A stretch of DNA of 64,000 nt from positions 47,183,022 through 47,247,021 of the forward strand of contig OZ018408.1 of assembly GCA_963969595.1 (NCBI GenBank), written 5' to 3'. The notes under the pieces are model-generated. The model was not told the origin of the DNA. It saw nothing but the letters and a program-made list of their open reading frames with translations, and ran no database searches. Shown piece after piece: positions 1 through 64,000 of this stretch; position 1 is the first letter of the stretch; every line of letters begins with the position of its first letter. Both the position numbers and the translations under genes were made by a program. The stretch comes from Neckera pumila. Lineage: Eukaryota; Streptophyta; Bryopsida; Hypnales; Neckeraceae.

Positions 1-1084
1 TAGGTGCATACATCAACATTTTCCCATGAGTCCCCTGTGAGATTGTACCGTTGTAGACTCCAGAAGGCTTCATCTCCTTCAGATTCATACCCTAGAAATA
101 GAACGTACAAAAACCCTTGGTACATGACGATGCTCCTGATGTACCCAAGTCCACCGTGCTCAATCCAAGATGTGTTGACGATACTTTTCCATTCATAAGT
201 GGTAGAATCGTACACATGGATCAGCGGGTCATACTGAACCTTCAACCGTTCCTCGGATGTCAGAAGAGGATCGTCCAGAATCTCCATACTAGTGTTGAAG
301 TTGTGGTTGATGAGGAAAATCTTGAAGGAAGTGCTCTCTGCGACCATAAGCACTTTGGGATCATCTGGGGAGTTCAAATGTCGTGCAATTTCTGGCAAGG
401 TTACATATGTCAAGCCTTTCACGTTATGGACAACGATGGAAAGGTGCTGAGCATAGGGCTGAGGATTCGCTAGCCGCAAACGGCACACCAAACCCCCGTC
501 CATGGATTGAACCCCAGAAACAAACGGACCAATGTTACAATCATCTTCGTCGAATGTGTACCTGCATGAAATTAGGTCAAACATGATATAATGTGATAAA
601 AGCCCTAAACCAGCTGCATAACCAGCTTCAACTTAAAATTGTGTGGCAAATTTGAATTCATAAAAGCAACCTTCATTTTCAATCCATGAAAAGGTGCTCT
701 GTTCCTTGAATATCTCAAAATCGAGTGAACAATGCATAACATTTGAATCCAAAACATGCCTAAATCAATAAAGAATTTCAGAAATTAACAATGAGAGTAC
801 TCGTACCACCGTCTGGCGCTCAAGTCGAGGCAGCACCAAACCTCTTGATCTTCTTCTTGGACCGTAGAACCTCGACGCCTCATATTCATGACAATGAAAG
901 ATGGACCTCGACGTCGCCTTGCGTGTTGTCCATGCAGAGCACAAAACTTCTCACTCATGATAAGCTGATTCCATTTCTTGCACACGGTGCGGTTTCTGCA
1001 CACATCCGGCAAAAGCAAGAAAGACAACACATGTCCCACCATTTCAATCGGGAGCTCACTCCACACGGAAGCGTCCATGTCCAT
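1..1084 (-). CDS. F-box/kelch-type protein, 3' end cut by window edge
   Basis: Two exons are visible: 807-1084 and 1-561, the latter running off the window. The join GTG|gtacga ... tgcag|G keeps frame. Residues about 5-45 form an F-box (SELPIEMVGHVLSFLLLPDV, then CKKWNQLI), the segment that binds SKP1 in SCF ubiquitin ligases. Exon 2 reads through a long open frame with strand-like segments typical of the kelch or F-box-associated substrate domain (VYDSTTYEWKSI, RYNLTGDSWENV). The ATG at 1084 was chosen because the sequence just upstream (ttgtgtag|GG) looks like a 3' splice site of a 5'-UTR intron; an upstream in-frame ATG would instead give MALIWASF.... About 279 residues are visible. The substrate cannot be inferred. 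The F-box is clear by motif; the kelch assignment is softer. Confidence 0.8.
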
Positions 1085-1476
1085 CGACCCTACACAACGG
1101 AAAGATGCCCAGATTAGGGCCATACTCTTGAAATTCTCAAGTGCCCAACAATCTCCTAACAAGTCTTGAATCTCATCACAAGCAGCTGAATCTCAAACAA
1201 GAAAAAGAAACCAAAGGATTGTCGGGAACGCAGAGTCGTGAAACTCAAACCTCGGCCTCTAGGTTTTGTCACTCTCGGCGCTTCAGGTTCAGACCTTGCA
1301 CCACACAGCACAGTACCAACTCGATCAATGGCCTGCACAACATTCAAAAGTGCTGAACATTCAACATATTATGAAATCGAATGCGTAACAAGGCATGAAT
1401 CACTTAAAATGCAACAAATTGTTAACACATAATGCAAAACTTCGTTGCACTCCTCATGCAGGCTCCAAGGACGTGC

Positions 1477-2409
1477 TTAACCCCTAAAGGACCGAGGTGA
1501 TTTTCCTACCAAAAACCATTCAAAACTGTCATTTCTATTGCAAAGAGAAAAGAGTTTAAAAAATTGTTCTTTTTTGTATATCCAACCGTAAGATCTTATA
1601 CTTGACTAGTATATAAATATGTGGAAGAAATTTCAGAAACTTTGACCACGTAGATTGCAAGATACATGCATTTAAAGTGAAAAAAACAAGTTTTTTTCCA
1701 CCTTGCTTGACTAGATTTTTTGGCTTTGAATCTTTTTAGTTCAAATTTTTTGCACTACTGATTTTGATTTTCTACTTATTTATGTTAAGTAGTTGAGTCG
1801 AGAATCTACCAAAAAAATTTAGGAAAGAAAGCACTTAATTTTCACTCATTAAAAAATTGTTAAGTAGAGGTGGGTACAAGATTGAAGAAAAAACTAAATT
1901 GTTAATAGCTCTTGGATGGAATTCAAGCACAATAATCCCAACGGTGAGATTGTTTTAGAAAGAACATCTAACCCTATCTAACCAAAAAATTTAAAAAATT
2001 CTCAAAATTACATTCAAAAATGAATTCTACAAGTTATTTTTTCAAGAAGATGCTTAGATTGCCCGAAAAACTAAGATTGTCCATAACTTTCTCATTACTA
2101 GTCCAAATTGAATGGAACAAAGCTTCACATGTAGACAAAAATATAATCTTTGAGGAAAAAATTTGAAAAAAAATTATTTTGACTTTTTGTGATTTTTTTT
2201 GGGCTGCCCGCAAAATTCCAATTTTACTTATTGTGCCATAACTTTTTCTCCCGGGCATCAATTAAAATAAAAATTATATATTCGCAAAGATCTCGCAAAG
2301 ATACACAACCTCAAAAAATCCCAAAAAATATTACTAAAAATTGAGATCGTAGGAACCTGCCCGGACCCAAATTGTCCCCCGAGGGGACAACCGGTCCTTT
2401 AGGGGTTAA
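1477..2409 (-). mobile_element. piggyBac-like non-autonomous element, subfamily A1
   Basis: TTAA at both ends encloses perfect 13-base terminal inverted repeats, CCCCTAAAGGACC and GGTCCTTTAGGGG. Length is 933 bases with TTAA. The interior is AT-rich and has no long ORF. Close to the right end lies a near-perfect palindrome, TTGTCCCC-cga-GGGGACAA (about 2373-2392), which recurs at the same end of the other A1 copies. The left subterminal part carries the shared block around CAAAACTGTCATTTCTA. Strand is set so that the hairpin end is the 5' end. TTAA target plus a 13-base repeat starting with C's fits piggyBac; no transposase is present. Confidence 0.88.
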
Positions 2410-3920
2410 GCAGAATAGTTTGCTGTAGTTGTCTTCAATTCCTGCCGTCGTTATAATTATGCCGACTCTTTGCAATTGTTGGTGTGCATTCCACACCAAT
2501 GTACGGGGAGTACCGGCATTTAGTTACAAGTTAGCCGGTTGGAATCAGGAATTGCCGAATCGATTTCAAAATCTTCAGAAAAAAACCGATCATTTAAGAG
2601 GAAAATCAAAAAATATTCTCTATTTTTCAAAGGCCTAGCCAAGAGAATGCTTCAAACAACCGGTTGCTCTAAGAAAATGTAGGATTTTAGCAGGTTGTAC
2701 TAAAAAACTCCCCGGACTGTGTTCCACACCCCATGGATGAGACTGAACTAATATTAAATGGGTTTAAGAATGACATGGAGCTGTAAAATTTATGAGTGAA
2801 ACTCTAAACCTCAGAAGAAAAGGATTGATTAATTGTGACGGCTAACATAAACCTGACATGAAATTTGTTGTTCGCACTCAAGTGTGCAGAGCCGCAGATT
2901 GACATGACCTTCAAGGCTCCCAACAGTACAAAACCGAGATTGATGTTTGGATGAAGTTTAGACGACAATCACACTTTGAAATGAGTGGTTTTGAAATTAC
3001 TAACTGTTGAATAGATTGTATTTAAATCTGCACTAACACAGACATATTGCAATGCAACATTGAACTTAGGAGAATATGGATTGAATAACCGTTTGAAGTC
3101 TTCTTGAATTGAATGAAAAACATTGGGGATGATAAGATAAAACATTTGGGATGAAAACGTGACCATATTTGTGACAACAAGTTGTGACAAGGGTTGTGAC
3201 AGTCTATATTTAATATAATATATGAATATCACCATATAAGTGCACCTTGAAATTTCATGTGATTTCAAAACTAGTGCTTAATACTCCTGTTATTACTCCA
3301 AGGTGCTCCAATTAACTAATTGAGGTTGAAGTGATAAAGACAAAAGAGCGGCTTTTATATATTATTTGGCAATGAGTGGTTTTCCATTATTTATTGTTGC
3401 AAGTCATTAACTCCATTGAGCCGCTTTGTTCCTTTTAATTGGCTCTTTGAAAAGATGTTTCCTCCAACAACTATCTAACTCAAAATTGGGTATGGTTTTA
3501 ACATGGATTATGTACTGTAATTTGAAAGCAGAGCCTTGCTTTGGAGAATCACATTCTAAGCCATGAAAGTTGCAAGGGATTTTCTTTCCATCACGAGGTT
3601 GTATTTTCATGTTAATTACCATATAGGATTTTAATGGGGCTTGGATCCAACTGGATTTCAATTGTTATAAAATTGAAGGTGTCTTCACCCATTAAGGTCA
3701 AAGAAGTCCATGTTTCATTTCATATTTCATTCACATCTTTGAAGAATTATTATATAAATCTAATTTCTTCAAATATATATTACATAAAAGTTGAAACGAA
3801 CTCTTGAAATATTCAAGAAATTGTTTAGACACAGAAGACTTATTTGGCGGAAATTTGATGGCAATGTGATGTTTTTTGTCCACATTAGGATCTAAGAAGA
3901 TATGCAAGGCACTTAGACTA
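2410..3920. other. AT-rich intergenic DNA, no gene seen
   Basis: Short open frames exist on both strands, but none resembles a known protein, has splice support, or shows coding composition. I see no repeat shared with the rest of the window here. Confidence 0.5.
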
Positions 3921-4164
3921 TTAACCCCTGAGTGCCCAACTCATGAGAAGACCAAAACAGGGAAGTTGCCACTCAAATTGCCGCCACAAATTGAGTATCG
4001 AGATCCTATGAAGTTGACCATAAGAATTGGTAGAAAAAATTTAGAGTTGAAAATATGGACCGATTGTAATTCACCATATATCCAAGAAGATTATAACAAT
4101 CAATTGTCCTTTGTTTTCTAATTACACACAACAGGATCCTGTCGCTTGGGCGCTCAAGGATTGA
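3921..4164. mobile_element. Small degraded TTAA element
   Basis: Left end TTAACCCCTGAGTGCCCAA. The right end reads TTGGGCGCTCAAGGATTGA, an imperfect inverted match in which the last TTAA has become TTGA. Length is 244 bases. The terminal repeat resembles that of the 15639 and 34871 elements (CCCCTAAATGCCCAAGG). The 81-residue open frame crossing it looks fortuitous. Confidence 0.6.
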
Positions 4165-4328
4165 TAGAATTCTTCTTGGCTTTTTAGTTTAAGAATAATT
4201 TTGCAACTTGTAAGATTTAGAAAAAATAGAAAATAAAATAAAAATTAGTTTATTAACATTTATCCTTACTCAACAGGTTTCTATTTGACAATTTGTAGTG
4301 AGATTAAAACTTCACCTACATCAAAAAG

Positions 4329-4361
4329 ATAAAAAAAAACAAAAAAAAACAAAAAAAAACT
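4329..4361. repeat. A9C simple repeat
   Basis: Three successive runs of about nine A separated by single C, just left of the element at 4421. Confidence 0.8.
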
Positions 4362-4420
4362 ACGCCCTTAAAAGAGTTCCAAAGTTTTAAAAGCTTGAGT
4401 TTAAAGAACAATTTGGAAAT

Positions 4421-5354
4421 TTAACCCCTAAAGGACCATTTGTTCCCTCGGGGGACAACTTGGGTCCGGGTAGGTTCCTATTGTCTCAAATTTTAGTGAT
4501 GTATTTTGGGATTTTTTGAAGTTGTGTATTTTTGCAAGACTTTGTGAAAATATAATTTTTATTTTAATTGATACCCGGGAGCAAAAGTTATGGTACAATA
4601 AGCAAAAGTGAAGTTTGGCGTGCAACACAAAAAAAATCACAGAAAGCCAAAATAAATTTTTTTTTCAAATGTTTTTCTCAAAGGTTATATTTTTGTCTAC
4701 ATGTGAAGCTTTGTTTCATTCAATTTGGACTAGTAATGAGAAAGTTATGGACAATCTTAGTTTTCCGGGCAATCTAAGCATCTTCTTGAAAAAAGAACTT
4801 GTAGAATTCATTTTTGAATGCAATTTTTAGCATTTTTCAAAAAAAATTGTTATACAAAGTTAGATTTTTTTGCTAGAACAACCTTACCATTGCAATTATT
4901 GTGATTCAATTCCATTTAAAAGCTATTAACAATTTCGTTTTTTCTTCAATCTTGAACCCACCTCTACTTAACAATTTTTTAATGATTGAAATTTAAATGT
5001 CTTTTTTCCTAAATTTTTTTGGTAGATTCTGAATTCAATTACTTAACATAAATAAGTAGAGAATCAAAATCAGTAGTGCAAAAAATTTGAACTAATAAGA
5101 TTCAAAGCCAAAAAATATAGTCAAGCAAGGTGCAAAAAAACTTATTTTCTTCACTTTAAATGCATATATCCTGCAATTTATATGGTCAAAGTTTTTGAAA
5201 TTTCTTCCACGTATTTACATAATAGTCAAATATGAGATCTTATAGTTAGTTATGCAAAAAATAACAATTTTTAAAGTTATTTTCTCTTTGCAGTAGAAAT
5301 GATAGTTTTGAGTGGCTTTTGATAGGAAAATCACCTTAGTCCTTTAGGAGTTAA
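4421..5354 (+). mobile_element. piggyBac-like non-autonomous element, subfamily A1
   Basis: Starts TTAACCCCTAAAGGACC and ends AGTCCTTTAGGAGTTAA (two mismatches in the right repeat). Length 934. The hairpin end is on the left (TTGTTCCCTCGGGGGACAA). The interior aligns, in reverse, with 1477-2409, for example the shared stretch GAAGCTTTGTTTCATTCAAT at about 4707. No coding capacity. Confidence 0.87.
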
Positions 5355-5849
5355 GATAATATGTAAATAACTTGCTTTGCTCTTGCATCTAATCAATTTC
5401 TCTAGGATCATCAAATTTATTATTTTCGTGTCATTGAAATCACTAAAATCTATGACTTTTAACTGCTCAAAGCTCTAGAATCATGGCTAATAGAGACATA
5501 AGTTTCAAAGTGACATATGTTGAAAAGTGGCATGTTGTAAATGTAAATTTGGCATAATATCAAATTGATGTTTAGAATACCAATAATTGAACATGAAGAA
5601 TGGTTGAAAACTTAAACAAGAGTCTTCATGACAATATATATAATTATAAGGAGTTCAACAGAAGTTTTTAAAACTAGTTCTAATATTTCTAACAATTTAT
5701 AGTTAGGTTGCCAATAAAATTGCTACAAAGTAAATGAGCCAATTTCAACAGTTTTTTTTTTTTCTAATCAAACAAGCTTTCTTAGAGATTAGAGGTGTAG
5801 AGAACCATACCAAAAATTGAGCAAGTTCAGAAATAGGACTAAGCTTCAC

Positions 5850-8755
5850 CTAAATGCCATGGTGTTGGACAAGAAGTTTAGACAGAACAATTTGCAATAC
5901 AAGGCCAAGTCTCTCGCACAAATGACACTCCGTAAAATGTTGTTTCACCCTATCGTATCCTTTGTCACCCATCTTGATCCTCAATGACTTGTTAAGAGTC
6001 AGATCCTTGATATTTTGTGCTAATATATACACCCCTTCCTTTCCTACAGGGTGCAATCTTCCAGTACTTCCATTCTCGACAATCTCTAGTGTCCCTCCAG
6101 CTCTAGTGCCCTATATCAAGTACGGAAAAATTTAAGTGTTGCATTCAAAATCTCAATCTTGAATCAAGAAGCGTCGCTTGATGATATTGAAATCCACAAT
6201 ACAAAAATTGATAGATCCTAGTTAAAAAAATCATAAGAGCATAATATTATAAACAAAACAATAAAATATACTGGTTGTAATTAAAAGATGCTAATGACCA
6301 TGTGTTTTACAAACATTTGATGATTCAAACTCACCAATATTGGCAATTGGAAAGCCATGGCCTCAATTGTGATTCGTCCAAAACACTCACCTCGACCCTG
6401 CAACATATCCACAAGAAACATTCAAAATGTTTGTTTGAATGATTCTAGATTAGCAAGTCTTAGCTAGCTTAACCAGAAACCATGTTGCTTTCCTATGAAT
6501 TAGTAAATGCAAAAGTAGAAATTTTTAGTGGTACCATGACACCACCAAAGCCTTGCAACTAGTTGGACGTGCATATTACCTGAGAATTCTGCACAAATAC
6601 ATCAGAGGCTGCTAGATAAGGAACAATGTTCAATGATTTGTTCACAAAGTGTACTTTGCTTTCCAAATTATTATCCTTCACAAAGTTGCGAAGCATCAAC
6701 TCATATGAAGGAGCGGACCAATCACTGCCTACTAGTAAAGCATGCACAATGAAGGTTGTCTTCTCTTGCACAACATTAATTTGCTTGATCATCTTCACCC
6801 CCTCAACAAATGCCTTAAGAAACATTTCTTGTCCTTTACCACGTGAAAAACCTGCACACAAATCATCCCATCAAATCAACACAATAGCCTACCTTGAATC
6901 TTTGGAAATATTAGAACAAATATTCAACTATGTGTTACCATTTATTGACAATGGTAACACTATCCAAAAAATTAATCTACAAAGGATTTTTTGCATTGAT
7001 ATGCAAACACCATGTTACTTGCACATTGATAGAATATGGTGATTAGATACTTTATATAGGCAACACACAATTGTTGAGGATATACTATTTATCATCGCAA
7101 AAACCACATCATCATCACGAATTCCAAGCATATGACGCACATGCTGCCTCATAGAAAATCGTGAAACAACATCTTTAGCAGCTTGCATCAATTGTTCATT
7201 GTTGCCCAAGTGCACAACATATATTTTGGGCAAGATTAATCTGAAAGCAATAATATGTAGTGAGATATCAAAAACCTAGTTCTCAAGACTTTCATAGTCT
7301 AATGTCAATATTACTTAAATGCCTATGTATCCATTATATGCTAGCAATATAATCAAAGAAGATGGACATAGCTCATTATCAGTTTTAAAATCTAATCACC
7401 AAAAGAACTCAAAGACTCCATCAAATAGCTTAAAAAAAAATGTGATGCGGCAAAAAAATATGAAGACATGATATTATTGCACTAGATGAATGCTTTGTGA
7501 TGTACTCAAAGATGGATGCACTCTTATCAACTAAGAGACTTGCTATGAAAATAATTGGATCCCTAAAAAAATTTGCACATTTCCTTAAAAGAGTTGACAA
7601 CCAAATGATAATTATTTCCCTATTGTAGCCTAAACATTGATTCTGAAGTCACCTTGTGCAAACCTTAAGCGATCTTTGGTGCGTATACGCCAATATTCGG
7701 CAGTAGCAAGAGAATCAATCATAATCCCTGCTACTTTTGGAAGGTGTTTCACATACTCCATTGCAAAATAGTGACCCCGCATCTCATGTATCCACCACAA
7801 TGTCTTAGTCAACACGTTCTGTACTTTGTCATGAGGAATTGTATCAATCCATTTTCCGGCTACAGCAGTATTGAGAATAACCAGGTTTGCTGCCATTAGT
7901 GTTGTGATAGTCTTCATCCCTCTTGTAGCCATTATCTGAAGGAACAACTGGAGTTTTAATTGACGCGGACCTTCAACATCTGACGTACTCAACCACAGGA
8001 AGTGGGTGGACAATAAGATAATAACATACAATAGCAAAAGGCCGTAGGTGGAAAAGCACCTGTATTCCATGGTTGAACAATTTTTTCTCCAATGAGAGGA
8101 CCATTGAATTAGAAGTGGTTTCCTTCTTATTTGTTGTTATCCAAAATACTTTGGCTCCACTCCTTTGTAGAATACTTCCAAGCTCCATTAACAATAATGG
8201 TCCTCCTACAATCACCACAATTACAAACATGAAGAAGTTAATAATGATGGACTACAAGCCACAGTAGACATATTCCGATGAAGAATAGTAAATAACATCT
8301 AATGTACGTCCAATTAGTAAATCACATGCTTTTAAGGTTTATCAGATAACTCATCCACAAGAAGCATGATGTTACCACTTACAACAAAGTTGAGGCAAAG
8401 ATGTCTCACCAGAAAGAGAAAGCTCATGAGAGACCAAGATCACCGTCTTTCCATCCATAAAGTTGAGGTTACAAGGCTTGACAAGTGAAGAGTTGTCATT
8501 TTCAACCATCTTAATTGTATTGAGCAAGCCCCCAAATTTTTGTCCTATAGTGTCCAAGGTTGGAAATTTGCATGATGGATTCAAAATAATTCCAATTGCA
8601 TATGATGCAAGGATGAGGACACAAACCAATATAATGCCATATTTCAAAGATGCTCTTGAATTGTAAGCTTGACGAGAAAGATTGATTGTCTCCTGCTTCT
8701 CAGGTGGCAAATGTACAATAGAAGTAGCTCGAAGGTGCCTCATGATTTCAATCAA
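5850..8755 (-). CDS. Membrane-anchored GT4-family glycosyltransferase
   Basis: Seven exons: 8410-8755, 8060-8205, 7664-7935, 7086-7240, 6580-6851, 6335-6397 and 5850-6110. All six joins keep frame and give 504 residues. The N-terminus is cytosolic, with one membrane segment at about residues 39-58 (GIILVCVLILASYAIGIIL), as in a Golgi type II enzyme. Then come VSHELSLSGGPLLLMELG (N-terminal Rossmann donor/acceptor loop), LNTAVAGKW, LWWIHEMRGHYF, YVVHLGN and SRGKGQ. The retaining-GT4 signature E-X7-E is at E401/E409 (GECFGRITIEAMAF), followed by AGGTLEIVENG and LHPVGKEG. The sequence follows the uncharacterised plant group that includes Arabidopsis At1g19710 and At1g75420. The donor sugar and acceptor are unknown. 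A second ATG at 8743 is an equally possible start. The gene looks intact: no stops, and all splice sites are GT-AG. The end of exon 3 was placed at AAG|gtttgc because it restores frame and matches family length. Confidence 0.9.
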
Positions 8756-11700
8756 AACGTTTGTGGCAATCCCAAAATTCTAAAAGTAGTTTAAATGTAG
8801 AATGTAGAATGTAGAATATGTATTTTAGAAAAGACAGGTGACAAGCCAAAAGTGGGTGTGCTTATACATAGGGACATAGATTGTTATAGAAGAACAACAA
8901 AATAATAGCGGAGTCCAATGCAGCTATTTTCAGCCATTGTTAGCTAGTGCTTTCTCTAGATGTTGGTTAAGGTGTGACAAGGAAAACAGCTCCTAAACAA
9001 TGACAGAGGCAATGCCACCCAAATTGTAGATGATGCACGCTTTATCAATTTGCAATAGCTTGCACTGGTCAATGTTTTGTTTAGAGTCAAGAACTACTCT
9101 TGCTTCTTTGTTTTGCCTTAGACTCCACTAGTGAATATTTTGTTTGGATCCAAGAACTATTAGATTTCAAGTCATCGATGGTGATTATCAACAACATGAT
9201 GAACTCAAACTAAGATAAATTTGTATGATATTTGATGAAGTTCTATCAAATGAATTGCCAATAAAGCAAGAGATGTATATACCTTTGCAGTTTTGGGTCA
9301 ATTGCTAATTTTTACAATCTTCACGGTATATAACTACTAATATTCTTGCCATTGCCAAATCTCAATTGGTTTCTTTTCAATGCCTCTTGCAATAGATAAA
9401 CAAAAAAGTGTCACGATTATTGTTAAATTTGTTTGATGAAAGACAAGTATAGCAATACGCTTCAAGAGATTCATTTCCAATGAATCCAAAATGCAATTAA
9501 ATAATTGCTCATGTTAAGATGAAATGTGCATGCTGACAAATGAGTTGGACTTAGATCAAATCAATCTGAATTATACAATAAATCCGATTCATTTGAAGAT
9601 GCTACATTTAAATGACCTTCATATGCATCAAAAACATACTTTGGAAATAGGCTAGTTAATCGCCCTTAAAAATTTACCTAACTAGAAATTCAATTCAAGC
9701 TTCAAAATATATTGGTTGAAACTTACAAGAAGTATAGAATATTGATCTCTCAGAAGTATAGGATACCATCTTCCTATTCCAAATATATTTGACTCATCAG
9801 CTCGAGTCAAGATGATTGATCATAATTTAATGACAACTCAAATTAAGGAGGAAAATCGTGCAGGATACCAATTAAATATAAATTTTTCACTTAAACTTAT
9901 GATATATAGCTCATATTAAGCTGAATACAAAGAGCTGAGACAAAAAACCATCCACTTTAGAAAGTTTTCAATAGGAACCAAGACTTTGCTGTCAATAGAC
10001 ATTCAATACAAAAATAAATGTGATAATGAGATCAAAGCAAAGGTAATCATTTTCCATCAATAAAACAATAAGTAATGAGCAACAAGTGTAGCTTCTTGAT
10101 TGTTCAAGATAAAAGTCATCTCAGCTACCACAAACTTCAATCATTTTTTTCTTTGTCAATTTTTTAAAATTAAAAACCTCATGTTGCAAATAAGCTGACC
10201 TAGAAAAAAAACAATTGAATCATAGTTTACAGCTTTTTGTTACAAGAAAAGTACACGTATATAGTATCAAGCAAAACTTCAAGTATATTTTATCTATGGC
10301 TTAAAGAACCACATTTTGTGAATTTTATGAAAGAATTAGAACTGAATCAAAAGCAAAAAACAATAGCACGAACTTACACTAATGTGGCACTACTAAGCAC
10401 AAGTCTTTGTAAGGTTTAAATCAACATTTTGCCGGAAATATTACAGAATATATTCTTGAGTTTGTAGGTCTTAAAATATGATACAATCTTCAATTTGGTT
10501 TTAATGATGCAAGAACATATTGGAAAATTCTATAACTCTATATCAGATACAAACATGACAATGACATGAGCAAAACTCAAAGACAATACTCATTAATTTG
10601 AAAAATAAATATCAATTAAGCCAATACAAATGCATGTGCTCCACACTAGCAAGGAATCTTGTACATGCACGAAATCTTCTTGAAGAAATCTATTCTTCTT
10701 ATAGACACTTCACCTCACAAAACTATAAAAGTTAATCCTCTTTTCAATGACTGATTCTTGTAGCAAGTAGTATTGTGAAGACTGAATTGATATGTATTCA
10801 TGGAGGATTAGGAAGAATTTGCATACTGGATGGAGCTGCTTAGACTTCATGCCTTCATTGACATCATTAATTATAAGGATATCAATGCAGGCTCTACCAA
10901 GAAAATGTTCTTGAGGTAGAGTTTGTTGTTAATGTGATTTGACATATTCATGACTTGGTAATTTGCTATGAGATATAACCAAAGAGAATTGGAAACATAA
11001 AATATTCATTAAAAAATTCAATATTTGTAGAATAATCTTTAAGGAGGTTTCAATTAATTGGTTTAGGGTTTAGTGATGCTACTTGATTTAGTCGTGAGAA
11101 GAAGACATAAAGAATTGTTGTAAATGTATGAATTCTTATAACATTGGATTTTTGAGCAATTTGTTTAGAGTTAAGAGATGCATAAACATTTTGCAAGTCA
11201 TAATTGTCGCCAAAACAACTCTTTACAATGACCTTCAGCAAAAAACAATTTTGCAAAATTATTGTTTGTGTTGAAGTTTTGAGCAAATCAATCCGAGAGG
11301 ATTGAATTTGTAGATGATTAATATAAAATGGATGTTGCTCTTGTTTGTGGTAGTCAAAGCCTAGGCATTCCTCTCCACAATTTGTGATTGATTTCAATTG
11401 TTTCTTTGAAAGCTTGTTTAAGGGAATGAGGTCGTTCAGTGTTATAATCATTGATTTCAATTGAATGTATAGAATGTCTACTATTCTAATGTTGTAATCC
11501 TCATATTATCACATTCATTTTGATAGTAGAGGCTACAATCCTAATCCTTGAATGCTCAACCAATGATTTTATGGTTGTTGCTCAATTTTGGGTAGCCTTT
11601 AGTTAGATGGAGGTGTCTAAAATCATATTTTTCTACAAGTTTGATCACATTATTTTATTGATTGTTTTGTATTTCAAACAAAAATGGCTGTGTTTAAAAG

Positions 11701-12990
11701 ATTTCTACAGGAATAATGACCTAAATGTTCAATATAGCCTAGTGTCAAAAATAACTTTATAAATAGAAGTAAGTACTTTTTTAGCCCTGGGTTTTGTAAG
11801 GTCAATAAGATAAATCAAGGTGTAATTACTTTTACTATAATCAAGAAAAGTATCTATTGTTAAATAGAAATATGGGTTACAAATTTTTTTATAATATTGG
11901 AAGTATTTTTTTTTTTTATATAAATGAAACAACTCAGTGAAAGGTATTTATACAAAGAGAACATTTTAATTTATCATAGGATTGAAATTATCACAACTGA
12001 ACACTAATAAACAATGAAGTTTGAGGTGGCTTTTGGAGTGTCATTAGGGTGTTTAGTTAATTTCTTCATCAAATATATATCAAATCATCATACATCTTGA
12101 TGCAAGGATTTCATTCTATTTGTCTTTGAATATAAAGCTTAGAGCCCAAATGATGGTTATTCTAACAATTGAAACATGATTGTCAGATAATAGAGGAAAA
12201 CATTCTCCATCCTATGGAAACAATCATCCATGTTCAATAATGTAATGGAAAAAACTTATACAATGCAAAAAATTCCATTGCTCATTGTCACAATGTAGGA
12301 ACTTCAATCAACAAAAATGCAAATTTAAGTCAAATTATTAGAAGAGAAAATCTCAGTGCATTTCATTAAAAAAATTCTTGGAACAATTTGGCAATATGAT
12401 GAAATTCTTTTCAATGAATGAAAATTTTTAAATTTGATAAATTTTTAATAAAGAATATTAAAGATTCAATAATACTCTATAAAAAATGCTTATCAAAATT
12501 TGAATGGTGTAGTAATTTTGCTAACTTCAAAAACAAAAATTAAAAATCACTAGAGCCCAAAGTCTGATTGGCAACATTGATATACAAATTTGTATAGAAA
12601 AATATTAACTCTAAAAAGGCACAACCCTACCACTTTGGAGTGAGCCAAAAATGATAAGATTTCACAATGAACAGGTGCATTCTTTGTTTTTAAAGTTTAC
12701 TAAATTTTTTTAGATACTTTTAGTCTATAGCATCTCTTTTAGGGCAAGGTGTACCCAAGGTGGACTTGCAATTTGTTTTGTTTACTTGACTTTGGACAAT
12801 CTTTATAATAAATTCATTGAATAAATTTGAATTGGTCTCCACCTTGCCTAAAAACTGGTATGGAAATTCCTTCCCACGCTTCTAGAGAATGTAGGTGAAT
12901 TGTTGGATAGGTGTGTCATACAATTACCAACAAGAATGTCTATTAGAAAGCTGAAAAAACGACTTCACAATATAAGAGTTATCTTGTAAA
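8756..12990. other. AT-rich intergenic DNA, no gene seen
   Basis: Contains the 5' flank of the glycosyltransferase gene and about 4 kb of AT-rich DNA. The longest open frame, 136 codons at 11050-11460 minus, has no recognisable domain and I do not call it. No TTAA element was found here. Confidence 0.5.
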
Positions 12991-13922
12991 TTAACCCCTA
13001 AAGGACCAACATGCATTTTTTGGCCGTATAGAAATTTTGGGCAGGTACGTGTGACTAGAGATATCCATATTTGAGGCTGAAATTTTAATAGAAGGTGGGG
13101 GCAGGGAATATATTCATGTGTACCAAGTTTCATGACATTTTGAAATACAAGTCAAAAGTTGTGACCTGATATGTTACTTTTTTTCGTAACCGGGCAATTT
13201 GGGCAGATCAGAAAAAATCATTTTTTCCGGAATTTTTTTTTTGAAATTGGTTTTCTACCTTTATATAGAATTAAAAAGCTTTGATTCATTCCATTTCAAT
13301 CAATGAGTCAAAAGTTATGAGGGTTTTTGGTTTGCGGGCAGTTATGAATTCTCTACTCTAGAAAAAACTTTAAAGTCGTTTGTTTAACTCAATTTTCAAT
13401 ATTTTTGGAAAAAAATAAAATCCTAGGATGTGGATTGATTATTACAACATTACAACCGTTGGGATTGGCATTTTTAAATTCCATGATTAAATTTTTAAAA
13501 ATTTAGTATTTTGAGTCATTTTCTACTTCTTTCTACTTACTATTTTTTTCCTATATGTTGTACAATTCCAAATGATGTGAAATTTTTCATGCATATAGAC
13601 AACTTGTTTAGGAAACTGAATTCAAAGAAGCACCACCTTTATTGGCATTTTTTCATTGAAAAGTGAGCCTGCAAAGTGCAGCTGCCCGTTTTTTTGCAGG
13701 ATTGAAAAAATGGTTTTCAAGATTTTGAATGCTTATATCTTATGATCCACACAGTGGAATTTTTTGAAATTTTTACCACATGTTTTCAAAATATCATACT
13801 ACAAGATCCTATGGTTACATGTGTCAAAAATTGTTTTTTTCCAAAAATTTGGTAGTTGTATTAGAAATGGCAGTTTTGGAGCGTTTTTGGTGATTACATA
13901 GTCATGAAACTTTAGGGGTTAA
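12991..13922 (+). mobile_element. piggyBac-like non-autonomous element, subfamily A2
   Basis: Left end TTAACCCCTAAAGGACC, right end ctttaggggTTAA; length 932. The right repeat is intact for the outer 9 bases and then diverges. The interior differs from A1 at the left end (AACATGCATTTTTTGGCC) but shares the other half (GGCAGTTTTGGAG and CAAGATCCTATGG blocks). It matches 47702-48628 in the opposite orientation. Confidence 0.86.
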
Positions 13923-15638
13923 TACATAATGTCGTTTATATGGTACTTCTTTCATTTATTAATCTAGATTGAATCTGAATTTTGATTCAAGTTTTTATTT
14001 ATTAAAAACTACATTAAAACATAATTGAATGCTATCTAATGTTATTGAGTTGGCTTTTTCCCACATTAGGATTTTGGTCAAACCCTTGTTTCTCTCAGCA
14101 GCAAAGAAGAGTCAGAGTATTTTTGCACCTCAAATGCTATTAAATTATTGTTTACGTAAATTTGAGGCTTAAAATTGTGAGGGTAGGACCAAAACCTCCA
14201 AAAAAAAAATCAACTCCATATCGTTCAGTTGCATACAATTATAGAGGCTCAAAGGTGCATAGTAGGCCTAAATTCAACAACAAAAAATAATTACAGGGAA
14301 TACTCATGCAATCAACAAACATTTTGTCATCAATTTCAAGTGGTCTTTTCTATATTAATGAATTTTTTCTTGCATAAATCTTAAAGACACTTCATTACCA
14401 TTACTAAATTACACTTGAGTCCAATATAAAAAAAAAGAAGGTTCTTTTCATTAAATAGAGATTACTAAGTGCCTCATGGCAGTTGCAAGAAACATTTGTA
14501 CATACTATAATTTCTTAAATCAAAGACACTTTACCATTACTAAACAATATGATATTGATCCAACATAAGAAAAAATAAGGTTCTATTCATTAATCAAAGA
14601 ATTATTAAGTGCCACAAGGTAATTGCAAGAAATACTTGTACATAGTATAATTTCTTGTCATTCATTGCAAGGCAATACAATTTTTGGCCATAATTTTGCT
14701 TTATACCTTGAAAGGACCCCAAATTCATAATTGAGATTAAAAAAATTATTATACATCTACAAGAATTTTTTCCTATTTATCAAAAATAATTTGTTGTTTT
14801 AAAAATACTCCAAATTGATGTCATCCTAACCATTTTGAAGGTGTTTAGTAACTTGTGTCTTCCAAGAGCAAATTTGAAGCCATATTATTGGGATTTGAGG
14901 TCATCTATTAGGATAACATAAATTCAAAGATTGATTTTTTTAAAATAATATTTCTCCATCTTGCAAATGTATTTTAGTTTCAATATAGGGATCGGAGAAT
15001 TCTTTTTTTTATTAAGATGTAATTTGTTGATTAGAAGTATTTTTAGGTTTATAAATGAATTTTTATATTGAATTTTATTAAATTTTTTCTATTTTTGAAA
15101 AATAGCAACATGAAAATATCTACTATCTTGAAATTTTCTATTTTTCTATTTTGTACATTTAGAGATTATTTCTGGAATACATGATTTTTAGTGTTCTATT
15201 AATTATCTGTAGTTCTCTTGAAATTAAATTTATATTTCTCACAAATCAAGTCTCCAATTAAGAGTCAAAAGGCAACAAATAGTATAAGTGATTCTTACAA
15301 GTGCCCATAGTAGTAACATTTGATTGTATAAAGCTCCAAATCTAATTACAATAAAGAGTTATTTATTTTCAAAAATTTGAACATTGTCAAGCCAATAAGA
15401 AAATCTCTACAAATGGGATTGTGAAACTTTTTTGGAGATGCTTGTTGAAGGAAATATGTGCGTAAAGATGTTTCCTACATATCTTCGTAATGGAATTTCA
15501 TAAATTCACCACCAATGTTTTTCAATGAATTATCATGTAAAACCATGAAAATTAGACAAAAAATTTCACCAAAAATGATTTTGTTTTTGTGAAACTAAAA
15601 TTTGGTAGGCTTGATTGGGATTGAGCTAGATCTCAATG
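13923..15638. other. AT-rich intergenic DNA, no gene seen
   Basis: No convincing coding region. A ~60-base segment around 14385-14470 is loosely repeated at 14525-14650 (cattaccattactaaa, then caagaaa.acttgtacata), an old local duplication. Confidence 0.5.
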
Positions 15639-16284
15639 TTAACCCCTAAATGCCCAAGGCACCAAAATCTGGTGTTTGCAAAACTTTGAAGTTAAATATA
15701 ACCTAATCAAGTTGCTATTTTTAGTAGTTTATATTTTTAGAAAGTTCTTCTTGAAGTCTAGTTTTAGCACCAAAAATCCAATCTTGAAGATAAATGATAG
15801 TGATTTTTCTATTCAAGTTTTTGTACAAGGGTACCCATTGCAATCTTGACTTCCCGTAGTGTTGAGAGCTCTTGAAAATGAGCCTCAAATACACTAGATC
15901 TTGGAGAAAAAATCCCATTCAGAATTCATTTAAAAAAATTGTAGAGTAGATTTTAAAAAGCCATAAATTGATTGGGGTTATACAAGTTAGGCCTTTTAAC
16001 CTCATATTTTTTTGGTCACCAGCTTTTTAGACATGACTTATTTAAAGAAGATTGAAAGATTTCTGCAGTTTCAGCACCCTCATGGTCAAATATTATAATC
16101 TTTCACTCCATAAGTGATATTGTTGTGTTTTCTTTTCCTATAAGATCTCTAACATGTCTAGTTTGAATTTGTACGGTTACAATTCAAAAAAAACTAATAC
16201 AACTTATCAAAATGTTGACATTTTGTTCAATTTAGAGCAAAATTTCAGAGAGCCCAAAACAAACCTTGGGCATTTAGGGGTTAA
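15639..16284 (+). mobile_element. piggyBac-like non-autonomous element, subfamily B
   Basis: TTAA plus perfect terminal inverted repeats CCCCTAAATGCCCAAGG and CCTTGGGCATTTAGGGG; length 646. The interior is unrelated to A1/A2 but closely matches the nested copy at 34871-35478 (shared GTTTGCAAAACTTTGAAGTT near the left end). Open frames inside are short and not conserved between the copies. Confidence 0.88.
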
Positions 16285-17637
16285 TTGTGCAAAACCAAAA
16301 AATATCAACTTTGTTTCGCATTATGCCAAGAAATTTGAATAGTCCAAATTGCACCCAACAATCTTTTGTGTAGGAGATTGTACAGTATCGTACAAGCCTT
16401 GGCAAACTTCCTCCCACAGCCTCTTTCACTACAAATTGCTCCCCCTCCCAATTTTTGGAAATGTTAGTTTGCATCATGGCTTTTTTCTCATTTTCTATAG
16501 TGCCAAAGTGGCTATATGAAATGCTACAGCGATGCTCTAAATTTCAACATTCATCCACTTATTGGAAGAAAATATCACATTAATAGCACATCACATATCC
16601 ATAATTATGTTTTCATCCACAATTTGGCAATTTCATCCAAGATTATTTATTTTAATTTGGAGTTTTATTGCCAAAAAAAATTCACAGTTTTTCGTCATTT
16701 TTTAGCCAGATTATTTTTTGTCTAGTGCACTCTAAAGCCAAAAAAAAAAACCTGGTGTGCATACCGGCATCAGCGCTTCCCTCACGTCAACTTTCACACA
16801 AGACTCAGGGACTCGTTTGAAATGCACGATCTCTCAACACTGACGCCCATCCCTCGGGTTCATCAACCACACGTTCCTGCAACATGACAAACTGCCCTCC
16901 CAAAACCGATCATGAAAAGGACACACATAATCAAGGGCAAAGAACACCAGATCATGGCGAATGAAAAAATAGCATCAACGAAAACAAAACTTCCACTACA
17001 AACCCACTCAAAGAATGTCTCAACAATAAAAACATAAAAAAATTGCTATTCTTCATCCACAAGTGTTCACAAGAAATCATTCATAATCCACTCTCTAGCT
17101 CCAGCGACCTAACAGGGTTAAGTACGTAAATATCATTGATGTGTCAATGACGCATCTTCTACACTTTGTAACGCACTGATATGTACTTAATGAGTATCAC
17201 TACGAACACTACTTTCGGAAAACATTGATTCTTAAAAGCCATGAAAAAGGATTTCAGGTCCCCAGCCCAAAGTATCAGGTGGATGTCACCCTAGATTTGG
17301 CACCTAATCACTAGACCACAGTGGCTATGGTACAAAGGGAGTTGTCAAACCGTCCAATTCCTGCTCCGTAAATTGCAAGTGTGTTACCAAATTGGGCACA
17401 AAGCAATTCTTTCTTCCTCAAAATACTATCGGTAGTCTCCTCGCTGAGTTTTGGAACCAGATGTTGAAATCGCCTGCTTCGCCAAATCTGATTTTATAGT
17501 CGACTGACTAAAACCTCAAGTATCCCATTCGAAAAACTACAGCCAAACAAGCACCAGACCCCTTCGAAGTCCTGCTGATCTCCACAATTCAGGTCCATAT
17601 TCAACGGCAAGCAAGCAGTCGTCCTCTTTCGTAGCCT
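16285..17637. other. 3' flank of the LSG1-type gene, no gene seen
   Basis: AT-rich to about 16.7 kb, then more balanced composition from about 16.75 kb into the 3' end of the GTPase gene. The 16750-17637 part may include its 3' UTR. No separate gene is supported. Confidence 0.45.
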
Positions 17638-20600
17638 CTAGACAGACAGTCGAACTTTGGCAGCCCCATGACTCACAGCTTTCTGCACAACACTAGAAGA
17701 CGGCATCCCGTCGGACCCATCGTTGGTTACCCTCCAGGTCCGATCCTTCCTCCGAGCAGTCTTTCTCTGCACCTTGTGCGGTGCCTTCTCCTTTTGATTC
17801 TTCGTTTTAGGGCCTCGCAGATCAGAACCAATTGTCAAGTCATCTAAATCACGAAACACATTCTCCATATTCGAGTCGCCCACTCCTAGTAGCTTCCCTC
17901 CCTTGGAACCACTTCCCGAGGGTTCACCATCTTCATCTTCTTCTTCACTTCCTGACTCGTAATCACTGCCTTCTTCCCGATCGAACTCATCTTCGTCTTC
18001 ATCGTCATCTTCATCGTCTTCATCACTAACCTCATTACCAGGACCAGTTCTCAGTGAGAATCCCTCTTGCTCTACATTAGGGGGCGCGTAACAAAACAGT
18101 AACTTCCCGCTCAGATAATCTTTCAGAATTGTTCGAGAAGCTCTCGTCTCATCAGGTAGACCACTGGACGCAACGTGTCCCCGAGACATGGCATACGCTC
18201 TAAGCAACTCCGCTGCCGTAGGCGGTCTGTTTGGATTTTCGTAAGGTTTTGGTGCAGGTAGAATAAATCCATACGTACTTTCAAACACTGCTCTTGGGAC
18301 CTTATTTGCCACCACTTGAATAGGACCCCGGTGGTCAGTCATCCGGTCCACTGGAAGGACCCCAGCAGCAACCATTTCTGACCGTGAGCTCGTGAAAGAA
18401 GGAAACACAAGTCCCGGACAATCACACAACATCAGCTTGTCACTTATGATCAGCGTCTGGAAATGCTTGGTCTTTCCTGGAGTAGATGTCACACCTGTTT
18501 TCTTTTCACCAACTAAGGCATTGATGGTTGACGATTTCCCCACGTTGGGGTACCCAACAAAGCCCACCATAACCCTACCAGACGCAGTAGAGGTTCCAAC
18601 CCCAGCATCGCCTTCTGATTTACCGGATCTTAGAGAGCTCCCGTGTGTTTCCAAATGGTGAGAGAGTGACGCTTGTGTTGCCTTTCGCCTCGTTTCTGCT
18701 ATGCCCTCGGCCATCTTCTGCACACGGCTTAGAAGCTGCTCACGTTCCAGGACAACAGCATCTTCATCGTCGACTTCTCCCTCATCCACAATTGGATCAG
18801 GCGACTCTTTACCTTCAAGTATCGCAGTAGCAACTTTAGCAGACCAGAACATGTAAGGAATCCCCTGATCTTTCAAGTACTTTCCCCATTTGTTCCTGCA
18901 AACAGCAATTTTTAGTCTTCGGGTTGAAACCACACAACGGACACCCTTTAATCACTATGAAGCAGAGTACCCGCAATTTACGTCGAAAGAATAAGAGTGA
19001 GAAACACACTGACAGTCACACATGTGGACAGCTTAAATAACAAACTATATAATTGCATGGTGAAGTGCCCACTAATTTCTAATACGAAAACATCTAAGGA
19101 CACTTAGACAGAGCTAAGCAAAATTAGAAAATTATAAGTTCACGATTGGTAAGAAAGAAACGCACCTAGCATCCGGTGATAAGAGGTCAGACTTGTTCAG
19201 AAGTAGCATAGTCTTTCTGTTAGGATCAAGCTCCTTCACGTAGGCCTGATCAATGGGACAACTTACTTTAGTAAATATAGATGCTTCCAACAAAATACAC
19301 TCATGCACTGTTCCAGACAGCACACTTATCAGCTCCATTAACGTTCTAGGACCTCTTCAATCATAACACAAGTAGAGTATCAACAATCAACAATCAAACT
19401 AAATACAGAAAACTGAATACCAAGATCTTCCAAGACAGATTCGACCCACATACCTCCAAATCAGGGCATCTATAAAAAAGAGGATTACGAGCATCGACAA
19501 CCATCACCACCTGAAAAAAGAAACCACTTTTCAGTTCACCATCAGATGAATGTAAACCTATGAAACGCACTTCAAGTTCCAAAAATAAACTACATCTTAC
19601 GAAATGTCGCATATGCAGACCACGTACCAAGTCACAGCGTTCCAGTACTCTCCACAGCTGCCTCCAAATGTCGAGATTTTTCTCAAACGGCGTCAGCACC
19701 AGCTTTTCATTATCCTCCAGTCTGCCAGACACCCCACAAATCGTTTAGCCAGGTCTCATAACCTAGTATCAACAATCTCACAAACTTATCGAGATGAACA
19801 TGTATTTAAAACTCAAAATTGCATATGTTTAACAGAGAACCATTTCAGATTGCCAGGCACCTTTCAATAAAGAACTTTGCGTACTCGTCCAAAAATAGCC
19901 AAGCTCCTAACAAAAGCTATCATGCGCCACGACTTCATCAATGGAATTCAAAGCACGAGTTATGGTACTTACGCGGCTAAACCTCTTCGCCAAGTCAAGA
20001 ATGACTGCCGTTCATTAAGATCCAGCTGTTGAGGGGTCATACTGGCGGTCCACTTAGGTCTGCCAAACAATCAAACTCTCTGATGTCTCAAATATTGACT
20101 CAAACATGAAATTCAACCATAACAGACCTCATTCCACACTGCCACTGGTTTACAATCTAACCTTCTAAAGGAGCAAGTTTGAATTGGACCTAAATTATTT
20201 TTAAGCAGTTTGTGGAGGCTATAAGGGGACTTTCTTCCGTCCAATATATCTATTTTTAACCAAACCACGCAATGTTCTTCACTGATTCTCGTCGTATAAA
20301 ATTTGTCCCCACACGTTCAACAAATGATCAGTCGAAAGTGTTCATCTCAAAAACCCTGAATCCTTGGTCCGAAACCATTTAAATTGCAGTTATACAGAAA
20401 TTGAAAATATGGTTGGCCATGACCATACCTCCTTGGAATAGTGAGACTCGATGCATGCAAGGCCTCCTCTGCACGGCGTTCCTCCTTCAAAGCTTCAGCA
20501 GCGTCGGCATCGGTCTCTCTACAGCAACAGCGAGCCAAGACCCAATCAGATCATACGCTTAAAAATAACATTCTAAAACTCGGTGTTTGCTCACAGCAGG

Positions 20601-21219
20601 GTGACCAAAAACGGAATCTCTTCATTAGATTCTTTTTTTACACAATATCATTTGCAATAGACGGCGTCATTTTCGATTCTAAATTTAAGCCATAAGTTCA
20701 CACTAAGATGAAATTCGATAAACATCGCTCGTTGAAGTTACTACTGAGCTAGAATCAGAGAACGGGATTAAATGGAGGTTGTATTCAGTGTTCCAGTAAC
20801 CTTAGCTCGTACTCATAAAGTGGCTTACAATTTTAAGCTATTTTAAAAATATAAAAGCGCTACGGCATCCTACACCTGACTGCAAATATGCTTGAGGTAA
20901 CGCATAGGGCTTAAATCCACACATGATACTCAGTTGCGGACAATTACTGAACTCCAATGACTGCTGTGACAATTGGTGTAATGAATACTACTCACGGGTT
21001 GACTAGAAGCTCAGCGAGAGGATTCTCCGCCGAAAACACACGGCCGGCGAGCTCCGCCTGCTCCATGACATCATCCAAATCGCGCACGTCAATCTGCGAC
21101 TCGAGAGGCTTGTTGTGCTTCGCAGTCACCCTGCTCAACCTCTCCTTCATCTGCGCCTGCGTCCTCTGCTTGATCAAAACCTGCCCAGGCCCCGCCTGCA
21201 CCTTCGATTTCCGCCCCAT
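17638..21219 (-). CDS. LSG1: LSG1-like 60S-subunit maturation GTPase
   Basis: Seven exons: 20996-21219, 20429-20518, 19973-20059, 19628-19721, 19454-19510, 19166-19245 and 17638-18895; 629 residues, all joins in frame. It is a circularly permuted GTPase of the YlqF/YawG group: G4 LLLNKSDL comes first (N201-D204), then G5 FWSAK (229-231), G1 GYPNVGKSS (325-333), switch TSTPGKTKHFQT and G3 DCPGL (369). Upstream, LVLTPFEKNLDIWRQLWRVLER and VVMVVDARNPLFYRCPDLE are diagnostic of LSG1. In yeast and Arabidopsis this cytoplasmic GTPase releases the export adaptor NMD3 from pre-60S subunits. The C-terminal region has a Glu/Asp-rich stretch (about 499-534) and ends in a basic DRTWRV tail typical of plant LSG1. 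The start at 21219 gives MGRKSKVQAGPGQ; a weak in-frame non-ATG extension is ignored. The gene appears intact. Confidence 0.95.
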
Positions 21220-22020
21220 CGCGATCACTCTCAAACTTGGAACCCTAAAACCTGCACAAATGCTGCAAAAAACTTGTAAGCCTACCCCCTTTGGATGACT
21301 TTAGAAGGACCTGGCGGATGTGATACAGTGATTTTCATCCAAGATTTTGATAGGAAGGAGACATGGGTACTGTCCAGCACAGAGGAACCTAGCTGAAATT
21401 AATCTTACCGTGGAGCACAAACAAATATGCCAAAGAAACGGTGAGAGATACTTCACTTTTGGTGCCCTTCTAATTCCGTGCAAGATTTTCGAATGCGTTC
21501 TTCGGAACAGCACAAGAACGGCAAACTATATCCAAGGTCATCAAATTAATTGTTCTCCAACTATTCTTCAACGCAAAATGATGATATCCCGGTATTCGAC
21601 TGCATGTTCAAGAGAATCTGAAAGCTTACACGCTAATGAAACCCTAATAACGTCAAAAACAGGCTCATCCTCAAGGGAATCCAACAACGCCAACACTGAT
21701 TAAATTATCTCCCGACTGAGGGGCAACTGAACGGGAAACTGAATAGATGTTCCGGTTAACCTCGTCTTTAACAAAAAAATGTTGATACCCCAATAATCGA
21801 AGCCTACATTATGACATTCTACATAGGCATACAGACATTTCAATATGCACTCGCCTCAGCCACGATACCAAAAACTGCATATTCAGGAGAATCAGTAAGC
21901 TAACGTTCTAAAATCAAACCCTAAAAACTTCGATGCTCCACCAAAAAACACGCACACCAATTCGAGATAAGGAAAAACCTACCGACTGAGAAATCTTCAG
22001 CAGGACAAGTAAATGAACTC
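21220..22020 (-). promoter_or_regulatory. 5' flank of LSG1 with AACCCTAAA boxes
   Basis: AACCCTAAAA occurs 22 bases upstream of the ATG (21241-21250), and related AAACCCTAA motifs lie at about 21640 and 21920. Such telo-boxes are known in plant promoters of ribosome-biogenesis genes. A ~120-base block is imperfectly duplicated (21595-21720 and 21880-21995). The distal copy aligns in reverse with the DNA upstream of the NOG1 fragments (41.2-41.6 and 51.2-51.6 kb). Transcription start and any 5' intron cannot be fixed from sequence. Confidence 0.5.
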
Positions 22021-25000
22021 AGTGAATCGATTGATCGGCGCTAACTTAACTCAAAAAAGAGCACTGTCCCACGCAGCAGCAAAGCTCCAAACACATCTGC
22101 ACTCCGACAGACAACTCAAGCGTCTAGGGAAGGGAAACCCTAATTGGGTAAGCAGGGCCATTGACCCCGGAATGACTGTTTGGATGAAATTGTTAGGATG
22201 AGATCCGGAGAGAATGGACGGATGTTTTTTTTGTCGTTCCTTCCAAAGCAATTTAAAGGGCCAAACGAAGACGACGAGCGGTAGAGGAAAACAGGCCGGC
22301 ACAAACCTCCCGACTAGAATACCCAGAGAGATGCGACAAAGTGAAAGGAATTCCAAATTACCCAGAGAGATGCGACAAAGTGAAACCTTGTGCGCCGTAA
22401 TTTGGAATTCCTTTATATTTTTGTCAATTTTTTCTTATAACTCCAAAGATAAGTTTTTGTCATTTGGCATCTTAGTATAGATCATTTCAAATTGTTGTAC
22501 ACACACTGAAGGAAGTTGACATTTAAAAATTAAAAAATTTTCCAATTTGACAACACATGCAAATCATCTTTTGGGTTCAAATATCAAGAGAAACCAGCAT
22601 CATGATTCTAAATTACATCACACAAAATCATGTTTTAGACATGGCTAACTTTAAGATTGATTTTCTTTTAAATTACAAATAATTTTTTTGTCAAACTTCC
22701 ATAGTATTGTGTTATATATTGCATGCTGCAACTTTAATACATCTACTTTTGGACTTTGACCCTTGATGCTTCTAGTATAGTTGTTTGAATGAAAAAGTAC
22801 CAAATCTATCCTCATTTTTGTTTGTCATTGTATAAATATTAATTTTTGGATAAATTTTAGTGTAAACTTGAATTTTCTATAATTTTAAAAAGATTCTAAA
22901 GAAAATTCATTTTAATTAAAAGTTTAATTAAAAATTCAATTTTTTTCGCATATATAGATTTCATAATAAAGAACATCATTATGTACGAAAATCATCCGTG
23001 TCACTAAAAATAATAAATATCACTACTCCATGGTAATAGGTATTGAACTTCTAATCACATTAAATCAGTCAATTTAAAGGACTTTTTGGAAATCCAAAAA
23101 GAACCAAAAAGTAGAATTTGAAAGCTATATTTTGTTAGTTGGGGTCAAATGCAAAAAATATAATTCTATTAGCCTAACTTTAGTATTAGCAAAGAAATGA
23201 AAAAAAAATTCAAAATTTCCTATACAAAGATCTATATTCACTACATCCTTGGCATCAAAGGTTCTACATAAAATAAAATAAAAACCCAACTGACTTGAAA
23301 TGAATTTAAAATGGTCCCAAGATCCTAAACCCCCAAATTTCTCTGATTTTAAATCTTCTTATGTTTTTCATATCTCGACCCTTCAAAATTAAGGACATGG
23401 GATATACAATATGTATTCATATCCATATTCACAATATATCTATATCTATATCCCCTATCCACCATACATACACCATATCATTCCATAAATCTAATGAGGA
23501 TCCAAATCATTTTTTTTCTTTCAAGACTTATTTTGAGGGGGTGTCTAGTAAATAGTTAAACTTGGAAAAAGCACACCTATTTTAGTACAATTCTTGTTGA
23601 ATGAAAATGGAGTCCTAAATTCTACAAATTCTAAGGAGTATATTATTGTGTTATTGTGTTGTAGACTATGAAAATGAAAGCAACACTTGAAGACACTGAA
23701 TTCATGGAAAGCATGTACCAGTATACACTTGTGACACTTTAAAAAACATAGAATGATGAAATCAAACCTCATTACCACATGGAGATGCATCCTTTTTGGA
23801 ACTCTGAAATCTATAGCTCACTAGAAATCATGGAACATTTTCATGTTTCAACTGATAACACATTGTTACATCATATCCACCTAACAGCACACTTGAAATT
23901 GGCAGTACAAGTTGAAGAACCAGTTGCCCTCCCACATCTGAATAAGAGCAGCTCCAATAAGTAACCAATTTATCATAACCAGTTTGTAAGAAGGGATCCA
24001 ATCCATGTTTTAATTCAAAACACAATACTTGTAAAAGAATTACAAGTAGCTCCCTTAACGGCTTAGTGAATCACCTCCAGGGAATTAAATAGCACTGCTT
24101 CTGGTCGAGCTGCAAAACTAAATTGCATCGTTGTGAAGAATCACCAGCTTCCAGCTCCGTCTCTGCTTGCCAAGTGCTAGTGGAAACATCCAACGGCACA
24201 CTTCGAATGTTCTGGCATTTACTACATCATCTGATACTTAAACAAATGTCATTCATGATCGACTGGTTGCAAGAGTTCGGGAAATCTCAACGTCGACCTT
24301 TGAAGGTCACTCAATTGGCGTCGAAGATTGAATGATTCTCTGCAGAGATCGTACGTAGAGGACTACAGAGATTTTCAGAATTTATGTTTGACATTTTAGC
24401 AGAGTTTCTTTCTGGGTTTAGCAAAATTCTTTCTGAATTAGAGCACCATTGAAGTGGGAGATTGATCAAGCGAGAAGATTGCGCTGAGTTTGAGGTTTAG
24501 GTATACTTCTCTTGCAGATATCGACGAGCTATGTGAGTGCGAGACATGGGATGCCTTCAATTCGACTAGAATTAGACCTTTCTATTGCGTTACGAGGTTT
24601 AGGGTTTGTTGGCAGTTTTAGGGTTTGGAGCGGGTTATAATGGTTCCCAAGAGAGGTCGTGCATTGCCCACTGTCGAATTGAGCATAGTTGCTGCTATCT
24701 GGATAAGCGAAATTCCAGTACTCTTGGCATCTGCTTAGAGTGTTTGGCTTCACGATAGCAAATTGTTAAATAACGCTGCTCCGTTGGAGTGATTGTATTC
24801 TCTCTGAGCGAAGAAATACTCTTCATTTGTTGAATGCTCTGGCGGTACGAAGTAACAAGCAATGTAGAGTCTGTCTTGGCGTGTGGCATCCTGTATTGTT
24901 GACTGCTTTGTAGAATGGATAAGTTGGAACCAAACTCATACACATTTGACTTTCAATTATTTTCTTTTGCATTTTTCTGTTTAATTGCGAAGCTTCTTTG

Positions 25001-27590
25001 TTCAATCCGCCATAGTTCTGGGACTTGTTCGCAATGAGGTACATCGGTGTTGGAAGCCTTGCGTTTTATTTCTTGCCACTGCTTACCTTGTATGCACACT
25101 TTCTCTCTCTCTCCGCCGACCGCATCTGGATAAATTTCCTTCAATTCCCAATTCTCTATTGACGGCAGGTAATATTATTGTTAGCATCAGCGATTGGTTT
25201 CGGCAAATTGCCTTAGGTTACAAACTTAACCGATTTGGTGGAAGTTTTGGACCCGACGTTTAATTGCCGCCGTTGGATTCATCCACCGTGAATTTCACTG
25301 GTATGTTCCCTCCGGCGGTTTAGGGTTTGCTTGTGGGATAAACTCTAGGATTTGCTGTAGGGTAGATTTGTTCCTGATTGCGCTCTGGTCGGATTTGCTT
25401 GTGAAGGTCGCTGTTCGTAGAATTTCTAGCTAAAATATCCTCGACCCAATTCGATTCTGTTTTTTTAGGATTGGATTTGCTTGTGCAGGTCGCTGTTTGA
25501 GTAGAATTTTGAGTAGAATTTCTAATTCGATTCTGTTTTCTTGGGTAGTGTGTATTTTTAGGTCTATTTCTTTTGAACTCACACTGCGAAGACAATGCTT
25601 TCAGTTTGTCGTCAGGATGTGAACTTTGTTAAGCTTACATTATTTTCTTTTTTTACTTTTTTTTTCTCAGAAAGTTCAGTGAAGATGATGTTGTGGCGAA
25701 CCTGACAATCGTGCACCCTACCCAAATCTAATGCATGCAGACAAGAATGTGCTTGACCGTGTGTTTGAAATTCTATCTCATTCTCAAAATCAAGGTCTTG
25801 TTTCAGCAAACGCCGCCTGATATGAGCAAGATGTTCTCTTCCATTCACAAGTGATCAATCTCATCTCAGTTATCAAGCTTTTCAAAATCCAAATTTCCTT
25901 GTCATACTCCACCATGCACTCGTAGGACAGTAGTTTCGGTCATTTTGAACCTGCCCAATTATGGAAAATTAGAAGTGGTCTTCACTAATCACGATTCTTC
26001 TAATTCAGAACGTGATGAAGATTGCAATTTCTCAGTCTCACTTCATACCCCAAGCCAACGGTTTGACTAACAAACGATGACTAAGGTAGACAAGCCTATT
26101 ACCACCCTGATTTGCAATCTGAATATATTGAGGCTAATTCCAAGAAGGGCAAGTATTTTTCAGAGGTGTGCGCTTGTTTTACAAATCAAACCCAAGTGGA
26201 ACTATAATTTTTTGATCAAAATTGTAATTTCTATGAATTTTTGAAGTGTCAACCCTGAAATTACAAAACAGCTTGTAGATTGGAGTCATAAACATCATAC
26301 TAACAACCCATAACCACCCTTCTATGTATCTATTAGCACGTAAGTATGGACCAATGAAAAATTGACACATTATTCTTTGTGATATCAATGCTCTGATTTT
26401 GTCAAGAAAGTGAGTGGAGTTGGATGAGTGTAGTGGTGGAGATGGGGCCAAAAATAGGATGGCGGAAATAGGAAGCTAGCAGCTTTAGGTTGGTTTACCT
26501 TAATATTGTAACCACTTCCAATCCTACAGCTCCTTGAAGTTCACCTCAATCGAAAAAACTTGGTATGAGGTTTAAATGCACCATCTTCACAAGGTCACAT
26601 ATTCTACACAAAAACCAAATCACATGGATATTCCTAAAATTGAACATTTTATAGTGTAATTCATTGAGCCCATAACCATGGTCTATTGATTTTTTCTTTA
26701 TAGATGGACACAAAAATTTCTTTACATACACTATAATAGTCTTCACTATAATACACACTTGTGGAAAAAATTTAAGATTTTTTGAGCTAACTTTGAATTA
26801 GATATGAATTTTCTTCACTATTTCTTCAAAAACTATGGTAATCTGAGAATTATCACCAATAAATTGTGTTTATCCTATTAGGGAACGGGCTTGAAATAGT
26901 CTTCTAATGCCTTCAAATGTCATCTAATAGTAGCTTGTACTTAATACTAGACTCGCATTGAATAGTCACCATTGAGTAGTCACCATTAAATGAGAAATGT
27001 CTCAACTTTTATTGTTGGCTTTAAAAATTTTATGCTTCTCATTGGGTGCTTCTAAAAAATTGTGGTAGTTTTGAGTCTTGAAGGTGTTTATTCAAGGCAA
27101 TTTTTTATGGTATATTGACACTTTGGTTATATAAAATTATTTCAAATATATAGACTTAAATAACATTTAATTGTTTAAGTTTTTTTTTAATTAATTAATC
27201 TTTTTTATAAGTGGTAAAAAGCTATCAAATCTAAAGAAAATTTAGATTGATCTATAATTCTATTAGATTGATCTATAATGCCAAAATAAGTAAGAACTTT
27301 GTAAATTCAAGAAATTGATTATTTAATATATAATAATAATGCACAAATCATTTAGAATGATTTGACTTGAAACTTAATTAGTTTATTAAGTATGTGCTAT
27401 TTCACAAGAGAAAGAAATTTATATTTGCAAATGTTTATATTTGCAAATATACAACAATAATTCTAGGCGCTTCAATCATTCCTTCTTTTAAGTCATTCAA
27501 ATTATATTATATACAAAAATCAATGTATATTTTTATTTTAGTATAAGTTTCTAATTGTTTTTCAATTGTAATGAATGTAAATTGTATTGC
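21780..27590 (-). repeat. Inverted segmental duplication
   Basis: Read on the minus strand, 27590 down to 21780 aligns with about 37.2-41.6 kb and, with gaps, 47.6-51.6 kb on the plus strand. Clear anchors are: ~25200-25330 with ~40300-40430 (tttggtggaagttttggacc in reverse); ~24247-24340 with ~41025-41130; ~26940-27010 with ~37620-37690; and 22010-22130 with 41240-41360. The stretch of about 22.4-24.2 kb has no partner. No intact gene was found in it; short open frames are not conserved between copies. Edges are approximate. Confidence 0.8.
22321..22411. repeat. 26-bp direct repeat inside a 15-bp inverted repeat
   Basis: acccagagagatgcgacaaa plus gtgaaa occurs exactly at 22321-22346 and 22360-22385. 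GGAATTCCAAATTAC (22347-22361) and GTAATTTGGAATTCC (22397-22411) form a perfect 15-base stem that encloses the second copy. Confidence 0.75.
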
Positions 27591-28291
27591 ACATAGGCAT
27601 TAAAATTGTCAATTTTTCCTCTTTTGTAACTAGCTCCAATGGAATGAATTCCAACTGATCGATCTGCTACCTACTCTAGTGTAGTGAACTTTAATGAAAT
27701 CATCCCCTGAAGTTGATTCATAGGATCTGATACTAGTTGACTTCAATCAGCTGATGTTAGTGAACTTCGATGAGCTCCTGCCATGAAACATCTATCTGAA
27801 CTTGCAATTCAATTGCGATCAATTTTTGTGATTCAATCACAATCTAATCCGATGATTCAACTTTGATCAACTTCGGTGATCTAAATTCAATCATGGATAC
27901 CATCAAGCCAGTCCATTGTTTTATTTCCGTAAACCACTGAAACATCAAATTTAATTTGGGACAAGCAATATTTGGAAACTACGGATTTATTTTTGGAACA
28001 AAGGGAATAGATTTTTCTTCCTATAAAAAATTAGTCCCGAAAGTATCCACAATGAGAAATAGTGTTGAAATGGTGATATTCCATACACCATTTTTCTATT
28101 CAGTTCCTTCTTCAGCTTTAAAGATTACAACTAGTATAAATTTCCCACCGCATGGTCTAAACATAAAAGTGCCAAGTTTGTGGAGTACCGCCATTTCAAC
28201 TATTTTTTTTTTTTTTCTTAAAATATATGATCCTCAAGGGTCGCAGCGAGGAGTGACCTGGCACCATCCATGGCAACTGGAATTTTTTTTC

Positions 28292-28521
28292 TTAACCCTT
28301 GAAGGACGGACTGGTAGCCATGGAAATCATGTATTGTGATTCCGTGTGACATCATCTACTTTGAAAAAGCCTAATATATTCATTGGAAGTCAAAGAATTG
28401 TTGTTGATCTTTCCTTCCCACTCCTAATACCGAGGATGAAAAGATGCACTTCTGTCCTGTAGGGAAAGATTCTTTATCATTCAAAGGACGCAAAACGTCC
28501 TCGTCGGCGTTTAAGGGTTAA
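28292..28521. mobile_element. Small TTAA element, diverged terminal repeats
   Basis: Left end TTAACCCTTGAAGGACGG, right end gtCGGCGTTTAAGGGTTAA; 230 bases. The termini match imperfectly in inverted orientation but keep TTAA and the CCCTT start. It may be an old relative of the larger family. Confidence 0.55.
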
Positions 28522-29545
28522 ACCGGAATTTCAACAAGATTTTGGTTTCACAGTAATTCTAAACTGACGTAAGCGTTGACCACGCGGTCATAGGCTCCGC
28601 CGTTTCAGTTGAGCCAAACTGGGTTCGAATCAATTGGATTTTTCCAAATATCCAATGTGGGCTTTCTTTGGCTTCTGGCACATGGGCCTCATTAAATGTT
28701 TTTGGATTTCAAGCAGCCACGGCACGCCGAAGTGGTTGTGGTTGTCTCTTTCTTCATTCAATGCAATCATCTGAGGTTTTATTAAGTTAGCCACGGTCTA
28801 AACTCCGCCCTGGTTTTACCAGTTCAAAAGTCTTGGGAAGCCGCCTTTTCTTTCTTTTTTTCCTTGAATTTGGAAGCCGCCTTTCAAAGGCTTACTTTTC
28901 TCACCGGTATTTGAGCATCCAAATGAGTGAGAACTCAGGAAACCAAAAGACTGATGAACAGTTTCACAAACTACAGTAGATACTCCGTATTTTACAAACT
29001 GAGCCTCCCTGCAATCTTGGAGGACCCAAGGCGCCATGATTTTCAGTCGAATGTTGGTGGGAGTTTCACAAAATTACCGGTTGACTTTCTGTAAGATGAA
29101 ACGTTCAAAAACAATATCTTCCCTTAACAAAGGGTCAAAGATTATTTCATTAAGGTCTTTAGCTAGAAAATCTGTTTCTTTTTCATTGACAAGCCAAAAA
29201 CAGAAAATAGGGGAAAGGGAAAGAAAAGAGATCAGATCACGGTACTACGGTAGTGTACCCTGCCGCCTCTTGTCAACAGAGTGGAATGTCCACCATTTTG
29301 ACATAAATGTCTACTAACGTGTAAAGCAGGCCATCAAAGCTTTCATTTGGTGAGCTTGGATTCAGCTCAGACTTTGCATAGACACGAGAGTACGGAGCAA
29401 ATAGTGAATTTCGATCTTCGATCTAGTATGAGATTTCAGCAACGACTGATGGCTTGCAAGAAACTCTAGCTCTCGTAGTCGGTGTTCTAATGAATTTTGA
29501 GAGGCAATTGATCAATTGCAGTTGAGGCTCAGACTATCATGCAAA
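28522..29545. other. 5' flank of the zinc-finger gene
   Basis: Noncoding as far as I can tell. A 73-codon open frame at 28816-29037 minus has no recognisable domain. Promoter and 5' UTR of the gene starting at 29546 probably lie here. Confidence 0.4.
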
Positions 29546-31975
29546 ATGTTGATGAATGAAGCTCCAAAGTGTGCAGATGGGGACCCGGCTGGTGCTTGGA
29601 TTGACATGTTGGTAAGTGCACTGTCTCCGCTGTTTGAAGCTTTGACAAATTCGTTTGAGCAAAATTAAGTGAGTGACTTGTTTTGTGATCATGGACGTCA
29701 TTGCCGACTATTGGTTTTTTCTATAGAAGCTGTTAGAAACAGAGTCTCTGTTGCGGAGTTTTCCAAACTGTGAGCACAAGGTGTCGTAGGTTTGAAAGCT
29801 ATTTGAACTCAAATCAGATGCATCTGATTGTAAACTACACCATGCGGTTGTAGTCCTTGTCCCTTGCGGTGAGATTTACGACTCAAAACTAGTAGATTTC
29901 GTGATGAGGAAGTTTTTTTAGTTTTGTAAAATTTTGTAAACTGCTAGAATGCTGAATTCCTGTCGAGGGATCATTTCTTATATGAGAAGCTTGATATCAT
30001 CAAGCAATGTGATAACCTTCAGTTTAAGAAGCTGAGAAACCGGCAAGGCTCTAATACGAATAGGTTTAGTCATGGTGTCACTTGTCCTTGTCCTTTGAGG
30101 CTTGACGTGGGACTGGAGACGAACAGCCTCTAAATTAACGTAAACCTCAAAAAAAGTTGGAGTTATATATTTCTCCCTTGACAGATTTGCCCATAAATTG
30201 CATGACCATTGTACATCCCTTACCTTTTCTTCCAAACACGAAGTTTTCAAACTGGAACAATGGGCGTGCATGTATGATATACGATGATCCCCTTTGGATA
30301 CATCTTCCTGTTTTAGAATCCCTGTTAGTTTTACAACCCCTCATACCTCAACTGAGTGACTAAAACTCTGAGAGATGAACAAGCATAAGTACTCAGAGTT
30401 TACTATTCAGTTTTCCGAAAGGTATACCTTGTGTCCTTTTGCAAAATTCAAAGAGCTTCACCTTTTACATTGGACGCACTGACCTTAACGATTTCTTCAT
30501 TTTCTTGCAGTATTATTCATGCACAGAAACTATGGAGCCAGGGCCGTTTCCAAAGTGTGAGACAGTAAGCATCCAATCCACCTTGACAAGATCTCAATCC
30601 CAAGTTCTTGAGTTTTTGAACGGTGCTTCAGTATTTGACTGCCCTTCCACCCCTTCCTGCTCTCCTCCAGCTCTCGTGAACAGCCAGTTACCACAGCCAC
30701 CAGTGATGCACCCCAACTTGGTGTGCACTCTCAAGTCCATTTTGTCTCCGAGTGCAACAGACGGGGACAGCCAGAGCTCCACTTCTGGCGACAGTTACAG
30801 CAGGTGCGCACAATCAGGCATCTCAGACATGGCCGAAGGGCAAGAAGGATCGGAAATGAGAGCGGATTGCTCGGCTAAGGAAAGCTCACCTGAAAGCACG
30901 TCGTGGCCAAGGAACAGAAACTCGAAGCAGGTAACTGGGATACAGGTTAGAACTCCAGATTTCCGGATTGCAGTAGTGTTGTAGTTTATAATTCCGGAAA
31001 TCTTGAACTTTTAAATTCATATTTTTTGGTTGATCAAATGTGTCACACAAAGGATTGATATCTTCATTGACCGTTCACCAAGAGAGTTGCCTCACAACCC
31101 GGACTAGGCATGCTAACATAACAAGGTTGTGCTTTCCCAGTCATTGCAGCAAGAAGCCGTGATGGTGCCCCTCGACTGGATCCACAACAGGCGGCCATAC
31201 CAGTGCGCATTCCAGGGGTGCCAGAGGACGTTCAAGAACCCGCAGACCATGAGAATGCACCACAAAACGCATTTCAATGACGCCAGTGCTGCTGCAGCAG
31301 CAACAAAACTGGAGCCTGCTACAGCAGAAACAGTGCTGTTTACTGGCTCGACCATCAAGGCAGGGCACAACAAGAAGATCCCGGCACGCTGCCCCGCTTG
31401 CTGCAAGACGTTCGTGGGCTTGTACGAGCTTCGCAGGCACTTCGGACGCAAGCACTCGGAGGGCGAGAAGCGGCACGCCTGCCGGAAATGTGCGAAGAGG
31501 TACGTGGTCGCAAATTTTTCTCAGTAATGACAAAGTTTTGTGCAACATTTGTACTCCGTAGAAAACTAGTCATGTGTTGGCAGTTGGAAACCTCATTACA
31601 TTAACTCCTTCAGTAGACACTTGTCTATCTTGCTCTTTGATGGCGCAATGTTGGTGCATCTGTCTTTGCTTATCTTTTGAGTAAACAAGTGTTTGACAAT
31701 TGTGCATAAAGTATTTTGCCTCTGGATTATTATTGAGGTGAGCCTTGCTGAAAAAAATTGTGTCCTTGCTAATTTGATTAATGAAAGTTGGGTTCAGGTT
31801 CCATATTGAGGTGGACGTGCGAGACCATGAGAAGTTGTGTGGGGAGCCCATTGTTTGCTCAGGCTGTGGCATGAAGTTTGCGTTTAAGTGTAACCTTGTT
31901 GCGCACAAGCGCAGTCGTCATCCGGTATGCCAAGTTGATATGGAGGAGGATAAAGAACAATTCAAACATCAATAG
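29546..31975 (+). CDS. C2H2 zinc-finger protein, four fingers
   Basis: Exons 29546-29611, 30511-30930, 31141-31499 and 31798-31975; 340 residues with all joins in frame. The short first exon (MLMNEAPKCADGDPAGAWID) ends at a strong donor (gtaagt) and joins in phase to exon 2; without it translation could start at 30532. The N-terminal half is Ser/Pro-rich and acidic. Fingers: C184-C189-H202-H206, C246-C249-H262-H267, C276-C279-H292-C296 (C2HC) and C302-C305-H318-H323. The third and fourth fingers (DVRDHEKLCG then VCSGCGMKF) resemble the distal fingers of the plant STOP1/WIP transcription-factor group, so nuclear DNA binding is likely; the target is unknown. The last intron holds the left breakpoint of the tandem duplication (31510), so the final exon is also present as broken copies at 44.3 and 53.3 kb. 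This copy is intact. Confidence 0.8.
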
Positions 31976-33837
31976 TGTAACTTACAAGTGTTATATTGAA
32001 AGCAGTGCAAGCTCACCTACCATCTGCACATATCATGATCACCTCTTTCTAGGATCTGTAAGTTTTTTTGCTACCAGCATCTCCTGATCCATCTAATTTG
32101 TCTTGAAACTGGAGGTTCCCCAGCTGAAGTGATTGCGTACTTGGTAACTCAAATTTGGAGCTTGCTTTTGGATAATAGAGTTCTGTAATGCAGTGAAGAA
32201 TGTACTTTTCTACAACTGGCTCCAATTTTGAGTTATAATACTCGTTAACGCCTTTATTTTCTATTGAGTATTTGACAATTGCTACGCATCTGAAGTAATC
32301 TGTAATTTGTTGTCGATCTGCTTGCTTCCTTCTGGCAAGGGTATACTAATTGTACTCATTCAATCTATTGACCCTGCAGATCAAATATCTAGGCTATAAA
32401 AATGCACAATCTGTAATTTACAGGCATTGAGCCTCCCCAAAACGGTGTGGTGACAAACATATCAGAACGGAGTATGCCTTAACCTCAATGGATCCCGTTT
32501 TCATAGAGGTGGCAACAAAGCACATTAGATGAGGAGAGCGTGTTTATATCTTGTAATCTTGCCCGTTTTATTTCCGCATTCTAGCTTCCCTTTCATGATT
32601 AACCATGATTGAACAAAATTTGACCATTGAGGTTAAGTGTAGTGACCAAGGTACTAGAGCCTTGTTGTGAGAATAACATCTCTAGCCTCTCACCAAAGGT
32701 TTGACATGTTGTCTCTCATAACAAGGCTCTTCTTTCATGTTTCCTAGTTCATTTCCTATACATTCTACTCTTGTGGAGTAGAAGCTAAATGTAGCACAGT
32801 GTAGATTATGATCAGGAGTTGAATGTAGTGAGCCCTTTCAAAGGCCGTCCAAGACACATTCAAGACACGCTTCATTAAATACTCCATGGATTGTGATGGA
32901 TTTCGGAACAGGAATTCTACATCCAAAGAGACAAGTGCCAACAATACTTGGGTAGTGATCCACATTCCATTTTGCTTAATTGTTCCCCCGACACCCGTGA
33001 TTGAGAACTCCAGAGATCAATCCTCTGTAGTTGACATTACATTTGAAAAAAAATTTGTAGAATGCTCTGGTTGTTGAGTCTCATTCAATTCCCAAGTGCT
33101 TGACCAAAGTTTTTTTTATCAAAACTCAATGACGCTTATCAAGTGAGTTTCAGAGTTTGTATTGGTGAGAGATTTGTTGTCACAAAATTTGTCATCATTG
33201 AAAATCAATGTTCTCCAAGGATTGTTCAATAAAGAATATAGGGAATTGTAAAAGGATTTGTACATTTTGGAGTCTTGGGATATTCTATATGTCTTTTTTC
33301 AATTTTTTCAATTTTGGTAAGGTAGGAGCACCCAATGGCATTAGTGTACCTATTGGCATCAAATTTTATATACAGTAAAGCCTCGTGTAAGGCATTGATT
33401 CTAGAACATAAATGTCGGTAAACTACAAATAGCTTATCATTTAGGTCAAGAAGAATAAGCTATCTATAGTCTACCTGCATTTAAATTCTGAAATGATACT
33501 CATATACTATATATTTTATGTAATATATTGATGTAAATATATATTGTTAAATTAGCAGACTTCTATACAAAATGAATAAAATTGATGATTTTATTGAAGG
33601 AAAAACCCATGATGCTTTAGCCTTCATAAGTCGCATTTTCACTCTTGAAATTATTTGAGTAACCAATAATGCTTATTTCCAATTTCTACAAACCTATAAT
33701 TTTGCTTGAAAGTACTTTTAAAAGCCACTTCTACAACAATGTAATTGTTTGTGAATGCAAATTAGTGATTTAGGATATACTCTCTTAGTTTATTACCTTC
33801 AAATGTATGAGTACATATCAAAATAAAAACATATGTC
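31976..33837. other. Zinc-finger 3' flank, duplicated, no gene seen
   Basis: The same sequence follows the broken last exon at about 44510-46100 and, in part, 53490-54015. About 32480-33280 is repeated once more, inverted, at 54.15-54.99 kb. No open frame is conserved among the copies. Confidence 0.55.
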
Positions 33838-34208
33838 TTAATCCTTCAAGGACCAAGAGTCTCCTCAATTGTTTTTTGGAACTTTTTTTGAAGATAAGAA
33901 AACACATATGAATTTGGAGAATATAATCTTTTTTCTCTTGGTGCTCGAAAGCAAAAGTTTTGCCACCCTTTGCCAAGAACAGAGGTTGGCGGAAAGCACA
34001 AAAAAAATCACAAAAGGCAAAATAAAATTTTCAAATTTTGTTTATTTTCTTTACATATAAAGCTTTTATTCATTCTATTTGGACTAGTGATGAGAAAGTT
34101 ATATAACAATCTTGTTTTTTTGGCAATCTAAGCATTTTCTTGAAAAAATGACTTTAGTTATAGGATTTAGTTCTAAATGCAATTTGCATAGTTTTTCAAA
34201 AAAATTGT

Positions 34209-35743
34209 CTAACCTTTAAAAGCCCATTGTCCCTATGGGAGACAAATGGGATTTTGGGCAGGTACCTATGGGCTGAGTTTTTGTTATGATTTTTTGAAAA
34301 TGTTTTAGAAGATAGAAAATTTGCTAAGCTTTGTGGGAATATGATTAACTTTTCAAAATGGTGCTTGGAAAAAAATGTCATGTCCAAATAAGCTCAAAGC
34401 AGGGGACAAGGGGCATCAAAAGAAAATTTGCATTTTTATTTTTTATTTTTTTTTATTTTTTTTAATAGACTATATTTTTGTCTATCTATAAATATTTGAT
34501 TCATTTTATTTTGATTTTTATGAGAAAGTTATAGACAACCTTGTTTTTTGGGCACTTAAAGCATTTTTTTTGAAAAAAAATAATTTGTAGGATTCATTGT
34601 TTGAATGCAATTTTTACAATTCTTCAAAAAAAAGTTCTACAAGGTTTAGTTTTTTTGCTAGAACAATCTCACCATTTGGATTAGTGTTTTTTAGTCCCAT
34701 ATAAAAAATACTAATATTTCAGATTTTCCTTACATCTTATACCTACTTCTACTTAACAATTTTTTTAATAATGAAAATTAAGTTTCTGTGGATTTTTCTT
34801 TCCCCCTAGATTCTCAACTCAATTCTCTACTATATAGATTTAAAGCTTAAAACTCTGTAGTGGAAAAAATTTAACCCCTAAATGCCCAAGGTAACCAAAT
34901 TTGGTGTTTGCAAAACTTTGAAGTTAAAAACCTAATGAAGTTGCTATTTTTAGAAAGTTCTTCTTGAAGTTTGATTTTAGCATCAAAAATACGATCTTAA
35001 AAATAAATGATAATGATTTTTCTATGCAAGTTTTTCTACAAGGGTACCCATTGCAATCTTGACTTCTCATTGTGTTAAGAGCTCTTGGAAATGAGCCTTA
35101 AATACACTAGATCTTGGGGAAAAATTCACATTAAAAAAAATTGTGATTTTGAGAAGTCATAAAATGATGGGGGTTATACAAGTTAGGCCCTTTAAATTCA
35201 AATTTTTTTGTCACCAACTTTTTAGATTTGACTTGTATAAAGAAGATTGAAAGATTTCAGCAGTTTTAGCACCCTCATGGTCAAACATTATAATCTTTCA
35301 CTCCATAAGCAATATTGTTGTATTTTCTTTTCCTATGAGATCTCTAGCATGTCCAATTTGAATTTGTATGGTTACAGTTCAAAAATAATTGATACAACTT
35401 ATCAAAATGTTGGCATTTTTTTCAATTTAGAGAAAATTCCACGAAGCCAAAAATAGACCTTGGGCATTTAGGGGTTAAGTTAAAAATGTTCAAAGTCATA
35501 AAATCTAGTCCCACAATGTGATGAAAAACTTGTTTTTTTTCACTTTAAATGCAAATATCTTGAAATCCATGCGGTCAAAAATTCTGAAATTTTTTCCACA
35601 CATTTTTATACTAATTAGGTATAGGATCCTATGGTTTGATGTGCAGGAAAAAACATTTGTCAATTTTATTTACTCTTTGCTATAAAAATGACAGTTTTGA
35701 GTGATTTTTCGCAGAAAAAAGGCCTTGGGCCTTTGGCGGTTAA
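34209..35743 (+). mobile_element. A1 element (middle), itself interrupted
   Basis: Left end CTAACCTTTAAAAGCCC (TTAA mutated to CTAA), with hairpin CCATTGTCCC-tat-GGGAGACAAATGG. Right end GGGCCTTTGGCGGTTAA. Without the inner element it is about 931 bases, the standard A1 length. The matching position in unit 2 (46484-46487) is an unoccupied single TTAA. Confidence 0.8.
34871..35478 (+). mobile_element. Subfamily B element (innermost)
   Basis: TTAA with terminal repeats CCCCTAAATGCCCAAGG and CCTTGGGCATTTAGGGG; 608 bases, closely similar to 15639-16284. The uninterrupted A1 copy at 43389-44322 has a single TTAA (43654-43657, read in reverse) at the equivalent point. Confidence 0.88.
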
Positions 35744-36390
35744 TAGGGTTAAATTTGCTTTCTACAATCTTCTAACAATTGAAATAATTGAATTCCAATT
35801 CCTTCTTAGAGCCATTAATGATGTAGTTTTTTGTTCAATCTTACACCAACTTCTAAAAACAATTTTTTAAAGAATGAAAATTATGTCTGTTTTTAAGTAA
35901 AAGTTTTAAAAATCTCAACTCAATTTTCTAATATAAATTTTTTGAATTCAAAGTTTATGGTGCAAAGAATTTCTATAGATAGAAGTCAAATTCATTTGAA
36001 ATTGCATATTAGCGTTCAATAATACTTTCTTCCAACTTTATATGAATTCAAAGTTGAACGCTATTATCTTCCGATATGTATAGTCAAACTTTATAAACTT
36101 TTTATTACATGATTTGAAACAAGAATGAAGTACAAGATCCAACAATTAGATTCTAACGGGGATTCTAAAACAAATATTTTTTCTATTTTCTTGGATAAAA
36201 GTAGCAAAGTATCAGTTTTGAGTGGTTTTTGATAGAAAAATAGCTTAGTCCTTTACGTATCAATAGTATGATTGGTTCTAAACATTTCATGTACTTCCTT
36301 GAAATACATAGTTTAGAAACATTTGTGAAGCAATTTTTCTAAAGTTTTCATTATGAAAGGCCTTTGAATAAGATGTTGCGCTCAACTTGT

Positions 36391-37175
36391 ATTATGCTGA
36401 TATAAACATTCAATTCCACTGAAATCATTTTTTTGGCTTTGCAAAGAATAGAGCAGCTGCACTTCACAAGCTCACTTTTTGATAAAAAAATGTCCAAAAT
36501 GATGGTGATTATTTGGATTATTTTTTCTAAATAAGTTGGCTGCATGCTTGAAAATTTTCACTTCATTTGCTAAAAAATATATAAAGGAAAAAAATAGTAA
36601 GTAGATAGTAGTAGAGAATGATTCAAAATACTATACAGTCAAGAATTTAATTATGGAATTGAAAATTGTCAATTCCAATGGTTGCAATGTTGTAATAAAT
36701 AATCTATATCTTATGATTTTATGATTTTCAAAAAATATTGAAAATTGAGTAAGATAAAGGACTTCAAAGTTTATTTTAGAGTGGAAAATCCATAACTGCC
36801 CAAAAATTAAAAATCTTCATAACTATGGCCACATTGATCAAAATGCGATGATTCAAAGCTTTCCACACACACACACACACACACATACATATGTCCTTAG
36901 AAGACCAATTTCAATTTGTTTTTTTGAAAAAAGTGATTTTTTCTATCTGCCCGGACTGCCAAGTTACACAAAAAAACATTAATAAATGTGTGCCCACTTA
37001 CATATTAGGCCATAAGTTTTGACTCACATTTCCAAATGTCATGAAATTTGGTGTATATGAAAGATATTCCTCGTCTCCACATTCATGGGCTAAAAATATA
37101 GAAATCTTGTAGTCACACGTACTTGCCCAAAATTTCTATATAGCAAAAAATGCATGTTGGGACTTTAGGGATTAA
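36391..37175 (-). mobile_element. A2 element, left end deleted
   Basis: The right end gcatgttgggactttagggaTTAA matches the 48.6-kb copy. The left part, including its terminal repeat, is missing: the sequence jumps from DNA equivalent to 47.1 kb to interior equivalent to 47.82 kb. It contains the CA microsatellite. Confidence 0.78.
36863..36886. repeat. (CA)n microsatellite
   Basis: About eleven CA units inside the truncated A2 element; absent from the 48.3-kb copy. Confidence 0.9.
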
Positions 37176-38398
37176 TAGAAGGAATGATTGAAGCACTTAG
37201 GATTATTCTTGTATATTTGAAAATTCAAACATTCATATATTTTTCCCTTGTGAAATAATACACACTTAATAAACTAATTGAGTTTTACTTCAGTAAATCA
37301 TTCTAAACCATTTGTGCATTAAATAATCTATTTCTTAAATTGAGTCTTTAATCTACAAAGTTCACAATTATTTTGACATTATGGATCAATCTAATACAAT
37401 CATAGATCAATCTAAAATTTTCTTTTGATTTGAAAACTTTTTGCCACTTAAAAGTAAAGGTTAATTAATCTAAGAAAAAATATCATGTTATTTTAATCTA
37501 TATCTCTGAAATGATTTTATACAACCAAAGTGCAAAATACCAAAACAAATAGCCTTAAACAAACAATTCCAAAAATCAAAACTACCACAATTTTTCAAAA
37601 GCAACTAATAAGAGGCATGGGTTTTTTAAAGTCAACAATAAAAGTTGAGACATTTCTCATTCAATGGTGTCTATTCAAGGCGAGCCTCGTATTAAGTACA
37701 AGCTACCTTACGTTTTTAACTCTTAAAATTTATAAAATATTATATAAATATAAAATATTGAAAAATTATGAAACTTATTGGGTTGCATTTTTCTTGAATT
37801 TGGTAATAGCTTCATCAATTTTTTCCATCGATAGAACTTTGAGGGATAGGACTAAAAAAAGTGCCTCTTCTACTTGATGTTACCTTAACCTTGGAAGGAC
37901 AAATGCTCATTATAACTGTGGAATTTGTCTCAAGCTTTTTCTCTTTGTTTCTTCTACATTTTAGCAAAATTTGAGTGAGAATTCTTTTATTTTAGTTTTC
38001 AAAGGTGAAATCACATGTCTTTTGTAAGTCATAATTTCCAATTGCAAATTGAGCTTCATTTCATTAGTTGGGTTCAAATTCCAAAATGATCATTTATATG
38101 GCTCAAATTCAAATGAAGAGCAAGGAGAGAATAGTTGACAAAATCTACTAGAAGGACTTTCTTTGTGATATGTGGAACACTAAATTCCTCATTTAGTAAA
38201 CTCTTGGACGCCTCCAGTGTATGATATAACAAGAAGAATCTTTTCTCCCAACCCCCAAAAACTCAATGAAAATATGTTGTTTTTACATCCTCCAACAATT
38301 TTTATTTATTTATCATTTGAACTCCTCTGGCGTTCAAGGTTAATACCCATGTGATTTTGTTTCTATGTAGAATATGTGACCTTGTGAAGATGGTGCAT
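37176..38398. other. Duplicated noncoding DNA
   Basis: Present also at about 48629-50050 (direct) and about 26.57-27.49 kb (inverted). The 115-codon open frame at 37530-37877 is not kept intact in the other copies. Confidence 0.6.
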
Positions 38399-39332
38399 TT
38401 AACCCCTAAAGTCCCATTGTCCCTACGGGGGACAAAATGGATTTCGGGCAAGTTCCTATGAGCTGAAATTCTCTCCTGATTTTTTGAAACTTTTTTTGAA
38501 GATAAGAAAACTGTTGAGCTCTGTGGGATTATAATTTTTTTCAAAATTGGTGCCCAGGAAAAAAAATTATGACCAAATAAGCTCAAAACAACGGACGGCG
38601 AGCAAGCTAGGCAGCAAACAAAAATTGGACAAAAATTTGAATTTTTTTTTTTATACTTTTTTTCTTATAGATTATATTTTTGTCTATTTGGAAAGCTTGA
38701 TTCATTTCATTGCGATTTGTTATGAGAAAGTTATGGACATTCTTGTTTTTTGGACAATTAGAGCATCTTCTTGAAAAAAATAACTTTTAGGATGCATTTC
38801 TGAATGCAATTTTTAAATTTTTTAGTTTTTTTTTCTTTGCATGGTTTATATTACAAGCTAGAACAATCTTACCATTGGGATTAGTGCATTTTAATTTCAT
38901 CTAAAATATATGAATATTTTAGATTTTCCTTCTATCTTGTATCTATTTCTACTTAACAATTTTTTACAAAATGATAATGAAGTTTCTTTGAATTTTTTTT
39001 TCCTTAGACTCTCAACTTAATTTTCCACTACAAAGATTTAAAGCTCAAAACTCTATAGTGCAAAAATTTTCAAGTTAAAAATGTTCAAAGTCAAAATCTA
39101 GTCCTGCAATGTGCTGAAAAACTTGCTTTTTTCACTTTAAACGCAGATATCTTGCAATCTGTGCGGTCAAAAACTCTGAAATTTTTTCCACACACTCTTA
39201 TACTAGTTAGGTGTAAGATCCTATGTTGAGATGTGAAAAAAAAACATTTAAATTTATTTTTGCTTTTTGCTATAGAAATGGCAGTTTTGAGTCATTTTGA
39301 CAAGAAAATGGCCTTGGGACTTTAGGTGTTAA
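38399..39332 (+). mobile_element. piggyBac-like non-autonomous element, subfamily A1
   Basis: Left end TTAACCCCTAAAGTCCC with hairpin CCATTGTCCC-taC-GGGGGACAA; right end GGGACTTTAGGTGTTAA; 934 bases. The inverted duplicate near 26572 has the same flanks around one TTAA and no element. Confidence 0.9.
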
Positions 39333-41746
39333 ACCTAATACCCAATGGGTTTTGTTGCAGAAATTTGGTGGAAAATTGCACCAAATTCTATGGCCTCGCA
39401 ACACGACCATAGAGAAAGGTGGAAAAAGGTACTAAAAAGGTGGAAAATTGCCAAAAATCTTCAAATAAAAATGAAAATAAAAAACCTACTAATACCGTGC
39501 TTTTCCAGTTGAGGTGAAATTCAAGGAGCTCTAGGGTTGGAAATGGTTACAATATCGTTTGTTGGATAGACCGTGGCTTGGGGTATGCAACGAGACTGAG
39601 AAATTGCAATGTTCATCACGTTCTAAGTAGAGGAATTGCAATTAGTGAAGACCTCTTTTTATTTTCCGTAATTGGGCAGGTCCAAAATTACTGAAACTAC
39701 TATCCTACATGTGCGTAGAGCATGACATGGAAATTTGTGGAATTTTGAAAAACTTGAGAACAGAGATTGATCACTTGTGAATGAAAGAGAACATCTTGCT
39801 CAAATCAAGTGGCATTTGCTGAAATAAGACCTTGATTTCGAAAATGAGATAGAATTTCAAACACACGGTCAAGCACATTCTTATCTGCATGCATTAGGTT
39901 TGGGTAGGGTGCATGATTCTCAGGATCGCTACAACACCATCTTCATTGCACTTTCTGAGAAAAATAAGTAAGTAAGAAAACAATGTAAGTTTAGCAAAGT
40001 TCACATCCTGACGACAAACCAAAAACATTGTCTTCGCACTATAGGTTCAAAAGAAATAGACCGAAATCTACACCCTGCCCAAGAAAACAGAATCGAATTG
40101 GGTCGATGATGTTTCCGCTACAAATTCTACTCGAACGGTGACTTGCTCAAGCAAATCCAATCCTAACAAAACATAATTGAATTGGGTCGAGGACATTTCA
40201 GCTAGAAATTCTACACGAACAGCGATGTTCACAAGCAAATCCAATCAGAGCGCAATCAGGAAACAAATCTACCCTACAGCAAACCCTAGAGTTTATCCAC
40301 AGCAAACCCTAAACCGCCGGAGGAAACATACCAGTGAAATTCGTGGTGGATGAATCCAGCGGCAGCAATTAAACGTCGGGTCCAAAACTTCCACCAAATC
40401 AGTTAAGTTTGTAACCTAAGGCAACCTGTCAAAACCAATCGCTGATGCTAACAATAATATTTCCTTGCCGTCAATAGAGAATAGGGAACTGAAGCAAATT
40501 TATCCAAATGAGGTCGGTGCAGAGAGAGAGGAAGTGCGCATACAAGGTAAGAAGTGAAAAGCAAGGATATAAAACGCAAGGCTTCCGACACCGATGTACC
40601 TCACTGCGATCAAGTCCCAAAACTATGGCCGATTGAACAAAGAAGCTTCACAACTCAATAGGTCACAACCTGAAAATGCAAAAGAAAAATTTATGAAAGT
40701 CGAATGTGCATGAGTCTGATTCCAACTTATCCATCTTACAAAGCAGTCAACAATATAGGATGCCACACGCCATGACAGACTCTACATCGCTTGTTACTTC
40801 GTACGGCCAGAGCTTTAACAAATGAGGAGCAGTTTCTTAGCTCAAAGAGAATACAATCACTCCAACAGAGCAGCATTATTGACAATTTAGTATCGTGCAG
40901 CCAAATACCGTAAGGGGAGGCCAAAGAACTGCGGCAACCATGCGCAATTCACGACCTCTCTTGGCAACCATTATAAGCCGCTCCAAACCTAAAAACGCTC
41001 CAAACCCTAAGATTTCTGTAGACCTCTACGTACGATCTCCGCTGAGAATCATTCAATTTTCGACGTCAATTGAGTGATCTTCAAAGGCCGACGTTGAGAT
41101 TTCCCGAACTCTTGAAACCAGTCGATCATGAATGAGAAACAGAGCAGGTCGAAGGAACGACGGCCACAAAAAATCCACTGCATCCATTCTCCGGATCTCA
41201 TCCAAATACTTTCATCCAAATAGTCATATGGCCAATTAGGGGTTTCCTTCCCTAGACGCTTGTGCAGTCTGTCGAGGATATGTATGTTTCGGAGCTTTGC
41301 TGCTGCGTGGGACAGTGCTCTTTTTTGAGTACAGTTAGCGCCCATGGATCGAGTCATTGAGTTCATTTCCTTGTCGTGGTGAAGATTACTCAGTCGGTGG
41401 GTCTTTCCAAATCTCGAATTGGTGTGCGTGTTGTCGGGGCGGAGCATCCAAGGTTTTAGGGTTTCATTTTAGAACGTTAGCTTACTGATTCTCCTAGATA
41501 TGCAGTTTTCGGGACCGTGGCTGGTGCAAGTGCATATTGAAATGTCTGGATGCCTATGTAGAAGGTCACAGTGTAGGCTTCGAAGGCTTTGAGTTATTGG
41601 GGTATCAACAGTGCTTCCAATTTGCAGTACACACGAAATTAAACCAGGAACTGTCCCAAATGGCCGTTTCTAGACCTGAACTCAAGGCAAAGTGAAAACT
41701 CAACTCAACTCAACTCAACTCAAGCCTACGATACGAAAGTGAAAAC
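39333..41746. other. Duplicated noncoding region upstream of NOG1 fragment
   Basis: Aligns in reverse with 21.8-26.5 kb. Rich in AAACCCTAA-type motifs (for example about 40275-40315 and 41000), as in plant 5' flanks of ribosome-biogenesis genes. A (CAACT)n run of about five units lies at 41698-41723. No intact gene. Confidence 0.55.
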
Positions 41747-41859
41747 GTGAAACCGAACAATTGCAACGACGGGGGAAACCCCGATTTGCCGGAACGCAAG
41801 CACGTCAAACGAGCGGTGACTCGCAAAGCTTGCCCTCCCGAAACAACATCCCAGCTGGT

Positions 41860-42421
41860 GTGCACGAGCCAGCCTCGATGGATCGACTTTTCCTTGTCGT
41901 TCCGTCTCGATTGTGGCTTCACCATTGCCCAGCAAGTACGTAGCGCTGTTTCATTCCATCAAAATGCTGTTCGCCAACAAACCAGTGATCATCGCCTGCA
42001 ACATGACCGATTTGCAGCCCTTCCAGAGTCTGATAGGAAGCTTATTGAGGAGATCAGGAGAGAAGCTGCTAGAATTGGAGCAGGCCTCGTCGACGGTGTT
42101 CCGCCTGATGAGGAGAAGTGCATGTTGGCCATGATCGAGTACTATGACAGAGGAGGGCATTATCATGTCAAGAATGCTGCATGTGAGAAGTTGCTGGAGA
42201 TGCGTGTGGACGTACCTGAAGATGAAATCAAAGAAGATCAACGATTGTCTGAATCGAATTCACGTGGCTGTGCCAAAACTGCGGGACCAGAAAGAACGTC
42301 GTCCTGTTATTCCCCAGGCAGTTCTCGACGCCAAGGCTGCTGTGAACAAGAGGGAACTGGAGAAAGATCTTGAGAACGAGAATGGTGGTGCAGGTCCGTC
42401 AGTTTCACAACTATTTGGATA
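41860..42421 (+). pseudogene. NOG1 GTPase fragment, copy 1
   Basis: Pieces of nucleolar GTP-binding protein 1 are spread over three frames: CGFTIAQQ, then LFHSIKMLFANKPVIIACN-MTDLQPF (G4 region, NKTD changed to NMTD), SDRKLIEEIRREAARIGAG, MTEEGII, VKNAACEKLLEMRVDV and KMKSKKINDCLNRIHVAVPK through KDLENENGGAG. At least four frameshifts separate them, including a 4-base insertion relative to copy 2 after CAGCAAGTA. The G1-G3 half of the GTPase is absent. NOG1 acts in nucleolar 60S assembly; this copy cannot encode it. The 208-codon open frame at 41747-42373 is a mosaic of correct and wrong frames. Confidence 0.85.
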
Positions 42422-43120
42422 GAAATGTTGATAGTGTTTTCGTCCATTTTGGCATGATTTCTATGCAAGCCAAATGCATCCATTGGTGTTTTTCTGAGAC
42501 AGCATGCGTTTGGTTTTCAGGTATGACATCAACGCCTGATGAGTGCGTGTTTGTGTGGATGTGTGCTAAGACAGGAGATTTTAGTCACTCGCACTGCTGC
42601 AAGTAGGTTAATCATTCGTGAGATTTTAATTTCCTTGCGTTTCGTCATTCGCCTTGCGCTTCTTTCTGACGTCGTCGGAGCTTTCATTAAGGCCATGCTC
42701 GAGATAGAGTAGTAGCAGCAGCAGTTGAAGATCTCACGATTTCACAAACAAATCGATCCTATGGAAATGCATGTTCGTTATTAACTACGTACGATCGTGG
42801 TGGACAGGTGCGCAACTCTCTGTATCGTGCGTTTTGTTCATCTGGAGGGTTCGGGGATTGTGGGAGGAGGCTTCAGGCCCCCATTCCATTCCATTTGCTA
42901 TCCCTCCATGGAGGAGAGAGGAGTCTTGCGAGGACCCCGTTGCTTGCTCTTTGGAGCAGCCGTCGCTTTGAAGAGGAACAAAGGTCCCCTTTTATAGTGG
43001 GTTCAGGGTTCTGGCCGGCTTGGCCCCTACGCAACGTATTCCATGTTTTGGCCAATGAGGAGCAGGCAACGCCAGGTCAATGAGCAGGTTTGACCAATGA
43101 GCAGGTGGTGAATGTTTTTG
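42422..43120. other. 3' flank of NOG1 fragment, duplicated
   Basis: Nearly identical to about 52332-53015. Short overlapping frames occur on both strands, none with a recognisable domain; they are conserved only because the DNA is recently duplicated. Confidence 0.55.
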
Positions 43121-43388
43121 GCAAATTTTTCTTCAGTTTGGCATAGTTTTGTGCAAAATTTGTTTTCCGAGTATAAAAGTAGTCCTGTGGTTGCAATTGG
43201 AAACCTCATTAAATTAGCTGCTTTAGTAGATACTTGTCTATCTTGCTCATTGATGGCACAATGTTGGTGCATCTATCATTGCCCGTTTGTTGAATATGTG
43301 AATGTTTGACAATTGTAAAGTATTTTGCTTTTGGATTATTGTTTTGAGGTGAGCCTTGCTGAAAAAAGTTGTGTCCGTGCTAATTTGA

Positions 43389-44322
43389 TTAACCCCTAAA
43401 GGACCGAGGCCCTTTTTTTGCCAAAAAATACTCAAAACTGCCATTTCTATGGCAAAAAGTTAAAAAATCTGAAAAGTGTTTTTCTTCCCACTTCTAACTG
43501 TAGGATCTTACACCTAACTAGTATGAGAGTGTGTGGAAAAGATTTCAAAATTTTTAACTGCATCGATTGCAAGATATCTGCGTTTAAAGTGAAAAAATCA
43601 AGTTTTTCATCACATTGGGGGACTAGATTTTTTGACTTTGAACATTTTTAACTTTAAATTTTTGCACTATAGTGTTTTGAGCTTTTAATGTTTATAGTGG
43701 AGAATTGAGTTGAGAATCTAGCCAAAAAATAAAAAATAAAAAAAACTTAATTTTCATTATTTAAAAAATTATTAAGTAGAAGTAGATACGAGATAGAAGG
43801 AAAATCTAAAAAATTTGAATTTTTTAGGTGGGATTAAAATGCACTAATATCCTTGGTGAGTTTGTTCTAGCAAGTAAACTAAACCATGCCAAAAAAGAAA
43901 AATTGAAAAATTTGAAAAATTGCATTCTGAAATGAATCCTATAAATTATTTTTTTTCAAAAAGATGCTCTAACTGCCCAAAAAACAAGAATGTCCATAAT
44001 TTTCTCATACAAAATCCAAATGAAATGATTCAAAGCTTTCTAGATAGAAAAAAATATAATCTATGAGAAAAAAAATACTTGAAAAAAAAAATAAAAAATG
44101 TGCAAATTTTTTTTGCTGCCCGTCGTCCTTTGTTTTGAACTTATTTTGTCATAACTTTTGTTCCCAAGCACCGATTGTGAAAAGAATTATATTCCCATGA
44201 AGCTAATCAGCTTTCCTACCTCCCAAAAAAGTTTTAAAAAATCAGAAAAAAACTTGAGCCTGTCGGGACCTGCCCGAAAACGCATTTGTCCCTTGAAGGG
44301 ACAATGGTCCTTTAGAGGTTAA
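43389..44322 (-). mobile_element. piggyBac-like non-autonomous element, subfamily A1
   Basis: TTAACCCCTAAAGGACC on the left, GGTCCTTTAGAGGTTAA on the right (one mismatch); 934 bases. Hairpin end on the right: TTGTCCCTT-g-AAGGGACAA. It sits in the intron of the broken zinc-finger copy. Units 1 and 3 are unoccupied at the equivalent points (31778-31781 and about 53283-53286). Confidence 0.92.
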
Positions 44323-44337
44323 CGGAAACTGTGTTTA

Positions 44338-44512
44338 GGTTCCATATTGACGTGGATGTGTGAGACCATGAGAAGTTGTGTGGGGAGCCCAGTGTTTGCA
44401 TGAAATTTGCGTGTAAGTGTAACCTGGTTGCGCACATGCGCAGTCGTCATCCGGTATGCCAAGTTGATGTGGAGGAGAATAAAGAAAGACCATTCCAGTT
44501 CAAAAATCAATA
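44338..44512 (+). pseudogene. Broken copy of last zinc-finger exon (unit 2)
   Basis: Aligns with exon 31798-31975. The frame is interrupted by TGA in GATGTG-TGA (arginine codon CGA in the intact copy), and about 15 bases coding the first cysteine pair of finger 4 are missing. The other exons are not present in this unit. Confidence 0.88.
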
Positions 44513-46100
44513 GTACAACTTACAAGTGTTCTATTGAAAGCAGGGCAAGCTTCCCATCTGCACACATCACCTCTTTCTAGGGTCTGTAAGTTTCTTCGCT
44601 ACCAACATCTCCTACTCCATGTAATTTGTCTTGAAGTTGGAGGTTCCCTAGCTGAAGTGATTGCGTAATTGGTAACTCCAATTTGGAGCTTTGCTTTTGG
44701 AAAACCGAGTTCTATAATGCAGTGAAGAATGTAGTTTTGTAGAATTGGCTCCGATTTTGAGTTATAATGTGGAGAGCATGTTTAACTTCTTGACTCTCAG
44801 TTGAGTACTTGGCAATTGGTATGGATGTAAAGTATTAATTTGTTTTGCTGCAGATCTAATTGCTTCCTTCTGGCAGGGGTGTACTAATTGTATTTTTTCA
44901 ATCTATTGACCCTTCAGATCAGAGATGTGGGCTCCAAAAATTCACAATCTATAGTTAACCGGCAGTCAGCTTCCCCAAAATGGTGTGGTAACCAACATTT
45001 TAAAACGAAGTATGTCTTAACCACAATGGATCCGATTACCATAGAGGTGGCAGCGAAGCCTTAAATGTGGAGAGCATGTTTATATCTCGTAATATTGCCC
45101 ATTTTATTTAAGCATCCTAGTGCCCCTTAATTTCATGATTAACCTCGATTGAACAAGATTTGACCATTGAGGTTAAGTCTAGTAAGCAAGGTAGTGGAGC
45201 CTCCTTGTCTTGAAAATAACATCGCCTTGCCTCTTGCCAAAGGTTTGACATGTTGTCTCTCCTAACAAGGCTCTTTCTTTCATGTTTCCTGTTCATTTCT
45301 TGTACATTCTACACATATTATTCCTATGGAGTAGAAGCTAAACATAGCGCAGTGTAGATTATGATCAAGAGTTGAATGTAGTGAACACTTTCAATTCCCA
45401 AGTGGTTGACCAACAAATATATCAAAATTCAATGACACTTATCAAGTTAGATTCAATGTTTGTGTTGGTGAAAGATTTGTTGTCACAAAATAAATTTGTC
45501 ATCATTATAAATCAATGTTCTCCAAGGATTGTGCAATATTGAAGATACAGAACCGCAAAAAGAAGTGTACATTTTGGAGACTTGGGGTATTCCATTTGCC
45601 TTTTTTCAATTTTGATAAGGTAGGAGCACCCAATGGTGTCAGTGTACCTAATGGCATCAAATTTTATGTAAGGCATTGATTCTAGAACATAAATGTTGGT
45701 AGACTATAGATAGCTTATCATTAAGTTCAAGAAAAATAAGCTATCTACGGTCTACCTACACTTAAATTCTGAAATGGCACTCACATACAATATATTTTAT
45801 ACAATATGTTGATGCGGATATATAATATTAAGTAAATAGACCTCTATATAAAATGGATAAAATTGATGATTTTGTTGAAGGACAAACCCATGATGCTTTA
45901 CTATGCATAAGTTGCATTTTTACTCTTGAAATTATTTGAGAACAATAAAACTTATTTCCAATTTCTATAAACTTATAATTTTGCTTGAAAGTAATTTTAC
46001 AACATAATTGTTTGTAAATGCAAATTAGTGATTTAGGATATATTCTCTTAATTTGATACCTTCAAATATAGGAGTACATATCAAAATAAAAACATATGTC
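44513..46100. other. Duplicated flank, no gene seen
   Basis: Copy of about 31976-33837 with small deletions, including loss of about 300 bases equivalent to 32845-33090. Confidence 0.6.
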
Positions 46101-46988
46101 TTAATCCCTAAAGGACCATGATTCTCCTCAATTTCTTTTTGGAACTTTTTTTTTGAAGATAAGAGAACACATACAAATTTGGGGAATATAATCTTTTTTT
46201 CCTTAGTGCTCAAAAGCAAAAGTTATGCCATCCTTTGCCAGAAACAAAGTTGGCAGAAAGCACCAAAAAAATCACAAAGAATTAGAATAAGATTTTCAAA
46301 TTTTGTTCCTCAAATACTTTATTTTCTTTACGTATAAAGCTTTTATTCATTCTATTTGAACTAGTGATGAGAAAGTTATGTAACAATCTTGTTTTTTTGG
46401 CAATCTAAGCATTTTCTTGAAAGAATGACTTTAGTTATAGGATCCATTTTTGAAGGCATCTTTCACAATTTTCAGAAAATGGTTTAATAGGGTTAAATTT
46501 GTATTCTAGAATCTTCTAACAATTGAAATAATTGTATTCCAATTCCTTCTTAGAGTCATTAACGATGGAGTTTCTTGTTTGATCATAAGTAATTTTTTAA
46601 AGAATGAAAATCATGTTTGTTTTTACAAAAAAGTTCTAAAAATCTCAATCCAATTTTGTAATATAAACTTTATGATATTCAAAGTTTATGGTGCAAAAAG
46701 TTTCTATAAATGATGGCGAAACTCATTTGAAATTGCAGATTAGCGTTCAATAACACTTTTTCTCTAACTTTAGATGAATTCAAAGTTGAACGCTATTATC
46801 ATCCAATACGTGTCACCAAACTTTATAAAAATTTTACTATATAATTTGAAACAAGTGAAGTACTCCTATAGTTACATGTGAACATACATTTAAAAAAAAT
46901 ATGTTTTCTATTTTCTTGGATGAATGTGGCAAAGTGGCAATTTTGAGTGGTTTTTGATACAAAAATGGCTTTGTCCTTTATATATTAA
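46101..46988 (+). mobile_element. A1 element, old copy without nested insertion
   Basis: Left end TTAATCCCTAAAGGACC, right end TGTCCTTTATATATTAA; 888 bases. It is the same ancestral insertion as 33838-36263. It carries the single TTAA (46484-46487) that is occupied in unit 1. Confidence 0.82.
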
Positions 46989-47701
46989 TGGTATAAATGT
47001 TTTGACCATTTCATGTACTTTTTTCAAATACATATTTTAAAAAAATTTGTAAAGCAAATTTCCTAAAGTTTTGGTTATGAAAGGCCTTTGAATAAAATGT
47101 CGCCTTCAACTTATGTCTATAGATTCTTTTTTTTTTATAGATAATAATTGGTAGAAGATTATAGGATAAATATATAGGTCTTACTTTACATCCCATCAAA
47201 CAAATGAACAACGGATGAAAGGCATCTAATAAACAAATAGTTCAAAATCCGGAACATGACAATGAATATTCCAAACCCTATTTTTTCTAAATGAAGCCCG
47301 ATTGGTTAGAAGCTTCAATGGGAGCCTCTTCAAATTGTACATTCTTGCTACACAAGAATCTCTCGTGTACTAAACCTGTAATAAAGATATCATCAAGCAA
47401 GTGGTATTGTAGATTACTATCACCCTAGATCATCTTGCAAATGCTCCAATTTTGAACCCTATAAATTATTCTATTTGCTTGCTCATTTGACTAACTTTAC
47501 CACAATTAAGTTTTATGGTTCCAAATTTTGCACCTCAAAATTTGCTAGGGTTGTAGATTCATTTATTTTTAATCTATCTTAAGAAAATAGAAGATTATAC
47601 TAAAATAATAATTTGTATTCATTACAATTAAAAAGAAATTAAAAATTTAGACCAAAATAAAAATACAATTGTTTTTTGTCTATGATATGATTTTGAATGA
47701 C
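46989..47701. other. Duplicated noncoding DNA, absent from unit 1
   Basis: The distal part (about 47600-47701) aligns in reverse with 27490-27590. Unit 1 lacks most of this stretch, so the ancestral order is seen here. No gene recognised. Confidence 0.5.
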
Positions 47702-48628
47702 TTAACCCTAAAGTTCCCTGACTATATTTTCACCAAAAATGCTCAAATATGGCCATTTTTAGTACAAGTATCAAATTTTTGAAAAAAAGTTTTTTTAACA
47801 CACGCAACCATAGGATCTTGCATTATGCTGACTTGAGAACATGTAATAAAAATTTCAAAGTTTTCAACCACATGGATTGCAAGATATAAGCATTCAAATT
47901 CAATGAAATCATTTTTTTGGCTTGTCAAAAACAGGGCAGCTGCACTTCACAAGCTCACTTTTGATGAAAAAAAGTCCAAAACGATGGTGCTTCCTTAAAT
48001 TCTTTTTTCTAAATAAGTTGAATGCATGCTTGAAAACTTTCACTTCATTTGTTGAAAAATACATATAGGAAAAAATAGTAAGTAGATAGTAGTAGATAAT
48101 GATTCAAAATACAAAATTGTCAAGAATTTCATTATGGGATTAAAAATTGCCAATTCCAATGGTTGCAATGTTGTAATAAACGATCTATATCTTAAGATTT
48201 TATTTTTTTCAAAATTATTTGAAAATTGATTAAGATAAAGGACTTCAAAGTTTATTTAAGAGTAGAAAATCCATAACTACCCGCAAATTAAGAATCTTCA
48301 TAACTTGTGACATATTGATCAAAATGGGATGATGTGAAGCTTTCCATGTATATATAACTTTAGAAAACCAATTTCAAATTTTTGTTTTTGAAAAAAGTGA
48401 TTTTTTCTATCTGCCCGAACTGCCCAGTTACAAAAAGATGTAACATATTAGGCCATAATTTTTTATTCAAATTTCTAGATGTCATGAAATTGGGTGCATA
48501 TGAAAGATATTCCTCGTCCACACATTCAACCACAATTTGAGCTAAAAATATGGAAATCTTGTAGTCACACGTATTTGACCAAAATTTCTATGTAGCCATA
48601 AAACGCATGTTGGGTCTTTAGGGGTTAA
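47702..48628 (-). mobile_element. piggyBac-like non-autonomous element, subfamily A2
   Basis: Left end TTAACCCTAAAGTTCCC, right end GGTCTTTAGGGGTTAA; 927 bases. The right subterminal region (cataaaacgcatgttgg) is the reverse of the left end of 12991-13922. The inverted duplicate has a lone TTAA at 27488-27491 with matching flanks. Confidence 0.9.
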
Positions 48629-50055
48629 AAGAAGGAATGATTGAAGAACTTAGAATTATTGTTGTGTACTCAAAAATTCAAACATTTATATTTTTTGCCC
48701 TTGTAAAATGATACACACTTAATAAACTAGTCGAATTTCACTTCAAATCATTCTAAACGATTTGTGCATTAAATAATTAATTTCTCAAATCGAGTCTTCA
48801 ATTTACAAAGTTCATAATTATTTTGACATTATGGATCAATCTAACACAACCATAGATCAATCTAAACATTTCTTTTGATTTGACAAACTTTTGCCATTGA
48901 AAAGAAAAGGTTAATTAATCCAAAAAATATAAATCATGTTATTTTAATCTATATATTTGAAATAATTTTATACAACCAAAGTGCAAAATACCAAAATGAA
49001 TAGCCTTAAATAAACACCCAAAATTCAAAGCCACCACAATTTTTCAAAAGCAAGTAATAAGAGGCATGGAGTTGTTGAAAGCCACCGATAAAAATTGAGA
49101 CATTTCTCATTTGATGGTGTCTATTCAAGGCGAGCCTAGTATGAAGTACAAGCTACCCTCCGTTTCTAACTTTTAAAATTTATAAAATTTTATATGAATA
49201 TTGAAAAATTCTGAAACTTATTAGCTTGCATTTTTCTTGAATTTGATTATAGCCTCATCCATCGATAGGACTTTGAGGGCTAGGACTAGAAAAAATGCCT
49301 CTTCTAGATGATGCTACCTTAATTTTGGAAGGATAGATGCTCATTATAACTATATAATTTGTCTCAAGCTTTTTCCCTTGATTTCCTATATATTTGAGTA
49401 AAGTTTGAGTGAAAATTCTTTTATTTTCGTTTTTAGAGGTGAAATCACATGTCTTTTGTAAGTCATAAAATTTCAAATTTATTGGTGATGATTTTCAAAT
49501 TATCATAGTTTTTAAAGAAAAAGTGAAAAAATTTCATATCTAATTCAAAATTAGTTCCAAAAATCTTAAATTTTTTCCATAAATGTGCATTATATAGTGA
49601 AGAATATTATAGAATAAAATCTATCTAAAGTCCATCTATAAAAAAAAATCCAAAGGCTGTGGTTTTTGAATCAATGAATTATGCAATAAAATGTTCTATT
49701 GTCATGGTTTTCTAAAATATTTCAATTGCAATAGAAACTAGACTCATTGAGCTTCATTTCATTAGTTGGGTTCAAATTCCAAAATGATCATTCATATGGC
49801 TCAAATTTAGATGAAGAGCAAGGAGAGAAGAATTGACAAAATCTACAGAAAGAGCTTTCTTTGTGATCTGTCCAACACCAAGTTCCTCATTTTTAGTAAA
49901 CTTTTGGACGCCCCCACAAGGCCCTTCTTGTGCATGATATAACAAGAAGAATCTTTTCTACCAACCTACCAAAACAAGATGAAAATCCGCTATTTTTACA
50001 TCTTCCAACAATTTTCCATCTCGAAGGTACATTTGGGCTCCTCTTATGTCTATGC
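48629..50055. other. Duplicated noncoding DNA
   Basis: Copy of 37176-38300. It also retains about 270 bases (49471-49740) that are missing from unit 1 but present in reverse near 26.6-26.86 kb. No gene. Confidence 0.6.
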
Positions 50056-50419
50056 TTTACCCCTAAAGGTTATAGACTTTGTTTTCACCAAAATCACTCT
50101 AAAACTGCCATTTCTAGTACAAGTATCAAAGTTTAGAAAAATAACATGTTTGGACACATGGATTCGTACGATCTTGTAGTAAACTTGTTCGAGAATATGT
50201 AGAAAAAAATTTAGAACTTTCCACCTAGTAGATTGCAAGATATTAGCATTTGAATTGACAAAAATCTTTATTTTGGCCCTGCGGCAATCCGGGCAGTTGC
50301 ACTTCACAAGGTCACATTTAAATGAAAAAATGTCCAAAATGGTGATTATTCTTTGGATTCATTCTTCAAAGCAAGTTTGCTACATGCTTCAAAAATTTCA
50401 GATCATTTGGAATTGAACA
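50056..50419 (-). mobile_element. A2 element fragment
   Basis: The left end (TTTACCCCTAAAGG, TTAA changed to TTTA) and about 360 bases of A2 interior are present. The sequence then switches abruptly to DNA equivalent to about 40.87 kb, so the other end is lost. Confidence 0.72.
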
Positions 50420-50517
50420 ATGAAGCAACATTATTTAATAATTTGCTACCTTGAAGCCAAACACTCTAAGGGGAGGAGAGGCCAAAGAACTAGCATTTTC
50501 CTGATCCAAATAGCAGG

Positions 50518-51110
50518 CAATTCACGACCTCTCTTGACAACCATTATAAGCCGCTCCAAACCCTAAAATTGCCACAAACCCTAAACCTTGTATTGCAATG
50601 GAAACCTTCTAATTCTAGTCGCATTGAAGGCATTCCATGTCTTACATTCACAATGCACACAGCTCATCGACCTGTGCAAGAGAAGCATACCTAAACCACA
50701 CATTCACCGCAGTCTTCTCGCTTGATCAATCTCCCACCTCAATGGCGCTCTAATTCAAAAAGAATTTCCGGCCAAAGAACTGCGGCAACCGTGCGCGATT
50801 CGAGATGGACAATTCACGACCTCTCTTGGCAACTGTGCGTGATTCGAGATGGGCAGTTCACGACCTCTCTTGGCAACCATTATAACCCGCTCCAAACCCT
50901 AAAACTGCCACAAACCCTAAACCTCGTAACGCAATAGGAAAGTTCTAATTCTAGTCACATTGAAGGCATTCCACGGCTCGCACTCACATAGCTCATCGAT
51001 CTCTGCAAGAGAAGTATACCAGAACCTCAATTTCACCGCAGTCTTCTCGCTTGATCGATCTCCCACCTCAATGGCGCTCTAATTCAGAAAAAGTTTCCGC
51101 TGAACCTACT
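50518..51110 (+). repeat. ~340-bp imperfect tandem duplication
   Basis: cgacctctcttggcaacc through ctcaatggcgctctaattca occurs at about 50524-50760 and again at about 50857-51085. Both copies contain AAACCCTAAA motifs. The inverted duplicate (about 24.43-24.66 kb) has one copy. Confidence 0.78.
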
Positions 51111-51799
51111 GTAGAAACCACTGCATCCATTCTCCGGATCTCATCCAAATATTTCATACAAAAACTTTCATCCAAACAGTCATATGGCCAATTAGGGGTT
51201 TCCTTCCCTAGACTCTTGTGTAGTCTGTCGGGGGTACAAATGTTTCGGAGCGTTGCTGCTGCGTGGGACAGTGCTCTTTTTTGAGGTCAGCTAGCGCTTA
51301 TCGATCGATTCACTGAGTTCATTTCCTTGTCGTGGTGAAGATTTCTCAGTCGGTAGGTTTTTCCAAATCTCGAATTGGTGTGCGTGTTTCCGGGGCGGAG
51401 CATCCAAGGTTTTAGGGTTTCATTTTAGAACGTTAGCTTACTGATTCTCCTAGATATGCTGTTTTCGGGACTGTGGCTGGTGCGAGTGCATATTGAAATG
51501 TCTGGACGCCTATGTAGAAGGTCATAATGTAGGCTTCGAAGGCTTTGAGTTATTGGGGTATCAACAGTGCTTCCAGTTTGCAGTACACACGAAATTAAAC
51601 CAGGAACTGTCCCAAATGGCCGTTTCTAGACCTGAACTCGATGAAGGCAAAGCCTACGATACTAAAGTGAAAATGTGAAACTGAACAATTGCAACGACGG
51701 GGACACCCCGATTTCCCGGAACGCAAGCACGTCGAACGAGCAGTGACTCGCAAAGCTTGCCCTCCCGAAACAACTTCCCAGCTGGTGCGCACGAGCCAG

Positions 51800-52331
51800 C
51801 CCCGATTGATCAACTTTTCCTTGTCGTTCCGTCTCGATTGTGGTTTCACCATTGCCCAGCAAGTAGCGCTGTTTCATTCCATCAAAATGCTGTTCGCCAA
51901 CAAACCAGTGATCATCGCCTGCAACATGACCGATTTGCAGCCCTTCCAGGGTCTGATAGGAAGCTTATTGAGGAGATCAGGAGAGAAGCTGCTAGAATTG
52001 GAGCAGGTCTCGTCTGATGAGGAGAATTTCATGTTGTCCATGATCGGGTACTATGACAGAGGAGGGCATTATCAATGTCAAGAATGCTGCATGTGAGAAG
52101 TTGCTGGAGATGCGTGTGGACGTACCTGAAGATGAAATCAAAGAAGATCAACGATTGTCTGAATCAAAATCACGTGGCTGTGTCAAAACTGCGGGACCAG
52201 AAAGAACGTCGTCCTGTTATTCCCCAGGTAGTTCTCGACACCAAGGCTGTTGTGAACAAGAGGGAACTGGAGAAAGATCTTGAGAACGAGAATGGTGGTG
52301 CAGGTCCGTCAGTTTCACGATTATTTGGATA
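51800..52331 (+). pseudogene. NOG1 GTPase fragment, copy 2
   Basis: Same fragment as 41860-42421, less damaged: CGFTIAQQVALFHSIK reads straight into ANKPVIIACN, and MTEEGIINVKNAACEKLL is in one frame. Frameshifts remain after DLQPFQ, around GAGAATTTC and before KMKSKKINDCLN, so the product is still broken. The N-terminal GTPase half is absent. Copy 2 lacks the 4-base insertion of copy 1, so some lesions arose after the tandem duplication and others before it. Confidence 0.85.
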
Positions 52332-53015
52332 GAAATGTTGATAGTGTTTTCTTCCATTTTGGCATGATTTCTATGCAAGCCAAATGCATCCATTGGTGTT
52401 CTTTTGAGGCAGTATGCGTTTGGTTTTCAGGTATGACATCAACGCCTGATGAGTGCGTGTTTGTGTGGATGTATGCTATGACAGGAGATTTTAGTCACTC
52501 GCACTGCTGCAAGTAGGTTAATCATTCGTGAGATTTTTCCTTGCGTTTCGTCAATCGCCTTGGGCTTCTTTCTGGCGTCGTCGGAGCTTTCATTAAGGCC
52601 ATGCCCAAGATAGCGTTGAAGATCTCACGATTTCACAAACAAATCGATCCTATGGAAATGCATGTTCGTTATTAACTACGTACGATCGTGGTGGACAGGT
52701 GCGCAACTCTCTGTATGAATCGTGCGTTTTGTTCATCTGGAGGGTTCGGGGATTGTGGGAGGAGGCCTCAGGCCCCCATTCCATTCCATTTGCTATCCCT
52801 CCATGGAGGAGAGAGGAGTCTTGCGAGGACCCCGTTGCTTGCTCTTTGGAGCAGCCGTCGCTTTGAAGAGGAACGAAGGTCCCCTTTTATAGTGGGTTCA
52901 GGGTTCTGGCCGGCTTGGCCCCTACGCAACGTATTCCATGTTTTGGCCAATGAGGAGCAGGCAACGCCAGGTCAATGAGCAGGTTTGACCAATGAGCAGG
53001 TGGTGAATGTTTTTG

Positions 53016-54015
53016 GCAAATTTTTCGTCAGTTTGGCATAGTTTTGCGCAAAATTTGTTTTCCGAGTATAAAAGTAGTCCTGTGGTTGCAATTGGAAACC
53101 TCATTAAATTAGCTGCTTTAGTAGATACTTGTCTATCTTGCTCATTGATGGCGCAATGTTGGTGCATCTATCATTGCCCGTTTGTTGAATATGTGAGTGT
53201 CTGATAATTGTAAAGTATTTTGCTTCTGGATTACTGTTTTGAGGTGAGCCTTGCTGGAAAAAGTTGTGTCCCTGGTAATTTGATAAATGGAAATTGTGTC
53301 TAGGTTCCATATTGACGTCGATGTGCGAGACCATGAGAAGTTGTGTGGGGAGCCTGTTGTTTCCTGAGTCTGTGGCATGAAGTTTTCGTTTGAGTGTAAC
53401 TTTGTTGCGCACAAGCGCAGTCATCATCCGGTACACCAAGTTGATGTGGAGGAGAATAAAGGAAGATCATTTCAGTTCAAACATCAATAGTGTAACTTAA
53501 TGAAAGCAGGGCAAGCTTACTACCATCTGCACATATTGCCTCTTTCTAGGCTCTGTAAGTTTCTTTGCTACCAACATCTCCTGCTCCATGTAATTTGTCT
53601 TGAAGCTGGAGGTTCCTTAGCTGGAGTGAAATTTGCGTACTTGGTAACTCCAATTTGGAGCTTGCTTTTGGAAAACAGAGTTCTGTAATGTAGTGAAGAA
53701 TGTACTTTTGTACAATTGGCTCCAATTTTGAGTTATAATACTCATTAACTTCTTGACTCTGAGTTGTGTACTTGGCAATTGGTATGGATCTGAAGTAATC
53801 TGTAATCTGCTGCAGATCTGATTGCTTTCTTCCGGGGTATACGAAATGTATTTTTTCAATCTATTGACCAGGCCTGCAGATCAGAGATCTGGGCTACAAA
53901 ATTCACATTCTATAATCAACTAGCAGTCAGCTTCCCCAGAATGGTGTAGTAACAAACATATCAGAAATGAACGGAGTATGCCTTAACCTCAATGGATCCC
54001 ATTTCCATAGAGGTT
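53016..54015 (+). repeat. Tandem segmental duplication, partial unit 3
   Basis: Again begins with gcaaattttt after ttttg, as in unit 2. It follows units 1 and 2 through the broken zinc-finger exon and its 3' flank, then stops at ccatttccatagaggt, where an inverted segment begins. Confidence 0.82.
53305..53490 (+). pseudogene. Broken copy of last zinc-finger exon (unit 3)
   Basis: Aligns with exon 31798-31975. The frame ends at TCC-TGA where the intact copy has TGC TCA (first cysteine of finger 4). It has no MITE in the preceding intron. Confidence 0.88.
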
Positions 54016-54990
54016 ACTTCTTCATCCAAATTTGGCAACTTCATCCACGTTTAAAATAGAAACAGAACAAAATAAAAGCCTACCACCTTCTATTTGATGA
54101 AAAGTAAAGAAATTTTTTGAATAGTCGTCAATTTGACCCTAGTGCCAAAAGAAAAAGGTCTTGCATCTACTATTCTTCGGCTCCAAAATGTTCACTTACC
54201 CTTTGGATGTCCTATATTCATTATTGCCCAATTCTTGGAGAGTATTGGTTTTGAATGATGACAAATTTATTTTGTAACAAGAAATCTCTCACCAGCACAA
54301 ACTTTGAATCTGACTTGATAAATGTATTGAGTTTGACAGTTTGTTGGTCAACTACTTGGGAACTAAACAAAACTCAGTGACCAAACTATTCTACAAAGCT
54401 TTCTTCAAATGTAAGCTTAATACATCAACAATAGATGATTGATCTCGGGAGTTTTCAATATGGGGTATCGAGGGAGCAATAAGCTCAAGCAAAATGCCGA
54501 ATGTGAGTTTTTGCTAGATTATTGTTGGAACTGATCTCCGTCGGGTGTACGTAGGACTCCTGCTCCAGAATCCATTGCAGTCAATGGAGTGTTGAATGAA
54601 GCATGTCTTGAATGTCTCTTGGACAGCCTCAAGTGCTCACTTCACTCAACTCTTGATCATAAGCTATATACTTGAATGTGTCTTGGATGGCCTCAAATAA
54701 TCACTACATTCAACTCTTGATCATAAGCTATATATTGCACTATGTTTAGCTTCTAGAATGTACAAAATGTACAGGAAATGAATTAGGAAACATGAACGAA
54801 GAGCCTTGTTATGAGAGAGACAACATGTCAAACCTTTGGTGAGAGGCTAATGATGTTATTCTCTCACTAAGGCTCTACTACCTTATTTACTAGACTTAAT
54901 CTCAATGGTAAAATCTTGTTCAATCATGGTTAATCATGAAAGGGATGCTAGAATGCTGAAATAAAACAGATGTTCTCCTCATCTAATGCC
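54016..54990 (-). repeat. Inverted copy of zinc-finger 3' flank
   Basis: From about 54150 the sequence is the reverse complement of about 32480-33280, for example atgacaaatttattttgta with its partner at about 33180 and cttgttgcc at 54970 with ggcaacaaag at 32511. Together with unit 3 this forms a fold-back. Confidence 0.72.
54606..54736. repeat. ~65-bp tandem duplication
   Basis: cttgaatgt-tcttgga-gcctcaa through caactcttgatcataagctata occurs twice in a row within the inverted segment; the other copies have one. Confidence 0.8.
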
Positions 54991-55571
54991 TTGTTGCCCA
55001 TGAGATGGTTGAAATGTGTTTTTTGGTCCAAAAGATGGGTGAAATGCTTCAAATGCTTTACCTTTAGATTGTCCACAATTTGTTATAATCATACAAAGGT
55101 AGTAAGATTGAAATATTACCAGGTCCTTTCCAGATAGAATAGTAACACAATTAGTAAATAGTGTTACTTACACTAAGTTTCTAATTACAGAACGATACAG
55201 AAATTTGGTTTACACCATGATGTTCTATTCCATAATCTGAACCAAGACAAAATTTTCAGATTTTTTGAGCTTATTTTGTATTTGATACGAATCTTCTTCA
55301 TTTTTTCTTCAAAAATTCATAATAATTTCATACTTTCACAAAAGAACTCTGAAATCATTAATCTGAATAAATCTCTGAAAAATAAAAAATAAAAATCCCA
55401 TTAATTCTCAATGGCAAAATGAAGCATCTTGGTAGAGGACTTCGATGTTTGACAACAAGATCATAGGCTCTGGCGTTTCCGGGTTAACAATATTAAGTAA
55501 AGTGCATCTTTCCTCATGGAGGCAAACCCAATAACCAACATTTTGTACAAGTGCCGTAAAGATCAGGCTAA
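54991..55571. other. 3' flank of FAS1-amidase gene
   Basis: AT-rich; no gene recognised. The 3' UTR of the gene ending at 55572 probably lies in its right part. Confidence 0.45.
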
Positions 55572-58500
55572 CTAAGAGTGATCCTCAGGACCAAGGTCGT
55601 CAACAGGTGGACGCTGAAGATGGTGATTTGTTACTGATTGATACGCCATTGCTAAAGCCAGAACCTGGGGACACACCAAAATAGATTGTAAGGCTTTAAA
55701 TAAATAATTCTTTGCAATCTCTAATTTCGGAAAACACTGAATACAGTAGTCAGAAATATCAAAAGATCCTAAAGTAAGTGAGGTCAAATTCTGCGTTGAG
55801 GAAATGTTCATACCGTTCCATCTTGATAGGGAGCACCATATATGCCGGTTTGGACGGTACTCCGACGTCGAGTACCATGGATCTCCTTGAGGCCGGTGGG
55901 TATCACTATGACTGGCAAGCCCACAAGATTGCCGACACATACTTTCTCCCAATCTGTTGCGTTTCCAATAAACGCATCTATCTTCTGCTCTTGGATGATG
56001 TCGTTAACTTCATGAGCCAGAATGCCACGAACTCTTTGTGCCTGTACAATGGTAGAACATTTATTCAGTAATTTTGGAATGTGCCAAACCTTTGTAATAC
56101 AGTACAGTACAGCACCATAGTACTCTTGTTCAGGATTGGAATTGTTAATTATTTCTCCTCTAAGTGGTTAAGCAAAGACAGAAGGTCCACTTGAAAGCTA
56201 GTAGTCAATTATAGAAACATATTTCTATGGTTAAAAAGGTGTACGGTAGGATTTCTTCATTCTGTTGGTTCATTTTGATAACCTTCCTTGACGCTTCCTG
56301 TGTGATTTATTTCAACCACTACAGATATGGGTGCGTCCACTTTCGGCCACTTCGGCACTTTGGGGTTCACTTCAAAAGTCAAGAAAACGGAGAAACCAGA
56401 ATTCCTAACCTGTATGTAGTCCACAGCAGAAATTACGCGAGCTCGCCGAAGCTCAACTGGCCACCCCGTCTGATCCTCGAAGTGAACATCTTGACCTGCT
56501 CGCTGCCAATGGTCAAAGTGCGCCAGAATCTCCACGTCCATTATTACATTGAGTACAAATTGCGCTGAAGTCACAGTGTAGTTCAGATTGAATGGGACCA
56601 TGTTCACCTTTTTCTCTGCAAGGGCGTTTACCACCTTGATGTAGCACCAAACACCGTATTAGCTCAGTTTCATGTAGGGTAGAGGGTACCAAAACTGTTG
56701 GAGACTTCAACCCGTCTGTTTCCCCTGTTACCAGCAGCTAGCAACTCGTCTACAGTATTCATAGACTTGGTTGGCCTTCAAGTAGCAAGGTGCGTGTAAG
56801 CACGACATGGCTAATAAATAGTGTCTGTGACCACTTATCTTTGAATGGAAATGGGGTTGTCAACTGTCACTTAAAGTGGTCTGCAAGCTCCCACTTTGAA
56901 TGGTTGCATAAGAAATGCATAGATAGTGAAAAAAATTTAATCTCAACAGATTTTGCTCTTGCACCACAGCTCTTTAGAGGTTTCCCCAACTAAAAGTATC
57001 CTGTGCCTCAGCACCAAAAAACTAGTGATAGAAAGAACTGGTGAGATGAGCTGAATTCACTGATTTGTGACAAAATGCAGTACTTGACAAAGCACAGAAA
57101 CTGCCTATTTTCAAATTGCATCAGCTTTTCTTAAACATGAAAGACTTGGAGAATTGAAACATCCCCAAGAGAAACTTACCCCCATGTCTGCATCCGGAAG
57201 GTATCCCACCGTCAGCTTGGTGATGTCCACAGAGAATGGGTCTTTCAGATGAATATTCTCTGATGACCAGTCTCCTGGATCCTTGCCCCTGATTACGTCG
57301 AGTACCACAGCGCAGTCGGCTGCAGATCGACAAAGAGGACCAACTTTATCCTGCAAAATATTGGAGTGATGAGACTATCAGAAGGTTAATAGCTGTCATA
57401 CAGTGAGAACTTACAAAGGTTGATCAGCTACGAAGATATTATTATCCTATTAGTGTCTACAGAATATTCTTTTGTGGAAATTAGTAAAACAAAATAGCAT
57501 TTCAGCCTGCCCTAATTTACAACAGTGTGTTTTGGTAAATTAGTGCACACGCACTAACAGGATAAATCAGTGCAGCAGGAACCGATGGAGACAGAAATCT
57601 TCATGTATGACATTTACCAGGCTCTCGGCTAAGCTCATAGTCCAGGATCTTCCCACCATTCCGAAGGTAGGACGCAAGCCAGTTATGCCGGTACGAGAAG
57701 ATGGATATGTGAGGGACCCGACCGTCTCCGAACCAATTGCAAACGGAACGTTACCTGCCACAATTACGGTATGGGCAAAGTTGGGCGCTATTAATTGCTC
57801 CCTCCACGAGTTTTCTATTTAAATCTCCTCAGTCTAATGTTTTTGGCTGTGAAACTAATGAAGATGCAAGTACCTGCAGATGTACTGGCAGCTGACCCAG
57901 CAGACGATCCAGTGGTGCCTTCAAAAATGTTCCACGGATTCTTTGTTTGGCCTCCAAACCAAATATCATCCCAGGCCAAAGCCCCCGTCACAAGCTTAGC
58001 TATCAGCACTGCCCCAGCTGCCTTCAGCCTGACACAATTTTCACAGTTCTAGCTGGAGCTCAGGGATGGCAGCACAGTGCAAATCTCAACTCATCCCGCA
58101 ACAACAAAGTGCTACCAGTACGTGGCAAATTCGCGAGCTTCTCAAAGTCATTACAGATTAATACGTAAGAATGAATCCATAGAAAAATAATGGCAAGAGT
58201 GCGCAATCTGCATATCCTTTGAGGAATTCAGGCAATTCTTTTAGAAAGTTCATATACACGGTGTTGGGTTTGCTTCTCTTCTAAGTCTTACTTCTGATAA
58301 ACCCAAGATTCCTCGTTGATGACTTGATTTTTGAAAATGCTTGTGCCCCATGTAGTTCTATAGCCTGGGACGGCGAAGATATCCTTAAGCCCATAAGGTA
58401 TACCGTGTAATGGCCCTGCAGGGAAACTTTAACACATACGTTATCCGCGACAATTTTTTTTTCACAAATCTTCCAGCTCTGGATCAAAAACTGCCAGGAA

Positions 58501-61032
58501 GGGCACAACTATATTTAATGTGGTTAAGGTAATCACCCAAGTACACTCCCTTGGCAAGTAATTCATCAGCAGCAGAAGCTTGCTCAAGAGCCAACTTTTC
58601 GGTATATGTCACCACTGCTTTTAGGACATAATCAACCCTGCAATTGAAACAAAGAAAATAAGGGTTTCACGACTAATATAGCGATTCAATCCATTGACTA
58701 AAAGTGTAAGCCATAATGAAATCTGAGATTATTTTTGCACACATGCAGCCAGCAGAAATTCTTACCACTTATTACAGAGGCTATGACTTTTATAAACATG
58801 CAGCACTAGAAAACAATCAAAGCTCACTTCTTAAGCCGTGCTGTGTACAGCTTCACAAGCTCCACCGACGTTACTTGCTTGGATCTTATCAAGGAGCCCA
58901 ATTGAAGTACCTGTAGTGGAAACCAACAATTCATCATCAAATGCTACTATTAGGAGGTGAGGCATCTTCTATTTAGAACAAGGACTGTAAGGCTTGAGGA
59001 CAATTCTATGCATCAAGAATACATCAATACCACAATTGCAGTAGCTTACACTCATGAAGGCAAGATCTTCATCGCAATTAGGACGCTGCAAGTCACTCAA
59101 CGTAGGGTATGTAAACTTTTCATCCGGTTCCGTAAACTCCTTTCTGTTTAGACCTGGATCGAACAGGAGTGGCATAGGATTTTTTAACCCTCCATCAGGA
59201 TACCCGACAATGTTCCGATTGGCTTGAAGCCCAGGAATGTTTATCGTCAGGACACCATTGGCTACCTCCTTGAGCTGCGAGGTCAGACGAAAAGCTGTAA
59301 GAATCGAAAGAAACCCTTGTACCGGTACTTCAAAAAAGATTGTAGAATATTTCTAACATGAAGAATGCGACCTTATCAGAAGTAGCTTGAAGCACGCACC
59401 TCTTCTTGATCAAAAATGTCGGCGTCAATGACTTTGCAGGTGACATGAATTGCTGTGGCATTTACTGAAACATCAGATGCATGCATCGTCTCGGGATCTA
59501 TACTGCCCAGCACATTGTCAACTATATGCAGAACCCCATTTTCAGCTACTAGATCCGCTATCGACACTTTAGCATTGCCGATGAACGTACTGGTTTCCGT
59601 CTTGTGTATCTGTAACTTTCCATTTGAGTGTGCAATTTAGAAATCTGAGGACATTTCTGTTAATTAACCCCTAAGTGCCCAAATGGCCAGAAGCGGCTAA
59701 ATAATTGCAGGCAACCATATCTACAGGAGTTAAAACGAGTCGTTTAAAGCTTCAAGGAAGATAAAATTACCAATAGAAAGAAGAAATTTTCCCCCACATT
59801 CGTGAACAATAGAAGTATGTTTATAAGTTACTGTAATGACTATTAAGTTGCTGAGGATAACCAAGTGAGTCTCCTATGACCTAAGAACGATTTAAAGACT
59901 GTTACCTGTTCGACTGAGCTGCTGACAAATAGAAGAAGCTCTCCATCTCCCAGGTCTTTAATCCAAAACGATCCCTTGACCACTGCTCCAACACAGAATG
60001 ATTACAGAACTGATATTAATGTGTTCATTTGCAATATTTATTGTGAAAGATCATCTGTATTGTTCATAATTAACAAATCAATGACTACTGTCTCTTAATC
60101 GATTATACATGCCACAATTAGAGATCTCCTCTGAAGATCTCCACTCTAAATGCTTACCGGAATTCAGAATAATTGTTTCCAGATTGGTAGCGGAAAGAAG
60201 ATCAGCAGTGGAAGTGCACGGCCGCGACTTATAGAAATCATGAACGCAAATCAACCGAGCGTCTTTGAAAGCTTCCTCCAGAGCTTTGTCACTTGGTGCA
60301 AAAACAGTGAATGTCCCTCCATTCTTTTTGAGCTTTGCCTTTCTCAGTGCCGCACTAAAAATGGACTGCACATAAGATAGAGAATACACAAACCATTAAG
60401 GACTTGATCTAGTCTCCTGTGCTGGCCCCTGTTACAAACAGCAGCTAATTTTTCCTTTCACTAGGTTAACGAGGCTAAAAATATCTGTGGCCACTCATCT
60501 TTGAATGAAATTAGGGTTGTGAATTATATTAAAAGGGTTCAGACTCCCTTTTTGAATGATTGCACAAGAAATCAAAACACAGTGATACAGGTTTGGCTCC
60601 CTAAAATTTAATCTCCCCCAAAATCACAATCCTACATATGTGAAAATGACTGAGGTGACGCAAATTAATCCTCTACCTTACCATGAGAGTCAGGAGGAAC
60701 CCTAATTAACCAGCAAATATCAAAGCTGCAAGAAAGAGATCAATTTTACTCGACTGGGATAGGGACACTGCAACTTTGCATCACTCAGAAAAGTTCATGG
60801 CCAAGAATCTCAGTCTAGGTCAAATGGAAGCCAGGACACGGGACAGCACGAAGATGCTAATATATTCATGAAAGCTACAGGAGAGTACCAGCTCAGGTTT
60901 GGAGGCCGCAAGCGAGCCAACGCCCTCCAGACTAATGCTTCGTTGCACTGCTAGGCTGGAAGCACTTGTTATTGCAACGAAACCAGTGAGCACGAAGACG
61001 AGCGTCAGAGTTGCATTTCGACGAATCTCCAT
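55572..61032 (-). CDS. Secreted FAS1-amidase fusion protein
   Basis: Fourteen exons: 60889-61032, 60158-60365, 59906-59982, 59400-59609, 59050-59274, 58828-58910, 58537-58637, 58292-58415, 57874-58028, 57618-57754, 57180-57350, 56410-56634, 55814-56041 and 55572-55664. All have GT-AG junctions in frame and give 726 residues. Residues 1-26 are a signal peptide (hydrophobic TLTLVFVLTGFVAIT). Residues about 49-213 form one FAS1 domain (GGTFTVFAPSDKALEEAF; VLHIVDNVLG). After a linker, DEDLAFMSV starts an amidase-signature domain with GPLHGIPYGLKD, catalytic Lys402 (IAKLVTGALAW), cis-Ser432 (GTTGSSAGS) and nucleophile Ser456 (GSETVGS), then GITGLRPTFG and a C-terminal ALAMAYQ. The triad is complete, so amide hydrolysis is plausible; the substrate is unknown. 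FAS1 domains usually act in cell-surface adhesion, so an extracellular or wall location is inferred. The fusion rests on splice phase only. Confidence 0.87.
59664..59682 (+). repeat. Solo TTAA-element end in an intron
   Basis: TTAACCCCTAAGTGCCCAA lies in the intron between the 59906 and 59609 exons. It matches the B-type terminal repeat, but no convincing partner end was found; ggagTTAA at 59726-59733 is only a weak candidate. Confidence 0.4.
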
Positions 61033-62887
61033 TGCAGCCTTCAATTCTCCCGCCTCGATGTCGACTCGTCAAATTAAATTCTGGGGCTAATTCTACTTAA
61101 TTTGTTGCTAGAACGTAAGAGTATAGCCACCCAATTCCAGTTTCAAGCTACCGCCTTCACAACTATACTTCACGAAGGAAGTGGATGCCATTCTAGATTC
61201 ACTTCATACTGTAGTTTCGAATTTCAAAAGCCTAACAATCTGGAGTAATCGAAAATAAAAAACATGTTGAAAAAAACTTGCAATTATTGCGGCAGCTTAG
61301 GAGAATCACCGGGATCGGTGCAATCATCTCCTCCAGTCCTCCAAGTTAGACATGGCTTGCTGCAAGGGGGCAACGATATTAAAGCTTAGTTACGGAATTT
61401 CTCAATGCTTCATGACGTAATAAGTACGTAACGTAGTGTAGATTGTTAAAAGAGTGGCAGCCGTACAGCTGTGTCTGCATCTTTATTTTCCTTTTTCTTA
61501 ATTCTTGTTTGAAAGGGGTTCACTGCAAATAAAATGTACTGTACAACTCATCGTGGGCAGATACAGTATGAAATTAACATACACCAAAGTTTCAAATGAA
61601 CTTGCGTCACCGCTTTTGTGTGAGAAATCAATTCATCATGGCACACGCTATTCCGCATAGTTTAGAATCTAAATATTTAAAAACCCTAATCACGGAGTTG
61701 AAGACTTCCGATTTAGGTGGTCCCATGCACTCAAGCATTAGGCCAGAGGAAAGGCGATAGACAATGAGCGACTTCGCCTTTGTAATCGACACTACAATCG
61801 AGAAATCGACACTACAACTCGCAAAATTTCATTCTGTAATACAATGGTGCCGTGTAACTTAATGCCTCCTTGCGATCAAAGATCGCAATTGCAGAAGCTG
61901 CGGCCACCAACAATTACAGAAGTCCCGGTTTCTTTAGCCGCTATTCCTAGAACCTCTTCGTCATCGTCTCCTGGTCCAATCGCATCGTCTTCGAATTCAA
62001 CTTCGAATTCAATGGCAACTCATTGTCGTAATTAAGTTGTTTTCGGAAGGTCTCGCAGAAATTACGATCGGACAAGCTGTGATATGGACATAGACATCCA
62101 TGGACGACATTCGTATTCGCCCGGGAACATGATTTTCGCGAAAACCGGGAGAAGGTGAATGGTGCAGGAGACAGAGTATTTTGTAAGGGTTTCAGGGTTT
62201 AGGGTTCAGTTTCAGTTTTCAGTTTTAGGGTTTAGGGTTTAGGGTTTACGTCATAGCGGATGTTTTCCAGACGCAGAGAATTGAAAATACATTTTAAGTG
62301 GAGTTTCCAAAAGATTTCTGAAAATAAGTGTATGTCGGCCTCATTCAACACTGCGACCAATGTGTGGGAAGCATATATGCGCCACGGATTTTGTTGAGTG
62401 GATCATAATTGCAAAAGAAAATGTGCTTAGTACGCAGAACTGACAAAATAAGGCCAAAAATGTAGGTTGTGCATCAAAGGTTGAGCCTAGAATTGTGCAA
62501 ATTTTGAATTGCACACAAGTCAGGGTTTCACTCCTCTTGCCGTTTTGTTTTTTTTGCCTGGATTGTTGTATCTACACTCTACATCATACTTGAAACTCAC
62601 ACACATTTGATTTGTGCTTTGCCGTCAACAAATTTTTGAAGAGAGATCATGCTCGAAAAGGACCTAGATTCCAGGAAGAGGGTATTCATCAAACCTTATA
62701 TTCTTTATATCCGTACGGTGGATCTTTCCCAAAATAGCAAATTTGCACTCTTTAGGTTGTTGGCCGTAAACTTCTACGATGAAAACTTTAGTAACCACCT
62801 AGATTTCAAGTTGTGCCGCTTCTTCTCTAATGCTCCTCCAAACCCCTCTTCAGAATTGTTCCGTCTGTGACGCTTAGGGATTAACCC
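61033..62887. other. 5' flank of FAS1-amidase gene, no gene called
   Basis: Holds the promoter of the minus-strand gene at its left. An acidic open stretch on the minus strand around 61.87-62.0 kb and Ser-rich frames on the plus strand have no recognisable domain and no clear splice partners. I cannot say whether another gene starts near 62.1 kb. Confidence 0.4.
62224..62247 (+). repeat. Interstitial plant telomere repeat
   Basis: TTTAGGG repeated three times and then TTTA, preceded by degenerate units (about 62188-62223). Such telo-boxes are common in plant promoters and 5' leaders and need not mark an old chromosome end. Confidence 0.85.
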
Positions 62888-63100
62888 TTAATCCCTAAAT
62901 GCTTCAATCCTTTTTTGAATTTCTGCACATTTTTGCTTGTATCTTTCTACATAAATATAATTTGTCAAAATGTCATGACTTTGGTCTTTTCTAGATTCAA
63001 GTATTACAGTGGATGAATGAAAAGTTAGTTGGACTAAATAGTGACTTGAAGTTTTTGTTCATCATTCAGAATATGGACATCGGAGCATTTCAAGGTTAAT
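62888..63100. mobile_element. Small TTAA element
   Basis: Left end TTAATCCCTAAATGCTTCAATCC, right end ggAGCATTTCAAGGTTAA, imperfect inverted repeats; 213 bases. A second pair (TTAACCC at 62881 and ttttaaaggTTAA at about 63216-63225) may mark another, overlapping old element. Confidence 0.55.
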
Positions 63101-64000
63101 AAATGCTGAGACCAAAAAGTGGCCCATAGATGACTTAAAAAACAAAGAATGCACCTATTGGTGCAATAATCCAAGCATATTGGCAACTACCTTGGTCATA
63201 GGGGCTACCTCCTTTTAAAGGTTAATTGACCTTGTTTCTAAAATCATTCTATTTAGATGCTAGTCAAAATTTTAAAACCTTTAAAAATTTGGAAGTCAGT
63301 GCTTCTTTTTTTGAGCAATATAATCTAACAGTTGTAGGCCTATCCAAGCATGTGCTTCCAAATTTTAGCCAACACAGGCAATCCACTTGACAGTTGTTAG
63401 AGTTAATCGTAAAGTGATCCCAAGTTAGTAGAAGGGGTGTCAAAGGAAGGCTTAATCAAGAACATTATAAGAAAAGCACAATACTAGACTCCATCAGACC
63501 AAGTTTGGGTGCTTCAAGGAGTTTCTTCCTATTTTTTTTATCAAACTCTCACTTTTGGTCACCCTTCATTGCATTCACTTTACAATTAACTATGTTGTTC
63601 CCAAAAGATCCCAAAGATAGGAATCTAATGTATATACCTTTGAAGGTTTAAGTTCTAATAAACTTAGGTGAATTTTAACTTGGTGGCTTTAGAAGAGTTT
63701 TATTCTTTGAGGTCTATATAATTACATGCTTTTTTGAAGTACTACAAATTTTGTTGTATATTGTTATATATCCTTGTGCAAATATATAGTATACTTCAAT
63801 TTCGAAGAATGTATAAAAGAAAATATTTAAGCATTATTTTGGTTGATTGACAATTTATTGGAGTAGAACATCTTTCTAAAGCAATTTATTGATTCAAATG
63901 TTGGATTTCTATTAAGAACTTTTGGGGGATAAAATAGAATCCATGTAAATGATACAAGAGAATTTTTCAAGCAGTAGAATTTGCTCACACAAAGAACGTA
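63101..64000. other. AT-rich DNA, no gene seen
   Basis: No coding region or repeat shared with the rest of the window was recognised. Confidence 0.5.

Follow-up and report, generated by a model that had tools for sequence, protein, structure and literature searches.

TTAA-flanked, piggyBac-like non-autonomous DNA transposons in the moss Neckera pumila

A family of non-coding elements with inverted ends of 13 bp (CCCCTAAAGGACC and variants), flanked by TTAA, occupies about 18% of a 64-kb stretch of the Neckera pumila genome (the window in the following). We regard these elements as non-autonomous, TTAA-specific cut-and-paste DNA transposons of piggyBac-like character, which probably belong to the piggyBac superfamily. 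The moss host is reflected in an LSG1-like GTPase encoded in the window, which is 84% identical to its counterpart in Ceratodon purpureus and supports the land-plant host assumed in a first-pass annotation of the same sequence.

The terminal motif TTAACCCCTAAA occurs 21 times in the window with no more than one mismatch, compared with 0.5 expected occurrences, and none of 100 shuffled sequences attained this number. The search for end pairs returned 14 pairs, seven of which are real elements, while the other seven either arose by chance or paired ends from separate elements. In the control orientation, 2 of 8138 were obtained. The elements fall into a 930 class with nine near-complete copies (888–934 bp) and two partial copies, a 610 class with two copies (646 and 608 bp), and three probable end pairs of small elements (212–244 bp), for which the support is weaker than for the larger classes. 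They are located as follows.

1477..2409, plus strand: 930-class element, 933 bp, TTAA on both sides, TIR perfect over 14 bases
3921..4164, no strand assigned: 244 bp, probably a small TTAA element, with TIR CCCCTGAGTGCCC on the left and flanks TTAA/TTGA
4421..5354, minus strand: 930-class element, 934 bp, TTAA on both sides, 88% identity with 1477–2409
12991..13922, minus strand: 930-class element of the 12991/47702 subfamily, 932 bp, TTAA on both sides
15639..16284, plus strand: 610-class element, 646 bp, TIR CCCCTAAATGCCCA perfect over 14 bases, TTAA on both sides
28292..28521, no strand assigned: 230 bp, probably a small TTAA element, with tips CCCTTGAA/CCCTTAAA and TTAA on both sides
33838..36263, minus strand: 930-class element, own length 895 bp, split by the nested 34209–35743, flanks TTAA/TCAA
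34209..35743, minus strand: 930-class element nested in 33838–36263 and itself split by 34871–35478, flanks CTAA/TTAA
34871..35478, plus strand: 610-class element, 608 bp, nested in 34209–35743, TIR perfect over 14 bases, TTAA on both sides
36399..37175, plus strand: partial 930-class element lacking about the first 184 positions, TTAA at the right end, paralogous counterpart of 47702–48628
38399..39332, minus strand: 930-class element, 934 bp, TIR CCCCTAAAGTCCC, TTAA on both sides
43389..44322, plus strand: 930-class element of 934 bp whose right end holds a perfect subterminal palindrome of 19 bp
46101..46988, minus strand: 930-class element, 888 bp, TTAA on both sides
47702..48628, plus strand: 930-class element, 927 bp, of the same subfamily as 12991–13922, with tip CCCTAAAG at the left end and TTAA on both sides
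50056 to about 50447, plus strand: partial 930-class copy, left flank TTTA
62888..63099, no strand assigned: possible small TTAA element, 212 bp, TTAA on both sides

The first-pass annotation had counted at least eight near-complete copies of about 890–935 bp and two copies of about 610–645 bp, and both counts hold, the former now standing at nine. Its "small relatives" are represented by the three likely pairs with their weaker support, one of which (62888–63099) lies beyond the part of the window that it had covered. The copies of the 930 class are homologous to each other, with long BLAST matches of 56 to 88% identity, and a profile made from them recovers the same copies, a match given by construction. 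The consensus of the class contains no stop-free stretch of more than 72 amino acids, in agreement with the earlier statement that the elements lack ORFs. The near-constant length of the 930 class is recorded here as an unexplained remark only.

Two old, BLAST-defined empty sites revealed how the elements integrate. At the first (site A), a paralogous segment without the 43389–44322 insertion carries a single TTAA at 31778–31781, and the two BLAST blocks overlap by exactly these 4 bp. At the second (site B), a single TTAA at 46484–46487 within element 46101 is the counterpart of the insertion point of the nested 34209–35743, again with an exact 4-bp overlap. A third site (site C), that of 34871–35478 inside 34209–35743, is consistent with TTAA but less clean than the other two. 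Seamless excision, which restores TTAA, is a piggyBac trait; the empty sites fit the state before insertion and the state after excision alike. Because two clean empty sites are joined by a consistent third, the TTAA target duplication proposed in the first-pass annotation is supported: the elements integrate at TTAA and duplicate it. Elements 33838–36263 and 46101–46988 are paralogous counterparts and go back to one shared insertion. The insertions took place in several rounds, with nesting three deep.

A tabulation of the flanking 4-mers, which the first-pass annotation had proposed and which was carried out within the window, agrees with the empty sites. For the eight independent, two-ended insertions of the 930 class, in which 46101 represents the insertion shared with 33838, TTAA was present at 15 of 16 ends; the exception is 34209 (CTAA). 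The proportion becomes 15/17 when the one-ended partial copy at 50056 (TTTA) is added. Across all 14 elements tabulated it is 25/28, a set in which the small elements were found by a pattern that includes TTAA and 33838 and 46101 stem from one insertion.

Since TTAA-CC...GG-TTAA and T-TA-[ACC...GGT]-TA-A are identical when written out, empty sites alone do not separate a duplication of TTAA from one of TA. The elements could thus be read as Tc1/mariner-type transposons with a TA duplication and the TIR ACCCCTAAA, which merely favor T-TA-A as a target; the Tc1-like elements PpTc1 and PpTc2 are present in the moss Physcomitrella and are likewise DNA transposons with TIRs. However, this reading needs the outer T and A to be there by chance or by strict preference. 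The outer bases complete TTAA at 27 of 28 ends (P about 9e-13 if they were free), a count that includes the shared insertion twice and the pattern-found elements; the set with less bias gave 15 of 16 (P about 4e-7). The Tc1/mariner pattern, a TA duplication of 2 bp whose outer bases are free, was therefore not what we found. In addition, PpTc1 and PpTc2 have CAGT tips instead of ACCC and are coding elements of 1,584 and 1,709 bp with a TA duplication. A Tc1/mariner origin is thus very unlikely.

The short terminal inverted repeats noted earlier were recovered with a length of 13–14 bp and CC...GG tips. Published features of piggyBac are TTAA, TIRs of 12–19 bp, a range into which the present repeats fall, and the tip CC[C/T]T; another paper uses CCC as the first three bases. 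The commonest element tip in the window is CCCCTAAA. CC tips were found at 20 and CCC at 16 of 28 ends, whereas the strict motif CC[C/T]T was matched by just five. The inner bases of the TIRs vary (AAGGACC, AAGTCCC, AATGCCC), which suggests that more than one transposase specificity may have been involved. Elements of the Kolobok type also duplicate TTAA, but their published tips are 5'-RR...YY-3', a pattern that was not found here, where two pyrimidines start 25 of the 28 ends. A Kolobok assignment is thus largely contradicted by the tips and appears extremely unlikely, while CC...GG tips together with 13-bp TIRs fit piggyBac better than Kolobok.

The transposase itself was sought in the window by several routes. 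Stop-to-stop ORFs of at least 55 amino acids numbered 329. A complexity filter retained 323, and from a list of the 150 longest of these, 112 were scanned against Pfam, those omitted being judged redundant or located within elements. The scanned ORFs matched 24 Pfam families, none of them a transposase. An approximate piggyBac consensus used as query gave 1356 proteins; most of the 120 best were unnamed and the named ones came from animals, but as only the closest of the 1356 were listed, this has no bearing on mosses. A piggyBac profile made from 34 of these 120 best proteins found no match in a six-frame translation of the window, where the best E was 2.3, and tblastn of piggyBac against the window reached a best E of 0.17. 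Neither exact matches to TTAACCCCTAAAGGACC in viral_contigs nor any matches in Rfam were obtained.

A candidate element of autonomous size (3.2 kb), delimited by an end at 59664 (TTAACCCCTAAGTGCCC) and a loose partner at 62868–62884, was rejected. Pieces of a fasciclin domain on the minus strand flank this end at 60081–60395 (profile positions 5–38, slightly below the Pfam cut-off) and 59379–59636 (profile positions 83–121), so the end lies within a host gene, probably in an intron. The stretch 59664–62884 gave no transposase match in the Pfam ORF scan or with the piggyBac profile.

Because neither a transposase nor a relic of one was found in the window, the piggyBac-type transposase that moved the elements is one that we infer. 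An autonomous element with the same ends, elsewhere in the genome or in ancestors, would encode a DDD transposase of this type (PF13843). Having bound the 13-bp ends, possibly with the help of a one-sided 19-bp palindrome in one subgroup, the enzyme would excise the elements and join them, with a stagger of 4 nt, to TTAA. The earlier piggyBac proposal is partly supported, by the TTAA duplication, the CC...GG tips and the 13-bp TIRs; no transposase was found in the window, and the strict tip is confined to 5/28 ends.

The 19-bp palindrome lies 1–2 bp inside the right TIR, with 9/9 pairs in 43389 and 8/9 in 1477. In ten elements, it exceeded shuffled sequences at 2 of the 20 ends tested; three relatives have an imperfect version, and in the remaining five it was not seen. 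In T. ni piggyBac, 19-bp palindromes are found at unequal distances from both ends, and piggyBat has subterminal palindromes at one end only. The palindrome of this one subgroup recalls those of piggyBac and piggyBat but does not match them. As 43389 also carries an A/T-rich 15-bp palindrome near its left end (p 0.007), the argument from asymmetry is weakened.

With T. ni piggyBac, piggyBat and their MITEs, for example the CMITEs of corals, the elements share the TTAA duplication and TIRs of 13–14 bp starting with CC. Like piggyBac MITEs, they are non-coding derivatives; one subgroup of the moss elements has a palindrome within one end. They differ from piggyBac in the usual tip, which is CCCC instead of CC[C/T]T, in the moss host and in the lack of a transposase in the window; for MITEs, elements of 608–934 bp are long, the small ones aside.

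Sola elements produce 4-bp duplications as well, and to our knowledge only their Sola3 branch is TTAA-specific. Mobilization by a Sola-type transposase of this branch draws on a moss record, Sola1 being listed for Physcomitrella in a review of plant transposable elements, and on 4-bp AT-rich duplications described for Sola2 in one paper. However, the moss record is Sola1 and not Sola3, and the CC tips agree with published piggyBac tips; we consider a Sola origin unlikely. An undescribed or poorly described lineage of TTAA-specific transposases in bryophytes, distinct from piggyBac, Kolobok and Sola, would fit the usual CCCC tip, which departs from the strict piggyBac motif, and no transposase is tied to the element ends. 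Yet the visible features suit an existing superfamily, so a new lineage is not required, and we consider it unlikely.

The first-pass annotation had called piggyBac elements unusual for a land plant. This was softened because the repeat table of the C-fern includes PiggyBac and a review lists it among the MITE superfamilies of angiosperms. A survey of MITEs in 207 plant genomes, including four bryophytes, lists five superfamilies as the main ones, with neither piggyBac nor TTAA mentioned in its main text; no report of piggyBac from a moss was found in the literature searched. This literature offers little documentation of the natural range of piggyBac among land plants.

A broader reading of the piggyBac-like elements, possible but doubtful, is that TTAA-specific transposons with a transposase lineage of their own have undergone a deep and long-lived radiation into diverse forms in mosses, and that their non-autonomous copies stay near-fixed at about 932 bp despite wide sequence divergence. 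If this were true, the spacing between the ends would matter for transposition. Gene targeting is easy in mosses. piggyBac is widely used in the engineering of animal genomes, and the moss TTAA elements together with their transposase, if it exists, would provide a native target-specific system. Such a system would also allow a test of whether plant TTAA MITEs called piggyBac solely on the basis of their flanks and tips do belong to that superfamily.

The non-coding, TTAA-flanked elements of about 930 bp (930-class; elements are named by start coordinate) form one family according to a BLAST comparison of the copies with the window and a profile search. The family has nine near-complete copies, two of which are interrupted by nested insertions, plus two partial copies, in agreement with the at least eight near-complete copies of the first-pass annotation. 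The sequence TTAACCCCTAAA occurs 21 times in the window at up to one mismatch (0.5 expected). A distinct second class (610-class; 608 and 646 bp) has the tip CCCCTAAA in common with the first, and the mutual BLAST match of both classes is limited to one short terminal stretch. Among 446 TTAA sites, a pair search (terminal inverted repeat (TIR) agreement at least 11/14, distance 80-2600) returned 14 pairs; in the control orientation, 2 out of 8138 were returned. The 14 include the two 610-class elements and five of the 930-class (1477, 4421, 12991, 38399, and 43389), and the other seven were discarded as chance or as ends belonging to different elements. Three probable small elements (212-244 bp) came from a looser end search and are weaker calls, because TTAA was part of the search pattern and because chance alone predicts many such loose matches, about 34 per 64 kb at five mismatches and about 5 at four. 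A lone end, TTAACCCCTAAGTGCCC (59664-59680), has no convincing partner and is flanked by two fasciclin-domain pieces belonging to a host gene. As had been claimed, the elements lack ORFs: in the consensus, stop-free stretches do not exceed 72 aa, and conservation displays no clear three-base period.

Three insertions have an insert-free counterpart inside the window (sites A to C). Two of these empty sites come from the segmental duplication of a gene region (about 31510-41010, 41172-50584, and 51115-54014), where most BLAST blocks, the elements aside, show 81-84% identity (92% for 41172-43392 versus 51115-53287). The duplicated gene region includes:
31129-31527: C2H2-like ORF, under Pfam's cut-off
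51689-52096: NOG1-like ORF

At site A, 43389-44322 is absent from a paralogous segment, which carries a single TTAA (31778-31781). At site B, 34209-35743 lies inside 33838-36263, and the paralogous counterpart 46101 has one TTAA (46484-46487). At both sites, the two BLAST blocks share exactly four bases; for a third paralog of site A at 53.3 kb, TAAA is in place and the overlap is only two bases. The present left flank of the site B insert is CTAA. Site C (34871-35478 inside 34209-35743) is consistent with a TTAA target but less clean, since the uninterrupted relatives read TTTAAAG (43389) and TTTTCAAG (38399). The element 33838-36263 is nested three deep, a 608-bp element within a 930-class element within another, which gives the relative order of element activity.

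Tabulation of the flanking 4-mers, as the first-pass annotation had proposed, yielded TTAA at 25 of 28 ends of all 14 elements (exceptions TTGA, TCAA, and CTAA). Within the 930-class, the eight insertions that are independent and two-ended gave 15/16 (15/17 including the one-ended 50056). The flanks outside TTAA differ between elements. Cut-and-paste movement specific for TTAA is well supported. Formally, TTAA-CC...GG-TTAA is indistinguishable from a TA-only duplication by elements with A...T tips inserting at TTAA sites; however, the outer bases fit TTAA in 27 of 28 cases (P ~9e-13 under a TA-only duplication, counting one shared insertion twice and including the pattern-found small elements) or in 15 of 16 (P ~4e-7), which argues against TA alone. 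Sola3 duplicates TTAA.

The TIRs comprise 13-14 bp (CCCCTAAAGGACC, CCCCTAAAGTCCC, CCCCTAAATGCCC). In the excerpts of the literature used here, the hallmarks of piggyBac are TTAA, a TIR of 12-19 bp, and the tip CC[C/T]T (PMC2872659), or CCC as the first three bases with a mostly TTAA target (PMC10813416). The elements begin with CC at 20/28 ends and with CCC at 16/28, whereas the strict motif CC[C/T]T is present at only 5/28. Kolobok tips are RR...YY and differ from piggyBac (PMC9587614); in contrast, two pyrimidines come first at 25/28 ends in the window. One subgroup carries a 19-bp palindrome, TTGTCCC..GGGACAA, 1-2 bp inward of the right TIR, with 9/9 paired positions in 43389, 8/9 in 1477, 7/9 in 4421 and 38399, and 6/9 in 34209. 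Among 20 ends tested, the right-end palindromes exceeded shuffles in 43389 (p 0 of 300) and 1477 (p 0.003). The left end of 43389 likewise stands above shuffles, with a 15-bp A/T-rich palindrome (p 0.007). No 19-bp palindrome of this kind was seen in the subfamily of 12991 and 47702 or in the 46101 elements; a shorter palindrome lies close to one end of each 610-class element (p 0.05 and 0.15 versus shuffles). The T. ni piggyBac has identical 19-bp palindromes at both ends at unequal distances, and piggyBat has palindromes at the left end only (PMC11707139, in part).

Five copies from three subfamilies measure 932-934 bp despite strong sequence divergence. Compared with 1477, 4421, 38399, and 43389, 12991 shows 36-45 indels per pair (109-146 bp in total), the net change being -1 or -2 and the random-walk SD 22-28.5. 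However, 47702 measures 927 bp, 34209 931 bp without its insert, and the 46101/33838 subfamily 888-895 bp. Since alignments between such distant copies are uncertain and the observation was made post hoc, the near-constant length is at most a hint.

The tip CCC(C)TAAA resembles the TTTAGGG unit, exactly so in 47702 (TTAACCCTAAA), and interstitial TTTAGGG repeats, of the plant telomere type, are located at 62198-62244. This likeness is probably a coincidence.

The claimed land-plant host is a moss, probably a bryopsid one, as indicated by one ORF:
17638-18933, minus strand: LSG1-like GTPase ORF, best named match Ceratodon purpureus (84% identity)

Among the best 120 of 7084 matches, the top match overall is a contig with 96% identity; next, at about 45-51%, come liverworts, Selaginella, ferns, and seed plants. 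A piggyBac-type family had been held unusual for a land plant, a view softened by PiggyBac (and Sola) rows in the excerpted C-fern repeat table (PMC6890710) and by PiggyBac among the angiosperm MITE superfamilies (PMC10004981, in part); piggyBac is also remarked as isolated from plants (PMC10813416). Physcomitrella has Tc1-like elements with CAGT tips (PMC4054914) and Sola1 (PMC9033089), according to excerpts. In the available portions, the main text of a MITE survey of 207 plant genomes contains neither piggyBac nor TTAA (PMC12550479), a Physcomitrium TE expression paper lacks the words piggyBac, MITE, and TTAA (PMC7466625), and a moss genome paper uses "piggyback" in another sense (PMC10619864); further excerpts treat TTAA and Sola (PMC5199201, PMC4455052, PMC3627910, PMC8634313). 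The open-licence literature matches listed name no moss piggyBac or moss TTAA MITE, which is not absence from print.

The 112 window ORFs scanned matched 24 Pfam families, none of them a transposase. A profile of 34 piggyBac transposases run against six frames of the window found nothing (best E 2.3), and tblastn reached a best E of 0.17; relics of other superfamilies outside the 112 ORFs would escape these searches. Of the proposed assignment to piggyBac-type MITEs, the TTAA-specific movement stands, whereas the strict tip motif holds at few ends. For this reason, and because the transposase is putative, the family is not filed under piggyBac. A piggyBac transposase is our best guess for the engine and a fairly probable one, and as far as can be seen the family behaves like piggyBac.
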